Part shown: in pieces, positions 1 to 64,000 of the stretch
How positions within the stretch are numbered: position 1 is the first letter of the stretch
Layout of the letters: every line of letters starts with the position of its first letter
Origin: Effrenium voratum
Lineage: Eukaryota; Sar; Dinophyceae; Suessiales; Symbiodiniaceae
Direction of reading: 5' to 3'
Length of the DNA stretch: 64,000 nt
Assembly: GCA_963377175.1 (NCBI GenBank)
Contig: CAUJNA010001011.1
Span: forward strand, 1 to 64,000
Made by a program: the position numbers and the translations under genes
Notes under the pieces: generated by a model
The model's input: only the letters and a program-made list of their open reading frames with translations
Told to the model about the DNA's origin: nothing
Databases searched by the model: none

Positions 1-226
1 CAAAATAATGACCACTAGATATGCGCCGCAATTTGGCTCCAGGTTGCATTTCAAGCGATGTCAAGCTTTGCCAAAGGAAATCCCTTTTCCCCTTTTTTCG
101 GGGACCCCTTTTTTTGGGACCCCTTGTTTTCTGTTTTTTTGTTTTTTTCTTAGCCCTGCAAAGGTTGGCTCGCTTGAAATGCAACCTGGAGCCAAATTGC
201 AAGCATATCTAGGGGTCATTATTTTG
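1..226. repeat. Foldback (MITE-like) element with long inverted arms
   Basis: Positions 1-56 pair with about 170-226 as a near-perfect inverted repeat: the right arm read backwards begins CAAAATAATGACC and runs through CAATTTGGCTCCAGG and on to TTTCAAGCG, as does the left arm. There are one or two mismatches and one small indel. The loop is T/C-rich (CCCCTTTTTTCGGGG-type runs). No coding potential is credible. The window starts inside or exactly at the left end, so the outer boundary and any target duplication are not visible. Confidence 0.8.
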
Positions 227-228
227 CA

Positions 229-355
229 GCCTCACGCCTGCACGCAGCGTTTTAGACTTCGAATCCTTTGCAGAACGAGGTCAAATGCTGGACGGACGAG
301 TGCTAGAAGCCTCTCAGGTACAATATAAGCCATTTGGAAAACGCCCTCTACAGAG
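229..355 (+). repeat. Dispersed repeat, copy 1 (pairs with 37,250-37,384)
   Basis: This stretch (CTGCACGCAGCGTTTTAGAC onward, to the TCTACAGAGAGAG end) recurs in reverse orientation at 37,250-37,384 with scattered substitutions. Shared landmarks are GACGGACGAGTGC and GCCTCTCAGGTA. In both places the repeat directly abuts a foldback element on the same side. Confidence 0.8.
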
Positions 356-1559
356 AGAGCCAGGACATGACAGAAAAAGAAGCGCGTCCGACCGACTGAA
401 TATTTCTGGAGAAAGAATTTATTTGGCTAGCGCCAAGGCCGCTGTGACAGAACTGCGCCCGCGCGGGGCCGCTTGGACCCGCAAGTTCCTGGCGGTGGAC
501 CGCTCCAAGACAATTCGGCTGCCCTTCCTTGCCAGGTCAGACGAAGTCACACCATGCCCCCCTTGCAGCGAAGGCCTGAGAGAAGTCCGTCCAGCGGCTG
601 CGCACGCTGTAGACCACCTCCGTGCCGCGCAAGGCCCATCATCGCGTTCACGCTGAGCCCAGTGCAGAGACAGCCGGCCGGCCCGAGAAGCACAGCAAGG
701 CCTCTGCAGAGCTTGCCCCTGACGTGCCACGCAGACCCTGAGGGAACCATCATGGCGGCCATCAGAACGAAGTTCGAGGTCGCGCTCAAGCGCTCCCGCT
801 TCTCCGAGTCCGACTGGACCGTCGTGGGCATCACGGCAGCGTATTTGCTACCGCGCCCTTGCAGCGGCTTGCCCGCGCCCCCCGCCGCCCAACAAGACGG
901 CTGCTGGAAGGAGCTGCCGAGACCCTGGCCAAGAAGAAGGCCATTTGGAACCCTAGACGGGACCACCGCTGCTTCATGTGGTGCGTCGCCCACTGTCTCG
1001 GGCACCAGCGGTCAAAGGCCACCTGCTTGGCTCCTTCTACCCCGGGCCGCCGAGGACGCTCTGACCGCGCTTCTCCGGCCTGCCGACGGACCGCCCTGTG
1101 GGCTTTGACAACATCGAGGCCTTCGAGCTTGCCAACACCGGCGGCTGTGCGGAGTTTTAGTGTTTGGGTGATGGCCGCCAGATTACGGCGCTCCAGGGGG
1201 CAAGGCTTCTTGGCGGCAAAGGACGCGGGCACCACAATGAGGGGGCCCTGTGCTCCAGCCATCTGACGGGCCTGTTCGGCGTCTCCAGGGAGGTAGTGTC
1301 GGCCAGCTTAGAAGATCGTTCATGGCGCGGACGGCGTGTATTGTCGCTGTGCCTCAGCCTCAGCTTCTGGTGGCATGTAGCCGCAGCGCCGACGGGCGAC
1401 AGAAGCTCACGATCCACGGCCGCCAGCCTGAGCCTGTTCTCGTCGGCCGGGCGCGTTAGCAGGATCTGGACTGCGGGTGCTGGGCTTTGAGCACTGCATG
1501 GTGGCCAAGGCCCGGCGCATCCTGGACGCGCGCGGCGCTGCCACGAGGCCTTTGTGGCG
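356..1559. other. GC-rich stretch without a supported gene
   Basis: Open frames exist on both strands, but they are of the low-information, Arg/Pro/Ala-rich kind expected in GC-rich DNA. A short plus-strand patch near 750-840 reads like protein (MAAIRTKFEVALKRSRFSES) and could be an exon or exon remnant. I found no domain and no splice context strong enough to call it. Confidence 0.4.
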
Positions 1560-2327
1560 CAGCTAGCTGCGCTGGACGAAGGCTCGGTGGCAAGACCCCA
1601 GCAGCATTTGCTGTCTTGGTCCACCTTCAGCGGCGTGTCCAACCAGAGAGGCCAGCGCTGCGTCCGCCTTGCCAAGAAGGGCGTCCAGGGCTGCTGTGGT
1701 GACAGCGTCCAAGAGGGCTGTCGCTAGCTTCAAGTCCACCGAGGAAGTGTCCGGCCGACTGCAGGGCGTAAGCAGCAGGTTGCTGGCGTCTTGGAGGCGC
1801 ACCGAGATAGCTCGGCTCGCAAGCTCGGAGCCAGCGCCGGCTGTGACGGCTCCCAGGAGAGCGTTGCCACCTTGGTGCCCTCCGGCGTAATCCTTGCCGC
1901 TTGAGGCCGTGGCAACCGTGGCGTGGCGTTGTTGGCGAGGCGATGGAGCCGCCGTGGTGCTGCAGTTGGCAGCTTTGGGTCCACGCCTCCGGGGTGCTCT
2001 TCGTGGCCACTCTGCCTTGTTGGAGAGACCCGTGGCAGCGAGCTCTGCAGCGCCTGCGATGCTGGCCCAGGGCCGCCGCCGTGGCCAGGTGCGCAAGTGC
2101 CGGCGCCAGCGCGCTGCTGTCCAGCTTTGGAGGCCAGCTCGGCGGTGACTCGGCGTCCAGAGACTGGTGGCGTTGTTGCCGGAGGCTGCCGTGTTCACCG
2201 CCAGGTCAGTTACTTGAGCGTAGGGCGTCAGAGCGAGGGCCAGCTGTCCTGCTGTGACGTGTGCCGTCAGTCCCTCTCCGTTGTCCAGGACCTCCGGGGT
2301 GTTGCCCGTGACAGGTCCTTCAAACAT
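1560..2327 (-). pseudogene. Possible fibre-like repetitive Ala-rich protein remnant
   Basis: Starting at an ATG at 2327 the minus strand reads a plausible beginning (MFEGPVTGNTPEVLDNGEGL). It then reads Ala/Leu/Thr/Asp heptad-like repeats (LTPYAQVTDLAVNT; ALLDAVTTAALDALLGKADA). The good reading jumps between frames several times down to about 1560, so the gene is broken or spliced. The style resembles repetitive shafts of virus or phage fibres, such as the shaft of the AT-rich fibre gene at 7,257-9,422, but base composition is fully host-like. No catalytic motif or S74 chaperone end was recognised. It could instead be an unrelated Ala-rich host protein. Confidence 0.3.
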
Positions 2328-2401
2328 GTTTTCTTAGGAGTAGGTGTTACACGAATTCGTAACGCTGGGGTGTTACTTTCGCAACGCGCCCTCACTTGAG
2401 T

Positions 2402-2582
2402 CGCTATGGTCATTCGGGGCCTTCATAGCGCAGGGTGGTATAATTATATATCAACTCGCAACAGCCCCTACCAGTACGCGAAGTGTGGAATGACGCAGTG
2501 TCCGATGGCGTCGGACACTGGGCATGAAGCGAGGTCCTTCACTTATGAGGCCTCTGATGAATTGACCGATGGCGTCGGTCAA
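2402..2582. repeat. Three short hairpins, two with the same TGGCG loop
   Basis: CAGTGTCCGA-TGGCG-TCGGACACTG (2496-2520) and TTGACCGA-TGGCG-TCGGTCAA (2562-2582) are perfect hairpins with an identical loop and the same CCGA/TCGG base of the loop, but different lower stems. A third stem, CGCTATG/CATAGCG, lies at 2402-2430. No gene overlaps them. Confidence 0.7.
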
Positions 2583-2655
2583 AACGCTTGGGACACCTCG
2601 GCCACATGACGAGACCGGCGAAGGACACTTGTCTCAGCGGCTATGATTTGCGGGG

Positions 2656-2730
2656 CATTCATGAGCCAACCTTGCCCACTCATGAACCAACCTTGCCCAT
2701 TCATGAACCAACCTTGCCCATTCATGAGCC
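2656..2730. repeat. 21-bp tandem array
   Basis: Three full units plus a partial of CATTCATGAACCAACCTTGCC-type sequence run from 2656 to 2730, with small variations (CACTCA, GAGCC). The 12-mer core AACCTTGCCCAT recurs twice in the AT-rich right flank of the viral element at 19,840-20,150. Confidence 0.85.
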
Positions 2731-2801
2731 ATTGATGAATCACCCGGTTCCATTATTGACTCAAACTTGCCAAGAACCAAGTCCTCTCAGGATCTGGGGC
2801 G

Positions 2802-3091
2802 CTTTTGCGCACTTTTCGGCCCCAAAGAGAGCGGTGACGAAGCGGTGACATTGTGGTGAGAGCGTTTTTGGGCCAAAAAGCGCCGTTTTGGGACGCTTAG
2901 GCGTTGGTCTCCGGAGCGACGTCTGGGAGGTCGATTCCACCCCGGTACCTCGGCAGAGGCTGTCGGGCTCCGAGCCAGGTCCTCGGCGGGCTGCCGGGCC
3001 GCGAAAAACCCTGCGAAGAAGGAGCTCGGGAACTGGGCCCGGTTTTGCGCACTTTTGCACCCAAAAAGCGAGCGGTGACAAAGCGGTGACA
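2802..3091. repeat. Pair of ~50-bp direct repeats about 240 bp apart
   Basis: CTTTTGCGCACTTTT followed by GAGCGGTGACxAAGCGGTGAC is found at 2802-2850 and again at 3042-3091. The second copy carries an extra AAGCGGTGAC. The stretch between them is GC-rich and has no supported gene. Confidence 0.75.
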
Positions 3092-3289
3092 AGCGGTGAC
3101 GAGCTCAGCGGGCTGGAATTCGCAGGCTTTTCGGGGCAGAAAACGGATTCGGAGCACGGCGAACGGAGCCGGTTTTCGGAGGAAAACGAGCGAATTTGGA
3201 GGCCTAGGCAGCACGTTTGACGCCAAAACCTATCCTGGTCTGGTCCGAGACGGATCATCGCCGAGAGACGGATATTCCTGCTTTTTTTG

Positions 3290-3345
3290 GCCTTGGAACT
3301 GGAGACAAGCACCAACCAATTTTTGGTTGATGCCCGCGTAGAGTT
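3290..3345 (+). repeat. Dispersed repeat (pairs with 37,147-37,205)
   Basis: GGAACTGGAGACAAGCACCA, an A/T-rich patch and GCCCGCGTAGAGTTC recur at 37,147-37,205 in the same orientation (GGAACTGGAAACAGGCACCA and GCCCGCGTGGAGTTC). At 37 kb this repeat lies immediately before the other dispersed repeat, suggesting parts of one larger repeated unit. Confidence 0.7.
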
Positions 3346-3516
3346 CAGCCTGAGCCAACCCTGTTAGAATAAAGACCTTATAAGAAATGCCCTCGCCCAG
3401 TCCAGCCGATCCGCAAGCTCTGCCGTGCTCGCAATCTCCTTGCACAGCGCCGTGGGAATGCTGTAAAGCAGCTCGCGCGACTGCCCTCTAACCCTCTCGC
3501 GCTGGCCCCCCATGAG

Positions 3517-4619
3517 TCAAGAGCCCCCTTGGCCCCTCAGATGCCTCTCGTCGCCCCGGCGCTCGGCCCGCGCGTAGCGCAGCTGGGGTACCTGGCGGTG
3601 CACGGCCTCCGTCAGCCGGCTCACGTCGTCCAGGTGCCGCTGCCCCTCCTGGGCTAGCCGGCGTTCCCCCAGCCAGGAGTTGAAGGCCCGCGCCTCCTCC
3701 AGTTCTCGGTAGCGCTTCAGCAGCAGCGGCTGCAAGTTGTAGCTGGGATTGCTTTCATTCTCACCATCTGATTCGCTAGATTCAGAGTGGCCGCTATTGG
3801 CCAAATATCGCCAATATTGTCCCATTGTGTTGAACCCTTTGCTGAGAGCTCGGCTTGCATCATGCGCGATACTCTCGCTAGGGTGATTCAAGAAAACTTC
3901 TGGCTCCACATGGTCATCATCAGGACTTTCACCATCTGATTCTCGGGGCGTAGGTTCCCCTGTGATCCTCCGCACAGCTATCCAAAGCTGATCCGTGTTC
4001 TCAATCAAAGTGGAGATCGCGTCATGAAAACGATCTCTTTCACCTCTCAAGTAAATCACATCCTGCTGCAAACATACCATCTTCGACCAAATCCAGAATA
4101 AGGAAATTGCAAGGAAAATTCCAATACATACACACATGAAAACCATCCATCTGTTCAATGCAGTGGAAGAAACATTCTCATACTGAAATGATTCCCCTCG
4201 ACTACCTGTGATCTGAAGGGCTGCAACCAAAAATGCAAGCTGTTGCTTGGCTGCTGAAAGCTGATGCCTCGATCGGGCAATGTTCAACTCTTCCTTGCCA
4301 AAAATCTCGCCATTTCCATCCACCATATTCATCAATGCGCACAGCATCCGAAGTCGGGAACTGCTCAGCGATTTCGTTCCTGCATCAGCAGGATTGAACA
4401 AGGTCGATATCGGCTGCAATTTCAGTTTGCTCCACATGCTTAGGATTGATCCTGACGATCAACCCATCCTCCACAAAAGAAAACCTTCGCTTCAAATACT
4501 CAAACGTGTCTCCTGCATGCTGAAAAGGCCCGCAAACGCTAAGTGTCACACTCTTCTGCACAGCTGACAAGACTCGTTTCTGCTCCGAGTCCCTGCCAGT
4601 CAACACAAAGTCATCCACA
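3517..4619 (-). pseudogene. Ty1/copia-type retrotransposon pol remnant (RT-RNase H end plus membrane tail)
   Basis: Read on the minus strand from about 4619: an RT piece starts at the VDD box (VDDFVLTG), followed by a long-terminal RT segment (DTFEYLKRRFSF). The frame then changes near 4437 straight into the C-terminal end of a copia RNase H (NPADAGTKSLSSSRLRMLCA). RNase H catalytic parts between them are missing, so this is an internally deleted copy. Downstream codons encode one clear membrane segment (WMVFMCVCIGIFLAISLFW) and a charged, Ser/Glu-rich tail, as copia-like elements of dinoflagellates often have. The upstream half of RT is absent because the AT-rich viral element begins exactly there. 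Confidence 0.75.
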
Positions 4620-4929
4620 TTATTGTTTAATTCCTGCCTTATCTTCTTCCTCCTTTGCTCTTGCTTCTGCCATTCTTTCATTTAATGGTTTTGTATCCTT
4701 GATTTTCTTGATGCTATCCTTGTATTTTTGAATTGTTTTGTCATACACCTTTTTGTCTGTAGATGTTAATGATATAATTTTCTGCCGTTGCTACATTTGA
4801 TAACTTTCTTTCAGTATAAAGTTTAATAATCTCATCAACCCTTTTTTTAGTTGCATTATTTGCGTTCTGTGTTGAATTTCTGTTGAGTTTGTTTAACTCG
4901 TTTATATTACGCTGTAAAAACTTACTCAT
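4620..4929 (-). pseudogene. Small coiled-coil viral protein, frameshifted
   Basis: ATG at 4929 opens a charged helical protein (MSKFLQRNINELNKLNRNST; RKLSNVATAENYI) whose frame ends at 4741. A shifted frame continues seamlessly (DKKVYDKTIQKYKDSIKKIK; LNERMAEARAKEEE) to a stop at 4620, which coincides with the junction to the copia remnant. So one ancestral protein of about 100 aa carries a small indel near 4,770. It has the shared promoter-like motif 31 nt upstream. Function is unknown; similar Lys/Glu-rich helical proteins are common in small dsDNA viruses of protists. Confidence 0.55.
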
Positions 4930-4960
4930 AATATAATCTATATATTTATATTATAAAATA

Positions 4961-4988
4961 TTTCTTTAAATAACTTTTTTACAAGAAA
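4961..4988 (-). promoter_or_regulatory. Putative viral promoter motif, copy 1
   Basis: On the minus strand: TTCTTGTAAAA, short spacer, TTTAAAGAAA, ending 31 nt before the ATG at 4929. The same bipartite motif precedes the genes at 6561, 7196 and 19385. Confidence 0.65.
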
Positions 4989-5029
4989 AGTTTTTATAAT
5001 AAAAATTATATATATATATATATTTTTTT

Positions 5030-5946
5030 TTAAGCTTTCAAAATTTCAAATCTTAAGAATGGTCGTGTGTTATGTTCCAAATAAAAATAAGATTGTCCTA
5101 ATTTTTTTTCAATCCTTTCAACTTTATATTTTGTAGGCAACCAATTACTACTCCTTTCCTTTTCAGTTATTGCTTTCTTTCTGTAAATCTTCACTTCGTC
5201 ACCTATGTTAATTTCAGGATATTTACGGGTTCTAGTTGCTTCGGTTGCCATTTTCATTTTTACTTTATAATTGTTTTTCTCCTTCAATGCTTCCGCTGGT
5301 GTCATTCCTATGCTTGAATGTTCCATTTTATTATTATAAGTTATTAATATTTCAAAATTATAATCTATCCATTGTATATGTTCCTTTCCTTCTTTTTCAT
5401 CTTTTTCAACCCTTTTATATAACATATCTTTGTAGGTGCGTATAAAACGTTCTGCAAAATTAGGATGTCCTCTTGTGCGGTATAATTCTATTCCTTCTTC
5501 TTTGAAATAATCTTCAACTGTTTTATTATATAAACTGCCTTCCTCGTCGCTATAAATAATTTCTGGTTTGCCTTTCATTTTCTGCATTCCTTCCATTACT
5601 CCCGCTAATATGTCAGGCGGTTGTTTTGACTTAATAGGTATTGCTGTAGAATATCTGGTAAATATATCAATTAAAACCATCCCTACTTTAAAGTTTTGAT
5701 TGGGTATGTCATTAATAAAAAATAGATCTAATTGAAATTCAAAGTATGGATGTGGAGAAATAAATGAATTTTTGCCTCTTAATTGCTTCTTCTGTTCTAT
5801 GTTCTTTTGAAACCATTCTTTAACATCATTTAAGGTTATGCTTTGTTCCTTTTGTTTAGCATCCTTATAGGTTGTTGTGATACTTCCGTATCCTGATCTA
5901 TCATAATAGGTTTTACTAATTATATCATTTTATTAATATTTGCCAT
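5030..5946 (-). CDS. Retroviral-type (rve/DDE) integrase, frameshifted near its start
   Basis: The open frame runs from 5929 to 5030 without a stop, about 300 aa. It begins with an N-terminal piece (YYDRSGYGSI; DVKEWFQKN), then the catalytic core: first Asp in FQLDLFFI, second Asp in IIYSDEEG, and Glu in PNFAERFIR. A C-terminal basic, SH3/chromo-like end follows (INIGDEVKIYRKKA; LRFEILKA). The likely start is the ATG at 5946, which reads six codons and is then thrown out of frame by an apparent one-base loss in the A-run at 5927-5930. Starting at the internal ATG at 5680 would drop the first catalytic Asp, so I reject that start. It would insert the element's DNA into the host chromosome. Polinton and PLV integrases have this layout. 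Confidence 0.85.
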
Positions 5947-5967
5947 ATTAATAAAGGTGATATTATT

Positions 5968-6561
5968 TTAAAATATTGCTTGTTGGTCAATCTTCCAGAA
6001 ATAAAATTCCTTGAAATCATCAATGCTATGTATATTACAATGTCTAAAAGGTATGATATTTACACCTAAATAATATCTTAATATTAATTTAATACTTGTT
6101 TTAACTAAATACCACGAGCGCCATTGAAGTTTGTTTTTGTTTATTTCTTCTTGAATTGTTCTACTAAACCCATTCCATACAAAATATTCTTTGTAAGCAT
6201 TCTCAATATACATTACATTATAATATTTTTTAATAATATGAAAAGTTCTTCTATTTACTAATTGCTTCAATGTTTTTAAATCATCCTTAACAAAATATTC
6301 AGGTAATAAAGATTTACTAACCATTCTTTTAAATTCTTTGATGGCGGTAGGAAATGGAAATAATTTAACCAAAATATATAATTGTTGTTGTTCAGGGTGT
6401 AGTGTTTTAAATTCATTGTCATCTAATATACTATGAAATTTACAACAGTTTTTACATTGTAAAAACTTACTTATATTGATACAATGTTCGCTTAATATTT
6501 TTTTATTGAATGTTTTAACTTTGTTCTTTTCAGTTCTACAGTCCTCACACATACTCACCAT
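5968..6561 (-). CDS. Hypothetical Cys-containing protein
   Basis: A 197-aa protein with an N-terminal group of cysteines (CEDC near residue 5, C26, and CKNCC near 36-40) that could bind zinc. The rest is Phe/Tyr/Lys-rich (LVKLFPFPTAIKEFKRMVSK) with no motif I recognise. The promoter-like motif lies 20 nt upstream, so it may be expressed in the same class as the small charged proteins. It is placed just upstream of the integrase in the same direction. Confidence 0.55.
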   Translation of the reverse strand: MVSMCEDCRTEKNKVKTFNKKILSEHCINISKFLQCKNCCKFHSILDDNEFKTLHPEQQQLYILVKLFPFPTAIKEFKRMVSKSLLPEYFVKDDLKTLKQLVNRRTFHIIKKYYNVMYIENAYKEYFVWNGFSRTIQEEINKNKLQWRSWYLVKTSIKLILRYYLGVNIIPFRHCNIHSIDDFKEFYFWKIDQQAIF

Positions 6562-6580
6562 ATAATAGTATTATAAAATA

Positions 6581-6606
6581 TTTCTTTAAATACATTTTTA
6601 CAAGAT
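6581..6606 (-). promoter_or_regulatory. Putative viral promoter motif, copy 2
   Basis: Minus strand: CTTGTAAAA, 7-8 nt spacer, TTTAAAGAAA, then an A/T-rich stretch and the ATG at 6561, 20 nt from the motif end. Confidence 0.65.
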
Positions 6607-6664
6607 ATTTTTATAGTAAAATTTCTATATATATATTTTTTTCTATAATTTTTCCTAAATTTAT

Positions 6665-6825
6665 GGTTTCAAATCCCCCGCTCTGCGGGTTTCAAATCCC
6701 CCGCTCTGTGGGTTTCAAATCCCCCGCTCTGGGGGATTCCGCTAAACACCACCTAATTTAAGGATTTTTGGACAAATCCCCCGCTCTGTGGGTTTCAAAT
6801 CCCCCGCTCTGCGGGTTTCAAAACC
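6665..6825. repeat. GC-rich 23-bp repeat island inside the AT-rich element
   Basis: Three contiguous 23-bp units (6665, 6688, 6711) consist of GGTTTCAAAT + CCCCCGCTCTGxG. A 39-nt interruption containing GGGGGATTCCGC follows, then one partial and one full unit (6773-6813) and a final GGTTTCAAAACC. Only one unit position varies (C, T or G). It fills the gap between two minus-strand genes and is the only strongly GC-rich patch in the element. Confidence 0.9.
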
Positions 6826-6914
6826 TAAAACCAAAAAAATGCACCAAATATTTAGTAAAATATATATATTTTAATAAATATTACTTAAAATATTGAAATT
6901 TTAAGACATATTAT

Positions 6915-7196
6915 TTAGTCAACTGTTCTAATTTTATATGTTTGTGCCTTATATTTTCTGGGTTTTGTATTCTGTAAATCTTCTGGTTTATTTTCATAAT
7001 CAATATCTTTTAAATTAATTTCTCCATTTTCTGCCATCTTGTCTAATTTCTTTCTTCTGTGAAATCTTATAGCACTTGCCCTTTTGGTGTCCATAAAGTC
7101 CTTTTCGTGTCTCCTTCTTTGATAATATAATCTGTTATATAGTGCCAGTTGTTCCTTTATTTGTTCCAGTGTCATATCTTCAGGTTTAATACTCAT
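6915..7196 (-). CDS. Small basic helical hypothetical protein
   Basis: A 93-aa, Lys/Arg/Glu-rich protein (TLEQIKEQLALYNRLYYQRR; RFHRRKKLDKMAENG) predicted by eye to be largely helical. No known domain was seen. The promoter-like motif precedes it by 29 nt. The gene stands alone between the 23-bp repeat island and the fibre gene. Confidence 0.55.
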   Translation of the reverse strand: MSIKPEDMTLEQIKEQLALYNRLYYQRRRHEKDFMDTKRASAIRFHRRKKLDKMAENGEINLKDIDYENKPEDLQNTKPRKYKAQTYKIRTVD

Positions 7197-7224
7197 TATA
7201 TTATATATTATATTATATTATATA

Positions 7225-7249
7225 TTTCTTTAAATACATTTTACAAGAT
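7225..7249 (-). promoter_or_regulatory. Putative viral promoter motif, copy 3
   Basis: Minus strand TCTTGTAAAA, spacer TGTA, TTTAAAGAAA, 29 nt before the ATG at 7196. Confidence 0.65.
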
Positions 7250-7256
7250 TTTTAAA

Positions 7257-9422
7257 CTAAATATTTTTATTTTTATTTTTCTTTTTAAAGACTTCGTTTT
7301 CCAAATATTCTACACGAGCAATAAGTTTTGTTAAAGCATCCCAACTAATACAGGCCATTCTGTCATAACACATTGTTAAGTATTCTCCTGTGTCATTTAC
7401 AATATTATATTTAGGATTTGTGTATTGTTGAACATCTTGAGCAATCCATCCTAATTCAGTTTTTTTAGTTTTTTGATTTTTAACAAATGTTTTAATCTTA
7501 ATGTTTTTTACCATATTTATAGTATCATCGTCTACATCTTCTATATTATCTTTCAGTCTCTTATCACTACTTAAATTAAATCCGTTATATGATGAAAATT
7601 GAGTATCATCCAATTGTAAATATTTAGTGCCATCAATATAACTATCAATAGTTGTTGATGCTTCTAATCTTAAAACAGCATCACTATTTAAATGTCTCAA
7701 ATTGATTTTATGAGCAATTCCAAAAGTCATATCGCCGTCAATAGTCCAATCGCCTCGTAATTCGCTATTACTTCCACTATTCAAAATAATTTTATTATCA
7801 GCATATGTTGCAGATAATCCAACAACCAAATTAATAGAGTTTGAAGTGTTGCTATTCCTAATTATTAAATCATTTGTATCGACATACATTTCAGCATTAT
7901 CAATTATTAGTTTTGATGTGTTGCCAAATTGAACATTGCCACTCGGTGAATTTTGTAATAATAAAGTATTTCCTGATACAGACTGAACTTGGTTGACTTC
8001 AACTTTCTTACCAGAAACCATTGTTAAATCGCCATTTGTATATACATCACCTAATACATCAACTGGCTTATTGAATATGGTTTTTGATACAGCACCGTCG
8101 CACATAAAATATTGGTTAGAAGAATTTGTAATATCGCCAATACTACAAGCAACAAAATTAGGATGATGAATATAAAAACCTTCTGTTGCCGCGGGTGTGT
8201 GTGTTTCTAAATATGGAGTTAATGCATTGTCTAAATTATCAATTTTAGTTTTAATATCTGTTGAAAAATCATTATTTGTAAATAAATTTCCTTTCATATA
8301 TGCAGCACCTTCAAAATATGATGTTCCATGTGCTTGAGCAAAATTGTATGAAGTATGAACGTTACCGTTAATCGTAATTCTTGAAGCATTATTAGGTCTT
8401 CCAACAATGACATCGCCAGTGTTCCATCCTAACCATAATCTATAAGGTGTAGCACCTGTTAGTCCTTGATAAGAGTCTAACTGACATCCTCGTTTAAACT
8501 CGAGTCTTTGGTTACTAACTGCGTCCTGGATTCTAAATATTGGATTAGTATTATCTGTTAAACTAATGATTAATGGCGAGTTCATTGTTTGGGCAGTTGT
8601 GATTGTTTTATCTAACTTTTGTAAATCTGCTGATATTAAACTATTAATCGTATTTGAATTTTGAGTTATTAATAAATCTTGTGTCGTGTTGTCTGATATA
8701 ATTGAGGCAAATGTATTACTGTATGCGGTATTTGTATTGAATAAATTAGTATCATTTGTATATAATGTTGATACATCTACATCTGCTTGAATAGTTGTTT
8801 TTTCAGTTGTAGTCCAAGAAGCACCTGCTCCTGCTTGTAAATTTGCTATATCTGTTAAAATCGTTGTTATTGTGTTTCCGTGTCCTGTTATTAGTGAAGA
8901 ATTTGAACTTATATTATTGAAGTTTGAAGTGATTGTATTATTGGAATTTCCTACTAAGAATGTATTGGAACTAATAGTATTGAAGTTTGATGTTATTGTA
9001 GCATTTAAATTACTGATTAAATGTGTATTTGAACTAATGTTATTAAAATTAGAATCAAGTTTAATTGTATTTGCTGATATAGTCGGTAGTATTGAAGTTA
9101 TGGTTAATCCCTGTGCTGTTATATTATTAAAGTTGCTTGTAATTGTTGCGTTTTGATTTACTTGTTCATTAAACATAGTTGTTGATGTTGCGTTTAATTC
9201 AGTAATATCTAAAATATTGGCATCTATCTTATTTTTCTGTGCTAAAATAAGAGCATCAACTTCTTCAATTGTATAACCTCCACCTAATGATCCTGCTGTG
9301 TCTGCTAATTCTTGTTTTGTAGCATAAACACTGCTTAATGTTGGTGGTTCTGTTGAATTTATTAATATTAATTCACTTGCTATAATTCTGTTTGATCCGT
9401 CCAGTGATAATGTTGAAAACAT
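7257..9422 (-). CDS. Fibre protein with C-terminal S74-type self-cleaving chaperone
   Basis: An intact 721-aa frame. Residues about 50-200 are a repetitive shaft built on variants of TITSNFNNISSNT. The middle (about 270-600) is Asn/Ser/Thr-rich beta-type sequence typical of trimeric fibres. The C-terminus carries the intramolecular chaperone signature of Peptidase_S74 fibres: SDKRLKDNIEDVDDDTI, then LGWIAQDVQQY, then a closing coiled coil (ALTKLIARVEYLENEV). In phage and viral homologues this domain trimerises the fibre and cuts itself off. The protein would sit on the virion surface and bind the host. It is the longest unbroken frame in the element, which argues against extensive decay. Confidence 0.85.
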   Translation of the reverse strand: MFSTLSLDGSNRIIASELILINSTEPPTLSSVYATKQELADTAGSLGGGYTIEEVDALILAQKNKIDANILDITELNATSTTMFNEQVNQNATITSNFNNITAQGLTITSILPTISANTIKLDSNFNNISSNTHLISNLNATITSNFNTISSNTFLVGNSNNTITSNFNNISSNSSLITGHGNTITTILTDIANLQAGAGASWTTTEKTTIQADVDVSTLYTNDTNLFNTNTAYSNTFASIISDNTTQDLLITQNSNTINSLISADLQKLDKTITTAQTMNSPLIISLTDNTNPIFRIQDAVSNQRLEFKRGCQLDSYQGLTGATPYRLWLGWNTGDVIVGRPNNASRITINGNVHTSYNFAQAHGTSYFEGAAYMKGNLFTNNDFSTDIKTKIDNLDNALTPYLETHTPAATEGFYIHHPNFVACSIGDITNSSNQYFMCDGAVSKTIFNKPVDVLGDVYTNGDLTMVSGKKVEVNQVQSVSGNTLLLQNSPSGNVQFGNTSKLIIDNAEMYVDTNDLIIRNSNTSNSINLVVGLSATYADNKIILNSGSNSELRGDWTIDGDMTFGIAHKINLRHLNSDAVLRLEASTTIDSYIDGTKYLQLDDTQFSSYNGFNLSSDKRLKDNIEDVDDDTINMVKNIKIKTFVKNQKTKKTELGWIAQDVQQYTNPKYNIVNDTGEYLTMCYDRMACISWDALTKLIARVEYLENEVFKKKNKNKNI

Positions 9423-9457
9423 AATTATTATATAGTAGGTTATATAATAATTATATT

Positions 9458-10012
9458 TTATCTTTTCTTTCCTCTTGAGCCAAATATACCTTTATTTAAT
9501 GCATTATTTTTTTCTTGCTTCTGTCTCAAATATTCATTTTGCAATAATTGGTAATGCTGTGCTATATTGTGTAGCGGGTTTGGAGGCGGTTGCTGTTGCG
9601 ATCTTCTTGGGGGCGGTGTGTTCGCTATTATATTATTTTGTTGCGGTTGTGGTTGTTGATTTTCTTCGTTGTACGCTACTTCATGATCTATCCTTTGAGG
9701 TTTTGCTATTGGAACTGCTTTTGGTTTAGGTTTTATAGGTTTAGTTTCTAATGGTCCTTGGCAATTGCGTTCGTGCCTGTATCTGTATGATTTTAGTGTT
9801 AAAGTTTTGGCACATTTTGGACAGGTTACTTTCTTTTCATTGCGCGCTTGAGTTTTTGAGTTGTTTATAAGAGGTTCTACAGGTTGTATTTCTTGTGTTG
9901 GTTCTATTGTTGGTTCTGCATTTGGTGCTTCTTCTTCTTCAATTGGTGGTAATTCATTTACTGGTGCGTCTGCTTCAATTGTATTAGTAATTCCAGGTTC
10001 AACTTCTGACAT
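9458..10012 (-). CDS. Pro/Gln-rich protein with a single C2HC zinc finger
   Basis: A 184-aa protein: an acidic, Pro/Glu-rich N-terminus (residues 1-55), a mini zinc finger near residues 60-82 (CPKCAKTLTLKSYRYRHERNC), then a low-complexity Pro/Gln region and a basic end (FGSRGKKR). The finger is the same type as those at the ends of the GIY-YIG protein and the 16,871-17,104 protein. Role unknown; nucleic-acid or partner binding is likely. Confidence 0.65.
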   Translation of the reverse strand: MSEVEPGITNTIEADAPVNELPPIEEEEAPNAEPTIEPTQEIQPVEPLINNSKTQARNEKKVTCPKCAKTLTLKSYRYRHERNCQGPLETKPIKPKPKAVPIAKPQRIDHEVAYNEENQQPQPQQNNIIANTPPPRRSQQQPPPNPLHNIAQHYQLLQNEYLRQKQEKNNALNKGIFGSRGKKR

Positions 10013-10115
10013 ATATAATATCTTATATATTTTGTCTATATGTTTTATATATTTTGTCTATATGGACAAATTGAGAAATATTAATATTAATAATTTGATA
10101 TTAATAAAAATATTC

Positions 10116-10757
10116 TTAGTTAGTATCTTCTAATGTTTTTAAATATTGTAAATGGTGCTGTCTTTTTTCGTGTCTTGCTTTGCTTCCATGACTTAAAGTC
10201 TTGCCACATTCGCAGGTGTATTTGGTTAGTCGTTTGGCTCTTTTAGTTTCATAATAATTATTCTTATCCCTTTCTCTTACATATTCTAAATTGTCTTGTC
10301 TATATTGTCTTTGTTGTTCATTTATTTCATCCTTTTTGTTTTCATATCTTTCTTTATCATATTCTTTTCGTTCTTCTTTATGTTCCTCTCTGTATATTTT
10401 ACATTTAGGTAATATGGTTTCTTTATTTTCTTGGTAATACTTTTGCTTATTTCTTCCTGCTATGAACTTATTTACACATGGGTTTTCTTGTTGATGATGT
10501 CCCTCTCGTGCATCAAGTTCTTCACGATTTTTACATGGGTATTCTTCTAAAAGTTCAATTTTACAGTTGTCCACACTAAATTCATCAAACAATGAGAATA
10601 CGGTTATGTATTCAAACTCGCCCTTTAGATACAAGCGATATTTTGCCCTATGACCTTCCATTCTTTTGCTCAATGTGTTTATTGTGCTTCCTATGTAGCA
10701 TTTATTAAATCCATTATCCCATATTCTATAAATTTTACATTTTGAATAGTCTTGCAT
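10116..10757 (-). CDS. GIY-YIG endonuclease with C-terminal zinc finger
   Basis: A 213-aa protein. The N-terminal nuclease has KIYRIWDN for the GIY strand, KCYIGST for YIG, the conserved Arg in LSKRMEGH, and the metal-binding Glu in REELDAREGHH. A Lys/Glu/Gln-rich linker leads to a C-terminal finger of pattern C-x-C-G-x(8)-H-x(4)-HH (YTCECGKTLSHGSKARHE). This nuclease-finger fusion is common in large and small dsDNA viruses of protists, where it may act as a homing or recombination nuclease. A degenerate form of the promoter motif lies at about 10,791-10,812. Confidence 0.85.
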   Translation of the reverse strand: MQDYSKCKIYRIWDNGFNKCYIGSTINTLSKRMEGHRAKYRLYLKGEFEYITVFSLFDEFSVDNCKIELLEEYPCKNREELDAREGHHQQENPCVNKFIAGRNKQKYYQENKETILPKCKIYREEHKEERKEYDKERYENKKDEINEQQRQYRQDNLEYVRERDKNNYYETKRAKRLTKYTCECGKTLSHGSKARHEKRQHHLQYLKTLEDTN

Positions 10758-10815
10758 TCCTATATATATATATATATTTTACTTAAATATACTTTTAAAT
10801 ACTTTCGTAAGATCA

Positions 10816-11633
10816 TTAATTGTCTAATTGAAAAAGCAAGGAGAACTGTATGGGTACGCCGTGAAAATCAATAACTTCGTCTCTTGAAGTTGTAATTTTA
10901 AAGTGTAGTCTCTTAATATTTGTACCGCCTACATCAATAAAATCTGCATATATAGGTGAGGTGTAGTCGCTAATGACTCCGCCTAGTTGTTGGTTAATTT
11001 GAACCTTTTTTATTACTGAACTACTAAAATTATTAGGTGCTGAATATTTGTAGTCGCTTAGTTGAGGTGAGTTAATATATACATTCTGAAAAGGAACTAG
11101 ATCAAAGTATCCACTTAACCAAGATGACGCAGGATCATAGGCAATATAGTTACTTAATAAATAGTTAATAGATTTTGGTCTTAAATTGTCATATTCAAAC
11201 TGTCCTCTGTTCCATTCGCCATTTACATAAGTTTCTAATTCTTCATCTGTAGGTATTTTGATTTTGTAAGTTAGAGGGTCATTCAATTTAAGTTCCATTT
11301 TGCGTTCGCTTTGTCCATATACTGTTAAGAATAAGTCAGGCACAATATCATTAAATGCCGTGTTTAATTCTGATTGTATTTTAAATGATAATTGATTGGC
11401 ATAATAAATTTCACCGGATACATCAACGGCAGTGCTTCTCAATAAGACATTGGAACTATTATACAACATAATATAAATTCGTAAAACCCTTTCTCTGTTG
11501 TATAAAACGGAGTGCTGAATGAACACTCTGTCACGAACATTTTTGTTCTTGGTGGAATTTCAAAGTTTTGGTCAAGTTCTATAAAAGTCGCTGGTAGAAT
11601 TACTTTCTGATAATCTGTAGGCACTATCAACAT
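10816..11633 (-). CDS. Minor capsid (penton-like) protein, frameshifted
   Basis: The start at 11633 gives about 50 residues (VPTDYQKVILPATFIELDQ; IPPRTKMFVTECSF). One lost base near 11,470-11,500 then shifts the frame, and the remainder runs to 10816, making about 272 aa in total. The C-terminal half has the pattern seen in PLV/polinton pentons: SSSVIKKVQINQQLGGVISD, then LHFKITTSRDEVIDFHGVPI and a final QFSLLFQL beta strand. It would occupy the capsid vertices beside the major capsid protein. The call rests on pattern memory, not alignment. Confidence 0.6.
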
Positions 11634-11706
11634 AGATTTTTTTATATGTTAATCTATCACTCATAAATATAATATACAATAGAAATTATAATATAATTAT
11701 TATTAT

Positions 11707-12471
11707 ATGATTGGACGACAATTATTATTAGGTGCTATAGAAGGCAGGACGCCGACGCAGATGATGGCAGGTGTAGCAAGTGATAAGGCGTATACGGCAG
11801 GTAAGGATTTAATAGAAGATGTATTTTTTAACCATAAAAAGAAATTGGAAGGCAAAGTAGGAGGTTTCAATAACCATTTTGATAAGCAAATAATGAAACA
11901 TAAAACACGTTATGCCGAAGAAATCAATGTTCAAAATAGAAATAAAATTGATGATGTTAAAGGTTTAGACGCTGCGTATTCAAATGTAAATGGAATAACG
12001 AGAATAGGCAACACATTATATATTGGTGGAACTGGTGCTAAAACGGGACTAAATCACAAAGTCAATGATGTAATTGCAGATTTGTTTTTTATTCCTACTC
12101 ATAATGTTCAATTAAGCGAAAGATATAAGGACGCAATGGAAGAATTAAGTAAAAATCCAGATGTGAATAGAATTGTTGGTCACAGTTTGGGCAGTTCCGT
12201 TGTTCAAGAAATCAACAACAGACATGGCAACAAATATGCTACTACTGTTTATCATCACCTTTTGTATCAGGAAGTAATCAACAGAAAAACCCGCGACACT
12301 TACGATTTAGATATCGTGGAGATCCTAGACGCGGCAATAACTGGAGAAATAGAAAGCAATAATTTATTAGATAAACACAGTTTCAATAATTGGACAGGAC
12401 AAGGTATGACTGAAATTAATCCTACTACTGATATTTCTAATGGGTTCAACCCGAATGGTAATTCGGGTTAA
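11707..12471 (+). CDS. Lipase-like alpha/beta hydrolase with an out-of-frame internal window
   Basis: A 254-aa frame. The nucleophile elbow is present as RIVGHSLGSSVVQE (GxSxG, Ser near residue 161), preceded by a lipase-3-like core (LYIGGTGAK). Frame 0 then reads poorly from about 12,250 to 12,325. In frame +2 the same bases read TCLSSP-like and RFRYRGDP text, matching the usual lipase segment with the acidic residue. Frame 0 resumes with LDAAITG and the probable His in LDKHSFNNW. So two compensating one-base indels probably mask the Asp region. Similar lipase-like proteins occur in PLVs and virophages, and may help entry or exit through membranes. Confidence 0.7.
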   Translation: MIGRQLLLGAIEGRTPTQMMAGVASDKAYTAGKDLIEDVFFNHKKKLEGKVGGFNNHFDKQIMKHKTRYAEEINVQNRNKIDDVKGLDAAYSNVNGITRIGNTLYIGGTGAKTGLNHKVNDVIADLFFIPTHNVQLSERYKDAMEELSKNPDVNRIVGHSLGSSVVQEINNRHGNKYATTVYHHLLYQEVINRKTRDTYDLDIVEILDAAITGEIESNNLLDKHSFNNWTGQGMTEINPTTDISNGFNPNGNSG

Positions 12472-12533
12472 ATGCTTCGCGTTTCAATCCTAATTCAACA
12501 CCAGAACAATAAATATCAATAATATTAAAAATA
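12472..12533 (+). other. Short spacer between lipase-like and 73-aa genes
   Basis: An AT-rich spacer with a short GGTTCAACCCGAATGG/ATTCGGGTTAAATGC-type near-palindrome at the end of the lipase gene that could act as a transcript end. Nothing else was seen. Confidence 0.3.
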
Positions 12534-12755
12534 ATGTATAGAAACAAAGACAAACAAAACAAAATTCCAGTAGATAAAAAACTGACAAAAGAACCGTCAA
12601 AATACGATAAACAATATAAGAATTTAGATTATGATACTATAAAAGATATAGTTGATACAAAAAACAATTATTTAATAAATACTATAAAAAATACAACTTC
12701 AAATAATTCTACTGCAATGCTTCCACATAAGAAAAATATAAAAATAAAAAAATAA
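12534..12755 (+). CDS. Small Lys/Asn-rich hypothetical protein
   Basis: A 73-aa, strongly basic protein (KLTKEPSKYDKQYKNLDYDT; ending HKKNIKIKK) lying 25 nt before the major capsid gene in the same direction. Recognised domain: none. Size and charge would fit a small virion or DNA-condensing protein, but that is inference only. Confidence 0.5.
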   Translation: MYRNKDKQNKIPVDKKLTKEPSKYDKQYKNLDYDTIKDIVDTKNNYLINTIKNTTSNNSTAMLPHKKNIKIKK

Positions 12756-12780
12756 AATCTAAGTTTATCATATATAAGTA

Positions 12781-14338
12781 ATGGATAATATAATTGCAGA
12801 AAGTGAAACTACAATGATTAACTCGTTAAATTTTGGACTTCCAGAAACAGCACAATACATCACAGACAGAAGACACGTTAATTATTTTCCATCGGGTAGT
12901 AATGTTTATAATCCAAAGCAGGAAACAAAAATATTAGATTTCATATAACAGGTGAAGACAACACATATATTGATTTATCTTCTATTCGTTTATTTGCCAA
13001 TCTTCAAAACACCGACGGAACACGAAGCCATTTTTTACGCCCGTTAAGTAATTTGTCATCCTTCTTCAGTCGTTATAGATGCACTGTAGGCGGGCAACAA
13101 GTTCAAGATATTATTGAATACAATAGGCATTTTGAATTGTATAATTCTTTTAAAAGTCAAGACGCCAGAGATATGGACGATTTAGAAGGTGGTGCTAATC
13201 CTCGTTGGGATGATGACTGGCGACATACATATGCTACTGGATTGGCAGAAATGTTAGATGTTAATACACGAGCCACTCCCCCCGAGCAACGAAAGACCAT
13301 AACAATTGGGGAGATTTAACAGCACGATATACTCGCCATTCAGTAGCAGGAATTCCCGGCGCTAATGGTTATATGAGATTAGGACATACACCAGTATGCG
13401 GACTGTTAGAAAGCAATTATTATTTGCCTCTTCGTTATGCTCCACTTGAACTGGAATTTACAATTGTATCAGACGAACATGCACCAGTTATTGCACCCTT
13501 TACTAAAACAGATGACAATGTTCATATTGATGCCAACGGTTATTATTTCACAACTGGAGACACCTCAACACTGTGGGAATTGAATAACGTAATCATTCGT
13601 GCTGAGGTAATACAATTGGGCAACACGGTTAACAATAATATAGTGAAACATTTGTTAGAAGGTCAAAGTTTAAAATTAGTATTTCCAATGTGTCACACTA
13701 TGACACAATCATTCAACGCGGCAGGAACTGAAATTAATATGAATATTGTTAAATCCGCTTCTAAATTAAATGGTTGTTTCATTACATTGTATCGCCCACC
13801 GAGAGCAGGTGCAGATGCTGATAATAATAACTACTACAGACACGATAATTATATTTATAAGAGATGGAACTATTTTTGCAACCCTATGATTAACTCCCGT
13901 ATCTTTGACGGTGCTGACCCAGATGGTGCTGGTCGTGAGCGTTTCCAAGGTAAAGGTTTTCAAGATAAAGATTTAGATTGGACTTGGCAATTACAAATTA
14001 ATAATAAGAAATATCCAGAGTTTGAATGTCAATCAATGGCAGAAACCGCATATTATTTAAAACGAACATTAAGTTATATGAACCCTGATCAAGATGCCTT
14101 TAGCATTTCCTACAAACGCTACAGAGAAGATAAATTTGTAATCGGTATATCATTTGAGAAAATGCAAGACACCAATTTCACTGGCCAGAATACGAAACAA
14201 GGAGGCTTACTCGTTTTTAAGTTGAAAGGGTCAAACAAGTCATTTACAACCGATGAAGATGTGCGCGAAATATTTGTGCATATGATTTCGGAGTCTGTTC
14301 TGGAATTGAGGGAAAGTGGATCTGTGCTCTATGATTAA
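12781..14338 (+). CDS. Major capsid protein (double-jelly-roll type), two frameshifts
   Basis: Three successive frames make one protein of about 519 aa: 12,781-12,948, then the frame of 12,936-13,319, then the frame ending at 14,338. The shifts are at about 12,935 and 13,305, each explainable by loss of one A in a short A-run. Diagnostic stretches are GLPETAQYITDRRHVNYFPS at the start, then SFFSRYRCTVGGQQVQDI, LLESNYYLPLRYAPLELEF and SIRLFANLQ. Similar segments recur in capsid proteins of PLVs and virophages. It forms the icosahedral shell. Its position beside the penton-like and lipase-like genes fits a structural block. No in-frame stop is seen apart from the two shift points. Confidence 0.75.
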
Positions 14339-14681
14339 AATGAAAATCTATGATAAATATATAATGTATACATTTCATAAACGAAATAATTTAAAAAATA
14401 AAGGTCAGATATTCTTACAATCCTCGCAAATTGAATATAGTCCATTTGATCTAAAAGATACAGAATATCTAAAACACCTACACGAACAAATGAAGTTAAG
14501 AAACTCACAAGAAGCATCGGTAGCATTAAGGAAAAAGATTGACGAAGGAAACAAGAGAGCGAACTATGTAAATGAGCTGGATAGAATGATGGGCGAATTA
14601 TATCGTCCTAACTTACCACATGCAACAAAAGAACATTTAAATAAATGGTATGAAGATACAAAAAAGTTAATATTTACTTAA
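14331..14681 (+). CDS. Hypothetical protein overlapping the capsid gene stop
   Basis: The ATG at 14331 overlaps the last codons and stop of the capsid gene (TATGATTAA). An in-frame GTG upstream at 14316 exists, but the overlap start is the simpler choice. The protein of about 116 aa is helical and charged (EYLKHLHEQMKLRNSQEASV; NELDRMMGELYRPNLP). Function unknown. The tight overlap suggests co-expression with the capsid protein. Confidence 0.5.
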   Translation: MIKMKIYDKYIMYTFHKRNNLKNKGQIFLQSSQIEYSPFDLKDTEYLKHLHEQMKLRNSQEASVALRKKIDEGNKRANYVNELDRMMGELYRPNLPHATKEHLNKWYEDTKKLIFT

Positions 14682-14692
14682 AATATATTGAT

Positions 14693-14765
14693 ATAATAAG
14701 ATTTTATACAATAAAATCTTATTATTAATAATATTTCTTCACAAAAATATTATTAATAATATTTT
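14693..14765 (+). terminator. Two AT-rich hairpins between plus-strand genes
   Basis: ATAAGATTTTAT-ACA-ATAAAATCTTAT is a perfect stem-loop at about 14,696-14,723. It is followed by ATTAATAATATTT / AAAATATTATTAAT at about 14,724-14,760. They sit between the stop at 14,681 and the ATG at 14,786, and are a likely transcript end or processing signal. Confidence 0.5.
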
Positions 14766-14785
14766 CTAATTAATATTATATCAAT

Positions 14786-15794
14786 ATGGCAACTACAGCA
14801 AGTTTAGAATTAATAAATCCATATGCAAAATTTGGATTGAAACGACGACCTACTTATGAAGAAATCACTAATTTAATAGGCGAGAACGAACAATTAACAG
14901 GAAAACTACCAAATAGAGACGCTACATTTTTTAAAGCAAGTCCCCAAGGCAGTTTTTTTGATGGAAGCGACCGCTTAGAATTATTGAAAGACCAAGAGAT
15001 GAGAATATTAGACAGACAAATGAGAGAGGCAATGATGAAACAAGAAGCACGCAGAAACGGGCATACTTATGCAGTTCACAGAATGAACGCAGAAACACCA
15101 GTCCAAGCAAACGCTGATGCAATAAATGATGAATATGACTTTTTCCACACCGCAACAAACGGCAAGACAACACGAGGCAATGGTAGATACACAATTACAA
15201 GATATAGCAACTGCAACAAAGCGGAAAGCGGAAGAAGTAGGCAGAGCGATGGCATCAAATTTAAGAGAGATGGGCGGAACATTATTTCATAAAATGTTAT
15301 CAAACAGACAATCAGCACCAACAGAACCACGACAAGCGCCAGCAGGTAGAGCAGTAGCAGACGACCAGCAAACAATGGCATTAGAAGATGTTGAATTACC
15401 ACAGGAAGCAGTAGATGACAGTTTTTATGGATCAGCGCCACCAATTCAACAAGCGTCAGGAGCATCATCACAGCAACCACCACCATTACCATTATATCCA
15501 TTATTCAAAACAACAATAGATAATAATATTAGTCCTGCTTACTGGAAAGACAACCTTAATTTAACAGTAAATGATATTAAATTTCAATTATATTTAAGAG
15601 GAGTTCAAGTGCCAGAAGAAAGCGAAATACAAGAAGAATTGAAACACAAAGGCAGAGGCAAGGCGAGAACATACAAAGAATACTTAACAGATATGATTTT
15701 AGACACTATTGATAATGGCGGATGGATAGTAAATTTAGGCAGAAGTAGAATAGAAGAGCTCAAGGCAAGTTTTAGGGGTAAAGGAAAGAAATAA
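14786..15794 (+). CDS. Probable virion-associated protein, frameshifted
   Basis: Frame one from 14786 gives SLELINPYAKFGLKRRPTYE and a helical region (LLKDQEMRILDRQMREAMMK). At the T-run 15,139-15,143 the sensible reading moves to another frame (STPQQTARQHEAMVDTQLQD). This then continues through a Gln/Ala/Pro-rich linker to a folded-looking C-terminus (LNLTVNDIKFQLYLRGVQV; YLTDMILDTIDNGGWIVNLG) and a basic tail ending FRGKGKK. The whole is about 336 aa. No family was recognised. Position between the capsid gene and two acidic proteins suggests a structural or assembly role. Adding one T in the run would restore a single frame. Confidence 0.5.
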
Positions 15795-15810
15795 TATGTA
15801 AATAATTATA

Positions 15811-16620
15811 ATGATAATATTAACTAAAAACATACTGAAAAGAAAGAAGCAGAAGTTCAATGATAAATATGATCACGACAGTTTTACAACACATAACCTA
15901 ACAAAACCAAACACACCAACAACAATACAACCACCGAAAATGATGAAAAAGGGCATACCGAGAGAATTTATTGACATTGCAACCAACACAGATACTATTG
16001 CTACAGCAACCAGAGAGACTGACGAAAAGTTATACAATGATACAGACCAACCATTAAATGTGACATTTGAAGCGTTTAAGGTAAAGGAAAACCAAGACAA
16101 TATGTTTAAAATAATGCTTAAAAACTTTTGGCACAACACACACAAGAGAAATGAACCAACAAGAACACAAGCAACACAAACACTGAAAAACCAACGCGAC
16201 GCAATGGTGTCAGCCTTTACTAAAATGCTCGACAACAACAAACCGCCAGAACCACCGCCAAAGAAACCACCAGATGAGGATGACAGCGATGAAGAAGAAA
16301 AGAAGTTCAAACTGACAAAAATGATAGAAATAATGCTACACAACGGCGCTACAGTAGCAGATATCATATTAAACTTATCGCACAGCGCAATTGCAACAAC
16401 TATAAATATCGCAGATTTAGTCAATCAAATAACAGCAGGACATGCACAAAGTAGCAGTAGCAATTCATCAAATGAAGCTAATAGTGTTCATAGTTCTCCA
16501 CCTATTACTGTCCATAGTTCTTCATCTGAAAGTCCAACAGAAATACCAGCACCAACTGAAGACGAAGAAGAAGAAGAAGAAAACCAACATTTCAATTTTG
16601 AAAAATTAAAATCTAAATAA
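15811..16620 (+). CDS. Acidic, Thr/Pro-rich hypothetical protein
   Basis: A 269-aa protein with a basic start (KNILKRKKQKF), a Thr/Asn/Pro-rich middle, an acidic patch (PPDEDDSDEEEKKFK), a possible hydrophobic helix (NGATVADIILNLSHSAIATT) and a Ser- and Glu-rich end. It lies 16 nt after the preceding gene. No domain was recognised. Confidence 0.5.
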   Translation: MIILTKNILKRKKQKFNDKYDHDSFTTHNLTKPNTPTTIQPPKMMKKGIPREFIDIATNTDTIATATRETDEKLYNDTDQPLNVTFEAFKVKENQDNMFKIMLKNFWHNTHKRNEPTRTQATQTLKNQRDAMVSAFTKMLDNNKPPEPPPKKPPDEDDSDEEEKKFKLTKMIEIMLHNGATVADIILNLSHSAIATTINIADLVNQITAGHAQSSSSNSSNEANSVHSSPPITVHSSSSESPTEIPAPTEDEEEEEENQHFNFEKLKSK

Positions 16621-16631
16621 TATTATACATA

Positions 16632-16841
16632 ATGGGTATTGGTCAAAGTAAAAATAATGAAAATAATAGTTTGGAAGACATTAAGAATTTAAGTACAGAT
16701 GAAAAAACACAAGCAGACACTTTAAATATTAAATCTCTTCAAGAATGTGTGGCACGAATTGAGAAACTGGAGAAAGAAAAATCAGACAAATTCATATATA
16801 AATTTCCTGCCTTACAATTTTGCAATGCTTCGTTAATTTAA
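16632..16841 (+). CDS. Small protein with N-myristoylation signal
   Basis: 69 aa beginning MGIGQSKNNE, which fits the N-myristoylation consensus (Gly2, Ser6, basic residue at 7). A short coiled coil follows (LQECVARIEKLEKEKSDKF). It starts 11 nt after the previous stop. The C-terminus may be altered by an indel, since the last residues read poorly. A membrane-anchored virion or host-interface role is possible, but this is inference. Confidence 0.5.
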   Translation: MGIGQSKNNENNSLEDIKNLSTDEKTQADTLNIKSLQECVARIEKLEKEKSDKFIYKFPALQFCNASLI

Positions 16842-16877
16842 ATTAATAATATTAACATATAATAATATTATTAATTG
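16842..16877. terminator. AT-rich hairpin between convergent genes
   Basis: AATTAATAATATTA-ACATA-TAATAATATTATTAATT forms a long stem exactly where the plus-strand gene ending at 16,841 meets the minus-strand gene ending at 16,871. It is a good candidate bidirectional transcript end. Confidence 0.55.
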
Positions 16878-17104
16878 CTATCATAGTCTGTCATTTTATC
16901 CTCTGGTATTGTTGTTGAAGTAGTACTACTTATATCATCTATTAAATCTTCTTCATCAACAAAATTATTTTGAAATCTTAATAATTCCTCGTCTGTTGGT
17001 CGTCTTTTTAACACTTTATAAAGTTTATGTATCCAAGAATTAGTATGAAAATTATAATTACCTCTACGATAAAATCCACCACATCTACATAGTTTCATTG
17101 ACAT
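16871..17104 (-). CDS. Small protein with a C2H2-type mini zinc finger
   Basis: A 77-aa protein with an N-terminal finger, CRCGGFYRRGNYNFHTNSWIH (C-x-C-x(11)-H-x(5)-H). A linker and an acidic, Ser/Thr-rich tail follow. Its finger resembles those of the two other zinc-finger proteins in the element. It is transcribed just downstream of the packaging ATPase gene, 30 nt away. Confidence 0.6.
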   Translation of the reverse strand: MSMKLCRCGGFYRRGNYNFHTNSWIHKLYKVLKRRPTDEELLRFQNNFVDEEDLIDDISSTTSTTIPEDKMTDYDSN

Positions 17105-17134
17105 ATTATTATATTATATTAAATTAGAATATCT

Positions 17135-17899
17135 TTATTCATCATTCGTAATTTGAAACGCCTGTTCAAATCTGATATGAAACATTTTGTTAATGTCTTT
17201 AGCATTCATATTCACGTAGAAGAAACTATAAGGTGCGTCATTAACGGCTTGATGATACATATCTAATAATTGCTGTTTATCAACAATGGCGCTATTTTCT
17301 TCAATAAAACTCATTAACTCACTTGCATTTTTCAACCTAAAAATATATAATGAACTGGCATTTAAACGAATGATAGGCGCTAAAACATTATATTTTTGTG
17401 TTGAACAAATCACACTTACTGCATCGTGCCTGCCTCTTGTAAATAATCCATGTAATAATTTACTATATCTAACAAATTTAGGATCATCGGCATGATCGTC
17501 TATAACGATTAGTATTGAATGCAGTTTCTTTATCTTTTTAGATTTCATATAATTAATTATTTTCTTCTGTCTTTCAATTACATTTTCTAAATCACTTGGA
17601 TTATAATTATCAAAATATATTTGTTCTTTTTCATCATCTACGTGCAATTCATCCCTGATGTATTTTTTAACTTCTGTAAAAGTTGGGTCATTATGAACAC
17701 TGGGGGAAAATATAGATATTCTTGCAAATGAATTTCTATAAACATTTAAAATCAGATTCTGGACTAAAACTGCTTTGCCTCCCGTCGAACTCGCAACTAT
17801 AATACTTCTAAATGGTAATTTTGGCACGTGCTCATATTTGGATTGTTTGAATTCATATTCAGTTATGTTTATTGGTTTTATTATTGGGACATCTGTCAT
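17135..17899 (-). CDS. A32/FtsK-HerA-like DNA-packaging ATPase with altered Walker A
   Basis: A 254-aa protein of the size and layout of viral genome-packaging ATPases. Walker A is ASSTGGKAVLVQN (Lys42, Ala43) and Walker B is SILIVIDDHADD (Asp134-Asp135). A later segment, VSVICSTQKYNVLAPIIRLN, contains the usual sensor Gln/Arg-type motif. Ala43 replaces the Thr/Ser that normally binds Mg-nucleotide (codon GCA, 17,771-17,773), so hydrolysis may be lost. The frame is otherwise intact. It would pump DNA into the capsid. Confidence 0.85.
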   Translation of the reverse strand: MTDVPIIKPINITEYEFKQSKYEHVPKLPFRSIIVASSTGGKAVLVQNLILNVYRNSFARISIFSPSVHNDPTFTEVKKYIRDELHVDDEKEQIYFDNYNPSDLENVIERQKKIINYMKSKKIKKLHSILIVIDDHADDPKFVRYSKLLHGLFTRGRHDAVSVICSTQKYNVLAPIIRLNASSLYIFRLKNASELMSFIEENSAIVDKQQLLDMYHQAVNDAPYSFFYVNMNAKDINKMFHIRFEQAFQITNDE

Positions 17900-17959
17900 A
17901 GTTGATATTAAAGAAATATAGAAAATTATATTTAAGAATTAACTTGTAATTATTATTAA

Positions 17960-18160
17960 ATGGAACATCATTATGTTATGAGTGGCGGTGAATAACATAA
18001 TGGAACAGGTTTCCATTGCTTCAATCAATAAGCATTGAAGATAATTAGTTTTGTGTCTTGCTCGCGTGTGCAATGAAAGCCCCAAGTGCTGTGCCCCACC
18101 AATATTCTATTATGCATGAAATAATAAGATTAATTAGAATAATTTATCTTATTATTTAAT
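17960..18160. other. Gene-free stretch with hairpin; possible decayed small frame
   Basis: No intact frame. Broken plus-strand text (HNGTGFHCF; ARVCNESPKCCAPP) hints at a decayed Cys-containing protein but jumps frames. A clean hairpin, AAATAATAAGAT ... ATCTTATTATTT, lies at 18,119-18,157. Confidence 0.35.
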
Positions 18161-18164
18161 ATGG

Positions 18165-18340
18165 ATATTCAGATTATATTGATATAATAGATGAAGTAGA
18201 ATATCGAACAAGTAATAATAACTGACAATAAAATTAAGAAATGCTGTTATTGTACATTAGAATTAATAAAATTAGGAATACAATATATCAAAAATAAAAA
18301 TGTAAATATTAATATAAATGGGAAAAAAGAAAAAGAGTAA
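18165..18340 (+). pseudogene. Possible frameshifted small Cys protein
   Basis: Two overlapping frames read YSDYIDIIDEVE and then EQVIITDNKIKKCCYCTLEL as if one short protein with a one-base shift. Its end overlaps the start of the next gene. No start codon can be assigned with confidence. Confidence 0.25.
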
Positions 18341-18650
18341 ATCAAATTCAATATTAGATAATGAAAGACCAATGCCAGATATTGAAGCTCGGAAAGAAAC
18401 AACAGTAAGTGTTAAATCATTAGGTGTGTGTAAAGAAATAAAATGTGATAAATGTAATCATATTATGAACTTTCAAAATGAATTAATAGTAGATAAAAAA
18501 GGCGGTGTTAATATTAAATGTATTCCGTGTATGTTATCAGTCAAGAGGAAAGACCAAGAAATGAGTGTAGTGAAGAAGAAGGACGGAGATATGACAATAG
18601 AAACAAATGACAATTTAGTCAATGTTAGTTTTAATAGGGTAATAACATAG
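18318..18650 (+). CDS. Small Cys4 zinc-ribbon-like protein
   Basis: A 110-aa protein with a basic N-terminus (MGKKKKSKSNS) and two CxxC pairs: CDKCNHIMNF and CIPCMLSVKR, about 28 residues apart. This suggests a zinc ribbon. The remainder is charged. It could act in viral transcription, but no family is recognised. Confidence 0.55.
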   Translation: MGKKKKSKSNSILDNERPMPDIEARKETTVSVKSLGVCKEIKCDKCNHIMNFQNELIVDKKGGVNIKCIPCMLSVKRKDQEMSVVKKKDGDMTIETNDNLVNVSFNRVIT

Positions 18651-18737
18651 TATTTAAAGAGTAGATTTTACATTGAATCAATTTTATAAATATATATATA
18701 TTTAAATAAATAATTATTTAAATAAATATACATAGAA

Positions 18738-19076
18738 ATGTCTGAAGTTGAGAATGATACTATTGCTGAACTATCAAAGAAGGTAATGACAGTTAGTAAA
18801 AATGTTAAACTGTTGTACGAGATGATAAAAACTATTGACCAGAAACTTGATGCAAAGGCAAACGAACCAAAAAATAACAATGAAGAGAAGGAAAAGATTG
18901 ATAAGATCTTTGAAAAGAAAGGGATAGGCAGACCCAGCGGTGATTATGACACGAAGCGTAAAAAATATTGTGATATGTTAAATAAGGGACAAATCAAAAG
19001 TCCAAAAGAACAAACATTAGAATATTATAAACTAATTAAGGGCGATGATGGTAAATATGTAATTGTTGAAAATTAA
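18738..19076 (+). CDS. Coiled-coil protein with GRPSG-type basic motif
   Basis: 112 aa: an N-terminal coiled coil (ELSKKVMTVSKNVKLLYEMI), an Asn/Lys/Glu linker, then GIGRPSGDYDTKRKKYCDML and a short folded end (EYYKLIKGDDGKYVIVE). The GRPSG plus basic stretch resembles small DNA-binding hooks. Comparable proteins occur in other small protist viruses, but I cannot name the family. Confidence 0.55.
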   Translation: MSEVENDTIAELSKKVMTVSKNVKLLYEMIKTIDQKLDAKANEPKNNNEEKEKIDKIFEKKGIGRPSGDYDTKRKKYCDMLNKGQIKSPKEQTLEYYKLIKGDDGKYVIVEN

Positions 19077-19097
19077 AATACAAATAGTTCTAATAAT

Positions 19098-19199
19098 ATG
19101 AATTTATTAGAATTATTTTCAGGCAGTGGTTCTGTTTGTAAAATTGCACGGGATTTAAGTTTTAATGATGATAATCCAATTTTAGCAATTATAATTTAA
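19098..19199 (+). pseudogene. N-terminal stub of a C5 cytosine DNA methyltransferase
   Basis: Thirty-three codons reading MNLLELFSGSGSVCKIARDL, which is motif I of cytosine-5 methyltransferases (the AdoMet-binding FxGxG loop). The frame then runs into AT-rich low-complexity sequence and stops at 19,199. Motifs IV, VI and VIII-X are absent. It is therefore a truncated remnant, too short to be active. Confidence 0.7.
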
Positions 19200-19335
19200 T
19201 TATGATAATTTAATTATAATTTTAATTTATTAATTTAATTTTAATTTATTAATTTTTTATTTTATTAATTTAATTTTATTTTATTAATTTAATTTTAATT
19301 TATTAATTTAATTTTAATTTATTAATTTAATTTCT
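19200..19335. repeat. AT low-complexity repeat
   Basis: Irregular tandem copies of TTTAATTTATTAATTTAATT-like sequence directly follow the methyltransferase stub, suggesting expansion or deletion at this site. Confidence 0.8.
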
Positions 19336-19356
19336 TGTAAAAAGTGCTTAAAGAAA
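19333..19356 (+). promoter_or_regulatory. Putative viral promoter motif, copy 4
   Basis: Plus strand TCTTGTAAAA, spacer AGTGC, TTAAAGAAA, 29 nt before the ATG at 19385. Same layout as the three minus-strand copies. Confidence 0.65.
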
Positions 19357-19384
19357 TATTAATTATATATATATTATCATACAA

Positions 19385-19825
19385 ATGGTTGTATTTACAG
19401 AGGTTGAACAGGAAGAAATTATCAATGAATTCTTAACTTATATTGAACAACAGGAAACTAAAATAATTGATGATTTTTTGAGTGATAATGATAATAAAAC
19501 AGAAGAAGAAGAAGAAGAAGAAGATGAAAAGGAAGTTACAGAACATCATAAAATGATAAACAAAATTGAAACGAAAAAATACATCCCATTAAAACATGCA
19601 ATGATAAAATATATGGAACAAACCAACAACCAACGAATAATTAGAAATGCTGGAAACTATTCATACAGTCAAAAGACATCCAATTGGTGGTATTTAAGCT
19701 TTAGAGAATGGTTAATCGAAATAAAAAAGAATGGTAACAAATGGATTTGTAGCAAAGAAAAATTAGATGCAGTTGATTTTAACATATTGTATAAATATAA
19801 AATGTTTGGAAGAAGATTTGAATAA
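19385..19825 (+). CDS. Acidic hypothetical protein
   Basis: 146 aa: a Glu/Asp-rich first half (DNDNKTEEEEEEEDEKEV) and a folded-looking second half (NWWYLSFREWLIEIKKNGNK) ending in basic residues. It has the shared promoter-like motif and is the last gene before the right flank. Function unknown. Confidence 0.5.
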   Translation: MVVFTEVEQEEIINEFLTYIEQQETKIIDDFLSDNDNKTEEEEEEEDEKEVTEHHKMINKIETKKYIPLKHAMIKYMEQTNNQRIIRNAGNYSYSQKTSNWWYLSFREWLIEIKKNGNKWICSKEKLDAVDFNILYKYKMFGRRFE

Positions 19826-19839
19826 TTATAAAAAAAAAC

Positions 19840-20150
19840 GAATGAACATAACCTTGCCCATAATATTTCTACAAAATTTGTGATAAAATTTATTGTAAAA
19901 TAGTTTATCATAATTTTTGGAATAATATTATGGAAAATTTTGTAAATTTATATTTTGTAAAATTATATTTTGTTTTAAAAAATATATTTATTGATTTTTT
20001 TTAAAAAACATGATTTTTGTAATTTTTTTTTGAAAATCTATTGTTTAAAATTTATTTTTTAAAATATATTTTTTAAAATTTATTTTTTAAAGTTTATTTT
20101 TTTTGAAAATTTATATTTTTTGAAAATGAATGAACTTAACCTTGCCCATA
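19840..20150. repeat. Two copies of an AACCTTGCCCAT-containing 23-mer in the right AT-rich flank
   Basis: GAATGAACxTAACCTTGCCC-type sequence lies at 19,840-19,862 and 20,128-20,150, 288 bp apart within gene-free A/T-rich DNA. The core matches the 21-bp tandem array at 2,656-2,730. Confidence 0.6.
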
Positions 20151-20159
20151 TATATTTTT

Positions 20160-20640
20160 GAAAATTTTGAATATAAAATATTGGATAAACTGACTAGGAA
20201 ATTACCTGCTTTGAAATGTTGATTTTTGAAAATGTGCTTCTTGAGGTGCTGTTTTAAAATGTTGCTAAAAGTGTAGGGAGGACCCTAGGATTTTTTATAG
20301 AAAAAAGATGGGCAAGGTCTGGTCTAACTAGGAATGCGTTCTTTTTCAAGTATCCTTCCACTCCGACTTTGACAGGCTTTGGAAACTACGTTGACCTGCA
20401 AGGCAAGTTCTTTTGTTTTCTAGAGGCTCAATTTCCATGATGCAACACTTGCGTTCCGGAGAGGCGCTTCCGAAGGGGCCGTTCGAGCCCCCGCAGTACA
20501 AGAAGACTGGGCGAGGACATTTGCTCTTCTCGGCAGCCACATTTCTTTTTTTGCACCGCGACAGGACCTTGAGCCGTCAGGTAGCTGCAAGCACGACTGG
20601 GTCGGGAACAAGTTCGAGCAGTGAAAAAGTCTGCGACCAG
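20160..20640. other. Transition from AT-rich element to GC-rich host DNA
   Basis: A/T-rich sequence gives way to GC-rich sequence between about 20,170 and 20,350. Short frames occur on the minus strand (CGGSNGPFGSASPERK), but no domain or context supports a gene. No copy of a left-end inverted repeat was found. Confidence 0.4.
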
Positions 20641-20661
20641 GGTGGGGTAGGGGGTTGTGGG

Positions 20662-20813
20662 GCGCTGAACAAGCGCGGCGCTGAGCAAGTGCCTGTAGGT
20701 AGGTGCGCTGAATAAGCGCGGCGCTGAGCAAGTGCCTGTAGGTAGGTGCGCTGAATAAGCGCGGCACTGTAGGTAGGTGCGCTGAACAAGCGCGGCGCTG
20801 AGCAAGTGCTTGC
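20662..20813. repeat. 43-bp tandem repeat
   Basis: Units begin GCGCTGAACAAGCGCGGCGC at 20,662, 20,705, 20,748 (shortened) and 20,780, each running through GAGCAAGTGCCTGTAGGTAG. Confidence 0.85.
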
Positions 20814-20846
20814 CAGTAGGATCAACAAACGTGCTGATACTGGTTA

Positions 20847-21030
20847 GCCCAACGGCCCTTAGTACTGACTTGCCCAACGGCCCTTAGTACTGACTCGCCC
20901 AACGGCCCTTAGTACTGGCTCGCCCAACGGCCCTTAGTACTGGCTCGCCCAACGGCCCTTAGTACTGGCTCGCCCAACGACCCTTAGTACTGACTTGCCC
21001 AACGTCGTTTGATACTGGCTCGCCCAACTG
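20847..21030. repeat. 25-bp tandem repeat (GCCCAACGGCCCTTAGTACT family)
   Basis: Seven units start at 20,847 and repeat every 25 bp, the last ones diverging (GTCGTTTGATACTGGCTC). Related single copies (TACTGGTTCGCCCAACCCG) lie at about 24,339, 24,370 and 24,620, so this is a dispersed family. Confidence 0.9.
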
Positions 21031-21147
21031 GGCCCGTTTTTACGTGTTTCTCGGCATGGCGGGAGGCTTCAATGCCAGGCAGGTGTCAAGGCTTCGATGC
21101 CAGGATACCTGGTTGGAACCCCCGGGGTGCCGGGCCGTGACCGTACT

Positions 21148-21302
21148 CCGTATGATCCGTATGATCCGTATGATCCGTATGACTCGGCAAGCCTGGCGTT
21201 GAAGCCTCAGCCCGGGTCATACGGATCATACGGATCATACGGATCATACGGATCATACGGATCATACGGATCATACGGATCATACGGTCATACGGTCATA
21301 CG
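21148..21302. repeat. Inverted arrays of the decamer CCGTATGATC
   Basis: Four forward units (21,148-21,185) are followed, after about 30 bp, by about eight units of the reverse complement (GGATCATACG) to 21,302. The two arms could form a long hairpin. The same decamer appears at 24,119-24,228, 36,528-36,560 and 37,043-37,080. Confidence 0.9.
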
Positions 21303-21689
21303 AATCTCCCTGGGCCGGGGCGGTGTTCAGCGGGTTGGGGTTGGCTCCGGCGTCGGAATGTGAAGGTTTTGCATTTCTTTGCTGTCACTCAACACCACGT
21401 GCCGGTTGACATTTCCGGCGCAGATTGAAGCTCAGACAATTCGATAGTGCCGGGGAGGGACTAGCGCCGCGAGATCGCCGCCAAGGCGCAAGTCGTACGG
21501 ATCGTACGGTCATACACATGTGAGGGGGGATGCTTAGTGGCAGGACCATGAGCCACGCAACCGGAGGGAAGCGTCGATGCCGGGCTGCGTCCCGGGGTCA
21601 GGCGGGAAGGGGGGTTTTGTCCGTACGATTTCGTATGATCCGCGCGTCCTGATAGGAACGTTGCGGAGTTAGCGGAGCCGGCGGAGCCT
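21303..21689. other. GC-rich gap with decamer fragments
   Basis: Scattered CGTACGGATCGTACGGTCAT-like fragments near 21,495 and 21,620. Otherwise nothing supported. It may hold the missing N-terminal part of the following polymerase-like gene, but I could not read one. Confidence 0.3.
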
Positions 21690-23577
21690 CGGACCAGCTT
21701 CCCGGTCTACAGCATGCCCAGGGCGGTCAGGTGGGCTGCGTTCTGCGGCATGGACCTCTGGGAGTGCGACATGCCGGCGTCCCGTTGCCAAGCCATGCTG
21801 GGGTACGCACTGGACCACTCCATCGCCCCGGGACCGCTGGAGGCGTTTGCGTCCACCGAGCAGATCGTCGCTTTCCGGCAGAGCATGCCACCGCTCCATC
21901 CGAAGGACATCAAGCAAGCGACGAACTTGCTCGCCTACGGCAACCTGGTCGAGTGGATGAAGGCGCATGGGATCGTCACGCTACCGGGACCGCTGGCCGA
22001 CCTCAAGCGGGTTATGACGTGCGTGCGTGAGCACGTCTGGCATCACATGCCCGAGGGCTGGAAAAAGGAGCTGAAGGCCACGAGGCGACGACCAATCCTC
22101 GCGGCCTTGTCTGTGGAATGCGCCTCGTCGGGATGTGCGATTTTCTTTTTTTGCGCCCGCGCGGCAACGCTCCTTTTTTTTTCGGGGGAGCAAAGGTCAG
22201 CGCCGGGAGCGGCAGAAGCTGGACGCGGCGGCTGAGCTGCTTCCCGCCGGCTGTGTCGTTCACGACTCGTTCCTGTTCTCATCGAGCGACGGAGGCTTCT
22301 CCGCAGAGGCGACCGTTCGGCATCTGCAGAGTCGAGGACTTTTCTTCACCGTGAAGCCGATGCCGGCCAACGACTCGGAGTATTTTGAGGCATTGCAGGG
22401 CATCGGCATGAGGCACAGCCGGCTGACGCTTGCCGTCAGAAAGTCGCGCCTGGACGCAACGGCCACGGTGCGGAACTGGCTCAAGGATGAGGAGAAGGGG
22501 CCGACCCCCCACCTGGACTTGGCGATCTCCGTCGAGCACCGCGTGCCCGTGAGATGGGACCACCAGCAGGACCGCATGGAGATCTACAACGCAACGGAAG
22601 CTCTCCAGAGGGCCATGGAGCTGCCGGATAGGCTCCGCTTGGCTCGGGGGGCGACGGTCAGGATGGCGTCATGGTCCTCCCCGAGGACATTGTCGAGGAG
22701 CTGGAAGCGGCGTCCATGGGGCACGCAATGTGGCGCAGCATCTTTCGTGATCGGCGACTGGAACGTGGCGCTGTTTCAAGCCAGGCTCATCTTCGAGAGC
22801 GTGGTGGGCAAGGCCGTGAAGAAGATCGAGTTTGCGACGCTCAAGGACAACGGAGACGGCTCGACGGGCAAGGGAACCTTGAGGGAACTCTGCGAGAAGG
22901 CACTCGGCGTGCACAACGGCGGGGTGGAGCGCGGGCACTGCGCAGTTGCAGTGCTGTTTTGCGGCAGATCTCCGGAGGGAACACCTTGACGGCTGCGCGG
23001 AAGGGCCGGGGAGAGAACATTTTCAGCTTCCACGGACTCTTGCTGCTCTGCGCCAACGGCGTGTGGCAGGCCGATGCCGAGTTCTTTGGCTCCGACAGGA
23101 GACGCGTCGATCACGGGCGTCAAGTTCGAGCACAACTTTGTGGCCAACCCGACACGCCCCCACGAGCTCCTGAAGGACCCGGGGGGAGCAGCGACAACAC
23201 CATCCCAATAATCTTTCTGAAACAGGACATCACGGAGAGGACCGCCCAGAGCACTGCTCAACCATCCAGCATGCCAGAGGCCTCGGAGCTAGTGCGGCGC
23301 TACCTGCAGCCCTACGTCCTCTCCGCCACATCCCAGGATCGACTCGTACATCGCCGACCAGCTGTGTGTGAGCCCCACTGCGGTGAGGGACGAGCTCAAG
23401 AAGATCTTGATGCGGAGGGAGGGGGAGGTCATCCCCCGATTCGGAGCCCGAATCCAACGTCGTGCGTTGGACACCTTTTTGTGCAAACGGCATCTGACGA
23501 TGCCAAACGCAGCCAGGCCTACAAATCGCGGCTGTTCTCGCCAAATCGCGGCCGAATTCTCGCCAAATCGCGGCTGA
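21690..23577 (+). pseudogene. TV-Pol-like family-A DNA polymerase fused to D5-type SF3 helicase, decayed
   Basis: The polymerase half runs from about 21,700: SMPRAVRWAAFCGMDLWECD (motif A region), PLHPKDIKQATNLLAYGN, and after an intron LPAGCVVHDSFLFSSS (motif C His-Asp). The helicase half has GDGSTGKGTLRELCEKAL (Walker A, 22,852-22,878), then FHGLLLLCANGVWQADAEFF and SDRRR (SF3 motif C and Arg pair), then KFEHNFVANPT-type and DELKKILMRREGE text. The reading changes frame at about 22,660, 22,750, 22,975, 23,110 and 23,200, so it is a pseudogene or has unseen introns. Such polymerase-helicase fusions are known replication proteins of virophages and related transposons. Base composition is host-like, unlike the neighbouring viral element. 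Confidence 0.6.
22132..22195 (+). other. Probable 64-nt GA-AG intron in the polymerase-helicase gene
   Basis: Removing 22,132-22,195 joins CASSG to QRRERQKLDAAAELLPAG in one frame across a Gly codon. The excised piece starts GATGTG, has two T-runs and ends CAAAG. Non-canonical GA or GC 5-prime sites are established for dinoflagellate introns. Confidence 0.5.
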
Positions 23578-23580
23578 ATT
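23519..23580. repeat. Short tandem repeat CAAATCGCGGC
   Basis: Three spaced copies of CAAATCGCGGCxG with 8-12 nt between them (GTTCTCGC, AATTCTCGC). They lie at the very end of the polymerase-helicase reading, where the coding text loses sense. Confidence 0.75.
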
Positions 23581-24118
23581 GCTGCCAAAGTGTATCATTC
23601 GCAACAGGGGGCATCAGACGGCGTCGTTTGTAGAAACGATGTCCAACGGACATCATTGGATGCTCTAAGCAGGACCTCCACGCGGGTCTACGTGAGGCCG
23701 TAAATCATGACGCTTGTCGTGTCGGCGTAGCTTCTCAACTTCTGTGCAGGGGGTATGTGCAAAGAGTGGGCGCGGCAGTACAGCCCGTGCCCCGTGTGTC
23801 CGACGAGCTCCCAGCACGGCAATGATCTCACATCACGGCGATTGGCCGTGCGCACAGTCTCAGGCACAGTGTCGTGTGTGCAAAAGAAGAGCCATGCGAT
23901 TGTACGCCGTATGAATCCTGTCCAGTTGATTGATTTTGAAACGTTTTTGCGTTTTTTTAGAAGCTTGCGTGTTGCCGGTAGCGCTTCAGCGCCAAACGGC
24001 GCGTATGATCCCTCGGCCTGTGCCAGGCAGGGGCCCGCCCTGGACACTGTTTTTTCGTTAAAAGGACTCCGTCTTTGAGCACTGTCGAAAGTGCCTCCCC
24101 CGGAGTGCCAGGCCGTGT
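23581..24118. other. GC-rich gap without supported gene
   Basis: Frames on both strands lack recognisable motifs. Nothing further seen. Confidence 0.4.
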
Positions 24119-24228
24119 GACCGTATGACCGTATGATCCGTATGATTCGTATGATTCGTATGTCCGTCCATGGAGCTATCCCAAGAGTCATACGGATCAT
24201 ACGGATCATACGGATCATACGGTCATAC
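24119..24228. repeat. Second inverted decamer array
   Basis: Forward CCGTATGATC-type units at 24,119-24,164 face reverse units TCATACGGA at 24,188-24,228, giving a potential hairpin with a loop of about 23 nt. Confidence 0.9.
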
Positions 24229-24328
24229 ACCATGCATTTTCCTTTCTCACGGCTCAGTCTCCTGCTTCTGCTTGGAGGCCCGACCACGGTCAGTTGGAGA
24301 GGTTTCCAAGGACCTGCTCAGAAACGCG

Positions 24329-24670
24329 TTTAGGGTTTGACTGGTTCGCCCAACCCGTTGGAGTTTGATACTGGTCCGCCCAACCCGTTTGGTTTGCCGA
24401 GGACCCCAAACCCTAAAGGGGCATTTGCACCGTTTTGCGCCACAAAATGCTATTACTCTAAGGGCCTACATTTTTGTAGGGCCTGGAGTAATAGCTTTTT
24501 TGCACGGTTTTTGCGCTACAAAATGCTATTAGTCTAGGCCGTACATGAATATACACCGTGGACTAATAGCTCGTTTTGCACGGTTTTGCACGGTTTGCCA
24601 TGCCAGCCCCGCTGGCTTGATACTGGTTCGCCCAACCCGTTGGTTTCCCGAGCACCCCAAACCCTAACCC
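24329..24670. repeat. Twin GCTATTA hairpins flanked by dispersed short repeats
   Basis: Hairpin one, GCTATTACTC ... GAGTAATAGC (24,449-24,495), and hairpin two, GCTATTAGTC ... GACTAATAGC (24,525-24,570), are diverged copies. Both lie in TTTTGCGC/TTTTGCAC-rich sequence. Each side has TACTGGTTCGCCCAACCCG plus CACCCCAAACCCTAA-type sequence, so the whole looks like a small duplicated module. Confidence 0.75.
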
Positions 24671-24881
24671 AAAAAAGGGCTTTCTCAGGCTTCGGGAATT
24701 CCCCTTCACCTTGAAGAACGCCTCAAAGCTGTTTTTTCCCCACGAAAAGGGCGTGAGCAGGAGCAGTCAATTCCGACAAGGCCTGCTCAAACTTTATTTT
24801 GCGCAAAAAGGGGCTGAGCAAGGTTCCTCTAGAACGAGGAGGCCTGTACAATGGCTCGAAACCATTTTTTTGCAAAGGAGG

Positions 24882-25175
24882 CTAGTCGAGGGTCCTGGGC
24901 CTCGGAGGCGCCAGGAAGTCGTCCAGCTGCCTCACAGCTGCCGGCCTGCCCTGTCTTGTCAGTCGGCCGCTGTTCATGCGCCGGTCGGTGAGGTCCTTGT
25001 TGTGCTGGAACTTGTCGGCGTTGTCTCGGAGGACCCTGAACTCTGTGGCCGGCTGCTTCTCCACATCCTCGGGCGCGCCGTACACCGTCTCGTGGGGCCG
25101 CGCGTTGTAGGCCAGGTCCTTCTTCAGCGTCTGGATGCCCCCACTGTGCCTCGAGGACTCCTGTTCGCTGACACC
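24882..25175 (-). pseudogene. C-terminal fragment of a GC-rich rve-type integrase
   Basis: The minus strand reads KKDLAYNARPHETVYGAPED, then ATEFRVLRDNADKFQHNKDL, then a basic end finishing PPRPRTLD. The YN-x-RPH-x-T-x-x-x-P segment is the usual end of a retroviral-type integrase core, and what follows would be the C-terminal domain. The catalytic Asp residues are not present here. The sequence upstream (above about 25,175) does not continue sensibly in any frame. Ownership is unclear: it could belong with the polymerase-helicase remnant or to an LTR element. Confidence 0.5.
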
Positions 25176-25619
25176 TTGACCGTTGGTGTGCAGTCTTCTC
25201 CTTGTTTCGCGGCCCGTGGGCCAAGTGGTGGCAACATCGCTTGGGAATGTAGTGGAAACGGTTGCTCCCTTCCCATTCCTCGGAATCCCTGGCAGCGTCG
25301 GTTTGGTTGGCCTGTCATTTTTGAATCTGGGGCGTTTAACACGTCGGTCATTGGGCACCTTGAGACCATGCAACGGGCTATTTGGGTCCAAAGACATGGG
25401 CAAGGCTTTGACTCTGGGATAGTGGATAACGGGCACTAAGGTGCCTCCGTGGCGTTTGCCGCATGTGTTTCGCGGGCACTGAGGTGCCTTGAGGCAGTTC
25501 GCTGCTTAGGTCTGGTGCGGCCACTTGGTGGCTGATGGGTTGCAGCTGCCCGCAGCTGCGCGTCTTCTGGAGGTGCAGATCAAGGGCATCGACCAGATCA
25601 ACCTACTATCGTTGTATAT

Positions 25620-26740
25620 ACTGGTGAGGGTTTTCGCTGTGTTGAACCGTGCTACTTGCTTCCTTGGGCACATGACTTGCCAATCAATTTCCGAGTTGCG
25701 GAAATCTTTGCAGGCGGACTTGGTGGTTGGTCTATGGCATTGAAATTGCTCACACAACAGGCCAACACCTTAAACAGCTTTGCCCATACCTTTGCTGTTG
25801 AGCATGACCCGGAACTTGCCTTGATTTTGCTTGCAACCACGGTGCAACTATCATTCGGTCGGTTCATGATGCCACAGATGATCAATTCAGTGTTTTTGTG
25901 GGTGACGCATCGGCCTGGCATGTCATCGGCTTGACATCCGAAACCAGGACCAATGTTTTGTGTGCCTCGCCGCCATGCCAACCGTATTCTTCAGCTGGCA
26001 AAGGACGAGGGCTTTTTGCACAGGAAGCCTGGCCTTTCGTGGAATGGATTTGGTCTTTGAGGGTTCTCCAACTTTGTTTGGCTCTATTGGAGAACGTTGG
26101 AGGCCTCATTCGCCATCGGCATTGGTCAGCTTTGATTCATCAGTCAGGGTATGATATTACCATCACGCAATTGAGCCCTTTGTCCAAATGCCGACCCATA
26201 CACCGGACTCGATTTCTTGCAGTGTTGGTCAATAATGGGCATCACTCATCAAGTGACCCCACCATTGCTGCCTACTTTGCCGCTTGATACAACTTTGCTC
26301 CGGAGTGTGATCGGCTATCCCTGGCCAGACTTGCATCTTGCTGAATTGCAACTGACAGATGAGCAGGTATGTTTCTATGACAGGCAGGACCTGCTACCGG
26401 TGGAATGGTCAGGTTGTGGCGATTACGTCATCGAGGCCAGGATCATGCATACATCCGAACACGCTCGCGCTGCACTGGCGAGTTATGGTCGTGCGCACGA
26501 TTTTGTTGAGTCTTGCTTGGCGGATGGAAAACTCCTGGGTCGACTTCTGCGAACCCCCAAGGGCTTTCGATTTATCAGCCCACTTGAACATCAGCTTCTG
26601 CGTGGCACCGTCAGTGACACATTCTTGTCGCGGAATCTTCGGCGAGCTCAACAATCCGTTGGGAACCACCTCCCGGCTATTCAGGCTGCTTCGATTCTCA
26701 TCACTGCATTTCAGTTGGTTGGAGTGCAATATCATGATGA
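25620..26740 (+). pseudogene. C5 cytosine DNA methyltransferase domain of element A
   Basis: All main motifs are readable but split over frames. Motif I is FRVAEIFAGGLGGWSMAL (about 25,686). Motif IV is ASPPCQPYSSAGKGRG with the catalytic Cys (about 25,970). Motif VI is LLENVGGL (about 26,085), and a motif VIII-like Arg pair is in IHRTRFLAVLV. Motifs IX-X are FRFISPLEHQLLRG and QQSVGNHLPAIQA (about 26,570-26,690). Frame changes fall near 25,930 and 26,230. The order I-IV-VI-VIII-IX-X with a short target region is that of a compact bacterial/viral-style enzyme. It would methylate cytosine in DNA, and its presence at the head of a retroelement suggests self-marking or evasion of host control. 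Confidence 0.75.
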
Positions 26741-28950
26741 TCCACTTGACATCTTATCCCGGATGTGTGCGACCTTTGTTCATCCCAAAATGATGAGCCT
26801 TGAGGTTACTGAGGATCATTGGGTCCTGAAAGCCGCATCGTCAGGTGATGCTATTTCGGCTACCTTGCCAATGCCCAGCACTAAGGAGGTCTGGTGCAAC
26901 CATATCCACACACGCACATGCATCAGTGGATTGTCTGACGATACCATCCTCAGTGTCTTGCGAGCCCATGGCATCAGTGCATTAGATTGGGTCATCTTTG
27001 ACAATGGCAGAATCAACCGCACCCATCGTGTGTCGCCTTTCTCTACTTGGGGAGGCGTTGCCGGAGAATTGCTGTTTTTTCAGGAGTGTCTTGCTTTACA
27101 GGAAGGTGACCGCAGTGACAATGTATTGCAGCAGCTCAAGGAGTTCGTGAAAGGACTCTGGTGCAAACTTGCAGTGCCTTCGTGCAAGCGCATGATCTTG
27201 AGCTTTCCATTTCTCGGATACTTTGAGGTTGCTGTTCCGGAGGCTGCCGCCGATCTCTGTGTGTACAATGCCTTTCACAAGGCGGATGGGACGGACAGTG
27301 AGTTTTGGAAGTATCAGTCGGCTATGCAATTGTGCTTGTACGGGCCTGTGACTGCTTCGCCTCTTGTGCATTGGCTTGTCCAACCTTTTCGGGATGTTCA
27401 GGGGTTCATGTGCGCAGTCAACGACAGAAACACGCATGACTCGGCCGTGCAGCTGATATTCCAACTTCGGCTGCTTACACAGCTTGAGTGCCGGGAGTTG
27501 TACCTGATGCGTATCCAGCCCAATCCTGTTGGGACCGATGACCGGCTTGTGCTCATGTCGAGGGCGTTTCGGCCTGTCGATGTCATTTCGACCATGTTTC
27601 AGGACGCGGTTTGCTCTGCTTATTTCAATTTCATGATCCAGCCATTTCGTGACGATTCGCAACAGGATTCGCCTTCGCATTCGGCTGTGGAAGGGAGTCA
27701 TTTTTGCTGGCCACGTCAGAACAGACACGCCGCTGAATCTGGTACACGAAGCATGGGCATACACATGTTCCTGGTTTGCTGAGGTTGATGGACCGATTCG
27801 TACCATCCTCAATGGCCGATCCGCAATGCCTGGCACCCTGTTGAGTGACCATGTCAGTGTCGACGCCAAGCATGCCACCATACACCTCCTGCGGCCACTC
27901 CATGGGGGTGGTACCGGTGTGCCTGACATCGTATCGGTTGACAAAGCCGACAAGCTTGTTCCACAGCAAAATCAACCGGATTCTTCACATATCCCGTTGG
28001 TACATGAGGCACGGTGCACTTGCAAGCCTGTGCATCGCAGACCCGTCAACATCTTGTCCATGACTGTTTCGTGTGTTTGGAAACAGGCGAGTTCTGGTAA
28101 GCTCTCTGCTGTACTTCCCTTGGATGATGGTATTTGCCTTATCGGAGACTGGGATCAGACCGGCATCCTGTCTCATTTCGAGCTCCTTGGGTGGACATTT
28201 CAATGCCTTCGCGAACATTCTACGTTGCACTTGCAAATTGTGGAGCAGGCTGACTCCTCTGTGCCGGCCACTGTCATCGAACTCACCGATTTGCTTTTTG
28301 CACAATATGTTTGTACTTTCGAGATTGCAGCAGGATTGACGGCGGGTTCGCTGACGAAATCCGTTGACCTCAAGGTCAAGACCATTACCGGCCTGTCCTT
28401 ATTTGCACGTGTTCCCGCTGGCACCAAGGCCATTGTGTTGCATCGTGCATGGATGTTTGCGACCGCTTGGACCGGGGTTAACAATGTGATTCGCCTCGTT
28501 ACCGCCGGTAGACAGATCATGCCGAGAACTGCTTTCAAGAGCCAGCCGAATGGTAGACCATCCAGTGTTCATGTCATCTTTCCTTTGCATGGTGGTGGCA
28601 ACTCCAAGCCGGCAGGTGATTTGGTCTCCTTGCTCACGCGTACCATATGCTTGCAGGGAGCCGAGCAAGAGGAATCGCAAGCATTTGCTCAGAAGATTGT
28701 TGCCCAGCTTGGGGCTGCACGCATCCGCCGGGTGTGCGCAGAAACACGGCCTGAACACATTGAGAAGGGCCTCAGAGGTTTGGCGTCAGCGGCGAGTGTC
28801 AAACTCCCGAGCATGCAGCTCGCTGTGCAAAAGTCATCCGGCTCCAAGAGTGTGAAACGCTTGACCGTGCCACATCAGGCGACACACTTCACCCTTGTGC
28901 CCGGATTTGTCAAAGACACAGGAAGGCACTGCTGCCACAATTATTCATGA
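26741..28950 (+). pseudogene. Element A ORF1 with two LHGGG (ubiquitin-like?) modules
   Basis: The frame of 26,217-27,782 continues past the methyltransferase into unrecognised sequence (AHGISALDWVIFDNGRINRT). The reading then moves to the frame of 27,649-28,950. That part has two similar modules, each a short beta-type run ending in HLLRPLHGGG (about 27,885-27,910) and HVIFPLHGGG (about 28,570-28,600), followed by a Glu/Ala-rich helical end. Element B has one such module (VVRLHGGG near 41,515). A di-Gly after a beta-strand is the way ubiquitin-like domains end, but the resemblance is by eye only. Confidence 0.5.
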
Positions 28951-29156
28951 TATGGCCGAGCCGAGCACTGTGGGCCTGCCGTAATCCTCTTGGATGCTTA
29001 GGCCGCTGCACCCTGGCTTCAGGAGCCACAGACATTTGATCATCCCCTTGCCTTGATGGTTCTTGGTACTCAGTGCAAATGTGCTCTTCAAGATGCATGT
29101 ACCACCATGCATATCCCAGCACATGACGCCGCTCATCAGCCCGTTGTCCTGAGTGT

Positions 29157-30324
29157 TTGTGCCCATCAACTTGGGAAGTTGCTGTTGCTGACACGCGCCC
29201 ATGTGTGTTCAATGTCTTCCGTGACGACTGCTCGCCAGATCTATGGACGCAGGTGCTTGCAGCGCCGGTGAAGACTGCGCTTGGTTTATTTCAAGAAGGG
29301 ACCGCCTTTCTGTGTGGCAAACCTTGGAAACGCCGATGGGTCTGTCAGGCCAAAGAGTGTGAGCCAACCCGTGCTGAGCTCTTTGCCTTTACAGGGTTCC
29401 TGAGGACACAGAGCATTGAAAATGAGGCGCCAAGGAACCCTATGCGATCCTGCCCCTTGCAGAGGCACGAGCATCTGCACTGTTGCTCATCAAGAAAATT
29501 CCTGAGCACAAAGGACTCACGAGATCGCGTAAAGGCTATGGTGCACGCCTCTCTGAGGCCGACTATCCAGCTGTGTGGACTCGGCTATACCCTAATGAGA
29601 CCCAACCTGAACTCAAGCTTGGTCGCCTCTTGTATCGGCTGCAACCCACGCCCCGGGGCATCGATGCCAGTGATTTACGTCGATGGCTGCAGGATATCAA
29701 GTGGCGCAACACCACTGTTGTGCGAAGTGTTGCCAGCGACGTGTGGTTAGTTGCCGCCTTGACTGAACCGCCTGCGGAGTTTATGCAGATGAATCACCAC
29801 ACGGTTTTGGCCAAGCCTGTGCAACGTAGATTTGCTGGTAGTCGCACGACTAATCCTGTGCTGGCCGGTCAGCCGCCTGTGCTGAGTGTAACCACGCAGA
29901 AGCCGACATTGCTGATGGCCCTCAGGATCCGCTTGTTGCCTCCGATCCTTGGGAGAAGGCTTTGCAGTCCCGTGGCAGACAGACCATTTCCCTCAAGGCG
30001 ACCCCGCCACCTTCCACCCAGTTGGAACAACGGGTCAATCAACAAGAGAAGCAGCTTGCCGAACTCAAGACGGCCATGTCCAGCATGGAAAAGCGCCAGG
30101 ATGCAGTTCAGAAGGATGTCAACCAAGCGCATCAGCAGATCAAGAAGCTCGATACCTCGTTTGACGAGAGCTTACGCAAGTGTGTCGCCCAGCAGGATCG
30201 CAGAATGAAGGACGGATTTGATGAGCTGAAATCTCTCCTTATGGAGTTGTCGGCATCTGGGGCTCGTCCGCCTTCCAAGCGTGTTCGTGACGTTGAGGAT
30301 GACGATGAAGAGATGGGTGGTTGA
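29157..30324 (+). pseudogene. Element A gag-like region ending in a coiled coil
   Basis: Frames around 29,483-30,208 read LKLGRLLYRLQPTPRGIDAS and DLRRWLQDIKWRNTTVVRSV. The frame of 29,962-30,324 then gives a strong coiled coil (LEQRVNQQEKQLAELKTAMS; QDAVQKDVNQAHQQIKKLD), an Arg/Lys patch (PPSKRVRDVEDDDEEM) and a stop. Element B has the same arrangement at 42,490-43,092. This is the normal place and build of a LINE ORF1 RNA-binding, trimerising protein. Confidence 0.55.
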
Positions 30325-30499
30325 CGGTTTTGGCAGCGGAATCAGCCGTTGCGCGTCGATCCACTTATACGGGTTCCCGTGAGTGCTCTCCGGGCTATAC
30401 ATCCCGTGCCCACAGTACAATCTACATTTTGCAACTTGTGCCTGAACATCGGGGTTTTGCTTGTCATGCAGACCAGAAAGACGGTCGATGACTTTGATG

Positions 30500-30905
30500 C
30501 ACTTAGGGGAGTATGTGTAGGCCAAGCTGCGAATCCCGGGCCTTCTGGCTCCGATACTGCCATCTATGAGGATGTTACCCTTTCTGTTTTTAATCCTACC
30601 AGTCTTTATACCCATCACGATGTGATCATTGAACATCCTTCAGATGTACAGTTTTTGTCGGAAACTTCAACCACCATTGATGCTCAAAAAAGTGTCCGTA
30701 GTCAAATGCGTGGATCAGGTAAACGCGTCGTATTCGGTGCACCTTCACCTGATAAGACTCGGAGTCAGGACTCCAGACAAGCATGTGTTCGTGGTCACGC
30801 ATGTGGCGTTGCTTGCGTAACACATGCGATGATGGTCCCACTGGCATGTATAATGCCGGTCGACTCAGCCATCTCACGTGGAATTGGGCGTGGTTCATGC
30901 CCAGT
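30500..30905 (+). pseudogene. Element A endonuclease (EEP fold), N-terminal half
   Basis: After the leader VCVGQAANPGPSGSD, a signature of dinoflagellate LINE ORF2, comes LSVFNPTSLYTHHDVIIE and then FLSETSTTIDAQ. The latter contains the catalytic Glu of apurinic-type endonucleases. The text continues through ACGVACVTHA and, in another frame, SHVELGVVHAQYQ, and stops making sense at about 30,905, where the inverted cassette begins. The remaining half resumes at 34,010. Confidence 0.65.
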
Positions 30906-33900
30906 ACCAAGTTCGGCTTGACCAGGATTCGGATCTGTAGGTTCACTGTTGGCTTTCTCATGTGCCTCAATAGCTTCTTTGCGTACCAAGGCCAGTTCAG
31001 CCAGGAAATGCAAGGCTTGCTGAAGCTGGGCATCATGGGCAGCGATTGTATCAGCCAAGGTCACCACAGCAGGTCGGTACTGAGTGCTGTATTTGCGAGT
31101 CTGTCAGCTAGGTGGTTGGCGGTGATGCCCCACCAGTCTAGTGTACTGACAGCCGTGGCGGAGTCACGATGCGCTTTGATCTTATGTACAGCAACGTAAC
31201 CTGCAGGCCACGAATCCCAGATAGCCAGCGCGAGATCATGGTTCATACATGGTTCTGGCAGGGCCAAATATCCTTGTGACTTCCAGCCAGCAGTGAAGAC
31301 TAAGTCAACGGCCGCCTGGCAATCTGTGTGAATGTTCACAGGCAAGTCGGAGTCCTGCGCACGAACAAGTTGCGTAGCCGCCCAGACTGCACATAGTTCA
31401 GCCCGTAGCGGTGATTGGTGTCCAGGGCATAGTCCGCACGCAGCACACAGCAATCCATCGGGGATGGCGGTCCCATTGCCCCTGTGGCGACACGAAGGCG
31501 ATCGTCATCACTTGGATACACATCTTGTATCACGCCCCAAGCTGCACGGCTGGCTGCCGGTACATCAGGATGGGTTCCGCTGGACATTGGTGAGCCACCG
31601 CAAGGTGTGTCCATTCGGGTCTCTGGTCACGGAGCCAAGTGACAGTATCAGGATGGCAAGTTCTGCATGCATCACCAATTGGGCATTCGAAGATTCTATG
31701 TTGCGTAGTGTCATGGCATTGACACAGAGCACAGTACTGATCTCCCCATTGGTGAAATTTGCGGGCGCCACTCACAGCGACACCTGTGACATTCATGACC
31801 GCACTTTTCTGCACATGTCGTGGCAACGCTTTGAAAGCTTCACGGGTGGTATGTAAGTCAAAGGGTACTTGAGTCGGAATTCCTTTACGGCTACCAACAC
31901 CTTGCAGGATGCGACAGGTCCACACATAGTGAAGGGAACGTACAAGCTCAGTCTTATCCACACACTGGATGCGAAAATTGATGCCGGCCGTACCACTGAC
32001 CAATCCTGTGGGACCCAGTGTGAGCCCAACTTGACGAAGGCGCACGACGATGCCGAGCCAATAGCACGATCACCATCAAAGGCATGGACACGTTCACAGA
32101 AGGCCATCACGCGATCGGGCGACTTCCAATACCATCTCTGGAGTGCCCGCAGCATATTAATGACCACATACAGAAGCGGATCAACCAAGTATGAGGACAC
32201 TGCCGCACACGACAAGATCGTCGAGGCATTGCGCCACGGGCCAACCAAGGCCGTAGTAGCTGCGCGCCTGAGCTCGGCAAAGTTGGCTGGTCCCATGAAC
32301 TGGAACTCCGGACAGCAAAATCAGGGGTAACACGATACACTCAGTACGCCATGTCAGCAGCAAGTTGTACCCTCGCATCAAAGTCACATGCAACTATCTT
32401 ACGTGTATATCGAAAGAGCACTCCAAAGTCTTTGGCATGGTCAACAATGGACACTTGGTCAGGTGGCGCCTGGTGGTGCGTCAAGATACCCTGCCAAGCC
32501 GACGCATGGGCAGATCAGTACCCCAGCACCAAGATTTATCAAGTGCAACCGGCATCTTGAATGCATCAGTAAGGTGCTGCATGCGTCCAAAAGCGTCACT
32601 GTGACACTGTGCAGGTTGTGATGTCCAAGACCAGTTATCTGCATACGCTGTGGGGTCAACACCTGCGAGTTTGAGGTATGCGTGGAAATGGAGGCAAATG
32701 GCGAGCATACACAACACCGACATACCGTCACCTTCCGGTATACCACATGTTGAAGGTATTGCGGCATCAATGCAGCCCCCAACTACTGGCCAGCGTTGCA
32801 AGTCGTACAGCGACCGTATCCAAGTCAAGGAGACCGCCCTAGGAACACCCAAGCGGCACAGAACCTTGTACGCCAACTGGCGACCAACAAAATTAAAAGC
32901 CTTACGAAGGTCCAACACAAACCCACCAAAGGAGATGCGTTCAGCCAAGCATTTTTCCAAACGGTCCTGGGCATCTAAGGTGATATCATTGACACCGCGC
33001 CCTTTAAGGCCACACGAGATACCTTCGGGAAACCATTGGGACCAAGAAGGGATGATGCTAGACGAAATAAAACGACTAAAAAGGCGATTAAGGCACCCAA
33101 GCACGGTGATGGGGCGTGTGTCGCCAATGGAATTGGCATCCTTACTCTTAGGCAAGAGTATGAGTTTGGCTTGCGTAGCAGCACCTGGCCATTGGCCATC
33201 CTGCTGGACCCGTTCCATCAAGCATGCAAGATGTTTCAACGCAGGCCTCGGTAGGTGCTTGAATTCCTCAAAACTCCAGCCGTCAGCTCCACGTGCCTTA
33301 TTGTTGGGAAGAGCCTTAATTATGGAGATCCACTGATCAACGTCATGCCATTTGATCTCAATTTCGGGAGAGTCAATCGCAAGCTCATCAAGGATGTGAT
33401 CAGCAGCATCCCAGTCTTCGGGCCAGTCATGGAACGAGCTGTCTCGACTCCAAATCGGCTTCCAGTAATCATCAATGGCTGAGGTAAGGTTTTCAACTGT
33501 GTTGAGGACACGATTGAAGGTAAAAGTACCTGTTGTGGGAACGACCCCTGCGAGAAGCTGAGCATGCGCAATGGAACCACGCACTTCGGACACAAGAAGT
33601 TCAGCAGTACCAAACCGACACTTGGAGCCGTATGGTATATCACTCGGCTCGGCAAGTTTCAGTCTCAATGTACCTTTGGGAGAGCGGACAATTTTGGCCT
33701 GAGAGGAACAAGGCTGCATTACCCATGTTACCGGTGGCACAGATTCACCTTTGATTGTGCGAAAGTGCTCACGGAGGCCACAAGCTTGGACATCATGGTC
33801 GTTGGCGGCCTCGCGGGCCGCCCTCCTTGCCTTATTAGCCATGCTCACAACTGCATTGGCATCATCACGTGCAACAGCCAAGAGTATATCAAGCTGGGGA

Positions 33901-33990
33901 ACATCGGGGCACTGTGTCAAGTACACAAAGACATGTGCGTTCGTCGCGAGCCATTTGGCGATGTCTTGTCCAGATTGGACCATGTGCCGT
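30906..33990 (-). pseudogene. Element A RT, CCHC finger and RNase H cassette, inverted
   Basis: Minus strand. An intact 500-aa frame (33,983-32,481) holds the RT: motif A FVLDLRKAFNFVG, motif B GIPEGDGMSV, motif C TAYADNWSW (Asn at 32,634-32,636 in place of the second Asp). Further on, a zinc knuckle CALCQCHDTTQHRIFEC (about 31,720) precedes RNase H. The first-Asp site reads SSGTHPD, so that Asp appears lost. The Glu (PLRAELCAVWAA), second Asp (NIHTDCQAAVDL) and the His/Asn-Asp end (IKAHRD, GITANHLADRLA) are present. A helical piece follows to 30,910. The cassette reads opposite to everything else in element A. Confidence 0.75.
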
Positions 33991-34009
33991 GCAGTGCGTT
34001 GTTATTTAC

Positions 34010-34948
34010 GGTCTGACCACGTGTACGGGACAAGCTGCCGCCAATGATGCCTTGTTTGCTGAAGCCGTGTCTTGGGTTCAAGCTTACAGCGGCTACAGCA
34101 TACTTGCGGGGGATTTCAATATGCCACCTTCAAGTGCACCAGCATTGCAGACCCTGTTCCAGAAGGGCTTTGTTGATGTCATCCAGTATTATCAGTCAAC
34201 GCGTGGTGTCTCATTAGCGCCTACGTGTAATGAAGCCACACACAACGACAGTATGCTGTTTCCTTCGCAGATGTTGCCTTGGATTCAGAGGGTTCAAACT
34301 CGCACCGATCTCAGGCTTTCCAACCACGCCCCCCTTTTTGTCCATCTTACTGTGCCGCAATCCAAACCGGACTACTTTGTGTGGAGCCTGCCTAGTAGTT
34401 GGGCAGACCTGCCTCTGCCATGGTCCGAACTTGATGCTGTGTATCAGCAACAAGCTGATTCGATCCTCCTTGACAGATCCATTAGTGATACTGCGCTTGA
34501 TACGATTGATGTGTGGAAATTGTGGGCTGGATGTGTTGAGCAATCAGTTGCAGTGTTGCACCAACGTCACACTGGCCGTCGCCTGCCTGAGCATTACCGT
34601 GGTAGGTGCCGTTGGGAACCTCTTGCATTTGAACCACCTCACAGGCCCCTTGACTCTGGGCGGCAGGATGAGTATCAGCCCCCGGTGGCATGCACTTCTG
34701 TGTTTGCGCAGCAACGTGTCAAGCAAGTCCGTAGGCTCTCCACCTTGTTGACCATGAGGCGTGCCTTTGACTTGCATGGTTGGCATCAATATGACAGCCA
34801 CAGACGATGGCTTCACCTGCAGGAACTTTGGTATGCTATCACGGTCGCGCCCGGATACCAACGTGGGTGGCACCTCGGCTCCCGACGACGCCTCGCATCA
34901 TACCCTTCACTGAACTTACTCCACAGCAAGCTGTCTGCTGTAACGTAG
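34010..34948 (+). pseudogene. Element A endonuclease, C-terminal half, plus linker
   Basis: Resumes at CVVIYGLTTCTG, then SILAGDFNMPPSSA (the GDFN active-site motif), then HNDSML and RLSNHAPLFVHL. The last is normally SDH in this family, so the Asp is Asn here. The frame stays open through a helical linker (QRVKQVRRLSTLLTMRRAFD) to 34,948. It fits exactly behind the half that ends at 30,905, so the insertion point of the inverted cassette lies within one protein domain. Confidence 0.7.
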
Positions 34949-34959
34949 GTGGACAAATT

Positions 34960-35544
34960 GCAGATCTTGTGTGGCAGTGGCCCATACCACACAATGGCCG
35001 GATGGTCCCTCAGCCCCCCGTGATTGGGGAATCAGTTGGTTCGAGCTCCTTTTCAACTTCTATCTTTACTCGGCAACGATTTCCGCTCCGGATTGACACG
35101 GTTCAGGGTCGTAAGACGCAGATCCAGCAGTATGTCCCATTTGACTCCAATGAGGCGGTCGCGCGTCCCCTCCTTTTTCGTGCGCTGGAAGAGCAGATTT
35201 CTCACTTGAGAATGACCGTGGCGCACCTGCAGAACGTCACTACGTATAATTTGACGCCTGTAGATCTGACACCTTCCTCGGTGTCGCCCACATCTCTTCG
35301 GGTACTGGGGTTCTACCGTGCTCGCCAAGGCTTTACCGCCCGACCGGGCCTGCGTGGACAGCGGACAGTTGAATTGGCCCACGCATGCTTGAAGAAGCAG
35401 GGATATCCGACCAATCTCAATTTTGTCGTTGACATGCCCCCTGGGCCCTATGACTTGCATTGTGACCGCGACTTTTGTGATAAGGACAAGAATTCGCAGA
35501 GCCGCAGGGGGAGGTTGCGACGTGCTTTGCTGAAGGCCAGATAG
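34960..35544 (+). pseudogene. Element A C-terminal domain of the polyprotein
   Basis: A frame near 35,020 reads DWGISWFELLFNFYLYS, matching DPGISLLELLVNWMVNS in element B just after its RNase H. The frame to 35,544 then gives SLRVLGFYRARQGFTARPGL, corresponding to the tail of element B (FDNALRVLQRRSNVPIL and onward). So the domain that normally follows RNase H is joined here directly to the endonuclease linker; RT-RNase H is missing from its proper place. Confidence 0.55.
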
Positions 35545-35919
35545 GCCATTCGTGTTGCGCGACATCTCATCTTGCTCACGCACGCTGGTGTGGCATATTC
35601 GCAGGCCGTCGCAGCTCAGGTTGAGCTGTACTTTTATAATGGCTTCCTTGCTGCATAGCGATCGAATCTTTTCACGCACTTTTCTGAAGGGATGGGTGAT
35701 GATCCTTTCCGTTTTGACTGGAAGTCTGTCCACAATCGGACATTTTCCGCCGGAGTGGCGCCTCGTCTGACCCGCCTTTTTGGGGTGGTTTTGTTCCCCC
35801 TGTTGCGGTTTTTTGGGTTCCTCCTTGTTGACGGGCTTTTCCTGCCTCGCGGGGCTTTTCCGATCGGCTGGTGGCTCGTCTTATTCGACCACCTTCGTCT
35901 CACCATTTCAGTGTCAGGC
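35545..35919 (+). other. Gap after element A
   Basis: A short frame rich in Phe/Leu/Gly (LFGVVLFPLLRFFGFLLVDG) has the look of T/G-rich untranslated DNA, probably the 3-prime region of element A. Nothing else seen. Confidence 0.3.
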
Positions 35920-36276
35920 TCACGCTACGGCCGGGGCTTGATGCAGCGGCCAAACAGTGCCGCATTGCAAAAAAGTGTAAAAAGTGCCCGCCCACTGCTG
36001 CACCAGCCCGGGGATCGAGCCGCCGAAGGCGCCGAAGTGCAGCTTTGCGACTCCGCCCGGCGGCGCCAAGAAGTCCAGCCGCGCCGTGCTCCAGACTCCC
36101 TGCGCGGGCGTGCCGAGGAAGGTGCCGGTGACGCCCGCGTAGTCGTTGTCGGCCGCGCTGACGCACATCACCAAGTTGGAGGCCGTGCCCAGCCGGTACC
36201 GGCAGCCGAAGGAGTAGCGTCTCCCCGGCGTCAGGGTGTAGGTTCGGCTACCAGGACACGAAGTGAAGGACAACAT
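35920..36276 (-). CDS. Possible host exon: carbohydrate-binding/jelly-roll domain fragment
   Basis: Minus strand from about 36,250: YTLTPGRRYSFGCRYRLGTA, then GTFLGTPAQGVWSTARLDFL and VAKLHFGAFGG, a beta-sandwich pattern like CBM4/9-type or other extracellular jelly-roll domains. A TAG directly precedes the good reading (at about 36,250), as an intron acceptor would. It is not an isolated complete gene. Without alignment the family remains tentative, and the last about 30 residues read as repeat DNA. Confidence 0.35.
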   Translation of the reverse strand: MLSFTSCPGSRTYTLTPGRRYSFGCRYRLGTASNLVMCVSAADNDYAGVTGTFLGTPAQGVWSTARLDFLAPPGGVAKLHFGAFGGSIPGLVQQWAGTFYTFLQCGTVWPLHQAPAVA

Positions 36277-36360
36277 CCTTCACGTCTGATACCTATAGTG
36301 TACCGCAGAAACTATGCACGGCGTACATAGTTTCACCGGTCACATAAAAAGCGTGCTACA

Positions 36361-37160
36361 GTTGTCCCCCCCCACACGACAACTGGATTTTTTTTCCTGG
36401 GAAGATTGGTGATAACATATGAGACATCATCAGCTGCGTGCCTGGCACGCTAGGTATCGAAGCCTCCACGTCGGCGGGCTGGCGTGGCTCCGATGCTGGG
36501 CAGGTGGCGCGGCCCGGAGTGCCAAACCGCCGCCGTATGACCATATGATCCGTATGATCCGTATGACTCGGCGGGCTGGCGTGTGACTCCGATGCCGGGC
36601 AGGAATGTGATGCTCGAAAGCACAAGTGGCACTTCCGCGTTCGAGCGGCGCGCTTGGTATCGAAGCCACGTCGGCGGGCTGGCGTGGCCAGGGTCGCGCC
36701 TCTGCAGAAAGTGCCTGACATCCTCACAAAAAATGTCGAGGAGGGACACCGGTGGCGCCTTTTTGCTCAACGTGCCACCGTCGGGGGTGGCGTATGCCGG
36801 GCAGCTGGCGCGCTAGGTATCGAAGCCGCGTCGGCGGGCTGGCGCGGCTCCAATGCCGGGCAGGTGGCGCGCCAGGGAGGCTTCTATGCCGGGCAGGTTC
36901 GCTGAAACTGTCGGCTCAGTTGTCGGCTTAGACGACAACTGGAATTTTTTTCCTGGGAAGAATTCCGACCTTGGCACGGGCTCGGCAGGGCTCCGATGCC
37001 GGGCAGGTGGCGCGGCAGGGTGGCGCGCCCGGAGTGCCAAACCGCCACCGTATGACCGTATGATCCGTATGACTCGGCGGGCTGGCGTGTCAGGTGGCGC
37101 GGCTGTGATGCTCGAAAACACAAGTGGCACTTGTGTTTTCGAAGTGCCTCGGAACTGGAA
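36361..37160. repeat. Tandem duplication of a ~500-550-bp repeat unit with decamer repeats
   Basis: Three landmarks recur in the same order: CGACAACTGGA-T-run-CCTGGGAAG at 36,382 and 36,932, the CCGTATGATC run plus CTCGGCGGGCTGGCGTG at 36,528 and 37,043, and GATGCTCGAAA-CACAAGTGG at 36,608 and 37,108. Many GCCGGGCAGGTGGCGCG copies lie between. The spacing shrinks from 550 to 500 bp, so the copies differ by deletions. Confidence 0.8.
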
Positions 37161-37205
37161 ACAGGCACCAACCATTTTTTGGGTGCTGCCCGCGTGGAGT
37201 TCCGC
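37147..37205 (+). repeat. Dispersed repeat (pairs with 3,290-3,345)
   Basis: Same orientation as the copy at 3.3 kb. Here it leads directly into the other dispersed repeat at 37,250. Confidence 0.7.
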
Positions 37206-37249
37206 TGCAGACTGCGCCGCGCGAAAGCGCGAACACAGAACATAGCACC

Positions 37250-37384
37250 TCTCTCTTTAGAGGGGGTTTCCCAAATGGATTCCATTCTACCTGAGAGGCT
37301 CCTGGCACTCGTCCGTCCAGGAAATGACCTCGTCCTGCGAAGGATTCGAAGTCTAAAACGCTGCGTGCAGGTGTGTGGCTGCTG
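37250..37384 (-). repeat. Dispersed repeat, copy 2 (pairs with 229-355)
   Basis: Reverse-complement of the 229-355 copy with about one change per 10 bp. It is followed at once by the foldback element 37,391-37,791, just as copy 1 is preceded by one on the equivalent side. Confidence 0.8.
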
Positions 37385-37390
37385 CGGTTT

Positions 37391-37791
37391 GGCAAAATGC
37401 CCAGCAGCTGCCTTTGTTTCTGCAAGGCGAGCCCCCTCAAAAGGAAACCCTGGCTGGCTTTTTTTTGGTTGGCTTCTGGCTGGCTTGGCTTGGCTTTCTG
37501 GCTGGTTTTGGTTGGCTCCTGGCTGGCTTCCTGGCTGGTTTGGCTTGGCTTCTGGCTGGCTTTCTGGCTGGTTTGGCTTGGCTTCTGGCTGGCTTTCTGG
37601 CTGGTTTGCTTCTGGCTGGCTTTCTGGCTGGTTTGGCTTGGCTCCTGGCTGGTTTTGCTTGGCTCCTGGCTGGCTTTCTGGCTGGTTTTGGTTGGCTCCT
37701 GGCTGGCTTTCTGGCTGGTTTGGCTTGGCTTTCTTTTCTTCCCTGTTTTTTTAGCTCGCCTTGCAGAAACGCAGCTGCTGGGCATTTTGCA
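37391..37791. repeat. Foldback element with internal CTGGCTGGCTTT tandem repeat
   Basis: Left arm GGCAAAATGCCCAGCAGCTG ... TTTCTGCAAGGCGAGC (37,391-37,432) is the inverse of the right arm GCTCGCCTTGCAGAAACGCA ... GGGCATTTTGC (37,754-37,790). The interior (37,446-37,735) is a tandem repeat of CTGGCTGGCTTTCTGGCTGG and TTTGGCTTGGCTT blocks. Its long Ala/Leu/Trp or Pro/Lys frames are repeat artefacts. Confidence 0.85.
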
Positions 37792-37910
37792 AGCGCCTTG
37801 GAATGCCAGCCTGGCATATTAGTATGCTACATCGTCCTGTTTGGTCGATCGTGCGCCATCGAGTAGGGCGGTGTTATAGACCACCTCTTCCGGTCTGACA
37901 AGGAGTTGAT

Positions 37911-38330
37911 ATGGGGCGTGCAGTGTCGGTGCTTCTTTTCTGTGTCGCTATGGACCCAGTGTACGTCAACTTAGGGTACATGGATGACAATGCTACGTGT
38001 GGAGAAGGAGTAAGCTGGCTGGCTAAGGCTCAGCAAGCCTTTACGTCTGCCTGCTTGGCTGGGTTTCAGGTCCTTGCGCACCATTGTATCGCCGCTTGGT
38101 CAGTTGATAGTGTGGGTTCCACCCAACCTATCGTCATGCCCCTCATGCGGCAATTAGCCTTGGAATAAATTTACAACCGCTCCCGCCTCTCTCCCCACCT
38201 GAGCTGCGGCATGAGGGGCACCTTGAATCAGCTACGGCACTTCTCAATACGTCTGCCCCGTGGCTGAAACGCCCTTGTGTACTATGTGGCCAAGGGGACA
38301 ACAGTGTGCAGCCACTCGGCCCAAGCCGGC
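37911..38330 (+). pseudogene. Remnant of another LINE reverse transcriptase (YMDD type)
   Basis: SVLLFCVAMDPVYVNLGYMD continues to DDNATCGEGVSW, with an intact YMDD motif C (37,977-37,988), then AFTSACLAGFQVLAHHC. A frame change near 38,150 leads to INLQPLPPLSPPELRHEG and a Cys pair, PWLKRPCVLCGQGDNS, typical of the post-RT region of LINEs. Upstream RT motifs A and B are absent or unreadable. It is distinct from elements A and B, whose motif C is YxDN. Confidence 0.6.
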
Positions 38331-38396
38331 GCGTGGTAGTGTGTGTCACCCCAAAAAGGGACGGGGTGCCAATTTGGGCACGGTGATTAGCTTGCC

Positions 38397-39990
38397 ATGG
38401 TTTCTGATAACACGCTCCGGAACGCTTGGTTTGAGGCCAACGCTTATGAGACCCTTTCCTTTGGCATACAGAAGCAGCTGATGGATGTTTTCTTTTGGGA
38501 TGGAGTCGACAAGCTCCCCTCAGCGCAACCGCGATCTATCCTTTTTGAAGCGTACGATGAGTGCTGGCATGATACAAATCAGACCATGATGAAGATCAAC
38601 CTCTTGCAGTATCGAGATGGCCATCGACTTCAAAAGTGCGATTCTTTCGACCTTCTGACGCCGAACCATTTGATTTCTGCTACCTTGGAGTATCCATTCA
38701 GAGCCACCGCTTGTGATGTTGTTCTCCAACAGGACGCAAATGCCAGTTTTTTGAGGACTTTGCCGTCAGGTGGAATTTTTCCACGACCTTGCTTGTCTCT
38801 GTCTGGGACCTTTTCTCGGGAACGGGAGGTTGGCGCTTTGGATTATTGCTAGCTGAGAACAGCATGAATCTTGATCTCCCTCCAATGCGTTTTGCAGTAG
38901 ATATATCAACCTGCTTGCGAACCAGACATTTGCACGCATTTTTGATGCCACAGTTTGGACAGAGCAACAACTCAATGACATATTATTGGAACAGATTTCC
39001 GCCGGAACACATGCTTTCACTACGAGCATTGACAGCATACAGCTTTTGAGACAAATCGCCCTTTGCAACTTGACCTTTGTCACTGCATCCCCCTCTTGTC
39101 AATCATGGAGTCTTGCTGGAAACCAAAAAGGTTTAGCTGCTGAAACTGGAATGAATATGGTGCAGTTCGTTTCCTGGCGTTGGTGCAACCGGTCGCAGTT
39201 TTCATTGAGAACGTGGTTGGGCTGATGCAACACCCACATTATCGCCTCATCACACAAGTGTGGAATCAGCTGGGTCTCAGGGCGGTCATGCGCCACACGC
39301 TGGGAACAAACGGTCATCTCCCGACAGATCGGCCACGGTACTTGGGTGTGTTGCTTCGAGTTGATACCCATGTGCCACATGAAGTGCTTCGCGCAATGCA
39401 GCAGATCAGAATCCCTCAGGCCATGGACAATGAGAAAGCCAGGCCAATGAATTTCATTTTGCCCACGCTGCCTGCGAATTGGAGATCTTTGCAGCCTACG
39501 CCCTCAGAGATTCTGCGTTTGTCAGACCCTGAGTTGAGCGCTGGAGGTGCAAGCTTGACACCGGCGGCCGTCTTGGATAGACGAATGATAAATCAGTCAA
39601 GCAGGTAACCATCGTGGCGTCTTACAGGAAATCAGTTCAGTATGATTACCAGTATCTCAGGCATCGCAAACTCCTGGTCAGCTTGGTTACTGTTTCAGGC
39701 ATTGTTAGATTCCTGCACCCAGTCGAGATTGCTGCGTGTCTGGGAATCCCAATTGCGCTTGGCCAAACATCCTTTCAGTTACCCATGGATCTGGACGCGG
39801 CCTACCGGCTCTTGGGCAACATGTTTGTTCCTTGTCAGTCGATGCTTGCTTTTTTGATGCTGGGACTCCTATACGGTTTTTTGCGGAACAATTCACTTTT
39901 GACATGCGACACGCCCTGCAATATTGGAAACAGCAGCTCATCGACATTGGCCAGGTCTGGATACTTGCCAAGGCTGACACGGACTTCCTG
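38397..39990 (+). pseudogene. C5 cytosine DNA methyltransferase region of element B
   Basis: An N-terminal segment (ILFEAYDECWHDTNQTMMK) precedes motif I, VSVWDLFSGTGGWRFGLLL (38,790-38,850). Motif IV reads FVTASPSCQSWSLAGNQKG, keeping the catalytic Cys but with Ser for the usual Pro. Motif VI is VFIENVVGLMQHP, and motif VIII is GTNGHLPTDRPRYLGVLL. Motifs IX-X are FLHPVEIAACLGIP and YRLLGNMFVPCQSML (about 39,710-39,850). Frame changes lie near 38,790, 39,050, 39,180 and 39,610. It corresponds to the enzyme at the head of element A but has diverged strongly. Confidence 0.7.
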
Positions 39991-40070
39991 AACATCTCCT
40001 GTGCTTCGGATATCTGGTCCCAGACTCAGAGTTTCCTGCCAATCACAATCGAATCTTTGGCAAGACCATT

Positions 40071-42793
40071 TTGCGGATGGTCCATGATGCTGACTTGGAC
40101 ACAGACATTTTGCGCCTCTGCTTGAGCGACAATGGGCGCCAGGACAATGCAGAATGCTTTTCAATTCTTGAATTCCAGCCTTCAGGTCAGGCCCGGGATT
40201 TGCTCCTGGTTATGCATCCGTCAGGAATTTTGATCCTGCGACATGCAACTCTCCCGCCGTGTAAGGCCACTGCAATGTTGAGCACATGGATCAACCACCT
40301 TGCAAGTCCCACCCAGGACCAATACCTGTATTACTTCAATGTGTTGGGTCACCCTTTCATTTGGACGGCTCAAGGAAATGAACATTTGGTCTTCGCCTTG
40401 CAGTGTAATCCCTCGACAGGGCAGATGTGTGAGCAGTGGAATTTTTCAGTTCATGATCAAGTCCTTCAAATCTTGAACGCGGCCACGAGCTCAGATGGTT
40501 TCTTTGACAATTTGCGTGCCTCTGGAGTCATTTCTTTGGTGCAGTGCTGTGGATGGCAAATGTCGGATCTCCAAACTCCATGCGACGGATCTGTTTCGGC
40601 AGTGACATTCGTGCCTAATGTCCAGGACATGTCTGGACCACATTGAGCTTGAATATCTCCTCCAGGTTTGGTCTTTTGGATCAGGGATCTCAGCACTTGC
40701 AAGCCCTCGTGGACTGCACGACCGACCTTTCGTTTTCGGAGGACAGCAGCAGGGTGGTCAGATGCCACAGACCCAGAAATGCAGAAAGCAGTTGCGCGCC
40801 TCAACAAGAATTGGCCTGAGGAAACATGGACACTCACCGCAGGTACGATCTCTATGGGGCCGTCCGGCCAACTTGCAGACAGACCGTAGCCGGCACAGAC
40901 TCGCACTGCCACCCACATTGTCAGGACATTTGCGAGTCACATGCGATGGACCTTGATGGAGCCCATTGGTCAATTCAGCCCGCAATCCCTTGGCATATCT
41001 TGCTGTCCTCCTGGACCGCTTTTTCAGGTATACAAGAGTGAGCTGCGAGCAACTCTGCAACCTGACGCCGCATTTCATTTCGTTCAGCAACTGGCGCAAG
41101 GCCAAGTGATTCACCTCCTCCAGCAGTCTGGACTTCAGTTACACTGGTCGGAAACTCAGACAGGCGCAGTGCGATTGAAGGTGCAGTATGAATCATCCTG
41201 CAATGGTGCATACCTGGAAGATGATTTTCTGGCATGCCTTTTCAAAGCGTATTGCAGTGAGTTGTCTCGACAATGGACAACCACGCACCCGGGATCTCTT
41301 GTACCTGCCAGCATCAGAATGGTCAACAAATGCAAGGTGAATCTCGAGGTGCCCCGCACCATTCAGGTCTCGGATTTGCAAAGTCTGTGGGAGATGGCTT
41401 GCAGATGGGTTGGAAGATCCCCTGAAATCAGATGGATTTGTGGCGCCAGAAACCGTACCCTGACGTGCCCCATAGGCGACTGCATTCATCAGGGTAAGAT
41501 CGTGTTTTACCATGTCGTCCGACTACACGGAGGAGGACACAAGCAGGACAAAGTTGTTGAGACAAAGACTCAGCTAGCGTCATGGATGGCTCTCGAGGGA
41601 ATCAAGGTCGATGATACCATGAGGATCATCGAGACTCTCCACTCAAAGGCAGGGCTGCCTCAGCTTCAACATGTCCTGGGAACCCAGGTTACTGACAAAG
41701 AAGACCAAGCCGAGCAAGATCGTGTCGAGTGCACCGGACTCAATCCAAGCTCAGGCCCGGTTACTTCAGATCGGTAGCACCCAGGACCACTGGAGTAGTG
41801 ATTGCGGACTTTGCAGATGTGCAGTCATGGCTTCAGAACCAAACTAAGATCTCAGCAGATGCTTTGGGCCTTTTCCTTCCCGGCAAGCACTCCGCAAACA
41901 CTGTACGACAGGGTACCAGTTGCAGATGCTCAACAGCGTCAATTTCTCATTTCAGCCACAATGTACCAGCTTGGAGAACAAGAAATAGGCACCGCATCGA
42001 GCTCAGGAGAAAGGTAGAACTGACCCTGTGCAAGGAGGATTTTGCAGCTAATATTTGGTCGGAGCTGCTCCTGAACCCGGTTCGCATCACTAGGCGCCTT
42101 TTAACCAAGGCCGGATGGAATGCAGGCCTGTCCAAGGTATGGGGACGTGCTTTCCTCAGCAACCATGTGAAAGTCCCCCCTGAAAAATGCGACGTCATTG
42201 CTTTCCAAGCAACAATCAATTCAGAGGATGAGGGTGAACTGCTCACCCATTCTGGAGTGGCAGGACCGTACATCACATCCCGTGACCCTCACGGCCGGCC
42301 TTGCAACAAATACAGGGTGCTTTGGCTCCCAGATACTAAATCTGACCTGCAGGTCCAGGCTGCGTCCATGAACGCCTTCGGACTTGTCAAGAGCACGGCA
42401 CCTGCTCACGTACCAGTGCGGTTCAGACACAGGCTTGAGCAAATTCCTCAGGGAATTCAGACCACCGGACTTCAGTCATGGGCGACATCCTTGAACTGGG
42501 CAATCAAGATCCAAAAGTGGAACGGGCCGCGCACTGCAATCATTCATACTGAACATCCTCCTCCTCCTGGAGTTTTGGCGATAAATGGTGAGCCGGTAAT
42601 TCTGCATGAGTTACATTTCACGCGAAAGGAGCCTGAGCGAGCCCCTCAGATGCCAGTAAAGACGCGGCAATTGCTACTGATATTCTGCAGACAAATGACC
42701 CATGGCGCAAATCGGACTCGGCCGACACAAGACCACCTTTACCACGGCGTCCCCAGCCCACACCTAGTGCAGGTCCTTTTGAGGCCAAATTGA
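40071..42793 (+). pseudogene. Element B ORF1 long region with one LHGGG module
   Basis: Sensible reading passes through several frames (40,071-40,646; 40,941-41,777; 41,729-42,793). It includes VVRLHGGGHKQDKV near 41,515, which matches the two modules of element A, and a C-terminal part (SWATSLNWAIKIQKWNGPRT; PPPGVLAINGEPVILHELHF). No enzymatic motif is seen. It likely forms part of an RNA-binding ORF1 protein or a partner of the methyltransferase. Confidence 0.5.
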
Positions 42794-43092
42794 AAGAACA
42801 GGAAAATGAGATTGTCAGCATGAAGAAATCGATTGCGGCAATGTCACAATCCCACACCCAGTTTGCCGGTCGGTGTGAAACCGAATTCAATTGGCTGCAA
42901 ACCGGTCAGGACAATATGCGAAAGGAGCTGAACCTCTCCCTTGAGACTGTCATGGTTAGGAGCCAGTCATCATTTGACGAGCTCAAGATGCTTTTGCAGG
43001 CCAACATGGGTGTGCAACAACACCATCGTCCAGCGAAAAAGGCAAAGGACTGTCACCCGGGAGAAATGGAGAGAATGGAGCTTGAGTCTTGA
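42790..43092 (+). CDS. Element B ORF1 C-terminal coiled coil
   Basis: About 100 aa: KEQENEIVSMKKSIAAMSQS, then TQFAGRCETEFNWLQTGQDN and RSQSSFDELKMLLQANM, then a basic patch (HHRPAKKAKDC) and a stop. Equivalent in position and build to the coiled coil of element A at 29,962-30,324, which also ends in a SFDE/FDELKxLL segment and a basic/acidic tail. Confidence 0.6.
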   Translation: MKEQENEIVSMKKSIAAMSQSHTQFAGRCETEFNWLQTGQDNMRKELNLSLETVMVRSQSSFDELKMLLQANMGVQQHHRPAKKAKDCHPGEMERMELES

Positions 43093-43715
43093 CTAGGGCC
43101 TGAGTTCATGATGCCACCAATTTCAGTGCACGCGCGTAAACTTCGAGAACATGATGGTGCTAGTCCAGCAGATGAATCACCATCGAGTTCACGGAGACAA
43201 TTCGGGGAGGTGATCCAGGAGCCCTGCAACCGCAGTTTTGCTCAAGGATCCAACACTATATTTTCTGGAATTTGTCTCTCAGATTTATTGCAATGGATCA
43301 TGTTTGCATGCGCAAACCAGGGGTATGCTTGTAGCCGGGACGATTTGGGATACACTTTCCTCAGCGCTTGTGATCTCTATCAGAACGGTCAGACGAGCTC
43401 ATCATGCAATGGTTTATTTTCAGGCAGGCTTGGTGCAAATCCTGCCGGCCAGAAATCCAATGGCGAGGGAATGGCCCATCCATTCCATTACTGCCCAATC
43501 CTTCATTTTCACTGGCGTTTTCAGGTGGTCTTTGCGAGAAATGCTGTGAAGCACCACCACTGCGCCACACCTGCAAACGGTGCCCAAGGTCCAGGGGGTT
43601 GGCCGAAGGCGCTGAGTACGAGTTTCCGTGAAAGAGAAAACAGGTCCACAGCCTTGCAATCAGTTACCTTTCAGTAGATTTGTCACATTGACTCATTTTT
43701 TTCTGGGAAGCAGCC
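43093..43715 (+). other. Spacer between ORF1 and ORF2 of element B
   Basis: Open frames exist but carry no known motif. The equivalent stretch of element A is much shorter (30,325-30,500), so extra DNA may have been gained here. Confidence 0.35.
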
Positions 43716-45262
43716 TTGCTCCTTTTTTGCCGGAATCCCGATTGGCAGATTTCGTACACTGGAATGCGAGTGGGGGAAGCCACTCACCCGGGCCCTCCGG
43801 CCCCAGACAATTTGCCATGTATTTTTGCATGTATTAATCCAACGGCGGTTCATGGAAAAATCCGCCAAATCACGAATTGCGGTGATGTAGTTATACTTGC
43901 CGAAACCAGTGCAACCCCAGCAGTTCAACGGGCCGCCAGTAAGGAGGCACTGTCTCGAGGTTTTCGGACAATTTGGGGTTCACCTGTTGCGCCCATGAAG
44001 CAGGTTGAACACGATCTGAACCTTCGAGGTGTTAGCGGTGGAGTTGCTTGTCTTAGCAGGTATCCGATTCGCGAGACAAGAGACCCCTTTCCTGAATCCT
44101 GGAAGGCCACCACTCGTATCCTGGAGTCGTATGTGCAGATTGGTGGAATCACTATACGGATTATCCCTATCTATGCCCAGGAGACACTTCAAGGGCACTC
44201 GCGGTGGCAAATTATTTGCTTGAAATGGCCAGCCAAAGACTGAATATGAACGCAACCCCAACAATCATTGCAGGAGACTTTAACCGTGCAACCCACACGC
44301 TTGAGGCTTGGAGCGCGCTACGGAAACGAGGATTCGTAGACCTACAATCTCACGCGCGCCACATCCATGGTACTCCTTTGCCACCCACATGCATTCCACG
44401 GAATTGCAAGAATGGAGGCACAAGGAATGATACTTTCCTGGTGGACCCCCGGTTGATGCCTTTCTTGCAAAATGTTGATGTTCTTCAAACCGATGATTTT
44501 AACATACACCGACCCATTCGAGCTCATTTTGCAGTTCCAGCGGTACAATTGCTACAGCCCAAATGGAAACTCCCACGTAGTTTTGCTGACCTCCATGTCG
44601 ACCCGGCGCGACTTGCGGACGCATATGCAGCAAATGCACCCGGCGCAATTGTGCCCACTGCGGACAATGCTGAACAGCATTTGCGCGATTGGAGTTCCTG
44701 TGTTGAGAAATCCGTTGACAATGCAATTGCAGACCACCACTCAGATAATCCCTTGCGCCAACCGAGATCCTCTTTACCTGGCTGCTACCAAGGCCGATGT
44801 GTGCCTGTTCAGGTTCGACACAAACCAACGGCAAACCCAATCCGACCCGGTCGGCGCAACGACTACCAGCCCCCGGGCGAGGCCATGACAATGAGATCTC
44901 GTCATCGGGTACGTCAACTTCGCCGAATACAATCACTTCTGAAAAGAATCCAATCTCAGCGGGTGCAGTCTTTGGTGGATTTGAGTGCGGAATGGCAGGC
45001 GATCTGCAAGGCCAAAGGATATGCCACTTCCTTCGTGGACTGGTTGCTCAACTGGCCGGACATGATTGCCGTTCCCTACCATGTGCCCACCTATGAGCAG
45101 TTGTTTCATATTGAGCAAATTGTGCGTTTCGACACTGACGCCACTGTGTTGCAGGAAGTTCAGGCCCGCTACCAGCTCAGAAAATATGCAAACACTCTGG
45201 ATGAGACGGTTGCCTTTCGCCCAACCAAATCCAGAAAGTTCGGGGGCCACAGACACCGATGA
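43716..45262 (+). pseudogene. Element B ORF2 endonuclease (EEP fold) and linker
   Basis: Leader GMRVGEATHPGPPAPD, then FACINPTAVHGKI and VVILAETSATPAVQ (catalytic Glu), then RGVSGGVACLSRYPI. A frame change near 44,210 is followed by PTIIAGDFNRATHTLE (GDFN), GGTRNDTFLVDP and DDFNIHRPIRAHF, the last replacing the usual SDHxP. The linker (RSRHRVRQLRRIQSLLKRIQ) parallels element A. The enzyme would nick target DNA for target-primed reverse transcription. Confidence 0.7.
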
Positions 45263-45299
45263 TCACGTGCTTGACTGAGGAGCGCATACTGGAAGTCCA

Positions 45300-46681
45300 A
45301 CCATCACGTAGGCGGCAAGCCAAAGGCCCGCCAGCATACTTCTTCAACTTGCCTGGCCAACACGATCCTCAGAAAACCACTTATTGTGGAGCGCACTGCG
45401 TTGTAATTGAATTCTTGCCCAACGGCACTTTTCAAGTCTTGCCAGCCCTCCCACATGTGCAGATTGAGCATCCCATTTTGAGATTGGTACAGCGCGGCTG
45501 CAATCCAAGACAACGTTGCGAAATACTGGAATAAATTCTGGCAGAGAGACAAGGTTGAAGAGCAAGAAGCTGACTTGCCCTGGAGGGATTTTCTGGACAT
45601 TGCAGATCGTGCCCCACCACTTGATGTTCAACACCACGTTGAACTCACCAGCTTGTCAGTATGGAAAGACGGAATCAGACAGCTCAAGAATGACTCGGCA
45701 CGTGGAGTTTGCGGATGGGTTCCGATCGCGCTCGCGATCGAGCACTTGAGTCAGATCCTCAACTCCTTCACTACAGGTTGGCCATCCTGGCTCCTTGTAT
45801 CAAGGGTTGTGTTACTGGCAAAAGAAGCTATTGTTCAAACGGCCGCTGCGGTACGCCCCATTACCGTTTACTCCGTTTTATGGAGACTCTGGGCGGGTAT
45901 CCTTGCCAGACAACTCTTGCAGGCATGGGCGTGTGCCAAAATCCCGGGTGTGCGTGGCGCCCTACCAGGCTGGTCAGTCTCAGACGCATGCATGCGAATC
46001 CAGCTCGCCATTGAATCAGCCCATGAAACAAGCACTCCAATTGCCGGATTCACACTTGATCTCATCAAAGCCTTCAACGGTTTGCCTAGACGTCCTGCAT
46101 TGCACATGCTGAAGAAACTGGGCTGCCCACCAGCTCTTGCCGACTCGTGGTACGCTAGCTTGCTCCGCATGAAAAGAGTTTTTTGTGTTGGCACCGACAT
46201 CTCCAAGGCACACAGCGCCACTACAGGTGTAGCGGAGGGTTGTCCCATTTCGGTCTTGATTATGAATTGCTTTTCGTACCTTGCATCTTTTTTAATCAGG
46301 TCGGTCGGGGCCACGCCCACGACTTATTTCGATAACTGGGGGTGGTTCTCTGACACAATGAGCTCAAACCGGGCAGCGCTCCAAACCGTTCTTCGCATGT
46401 GCAACTCCGCCCGTATCGATGTTTCGTACCCCAAGAGCTGGGCTTGGGGTACATCCAAAGCCCTTAGAGAGAAATGGCCGGACATTTTGAACGAGACCAT
46501 CGGTCATCAATCGGTTTTGAACGAAGCTGCGGAGCTCGGCGTAGTTTTTCACTACGCAAAGCAACATGGCCTACTGTCTCAATCAGCACGACTTGATCAG
46601 GTTCACGCAATCCTTAGCAGGATGACAGCACTAGACACCGGGATCCAGCAAATTGGGACACTGGTACAATCACTTGCATAG
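45300..46681 (+). CDS. Element B reverse transcriptase with YFDN motif C
   Basis: The frame 45,575-46,681 (368 aa) contains SVWKDGIRQLKNDSARGVCG, VRPITVYSVLWRLWAGILAR, motif A AGFTLDLIKAFNGLPRR, motif B GVAEGCPISVLIMNCF and motif C TTYFDNWGWFSD (Asp 46,331-46,333, Asn 46,334-46,336). Sequence from 45,300 to 45,575 in another frame probably holds the start of the domain. Asn in place of the second catalytic Asp is shared with element A. The order and motifs are those of LINE RTs. Confidence 0.75.
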
Positions 46682-46719
46682 CCCCGCACTCTTTTCGGAG
46701 TTGAATTCCTTCCTCTTGG

Positions 46720-48922
46720 ATGGAAACATTTCGAACAACTCAGAGCCAAGGTGACACAACTGATGCTTCCTCGCGCAGCATCTACTACCTCTCCTTGGCT
46801 TACTTGCTTGCTCCAGGCCTCCAAGATCCGGAGGAACACGCCCACCTATCCGTGCTCCGGAACTTGAAGCGTCATATCGCGCGTTCTGACCCCGAGCAGC
46901 AGACCGTTTTGTACAGCCGAATCAGCAACCACTCTGGCCGGTTTTTGAAGATACATGGTCCGGCAGGTGTAATCAAGCGGACACTCCAGCGAATCAACTG
47001 GTCGATGGATGAATCAGGTAATATTGTTACCAACACCATGATCAGATTCCAACTTGCCAAGACCCCTTGGAGGAGAATTTGTGAGTTCATGCGAGACTCC
47101 TGGATGATGTTTGTTTCAACGCAAGTTGTACACCGGAAGGAATGTCAGACTATTTCTTCTCTTTCACGCAGGGCAACGTCTACTGCATTCGGTCGCCTGG
47201 AAATCAGCCTACAGCGCACTGCAGCGCTGCAGATTTGTGGTGGTTACTCCTCTGCAGCCAGGACTACCCTCTGGAAGCCAGATGAGGACGGAGCCTGTCC
47301 GCTGTGTGGACAACTTGCCGATGCAAAGCACATTACATTGCATTGTCCGGCACTCGCGGCAGAACGTGAGACATGCGGTTTCTCGGACATTGCCCGATCC
47401 GCCGATGACACAATTTGGAGAGTCCCAGTAATCCAACGACACACAGATGCCCCGGCATATGTGTTTATCAGCGAGCACCTCAGCCCAGGCGTACTTCCTG
47501 AGCAGGGGACAGCCTGGATCGAGAATGCGGGCTCTGCTCCTTTTTTCTTCATCGACGGCAGTGGCCACAATCAGAAAGTACCGGAAGCACGTTTATCCAC
47601 CTGGTGCATAATTGGATGCAATGCGGAGGAAGCCGAATTTCAATCTGCGCATTCCAACTATAAGAGAACCAAGAGGATGCCGCTGTGCTTTACCATCCTC
47701 GCCGCAGGGCAAACTCAAGGAAGCCAGACAGTTGCCCGAGCAGAGCTTACAGCCTTGACGGTTACAGTCGAGGCAGTCGACACTGCCACCATCTATACAG
47801 ACTGTCAAGCTAATGTCGATATTTGGAACTGGCTGGCAACCAACCCCACTGATGCACAGATTGCAGCCCGTGCAAACGAAGATCTTGTCCTCAGATTGGC
47901 ACGGCGCCAATCTATACTGCAAATCCGGGTCCTCAAGGTCAAGGCGCACATCGACCCCCTTGGAATTCCGGACTCACCACAGGGTTTCATTCACCTTGGA
48001 AACATGTGTGCCGATGAGGGAGCCAAGCAGGCCATGAATCACATCGACCCGCAAATTCTGCAAGCTTCAAACCGAATTGCAGCCGGAAACGCTCGTGCAA
48101 TCACTGAGCTGACGGGAATCTTGACTTTCGCTGCGAAAATTGTAATCCACTACTTTCGAAAGGTAGCTGAAAAGCAGAAAGAAGACGGATTGCGACATAC
48201 TCCTGCGGAAAAAATGCGCCTTGTGACCAACTGGAATCCAGATGCGGCAACGTTGTTACAACCAGTTTTTGACGAGGATTTCTGCAATGCTTTCATGTGG
48301 GGAACTGCTTATCTGCAATCGGTACAACTTTGGTTAACTCAGATCAAATGGCCGGCAGCACACACAGCGGTTGACCCCGGAATTAGCCTTTTAGAGCTCC
48401 TCGTGAACTGGATGGTCAACAGTGGTATGGAGGTTCCCATTGTGATTCCCTCCGACAAACGGCCCAAGCACCCTCGTTTTTGCGATGCATACACTATTCG
48501 GGTTGGCGCTCAGGATCCTATTGTATACGCCTTGCCATGGTCCTGGAAACAGGCCCATCAACAACTTTGACAATGCACTTCGTGTTTTGCAACGGCGATC
48601 CAATGTGCCAATTTTGCCGTGGCATCAAAAGGCGAGACGTGCAGGATGTCTCACTTTGTTTGGAGCATCGCAACCTGGTGCTGGTTTCAGAATCAGGCCC
48701 GTCCTTCCACAACTTATGGACACGTTGCGGGCCATGCAAACGGGCTACAAGGACAGCAAGGAGTTCACACTTCCACGGGATTGGCATGTCCACTCGGTCG
48801 AACACCATACTTGCCATGTCACCATGCGTGAATCAGAGCTCCACGAAGGTCCATTCCAGCGCTTTGAGAGATGGAGAACTTTGCAGATGAATGAAAAGAA
48901 ACAGAGAGGCCGACGTCCATGA
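46720..48922 (+). CDS. Element B zinc finger, RNase H and C-terminal domain
   Basis: A 616-aa intact frame to 48,570, then a shifted tail to 48,922. There is a zinc knuckle CPLCGQLADAKHITLHC (about 47,300). RNase H has all acidic positions: FFFIDGSGHN, VARAELTALTV, TIYTDCQANVDIW, and VKAHIDP with GNMCADEGAKQ (about 47,545-48,030). The later part has a helical stretch and DPGISLLELLVNWMVNS, matching element A near 35,020. The tail after the shift (NNFDNALRVLQRRSNVPILP) also matches element A. RNase H removes the RNA strand during element replication. Confidence 0.8.
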
Positions 48923-49640
48923 TCTTACCATTTACATTTTACATCGCTTTTGCCCCTGTACTTGTTTATTTGCACAGTGCAGTGGAACCTCATGGCGGAT
49001 CTCATTATTTCCTTTGCTGAGCTTGGTTTTTCAAATCCCAGTACGCGCTTGCTGTTGCCAGGGTACATCCAGCCGCCTAGAACGTTCGTGCAGCCAAACC
49101 AGGCACCATCTGTCTGTGAGCCTGGTGACTGTCTTTCGTCTTGGAAGATGACCTGCGATGAATTCAGTTGCGCCTTTGCCGGCCTGACTTGCGTATTTCA
49201 CAGGAGCAATTGGGGGCTCCCTTTCTCATGAAAATGCCGTCAATGGCGACATCTTGATTTCTTGTGGTCGCACGCAAAACGGGACCTCCCTGTCTGGCTA
49301 GCTGGGGACGCGACCCAGTATGAAGTGAACTGTGTCGATTGCTTTGCGGACACTTTGTACAGTCTTTCTCATGTTTGATTTCCACGGTGGCCTGAGAATC
49401 AGCTTCACCGCAATACTCATTATCCGCTTCGGCTCGATGATTTCGCCTTCGTGGCGATCGTTGCTTGTTTTGGGTTGTTTTCCTTTTCCTCAACCGGCAA
49501 TGCCCGGGCGAGATGAAGATGAGCTTGACGAACTGGTCGCCTTCCGCACGCGCTGGGGGCGGCCACAAAGAAGGGGGGTGACAACAGTGTGCAGCATTGG
49601 ATGACATTGTGCCCTTGCTTAGGCCTTGCTGGTTCCCTTC
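48923..49640 (+). other. Gap after element B
   Basis: Probably the element B 3-prime region, then short frames (MPGRDEDELDELVAFRTRWG near 49,500) with no known domain. No poly-A tract was seen. Confidence 0.3.
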
Positions 49641-50606
49641 TCCTATGTCGCTCCTGGCGATTCACTTTTTGGTTTCCGCAGTCACACTGGCCGAGAAGTC
49701 AAATCGCAAGATGTTACGCGTTATACTCAGGAGCTAGAGCGGTTATCCGGCAGAGGGGTGGCCTTGTCGCAAAACAGGGCGACCCGCCGGCCCTTGCGTC
49801 TGTCGATGTTATCCATGCTGCTTGCCTCGTCGCTACCTGCTCTCATGAATTCCTTCCGACTGATGTGCGTCGCGGGGCTCGTCCTGAATGGCTCCTTGGG
49901 CCTGCTGCGCAACGCAGTTGTGTCTGGAGTGCGCATCTTGCATTCGCTGCTGGCTCCCCTCTCCACGTCATTGCGCCACGCCAGCCACATTACGCTTACC
50001 GGGGCGACACGCCTGCCACGTCCTTCTTGAGCATAGCCCTGAGCACCGACTGCTACAGCATTATCGGCACGGTGCCTCCAACATTACACTTGAGGCCCGG
50101 GTCTGTGAGTGTGGATTTCGTGCATATCTATGTATTTGCCACTCAAGTCATACAACACGGTGATCCTCTCGTGTGTACACTGTGGATGCCACCCCTCTAC
50201 CGGCGGCGCTGGGGTCATCGTGAGAAAATTCGCTGGTGATGAATTCAAAGTGCTTGAACAGACTGCGTATCCGCTCGCTGACTGTCCTGATTCCTACCAC
50301 GCTGAAGGTTTTGCTAGCGCGTACGCTGTTCAGGCGCTTGCTCGACACTTCCCCTCACACTCGGACGCGCAGGAGTGTGTCATCATCGGTGACAATTCGT
50401 CGATTTTGAACTATTGGCGTCGCACTGCCCGTGTGAGACGATCGGACCTAGTCACAGTGCTGCAACAAGCGCAGCTTCTCGCTGCCACTGAACTCCCGCG
50501 CATCTCCTGGCGATACGTCCCACACGAGTCGCTGGAGTTTCATCTCTTGATGGATGTCAGGAGCTTTGGTGGTATAATTCTGTGGGAATACTGTGGCAAG
50601 CACTAG
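49640..50606 (+). pseudogene. RNase H-like domain protein of a third element
   Basis: Frames around 49,640-50,240 read plausible protein in pieces (VSVDFVHIYVFATQVIQHGD). The frame to 50,606 then gives GGAGVIVRKFAGDEFKVLEQ, SYHAEGFASAYAVQAL (Glu), CVIIGDNSSILNYW (Asp) and ISWRYVPHESLEF, the RNase H pattern. The first-strand Asp and the final Asn-Asp are not clear, so activity is doubtful. It is not closely like the RNase H of elements A or B. It lies upstream of a PolA-like fragment in the same direction. Confidence 0.5.
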
Positions 50607-51099
50607 GATCTTGCGATACAGTTGGGTCAAAATTTCAGGGGTTGTAGGTTTCCACCGCACCTGCAAAGTCAGGTGTTGGCATCAGACTTGTTCGTCAGAA
50701 CAAATGGGCCGCTTGCTTCCTGGGGGTGGGGTTCTCGGTCTTTTGGGGTGGTGGCCCCCTTTTCTTTGTTGGTGCCCTGGCCGGGCTGTCTTCTTGGGGT
50801 GGTTGTTTCCCTTGGGGGGCAGGACCGGGGGCTTTCTACCCCTTCGGTGGTAGGCTGCCCGGCATCGTATGTGAGCCAACAAAGAGGCTGATTTCCTTGC
50901 GGGTATCGCCGCCAAGAGTGAGGTCTCTTGCCCCATCAGTGTTGCGGCGCCACTTGACTCTGGATGGCATCACCACGCTGCATCCTCCCTTTCCGCACAG
51001 CAGGCCTTCTGCCTGGCTGAATGCCCAACCTTTCACGCCCTTGACATCGCTAGCATCAGGCATCACTCGCCCTCCGCCCTAGAGGCATATATCGCCACT
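50607..51099 (+). other. Gap with T/G-rich low-information sequence
   Basis: Phe/Gly/Trp-rich frames (GFSVFWGGGPLFFVGALAGL) reflect G/T-rich composition. No motif seen. Confidence 0.35.
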
Positions 51100-51882
51100 G
51101 GCGGTGAATGCCTCGAATGGGGTTGCTGTTCTCAAACATGTTCCCTATCGTATTGATGGGGACGACGGGCGCGGTCGTGCCTACCCGGTCACGAAAGGCG
51201 CTGCCGCACTTCCTCGTGCTGTGCGTGCTGCGCTGTTCCACCGTGACCATGTTGAAATTGACATGTGTGGGGCGCACTATGCCATTTTTCAGCTCTTTGC
51301 GTCGCGGCAAAACCTCATCTTAAGAAACTTCGTGACTATCTGCGATCATGTCTTGTTGTCTCACCTGCCGGTCGTGAGGCTATGCACTTGGTTAAGCTGT
51401 TACCCACTGTTCTCTTGAACAGCAGCGTTGAACATGCTACCCAGGTCCTTGAGAGTCATGGCTTTAACCCTGGGCCTGAACTTGTTTCGCTGTTGCGCCG
51501 CGTTGCCTCTGCTAAGTTTGGCTTTGTGCGCGCATGTGAGGATGCCAATTTTCAGCGTACCCATTCTAGGATATGCGAAGGAAACCACGCCTACTTTCTG
51601 CTCGAAGGCATTGAGGCCACATTTATGCGGGCCTTTGTTAGGGCACTTTTGTTAAGGGCTAAGCCTGCCTCGGTTGTTTTCATGCTGATTTCGCCTGAGC
51701 CATCAAGTGCTGACATCGATGCTTGCTTGCATGAGGCCTCTCTCGCCCTTGCCTTTGTCCCTCCTCCTGTGTTTCGTGTACGGGCTACCGACCTTGTCCA
51801 TGATTGTAGTCTCCGCCAGCGTGGGACATCTAATCATATTGTGGTTCAAGACCAAGTTGCTAAATGGGCGCAAAGTTCGTAG
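51100..51882 (+). pseudogene. PolA-palm-like (TV-Pol-type) protein fragment
   Basis: The frame near 51,170 reads TKGAAALPRAVRAALFHRDH then VEIDMCGAHYAIFQL. This parallels the SMPRAVRWAAFCGMDLWECD motif A region of the gene at 21,690. After a frame change it continues HLKKLRDYLRSCLVV, LVKLLPTVLLNSSVEHATQV and GIEATFMRAFVRALLLRA to SVVFMLISPEP. There the motif C His-Asp is not recognisable in this frame. The layout and spacing match the polymerase half of the 21.7-kb gene, but sequence identity is low and no helicase of the D5 type follows. Confidence 0.45.
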
Positions 51883-51943
51883 GCTCGCCCCAGTTGCTCC
51901 TACCGCTGAAACATTGCACGCTTTTTGGTCACGCCGTTCTGGT

Positions 51944-53500
51944 CCATAACAGGGCGAGCCTGCGCTTTCTTTGTGTCTCAACCTTGTGAGAAATGTCTCA
52001 GTGGGCCCCTCTTTCTCTGGGTTCAGCATTGCGTGGGTTGCCCTTGGCGCGGTACGTTTCAGTGTCAGCCCGCTGACCTGATCGTGCTGTAGCTCAAACA
52101 TAACGGGACCCCTGGCCCGGGCGTTTGTGGATGCACTCAATTGCTTTTCGTGTGGTTGCTGATTTTGTCGCTGTGCCTGTCATTTCTTACAGCTGACACA
52201 TGGCACATTCTTTTCCGCTGGTTCATAACAGGGCAGGCCAGACGCTTTGTTTCCATGCCTCAAATTTGTGAGGAATGTCTCAGTGACTGACCCGCCGTGC
52301 CTAGGCGCTTTGTTGAGTCAGATATGTGGGGGCCCCCCTTTACTTGGGTTCAACATTTTGCGGGTTGCCCTTCACGCGGTACGTTTTAGTGTCAGCCCCG
52401 CTGACCTGATCGTGCTGTAGCACAAACATCATATGGACCCCTGGCCCAGGCGCTTGTGGATGCACTCATTGGCTTCTGTAGGGTCGTCGCTGTCTCTAGC
52501 TGCGCTTGCCATTTCTTATAGCCGCCACATTACACGCTTTTCGGTCACGCCGCTTTGGTCCATAACAGGGCAAGCCGGATGCTTGTTGCCTTTCCTCAAC
52601 CTTGTGAGCCATGTCTTAGAGCCGGCTCCGATTGACCTGAGCGCTCCATTGAGTCCAACATGTGGGGTCCTCCTTTTCTGTGTTTAGCATTGGTGTGGGT
52701 TGCCCTTGGCGCGGTCCTTTTCAGTGCTGTTCCTCCACCAAACTATGGACCCCTGGCCCAGGCATTTGTGGAGGCACTCATTTGCTTGATGTAGGATTGC
52801 TGATGCCTGTCGCTGTGCTGGCCATTTTTTGATGCTGAAACATGGCACACTTTTTCGGTCACACAGCTGGTCCATAACAGGGCAAGCCATACGCTTTGTT
52901 GCCCTGTCGCTACTTTGTGAGCCATTTCGCACTGCCGGCCCCGCTGTGCCTGCGAATTTCCGATGAATCAAACATATGGGGTCCTCCTTTCGCATTGCGT
53001 GGGCTTCCCTTGGCGCGGAACGTTTCAGTGTCAGCCCCGCTGACCTGATCGTCCTGTAGAACCTAATAGGGACCCCTGGCCCGTGGGTTGTGGACGCGCT
53101 CATCGGCTTACCGTATGGTCGCGGATGCTTGTCACTTTGCTTGCCACTTGCATGGTTAAGGCCTCCGCTAGGTCAGTCTTTGTTGGCAAGATGCGGCCAT
53201 TGACACTGCCTCACACCATTTATACGGCCAAGTCCTCTGTGACGCCGCCTTTTTGGCTCACCACGCGACAGGCGAGTAGTCGGTCTACACCCTGATTGTG
53301 GTATTACACGTTTCGACTCAGTGCCAGCCCCGCTGTGCCTGAGCGTACCGCGACTCAGTCAATTGGGCCCCTTGTTATCTTACCTTGTTGCTTGCGCATT
53401 GTGTCTGGGTTGCCCCGTTTTTGCGCGGTTCGTGTCAGTGTCGGCCCCGCTGACCTACACGAGTCGTAGCTTCAACCAATCGGCCCCTTCTCCTTTCTGA
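51944..53500. repeat. Satellite of ~280-390-bp tandem units
   Basis: CATAACAGGGC recurs at about 51,946, 52,224, 52,561 and 52,873. Each unit also carries GGGTTGCCCTTGGCGCGG, CAGTGTCAGCCCCGCTGACC and GACCCCTGGCCC followed by GTGGATGCACTCA. Later units (53,261 to 53,500) are partial. The CAGTGTCAGC/GCTGACC piece is weakly palindromic. Frames inside are shadows of the repeat. Confidence 0.9.
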
Positions 53501-54290
53501 ACATTTCAGACACTAGCGTTAGATCAGGGTGTTGGCCACACGCTCGCCATGGCAGGGATTCCGTTTTGGCAGAGTATGCCGCTCTCACTATTCGTTGACG
53601 AAGGCACCATCCCTACATCAAGTTTTACTCTGGGAGAACACTCCGGCTTGATCAGCGCCCGGGCTGGCAGCTTGGCTCAAACCAAGCGGGCTTCCAAGAG
53701 CTTGACGTTCAGCAGGCCAATATGGCTTATTACGAGCCTGAGCGGGTCATTTGCCTGTAGTGCCAATCCTTAGCGGCTAATTTTATGGACTCATACATGC
53801 AAGCCACTGCACTCCGGCAGGCCCGTCAGGATGTGCTCCGCCAGCGTGCGCGTTTTCCAGTAGAGCAGCTGACGCCCCTCGTGGTGACCGATGCTAGCTC
53901 CCCAGGGTCGGATGCCGCACAAGAGGAACGGAGCCGCCTGTTCAGGCAAGTGGCGCCCGATGAGTTGGATGACCTCGGCCTTGGCGACTTGCTCCTGACG
54001 TGATGCCTACGGTATTGGCCCCGCCCAACCACAAGTGTGCCTCGCGACACTGGTAGTGGATCCACGGTACGGGCCCCGCCCAGTCCAAGTGATCCATTGC
54101 AGCCCACTGCGCAGGCCACCAAGCACGGGGTCAGCATGTGGCAGTTTCTGCTGAGTGTGCACTCTGACCGCATTCCTTCCATCCTGGGCTGCCCACGGGG
54201 GATGCCTCTCGTGGCCGCCTGCCCCCGCGGGGCGAATTCCTGGGCCACGCTCGGCACCTTGAACAGTCTTTCAACCTGCTAGCAGTCGCC
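53501..54290 (+). other. Short open frames of uncertain standing
   Basis: Two consecutive frames read like protein: 53,549-53,773 and 53,785-54,003 (QARQDVLRQRARFPVEQLTP; VAPDELDDLGLGDLLLT). The second has an acidic end. They may be pieces of the protein that carries the downstream helicase; no domain was recognised. Confidence 0.35.
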
Positions 54291-55070
54291 TTGCGCAGCG
54301 CGCAGGGAGTCGAGTGGCGGTGCTTTTCGCACTTGGTTCAGCACCCGCCTGAGCCGGCTGAGTGGGCTGAATTGTCGCTGGATCGTACGCTCCTGGAGGT
54401 CTCGTGGCAGGGTGACAACGCCGATGGTTGGTGCCGCCTTTTGCAGTGCGGCCCCACATTTCTACTCAGCCTTAGTGTTGGGCCGGATTCATCAGTGCTC
54501 TGGCATTTTCCATGCACTCGCTACCCAGCGGCTCATCTTTGGCATACAGGGGCTCTTTGGTACTGGCAAGACGTACTGTGGGAGCGCTGTCCTCATCCTG
54601 CTGACGCGATTGCTTGGCTTGAGAGCTCTCTTTGTGGCGGAGCCAAACCTGCCCCTGCAGGAATTCTCTCGCAATGTCCAGGCGTTGCTCATTGACGCTC
54701 CATTCCCTTGCCTGCTGGGGCGTGATCACGACCAGGTCACGGCCTTGGATGTCGCGTTTGAGACGCGGGCGCAGTTCATGCGTGACACGGCTCCCTGTTG
54801 TGTGGCCATCACGCTGGGTTCCTTGCTGCATGAAATCAATCACTACAGTCAGCTGTCCCGATTCTTGGGGTGTGTTGACCTCCTGCTTGTCGATGAGGCC
54901 CAGCAAGCTGGCCAAGCTGCCTATGTGGCGGTTCATGGTGCCGTGCCCCGCACAGCCCTGACCGTTCACATTGGCGATGACCGCCAAACGCGAGGCGCCT
55001 CAGGCAACAACCCGGTGGGCACCCATGTGTGCTCCGCAGCACTGTGCGCTGCTCGGTCACTCTGTTCTAT
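54291..55070 (+). pseudogene. SF1 (UPF1-like) helicase fragment
   Basis: The frame from 54,291 gives a beta-rich lead (WAELSLDRTLLEVSWQGDNA). The frame from 54,412 then has Walker A FGIQGLFGTGKTYCGSAVL (about 54,540), a Q/motif-I context, DLLLVDEAQQAGQAA (Walker B, DEAQ, 54,889-54,903) and HIGDDRQTRGASGNNP (motif III GDxxQ, 54,974-54,988). Motifs IV-VI should follow, but the sequence runs into repeats after about 55,070, so the helicase is truncated. SF1B helicases of the UPF1/Pif1 kind occur in Helitrons and other replicons. No Rep/HUH motif was seen here. Confidence 0.65.
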
Positions 55071-55084
55071 TGGATGTGGTACAC

Positions 55085-55760
55085 CCCCGTATGCCCTATG
55101 CCTACCCTTGTGTCTATACGCTTCACACCAGTACCACCCCCCCCCCGTGCCTGAGTGTTCGCCTGAAGCGCCAGGTGGGGTGTGGCTAGAATGTGTACTC
55201 TTCTTTAGCATCGCCGTTGCATTGCATTTAGTATGGTAATCTTTGACTCTGTGCTGGTGTTTGCACCGTCAGGGGGTGTCGAGTGTCCCCCCTCAGTCTG
55301 TGATCGTCACGCCTTGTGGTATCGAGCCCCGCTTGATCCCTTGGTTTCGATACACGGCACCAACCGCCGCTGTCTTGTATCTTTGCTGTGTGAGGCCGAG
55401 AGGGCCAAAAGGGAACGGCGTAGGCTATCTACCTACTATTATTACTCATGTCAGCATGATAGTATAAGAAGTAAAGCATCGTCCCTCCTCACGTGCGGAG
55501 AGAGGTACTCACTTTGCTTGTCTGCGTTGTCCTGCTGACGACTCCAACTGCAGTGTGCACCCCCTTGAGCTCTGTAGTGCTGGGCACCGCTCAGTTTTTT
55601 CTTATTTGCTCCTTCGTTGGTGGTGTACTCAGCCTATTCCCAAAGCCTACCCTTGTGTCTGCACGGTTTACCTCAGTGCCAGCCCCGCTGTGCCTGAGTA
55701 TTCCGTTGCAACTTCCAATGCTTGGGCTGAAGTACCAGGTGGGGCGTGCTATGTCCGTGT
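55085..55760. repeat. Pair of ~120-bp direct repeats
   Basis: CCTACCCTTGTGTCT, then a CGxTT-CAG-GCC stretch, GTGCCTGAGT and CCAGGTGGGGxGTG occur at about 55,100-55,190 and again at about 55,645-55,750. The CAGTGCCAGCCCCGCTGTGC core also appears at 53,320, linking this repeat to the satellite. Confidence 0.7.
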
Positions 55761-55846
55761 GGCATCCCAACTTTGTTGCAAATTGACAAGGAAATTTTGA
55801 TCCTGAACTGCTCAATGTCACCAAGTATTGCATCGAGGGGGCAGAT

Positions 55847-58472
55847 ATGTTGAGATCCATCGCAGATATCTGGGATCTCGCACCAGGTGTGGCCGAGAAC
55901 AATGAAGAACGGTCTTTCACAGCTGCATTCCACCAAGACACTCCGGTCGGGGAAGTCTACAAAGAGTTCATCAGTGATGAACCAACCAGAACCTCGTCGT
56001 CAAGAAGGTGGAGGAGCTCCGAGGAGTTTCTGACAACTGCAGAGTTCAAAAGCCAGGCATGATCGAAGAATTGCGAAATTCAGAGATCGAAGCTGGGGAA
56101 AGGTATTCACGTTGAGCGTGATCAAGGCTCCCAAGGTTGACTTCTACGGTCATGGCACAAGAGCCGACTACCAGAAGAATTGGGACCTTGGGCTGACCTA
56201 CCAGAATGAGCTGCGCGCGTCGATGAAGAACTTGGCGTGTGCAATGAGAAGAGATGAAAGAGCTCACCAGCGCAACCTTTTGCGCTGGATGATCTGTGGG
56301 TCAACCCCCAGCGACATCTCTGACGCATGCATCGGGGCAATCAACTCACTCATGTGCGTTTCCTTCATCACGAGGAGGTTGCAGCCATTGGTCGGGGAAA
56401 GGCGTGCTACGGATCAGTCGTACACAGTTTACTTGTGTCAGGACAAGTCCGAGCTGAAGGACCTCTATCGGGAGATCGGGGTCGCCAGGAACTTCCTGTG
56501 GTGCATCGACATGATCTACAAATCAACGCTGCCTGCGATGAACATCAACTCCATCAGCTTGGCGCCGCACGCGGCTGACAGGGCCGCTGAGAACCAAGAT
56601 CGGCGCAAGTGGGTAAGCTGGCTGGAGGAGATTGAAAAGAAGGCGGAGAAGGACAACGTGGTTGACTTCGACCAGAACACCTACTGCACCGTTAACGAAG
56701 CCGACAGGGAACTGGAGAGGTACCCCGAGGACTTCGCGATCGGAGAGGAGCCGACGTGGTGGGTAATGGGTTCATCGAAGACGGAACCGCCGCAGAAGAC
56801 GGAGCGACAGCAGAAGTCAGCGTCGAGCTCCGGGCAAAGGAAACAAACCTCTGGTGGGCCAGTCCCCAGCAGGGAGCTTCAAGTGGGGGGTCGTATGCAA
56901 GCGATGCCGTCAAGATCGACAACGAGATCATCGACTCCATATTCCGCATGAACTCCGGTGGTGATGATGACAGATGGACAATCATCAACCCAACTGCTGG
57001 GCTCGACACATACACCTCATTCAAAGGGGGTATTACTCTGAGTGGCGCAACTGTCAGCGTGAAGTTCAACATAGACGCCAACACAGGGTACCCAATCATA
57101 CAAACTGTATTTGGGCCGTGTCTCGCAGATGGGAAGAACGCGACATATTGGGAGTGTATGCTGAGATGCCTGACTTCTTCGCTGGTACATTTCGAGGAGA
57201 AGACCAGCGCAGAGAAGATCATTCTTTCCTATGTTAGAAAAGGGAATGCGGCATGGCTTCAGCTGTATGCTTTCATGTGTGCCCAAACAGGATCATCAAC
57301 GCGCTGATACAGGCAGGGAAGAACCCAGGACAGTTGATCCGGATCACCAAGGAGCAGAAAAGGGGCCCCATTGGTGGGGCAACGATACGCGACATGATGA
57401 TTCAGAAGAAGATGTGGAAAAGCTCATCGTCGAACGACGGAGACAAGACATGGACACCTGTGTCGGTGCACATTTGGATGTCGCTCTATGACTGGGTGTG
57501 CATGAGGGGGTGTGGGTGGCAGGTGACCGCCAACCCCATCATTGACTCCTTGCAAAAGACGATATCCGACCTCGTCAACACGTGCAAGGGCTTGGTTGTG
57601 GTGTGCGTGAATCGCGACGTAGCTTTCCGATCGCCAACAAGGTGAGCGAGATCTGCAAGGCAGCAGGCGCGTTGGTGACCGAGAACGATCGCCTGTGGCG
57701 CGTTGCCCACGCGCTCACAGGTAAGAGCTACAAGATCCCTGGAAGCTCGAAACTGCAACATTTCCTCTTGAAGCGGTTGCTGGTGGAGAAATCCACGCCA
57801 AGCAACGCGTTCGTGTGCGAGCTGGAGGAGACATGCATAAGCGAGCCCGACCTTCGCTTCAATATCCCGAAGAACATGGAGGAGTCGAAGGTGAAATTCG
57901 AGTACAAGCCGACCTTCACTGCTCAATCGAAACGGAGGCAAGAACGGCAGGATGAAGGACACGGCGGACAAGATGCGTTTGGGAACATCGATGTCAGCGA
58001 TCAACGTCTTCGATCAGTATGCGGTCACCGAGCTCAGTGAGTTAATCTGCAAACTTTGTGTGAAAGAAATGCAGATGAACAAGTCGAAGGTGCTCGGGTC
58101 AAACTCAAAATACAATCCCACTTCTTGCGTGAACTGTTGCGCGAACTGGAATGCGGACACGAACGGTGTTGTGAGATCAACCGAAGGGAGGAAGCTGTAT
58201 ACGCGACTTTTCGCAGAATGCGTGGTTGCGATCCCGGATCTTCAACATCTCATGGTGAACGTCAACAATGTTCAGGCCATGACCGCGATTATACGGGAAC
58301 TTGCATATTCCAAGCTGAAGAAAGAGCTATCCCACGTGGGTTTCGTGAGCATGACAATGGATCAGGCAGCACAGTTCTACAACAACGGACACGGGAAGCA
58401 ATTGTGTGCATCCCGGGATGTGATCGCGTGAAGAATTTGAGGGAGTTGAGGAGAGGGCCTCCATCTTTGTGA
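55847..58472 (+). pseudogene. Long unrecognised coding region, first part, several frame changes
   Basis: Continuous good protein text runs on the plus strand over five or more frame changes: NNEERSFTAAFHQDTPVGEV (about 55,900), DFYGHGTRADYQKNWDLGLT (56,140), ISDACIGAINSLMCVSFITR (56,310), TWWVMGNGFIEDGTAAED (56,750), SGATVSVKFNIDANTGYPII (57,040), MIQKKMWKSSSSNDGDKTWT (57,400), VFDQYAVTELSELICKLCVK (57,990) and LYTRLFAECVVAIPDLQHLM (58,200). Start near the ATG at 55,847. No domain is recognised. The size, absence of introns and continuous sense suggest one protein or polyprotein joined with the next feature; frame changes are decay, consensus errors or small introns. Confidence 0.5.
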
Positions 58473-61280
58473 TAGACAGAGATCTTGGCAACGTGGCCTA
58501 TTCATCCTGGATCAAGAGCGTGCTTGATCAGGGGACGATGTACTGGGACAAACTACGAATGAGGAGTCCGGGGGACGTCGTCAAGATGATATTGGGTTTC
58601 TTTGAGGTGATGTCGTACTTTCAGCACGAACTTCCATTGTGGAAAGATGCATGGAAGATCAAGAGGGAGTTCGAGCATTCAATCGTACGACACCTCGCCG
58701 GGAACGTGCCACACGACGGGCCAGAACCGAAAGCGGAACAAACCGTCCGCCCAGCTCGGGGCGCCCGCGAAAGAAGTGTTGGACATCATGAACACGGTCA
58801 AGCCCAGACATCCGCGATCCCTGACGGCCGAGCATGCCACCCAAGGATCCAAGAGGAAGGCGACAGAGGGCGAAGGCGACGGTCTTGGTCAAGTGCCAGA
58901 CCCGAGCCGAAACTCTCAGCCCAACGTTGAGAAAGAAGAGAAGAAGCAGCGAGTGATTGATGGGCGGAGAGCTGCGCTCGAGTTCCTGGTCTCAATGGAA
59001 AAGTGCATGGGAGAGATGGGAATTTGCATGAGATGCGCGAACCTGGCCCACGACGGCGACTGCAAGAACTATGAGGAGGCTGCTGGGAATGAGAAGGCGA
59101 TGAAGAAGATCCGTGAGCTTCTCAGCAGCGATCATGTTTCCTCGGATGAAGAAATGGGGGATACGGAAGAACCGTTCTCGTCGACGTCCAAGGAACGCAA
59201 GAAAGAAGGGAAAGAGACAATAGAAATGTGTAGCTATACGATCAATCTGGTGGAGATGGCTGACACGGCTGAGGGAGGAGAGCTACAATGCGGTGGCGTG
59301 GACCTCACCTACAATCCGTGCGGGGACAACAGAACGTTCAAGACGACGCTGGAGCGAGGGTGTGACACCATCCCATGTTACATCCCGAAGTTTGGCGACG
59401 TGAGCGATGTGCGTATGCCATGGGCGTACGCATCTATTGTTGACCCCAAGTACTTTCCCAAGGGTGCCGGCCTCGAACAGGTGGATGTGATGCAGCTTGG
59501 CAAGAGCGTCAATTTCTGCGTTGCTCCCTTTGACGGTGCTCCACTATGCAAGATTGGCGACGATCGCTCGGTGTTTGCTACGAAAGATCAAGCAAACCAG
59601 CTATCTCACAACCTATGCAGAGTCCTTCGACGCAAAATCGGCAATTGCCGAGGAAGTGTTTTCAGATGCGATGAAGGTGGATGGGTCGACATCGACGCAG
59701 TCATTGACGACCGAAATAACGACATATTCCCACCCTCAACTTCGAGAGCAAAACGATACATGGGCATCATGGAAGTGATCAAGTGGCAGGAGTCCGGACA
59801 CAAGAAATTGAGGTTTCAGGTCCTGGCAGCAAGGTTTCCAAGCGTCATGAACCCGAATCACATGAAGGCGGCCAGGGAGGAGATGAACTATGCTGGCCTG
59901 GATCGGGATGACATCGACAGGATGTTCAACAGATGCGATGGATGGTACAGGCCTTGGTGCATCCGAGTCACAACTGGTCGCAGTGATTTTGGACCCATGA
60001 GCTCATCCGCACTGGCAAATAGGTATTCTGCAAGAATGGGTGATTCTCTCGGAGGAGCATTCCATGTGACGTATGTGGAGAACCTGCCGAGCATCGTACG
60101 CTGTGGGCTAGTCCCCGGCGGGATCGATGGCGGAAACAGGCTAGCGTTGCACTTCGGAGCATTTGCCCCATGGGATGAGATGAACGTAGCAACGAAGGTG
60201 ACGCTACGAAACGTAAGGTCGGGGGATCCGATTGCGATCATCTACATTCCCAGTGCAACCCTCGCGCGGTATGGAGCTGGAGTCGCGGCAAATGGGACAT
60301 TCATGGTCTTTGACGTGATCCCGTTCTATGAGGTCAAGTCCATTTGGATTGGCAAAAGCAACGGAGGGAAACGCCTGGAGTACGAGGACGTCAAGCGAGC
60401 GTACTCAAAATGTGTGGAAAACGAGATCTGTCCGGGTTTCGTCGATTCCTCCCAGGAATCGGCTGCGATGTTCCTACAGAACGTCGCGAAGATCAACGAG
60501 AGGATGCCTGAGACCGAGGCAGGTGCCGACAATCTGCACTACATCAAAGACATGGTTGATCGTGCATGCAAACTGTTTCGGGAAAACAAGCTGGAGGAGT
60601 TTGATGCGCAGACCAACGAGATCAGGGACGAGATCAGCAAAGTCGTCATCCTGAATGACGAGACATGGGAAGGACTAAGATGCCGGATATGTCCGTCATG
60701 TGCGACCGCGATTCCCACATGCTTCTGTGTGTGCCTGGAATGTGGGGCGCAATTGATCTCTACCGGGAGATTTTGCATCCACATCAGTTCCGACGACGAT
60801 GGGGACAACCAAAGGCCCAATGTTTCGGGTGATGCCAGGCGCGCACAAGACGAAGCCAACCATGGTGCGGCAGCACAGGAAGAGGATGATGAGGCGGAGA
60901 ACGTTCCTGAAGACGACGACATGGACACGCAAGGACACACGTCCGGCTACATGTCTGAGGAAGAAGATGGCGGTTGGCAATACCGCGACAATGACTTGGC
61001 ATCGCGGGATATCATAAATTCCCAGCGGATGGCGATTTGCCTTGATGAGCCGCGCGAAGCTCAATACATGGCGGGATTCATCGCGTTGCAGATGTCAAAG
61101 ATGTGGGGGATGTTCGAAGGTGGTGAAAAAAGAACGATCGATGCCGCGCTCGAAGGGAAGCTAGGCTGCCCATACCACAACGACTTCGAGAAGTACCCCA
61201 ACATGACTGAGCACGATCAGGAAGGGATCCTGTTGCCGTCAACAATAATGAATTTCAGAATGTTGCAGTCAGAGTGCTAA
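58469..61280 (+). CDS. Large protein with Tpt1/KptA-like (RNA 2'-phosphotransferase) domain and zinc ribbon
   Basis: An opening piece lies in the 58,469 frame (YSSWIKSVLDQGTMYWDKLR). The intact frame to 61,280 (877 codons from 58,647) then contains a Cys cluster (CMGEMGICMRCANLAHDGDC) and the Tpt1-like N-lobe QLSHNLCRVLRRKIGNCRG and DEGGWVDIDAVIDD (about residues 316-350). The C-lobe is GGAFHVTYVENLPSIVRCGL, VPGGIDGGNRLALHFG and GTFMVFDVIPFYEVKSIWI (about residues 470-570). A zinc ribbon (CPSCATAIPTCFCVCLECGA) and an acidic tail follow. Tpt1/KptA transfers a 2'-phosphate from RNA to NAD. The usual Arg-His of the N-lobe reads RR here, so activity is uncertain. Confidence 0.6.
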
Positions 61281-61392
61281 GGTATACCCCTTGCTTCTTC
61301 ACGCCTGCAATTGCCCTGCCCTTCAGACATGAACCCCGAAGCAGGACAACCATACAGACTACATATGCTGCAGGCCCTAGCCAACTCTTGGG

Positions 61393-62314
61393 GTGACCCA
61401 GCCAGACATGGCCCTGCTGCCGTTCCTGCAACACGGGGTACCAACAGGTGCTGTCTCAGCCTTGCCACCCAGCCAACAATGGCCGGCCAAAAAGCCGGAC
61501 ACGGCCGTGCCACCAGATGTAGAGATCTGTGAAGGCAACTGGAAAATGGCTGAGGACGAACCAGAGACAGTTCAAAGCCTGTTGCGCGATGAAATTGCCA
61601 ACAACTGGATCGTAGAAACCGGCCTTAGCCTTGCCGAAGCTCGGAAAAAATGGCTTTTAGGTATCGCCGTAGGCAAACTAAATGTGGTCTTTGCAGAGGG
61701 AAAAGAGCCGCGGCTTGTCCTGGACAGCACCGTGTGCCAAGTGAATACCAGATGCCATCTACCAGAGCGCCTTAGCCTGCCAATGGCTGCAGACCTGGCG
61801 CTGTCCACGCAACCAGAAGACACTCCAGGTGCCTTTGCGCGGGCAAAGCATTGACTTCAAAGCCGCGCACAAACAGGTGCAGGTCCGCCCTGAAGAGCAT
61901 GGCCTTTTACTGTTTGCTTTTCAGGAAAAACTCTACCATAAGAGAGTATGCCATTTCGGAGGCCGTTTCTCGGCATTCTGGTGGCGACGCACTGGCTGGC
62001 GCGTTTCTACTCCGCCGAGTGCATGGGCTGTTGGCTTGGAAGCCCCACAAAGCCTTCCTATTCGTGGACGACCTGCTGCGCGCACTCGTCCGAGACAGTG
62101 CCTCAGACATGTTCGCCTTAGTGGTGCTGTTCTTCTGCGCAATTGCTGCGCCCATTTCGTGGAAAAAGGCGCAGTTTCAGGACAGCCTCATTTGGTGTGG
62201 CTGGGAGATCAACTTCTCCCACGATACCATTCAGCTTGTGTCCAGCTGGACGCCTTGATCAAAGCATTGCTGGAAGCAAACGAGTACTACGTAAGACACT
62301 CGAGCAGTGCATAG
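61393..62314 (+). pseudogene. DIRS-like reverse transcriptase remnant
   Basis: The frame from 61,393 gives ETVQSLLRDEIANNWIVETG, KEPRLVLDSTVCQVNTRC and LPERLSLPMAADLALS. After a change near 61,830: SIDFKAAHKQVQVRPEEHGL (motif A Asp) and HFGGRFSAFWW. After another: WKPHKAFLFVDDLLRALV (motif C, VDD) and SLIWCGWEINFSHDTIQL. The motif order and wording match tyrosine-recombinase-type (DIRS/Ngaro) RTs. Not a single open frame, so inactive. Confidence 0.65.
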
Positions 62315-62514
62315 GCCTGCTCATTTAGGCCACCAGCATTGCCTTGCATCTCAGATCTTGGCTAGCGCCTCTCTACTCTGATCTCAACAGCCCTCCGGGC
62401 TCGATGCGCTCGGTACCACCACAACTGTGGTCAGCCTTCAGAGCCTCCTTGAACAAGGACCTCAAGACCAGCCATAGCCTTCCCAGCCTTTGAATCGCAG
62501 CGGGCTCCGAAATT

Positions 62515-63663
62515 TTGGGCCGCCCCATGCATTGCCCTCAGGACGTCCCGCGTGTGCCAGGCACCAGCAAACCCACGTGGGTACGTGTCTCAGATCCAAA
62601 TAACCCCTATACTAGCCTTTCCAAGTCGAGCCAGCAATGCCTTACGTGGCTAGCTTCGTGCTTCCAGCACTCGCCAGTTCAGCCCTTGGCACGGCCGCAC
62701 CAGCTGCAGGCACTGGCAGCCGCAGATGCCTGTACCGAAGGCGACTTGGTAGGTATAGGTGGCTGGGCAATCACTTCATCACAACTGGTTTGGTTTGCCG
62801 AAACCTGGAACATGCAGGACATACGGGCAGTATGGCCTTGCCTTGTCAAGCCTGGACAGCGCTACATCGCATGTTTCGAAACGCTGGCGCAGTTGGCGCT
62901 GCTGCAGGCCACCCATAGCCACATTGGTGGTGGGCACTACTCATTCAGCATGCCTTCAGGCACTGATAACTTGGCAACAGAGGCAAGCCTTAACAAGTTG
63001 TTCACGACTTCTTGGCCGCTGCAACTCTTCGTGCAGCTCACAGCCTTCTGGGCGCATGCGCACAATGTGTTGCTGCAGCCCACACATGTTCCAGGCAGGA
63101 ACAATGATTGGGCAGACGACCTAAGCAGAGGTCGGCTAGCCCGATTCAGCCATCGCCCAGAGAGTCGCGTACGCTTCAGCCCCGCAGGCCTTGCGCTGTC
63201 AGGCAGAGGCATCCAGTTGTGTCTGATTGATGCGCCCTGGCGCCCGCAACACCTAGCAGCTGCTGCCAGCTGTAGACAAGCCTTGCTGCCTTCCAACAGG
63301 CGTCGCGACCCGACATCGCCCTGGCTCTGGCTGCATCTGTCAGCAGCTTCACAGCAAGCCGCTTTGGCGAAAATGAGCAGTCCCAGAACAGCAAATGCTG
63401 ATAAGCATGTAAATGCAATGTCGTGCGACATTTGCCCTGCCAGGTACAACCCCACTCTGAAGGGGGGTGATGAGGCCGGCGGCCCAGCTGGCTCGCTTAT
63501 ACCGGGGTTGCCTGAAACACTGAAGGGGGGTCAACGCACCTCCTGCTCCAGGCGCATCCGTGCCCTGGAAGCAGTGCTACTTTCAGCAATCCCGGTTAAA
63601 AGAACTGCGGCCGCTTCGGACTTGCTTTGTTCTTTTGGGTGGTCTGGTTTGGGTTCAAGATAG
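62515..63663 (+). CDS. DIRS-like RNase H and C-terminal region
   Basis: A 382-codon frame. It holds an RNase H pattern: LAAADACTEGDLVGIGGWAI (Asp), IACFETLAQLALLQATHS (Glu), MPSGTDNLATEASLNKL (Asp) and THVPGRNNDWADDLSRG (His/Asn-Asp), 62,700-63,130. The remainder to 63,663 reads less convincingly and becomes repeat sequence. Together with the RT 200 bp upstream it forms one element. The tyrosine recombinase expected in DIRS elements is not in the window. Confidence 0.6.
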   Translation: MGRPMHCPQDVPRVPGTSKPTWVRVSDPNNPYTSLSKSSQQCLTWLASCFQHSPVQPLARPHQLQALAAADACTEGDLVGIGGWAITSSQLVWFAETWNMQDIRAVWPCLVKPGQRYIACFETLAQLALLQATHSHIGGGHYSFSMPSGTDNLATEASLNKLFTTSWPLQLFVQLTAFWAHAHNVLLQPTHVPGRNNDWADDLSRGRLARFSHRPESRVRFSPAGLALSGRGIQLCLIDAPWRPQHLAAAASCRQALLPSNRRRDPTSPWLWLHLSAASQQAALAKMSSPRTANADKHVNAMSCDICPARYNPTLKGGDEAGGPAGSLIPGLPETLKGGQRTSCSRRIRALEAVLLSAIPVKRTAAASDLLCSFGWSGLGSR

Positions 63664-63771
63664 GAGCAGTGCAACATGCCTTAGCGCTTAGGGTTTTCTT
63701 TTCCCTTGTGTTTAGGGCATGTTGTGAATCTACTTCCGCGGTGGCCGTTTTGCTCCTAGCCTTGACCCAAA
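63648..63771. repeat. Small imperfect foldback
   Basis: TTTGGGTTCAAGATAGGAGC (63,648-63,667) pairs with GCTCCTAGCCTTGACCCAAA (63,752-63,771), and CAACATGCC pairs with GGCATGTTG further in. It lies between the two 32-bp direct repeats. Confidence 0.65.
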
Positions 63772-63835
63772 CTTGATCTGTTTCATTTGAAACCCACCCA
63801 CCCACCCTGCATTGCCTTTTCTATAAGGGTCTCCG

Positions 63836-63888
63836 GACCTCCGGGTCTCCGGACCGCCCACGGTCTCAGGACCACCAGGTCTCCGGAC
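63836..63888. repeat. GGTCTCCGGACC short repeats
   Basis: Four near-copies of GGTCTCCGGACC, itself almost palindromic, with short spacers (TCCGG, GCCCAC, ACCA). Confidence 0.8.
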
Positions 63889-64000
63889 CGGCGTGGGCAC
63901 GCTTGCCACGCCTTGCGCGCACTGCACGCACCTGCAAGGACACGCGTTGTCTTGCCTTTAAGTTTCACGGGGGGTCAACGCACCTCCTGCTCCAGGCGCA

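What the first reader, a model, noticed from the sequence alone, without database searches (positions are those of the whole stretch)
4620..20330. AT-rich integrated polinton-like virus / virophage-type element inside a GC-rich dinoflagellate-like chromosome
The block carries a capsid-building set (major capsid, penton-like, packaging ATPase, fibre), an integrase and accessory genes, with base composition utterly unlike its surroundings. The 721-aa fibre, the ATPase and the GIY-YIG gene are unbroken, so integration looks recent. Integrated small dsDNA viruses are known in protists as a class. This particular gene set, with no polymerase or protease found, may be a new lineage.
Basis: partly seen in the sequence, partly recalled or inferred. 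Interest (0 to 1): 0.88.

Follow-up and report, generated by a model that had tools for sequence, protein, structure and literature searches.

The report
Decaying integrated virus in dinoflagellate-like DNA
This stretch is the damaged remains of a small DNA virus inserted into what looks like a dinoflagellate chromosome; the kind is already known, but the layout of its gene switches hints that such viruses may be run by a giant virus.

Summary
Window ~4,621-20,340 is an AT-rich block (20-39% GC inside, 50-66% outside) with a coherent polinton-like virus (PLV) gene set: A32-type packaging ATPase, double jelly-roll capsid protein (fold predicted on a full-length ~90% relative), penton-like protein, S74-tipped fibre, rve-type integrase, GIY-YIG, hydrolase and zinc-finger proteins. 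Eight of 19 ORFs match one viral contig. ATPases at 98% and capsid proteins at 90-93% lie in long contigs elsewhere, so this belongs to a multi-copy endogenous family, consistent with the published 'Dino' group; a new lineage is not supported. This copy is damaged: capsid, penton, integrase and leftmost genes are frame-broken, Walker A has Ala where 24 of 24 compared relatives have Thr/Ser, and a gene is cut at the left edge, so the missing polymerase is more likely truncation. Recency is not excluded (98% ATPase). New here: a long motif before four ORFs of unknown function, TCTA 19-24 nt before capsid, penton, ATPase and two other ORFs, and strong intergenic hairpins. These resemble published virophage/giant-virus signals; the TCTA evidence is moderate and post hoc. 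New member of a known kind.

The parts
4621..20340 (.). AT-rich endogenous PLV; a gene is cut at its left edge
   Evidence: GC step at both ends
4621..4929 (-). start of an unidentified gene, one frame change, runs off the block at ~4,620
   Evidence: no credible Pfam hit (38), no viral contigs relative (39)
5030..5946 (-). rve-type integrase; the ATG found at 5946 is in another frame than the homologous body
   Evidence: 35% to L001 integrase, E 1e-39; rve below cut-off
5968..6561 (-). unknown ORF, 197 aa, preceded by the long motif
6665..6822 (.). two short arrays of a 23-nt G+C-rich unit containing a palindrome
6915..7196 (-). unknown ORF, 93 aa, preceded by the long motif
7257..9422 (-). 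fibre-like protein, 721 aa, C-terminal Peptidase_S74 chaperone
   Evidence: 2e-10; S74 domain matches L001 fibre (1.5e-4)
9458..10012 (-). zinc-finger-like protein (CxxC...HxxxxC, my reading), homologue in L001
   Evidence: 1.5e-6
10116..10757 (-). GIY-YIG endonuclease-like
   Evidence: 35% to L001 protein, E 9e-28, which hits GIY-YIG 3e-7
10816..11664 (-). penton-like (minor capsid) protein; N-terminal part frame-broken
   Evidence: 30% to L001 ORF, E 2e-19; penton name by position and recalled resemblance, fold not predicted
11707..12471 (+). alpha/beta-hydrolase (lipase-like) with GHSLG motif
   Evidence: 29% to L001 ORF, E 6e-13; that ORF hits esterase/hydrolase families only below cut-off
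12781..14338 (+). major capsid protein in three frames (two frame changes)
   Evidence: fold of full-length relative
14316..14681 (+). small ORF downstream of MCP (start uncertain; 14373 used)
14786..15292 (+). unknown ORF, weak match to L001 ORFs, TCTA at -21
   Evidence: (0.002)
15126..15794 (+). unknown ORF overlapping the previous one
15811..16620 (+). unknown ORF, 269 aa
16871..17104 (-). small ORF, TCTA at -24
17135..17899 (-). A32-type packaging ATPase; residue 43 in Walker A is Ala (21 T and 3 S in 24 compared relatives)
18318..18650 (+). unknown small ORF
18738..19076 (+). unknown small ORF
19098..19199 (+). 33-aa ORF resembling the start of a DNA methyltransferase (ELFSGSGS; recalled motif)
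19385..19825 (+). unknown ORF, 146 aa, preceded by the long motif
19826..20340 (.). very AT-rich non-coding right end
4958..4986 (-). long motif TCTTGTAAAA-n(5-7)-TTAAAGAAATAT, 57 nt before the ATG at 4929
6578..6605 (-). long motif, 44 nt before the ATG at 6561
7222..7248 (-). long motif, 52 nt before the ATG at 7196
19333..19359 (+). long motif, 52 nt before the ATG at 19385
14720..14761 (.). example of the 9 hairpins with stem 14 or more (others start at 6847, 9416, 16841, 18119, 18693, 19082, 19187, 19949)

Best explanation
A damaged endogenous PLV, probably truncated at its left end, belonging to a multi-copy family in dinoflagellate genomes (most likely the published Dino group). Full-length members would work like proviruses: the rve-type integrase inserts the genome; on activation the genome replicates (by a polymerase absent from this copy), double jelly-roll capsomers, pentons and S74-matured fibres assemble a virion, and the A32-type ATPase packages DNA. 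Shown here: the gene set, homology, the predicted capsid fold of a relative, the frame breaks, the gene cut at the left edge. Inferred: integration mechanism, truncation, virion formation by full-length relatives, host identity, Dino membership. My most likely reading of its control, at much lower confidence (0.33, not included in the confidence below), is virophage-like: virion genes carry TCTA at -19 to -24 as in Mavirus/CroV late genes, other genes carry a second long motif, and spacers carry hairpins as at Sputnik/Mimivirus gene ends, so that a giant virus's transcription machinery would switch full-length members on.
For: Eight of 19 window ORFs match one 17.4-kb viral contig by blastp, E 1.5e-4 to 2e-90, the fibre only over its S74 domain. 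ATPase 98% (P0121, cluster of 261 sequences, contig of 748 kb); MCP 93% (P0241) and 90% (P0253, cluster of 217). MCP tree: window with 45 others at 100/100, nearest P0253. Predicted fold of P0253: PBCV-1 Vp54 E 1e-18, Sputnik 3e-14, mavirus 9e-12. Breaks; Walker A. Long motif: 4 hits in the window, 0 in 300 dinucleotide shuffles. Hairpins: 9 intergenic with stem 14 or more against shuffle mean 0.15, max 2 of 60; 1 in 48 kb of flanks. TCTA: 5 of 17 genes at -19 to -24, reached in 9 of 1000 shuffles. Precedents: passages of PMC8547959 and PMC6723459.
Against: For identity: the integrase profile hits are below cut-off; no terminal repeats or duplication; no named Dino-group reference was compared; one listed ATPase relative bears the label of an alphaproteobacterial MAG (P0240; I take it for contamination). 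For decay: frame breaks could partly be sequencing errors. For the control reading: the long motif was defined from the sites it describes, so its shuffle control is lenient; TCTA was picked by eye and recall, any C- or G-containing tetramer does as well in 284 of 1000 shuffles, and AAGT also reached 5; four ORFs (12534, 14316, 15126, the 19098 fragment) were left out of the 17; the relative L001 has no long motif, no hairpin of stem 14 or more and no TCTA cluster at -19 to -24 in 14 genes; fibre, zinc-finger, GIY-YIG and hydrolase genes lack TCTA within 50 nt; 3'-end specificity of the hairpins was not separated from intergenic position; the long motif had only 2 exact matches in the viral collection, both inside ORFs of contigs that look like phages to me.
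Confidence: 0.85

Rival explanations
1. A functional integration of a new PLV lineage that naturally lacks a DNA polymerase and protease and relies on host or helper replication.
For: No PolB match in the first 22 kb of the window (tblastn with the L001 ORF, E up to 0.1); fibre, ATPase and GIY-YIG frames are open; ATPase 98% to P0121.
Against: Four genes frame-broken, Walker A residue changed, a gene cut by the left edge; close relatives abundant; a paper speaks of pPolB in dinoflagellate polintons (passage, PMC12721341).
Confidence: 0.07
2. Assembly artefact: a free virus contig misjoined to host DNA.
For: No terminal repeats or target-site duplication; the left edge joins a copia-like relic (family name recalled, no Pfam hit) whose other half was not found on the right by blastn.
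Against: The same family sits in many other long contigs; genes are decayed; a paper reports 2,535 MCP copies in Polarella glacialis (passage of PMC10120064).
Confidence: 0.06
3. Rival to the control reading only: the promoter-like motifs and hairpins are by-products of AT-rich repeats or element-specific DNA structure, not giant-virus signals, and the family does not depend on a helper.
For: A hairpin also lies in a divergent spacer (18,119); TCTA is not significant against all tetramers; L001 lacks the signals.
Against: The long motif precedes an ATG by 44-57 nt in 4 of 4 cases; hairpins far exceed per-spacer shuffles; TCTA falls on MCP, penton and ATPase.
Confidence: 0.5

Closest known systems
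Dino-group PLVs / dinoflagellate polintons (PMC10120064; PMC12721341)
   Same: Endogenous, multi-copy, capsid, ATPase and often an rve integrase; published insertions are generally 15-30 kb and sometimes differ in GC from the host
   Different: This copy is broken and lacks a recognisable polymerase; group membership inferred, not tested with reference sequences
IMGVR_UViG_3300028392_002905 (L001)
   Same: Homologues of integrase, ATPase (51%), MCP (29%), penton, GIY-YIG, hydrolase, zinc finger and the S74 fibre domain
   Different: Has a 1286-aa ORF with polymerase-like motifs (recalled; no Pfam polymerase hit), different gene order, no long motif, no hairpin of stem 14 or more
Oxyrrhis marina PLV (OmPLV, PMC12721341)
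   Same: Low-GC endogenous PLV in a dinoflagellate, fragmented copies, A32 ATPase, GIY-YIG, often near Ty1/copia elements
   Different: Tyrosine recombinase and no rve integrase detected; helicase-PolB fusion; MCP does not branch with the Dino polintons, per that paper
Mavirus / Sputnik virophages
   Same: Double jelly-roll capsid; TCTA late-promoter motif (Mavirus) and gene-end hairpins (Sputnik), as reported in PMC8547959 and PMC6723459
   Different: MCP matches them by fold only; no protease recognised; helper dependence untested

Membership tests
Polinton-like virus (endogenous) | double jelly-roll major capsid protein | tested here: met
   on P0253 (90-91% to the window piece); the window gene itself is frame-broken
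Polinton-like virus (endogenous) | A32/FtsK-type packaging ATPase | tested here: met
   Pox_A32 4e-9; Walker A altered in this copy
Polinton-like virus (endogenous) | minor capsid (penton) protein | tested here: inconclusive
   homologue of an L001 ORF that I take for the minor capsid protein by recalled resemblance; fold not predicted (A5 job not accepted)
Polinton/Maverick | rve integrase | tested here: met
   1e-39 to the L001 integrase, which passes Pfam rve (6e-8); the window protein itself is below cut-off and its start is broken
Polinton/Maverick | protein-primed PolB | tested here: not met
   no match in the first 22 kb; a gene is cut at the left edge, so absence says little about the lineage
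Polinton/Maverick | terminal inverted repeats and target-site duplication | tested here: not met
Dino group of Bellas et al. 2023 | MCP clusters with dinoflagellate EVE MCPs | tested here: inconclusive
   groups with MCPs mostly from unnamed ENA contigs; one named eukaryotic relative (ATPase, Skav208340)
Virophage (Maveriviricetes) | virophage-type MCP by sequence | tested here: not met
   no virophage chain among solved structures by sequence at E up to 1; Sputnik and mavirus only by fold
Virophage (Maveriviricetes) | dependence on a giant virus | not testable with these tools
   only indirect motif evidence

The most novel reading that the evidence does not exclude
The family carries a two-class promoter code (a long motif on genes of unknown, probably non-virion, function; TCTA at -19 to -24 on capsid, penton and ATPase) plus hairpin terminators, i.e. 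the regulatory grammar of a virophage, meaning that the many endogenous PLVs of dinoflagellates are a provirophage-like reserve switched on by an unknown mimivirus-like giant virus of dinoflagellates.
Probability: 0.33. Interest if true: 0.75.

Novelty: new member of a known kind. Interest (0 to 1): 0.42.

Why it matters
The element itself adds one damaged copy to a published class. The regulatory signals, if they hold in full-length copies, would give a direct test of a question the passages read here leave open: whether dinoflagellate PLVs depend on giant viruses, and on which ones.

Tried and rejected
Window genome: the genome search did not complete (17 calls), so copy number in the host, homologous copies of the junctions and motif conservation are untested. 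Viral-contig scans with ATPase, MCP and the left gene found only one contig, held as L001 and, reversed, as L002, or nothing; two scans of prokaryote contigs found nothing. Rfam: 0 matches in 4,500-20,500. ARAGORN: 0 genes in the window. Terminal repeats: only AT-rich matches of 12 nt or less. The idea that the element cleanly interrupted the copia-like relic was dropped because blastn did not find its other half in the right flank. The idea that the left gene is the start of PolB could not be tested. The long motif in a giant virus: not found. MCP profile against solved-structure sequences: nothing credible. PDB search with the L001 1286-aa ORF and with the fibre: no hits. Paper search for TCTA + late promoter + mavirus: 0 papers.
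Full report
What is there. The window holds a 15.7-kb AT-rich block (about 4,621-20,340) in DNA whose ORFs include reverse transcriptases (RVT_1, 1.5e-10 and, just below cut-off, 1.9e-6) and an RNase H (9e-6). The left flank carries a relic that I read as copia-like from recalled motifs; Pfam gave no hit for it. Inside the block are a packaging ATPase (Pox_A32, 4e-9), a fibre with an S74 chaperone (2e-10) and an rve-type integrase (below the curated cut-offs, but 1e-39 to the L001 integrase, which passes Pfam's rve cut-off). One viral contig, L001 (17.4 kb), matches eight of 19 window ORFs given to blastp at E 1.5e-4 or better: ATPase 51% (2e-90), integrase 35%, MCP C-part 29%, GIY-YIG 35%, penton 30%, hydrolase 29%, zinc finger 33%, fibre S74 domain 34%; a ninth, ORF 14786, matches at 0.002.

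Capsid. The 321-aa MCP piece finds 410 proteins, of which 120 are listed. In the first 27 rows (83-93% identity, coverage 89% or more), 14 clusters are 498 aa or longer and hold 399 of the 427 member sequences; the other 13 clusters are 290-410 aa. So full-length versions are common in the database, shortened ones exist too, and this copy is broken. The model of the full-length relative P0253 (65-row alignment; pLDDT 77, pTM 0.81) matches PBCV-1 Vp54 (E 1e-18), iridovirus MCP, Sputnik (3e-14), faustovirus and mavirus (9e-12) structures; the top rows have rmsd near 10 A and TM-scores near 0.5, so the fold class is clear but not the exact relative. The MCP tree used 64 proteins of the 240 listed, chosen by me, plus the window piece; the window falls in a group of 46 rows (100/100; all others but one of ENA origin) away from 19 metagenome MCPs including that of L001. 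The program warned that the two groups meet on long branches, so the split says they differ, not how they are rooted.

State of this copy. The MCP is spread over three frames (12784-12936, 12933-13169 and 13349-14335 in frames 1, 3 and 2). The penton's N-terminal part has two stops in the homologous frame and family-like sequence in another. The integrase body is open from 5926, but the ATG found is in another frame. The leftmost gene changes frame and runs out at ~4,620. ATPase residue 43, in Walker A, is Ala against T in 21 and S in 3 of the 24 relatives aligned (23 chosen from the 120 listed, plus L001); residue 62 is Ser against F or Y in all 24. I infer that this copy cannot make virions by itself; sequencing error for some frame breaks is not excluded. 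Against great age, its ATPase is 98% identical to P0121, with an end branch of 0.007, so recent arrival or spread remains possible.

Polymerase. None found. The L001 ORF of 1286 aa carries what I recall as PolB motifs, but Pfam and PDB searches did not name it a polymerase. [quoted passage not shown] Since a gene is cut at the left edge, truncation is the simpler account.

Host and family. The closest ATPase cluster (98%, 261 sequences) has a contig of 748 kb. Among the 120 rows listed (of 457) only two bear an informative name: Skav208340 from EukProt, which I recall as a Symbiodinium kawagutii gene prefix, and P0240, labelled an alphaproteobacterial MAG, which I take for contamination. PMC10120064 (passages, sections 6 and 9) reports 2,535 MCPs in Polarella glacialis and a separate Dino MCP group; PMC12721341 (outline with abstract, first part of Results, passages) names dinoflagellate polintons and describes fragmented OmPLVs; PMC7805220 (passages) reports six MCP genes in Symbiodinium microadriaticum, thought to be degraded elements; PMC11071213 (passages) reports Maverick elements in Breviolum enriched in 5-hmU and around dinoTAD boundaries; PMC13037468 (passages) reports PLV contigs in Karenia brevis metagenomes. 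The class is therefore known.

Regulatory signals, new here. (i) TCTTGTAAAA-(3-9)-TTAAAGAAATAT occurs four times in the window, all in the element, starting 44-57 nt before an ATG (4929-, 6561-, 7196-, 19385+); 0 in 300 dinucleotide shuffles, 0 in L001. The motif was drawn from these sites, so the control is lenient; a looser form with up to 6 mismatches gave 12 hits in the element against a shuffle mean of 3.15 and none in 20,501-64,000. (ii) TCTA starts 19-24 nt before the ATG of penton, MCP, ORF 14786, ORF 16871 and ATPase, 5 of 17 genes examined (ORFs 12534, 14316, 15126 and the 19098 fragment were not examined); none of the four genes in (i) has it within 60 nt. For TCTA alone 9 of 1000 shuffles do as well; for any tetramer containing C or G, 284 of 1000, and AAGT scored the same. 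The case rests on the prior that TCTA is the Mavirus/CroV late motif (passage of PMC8547959). In 14 L001 genes there is no such cluster. (iii) Intergenic hairpins: 11 with stem 12 or more against shuffle mean 1.3 (max 4 of 60), 9 with stem 14 or more against 0.15 (max 2); L001 has 3 and 0; 48 kb of flanks hold 4 and 1. By the rule, 7 of these 9 lie within 120 nt 3' of a stop codon, but most spacer DNA does. Sputnik genes end in Mimivirus-type hairpins (passage of PMC6723459). Two searches for hairpin signals in PLVs listed 15 of 18 and 12 of 668 papers; no listed title or start of abstract reports them for dinoflagellate PLVs. For hairpins I looked inside only PMC6723459; PMC8547959 and PMC10945749 were looked at for promoter terms.

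Verdict. A damaged endogenous PLV, new member of a known kind; the control signals are the part worth following.

Noticed in passing
58611-61280: 889-codon open frame in the right flank with a weak RNA 2'-phosphotransferase (Tpt1/KptA, PF01885) match, E 7e-5, under the Pfam cut-off.
   Followed up: no
54283-55239: ORF with an AAA_30 domain match (1.8e-6) in the right flank.
   Followed up: no
43692-48570: Row of ORFs in one direction with RVT_1 (1.5e-10) and RNase_H (9e-6): looks like a broken non-LTR retrotransposon; a second RVT_1 at 32481-34001 on the minus strand.
   Followed up: partly
21147-21306, 24113-24228 and 36533-36566: The same 9-bp unit (CCGTATGAT) in short arrays; in the first two places arrays stand in opposite orientations as inverted repeats.
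   Followed up: no
20838-21028: 25-bp tandem array (7.6 copies) about 500 bp right of the viral edge.
   Followed up: no
6665-6822: Two short arrays of a 23-nt unit containing CCCGCTCTGCGGG, a G+C-rich palindrome in very AT-rich viral DNA.
   Followed up: no
17960-18110: Less AT-rich non-coding patch in the divergent spacer between ATPase and ORF 18318, with a hairpin; no Rfam match.
   Followed up: partly
L001:2232-6092: 1286-aa ORF with polymerase-like motifs (recalled) that no Pfam polymerase model names.
   Followed up: no
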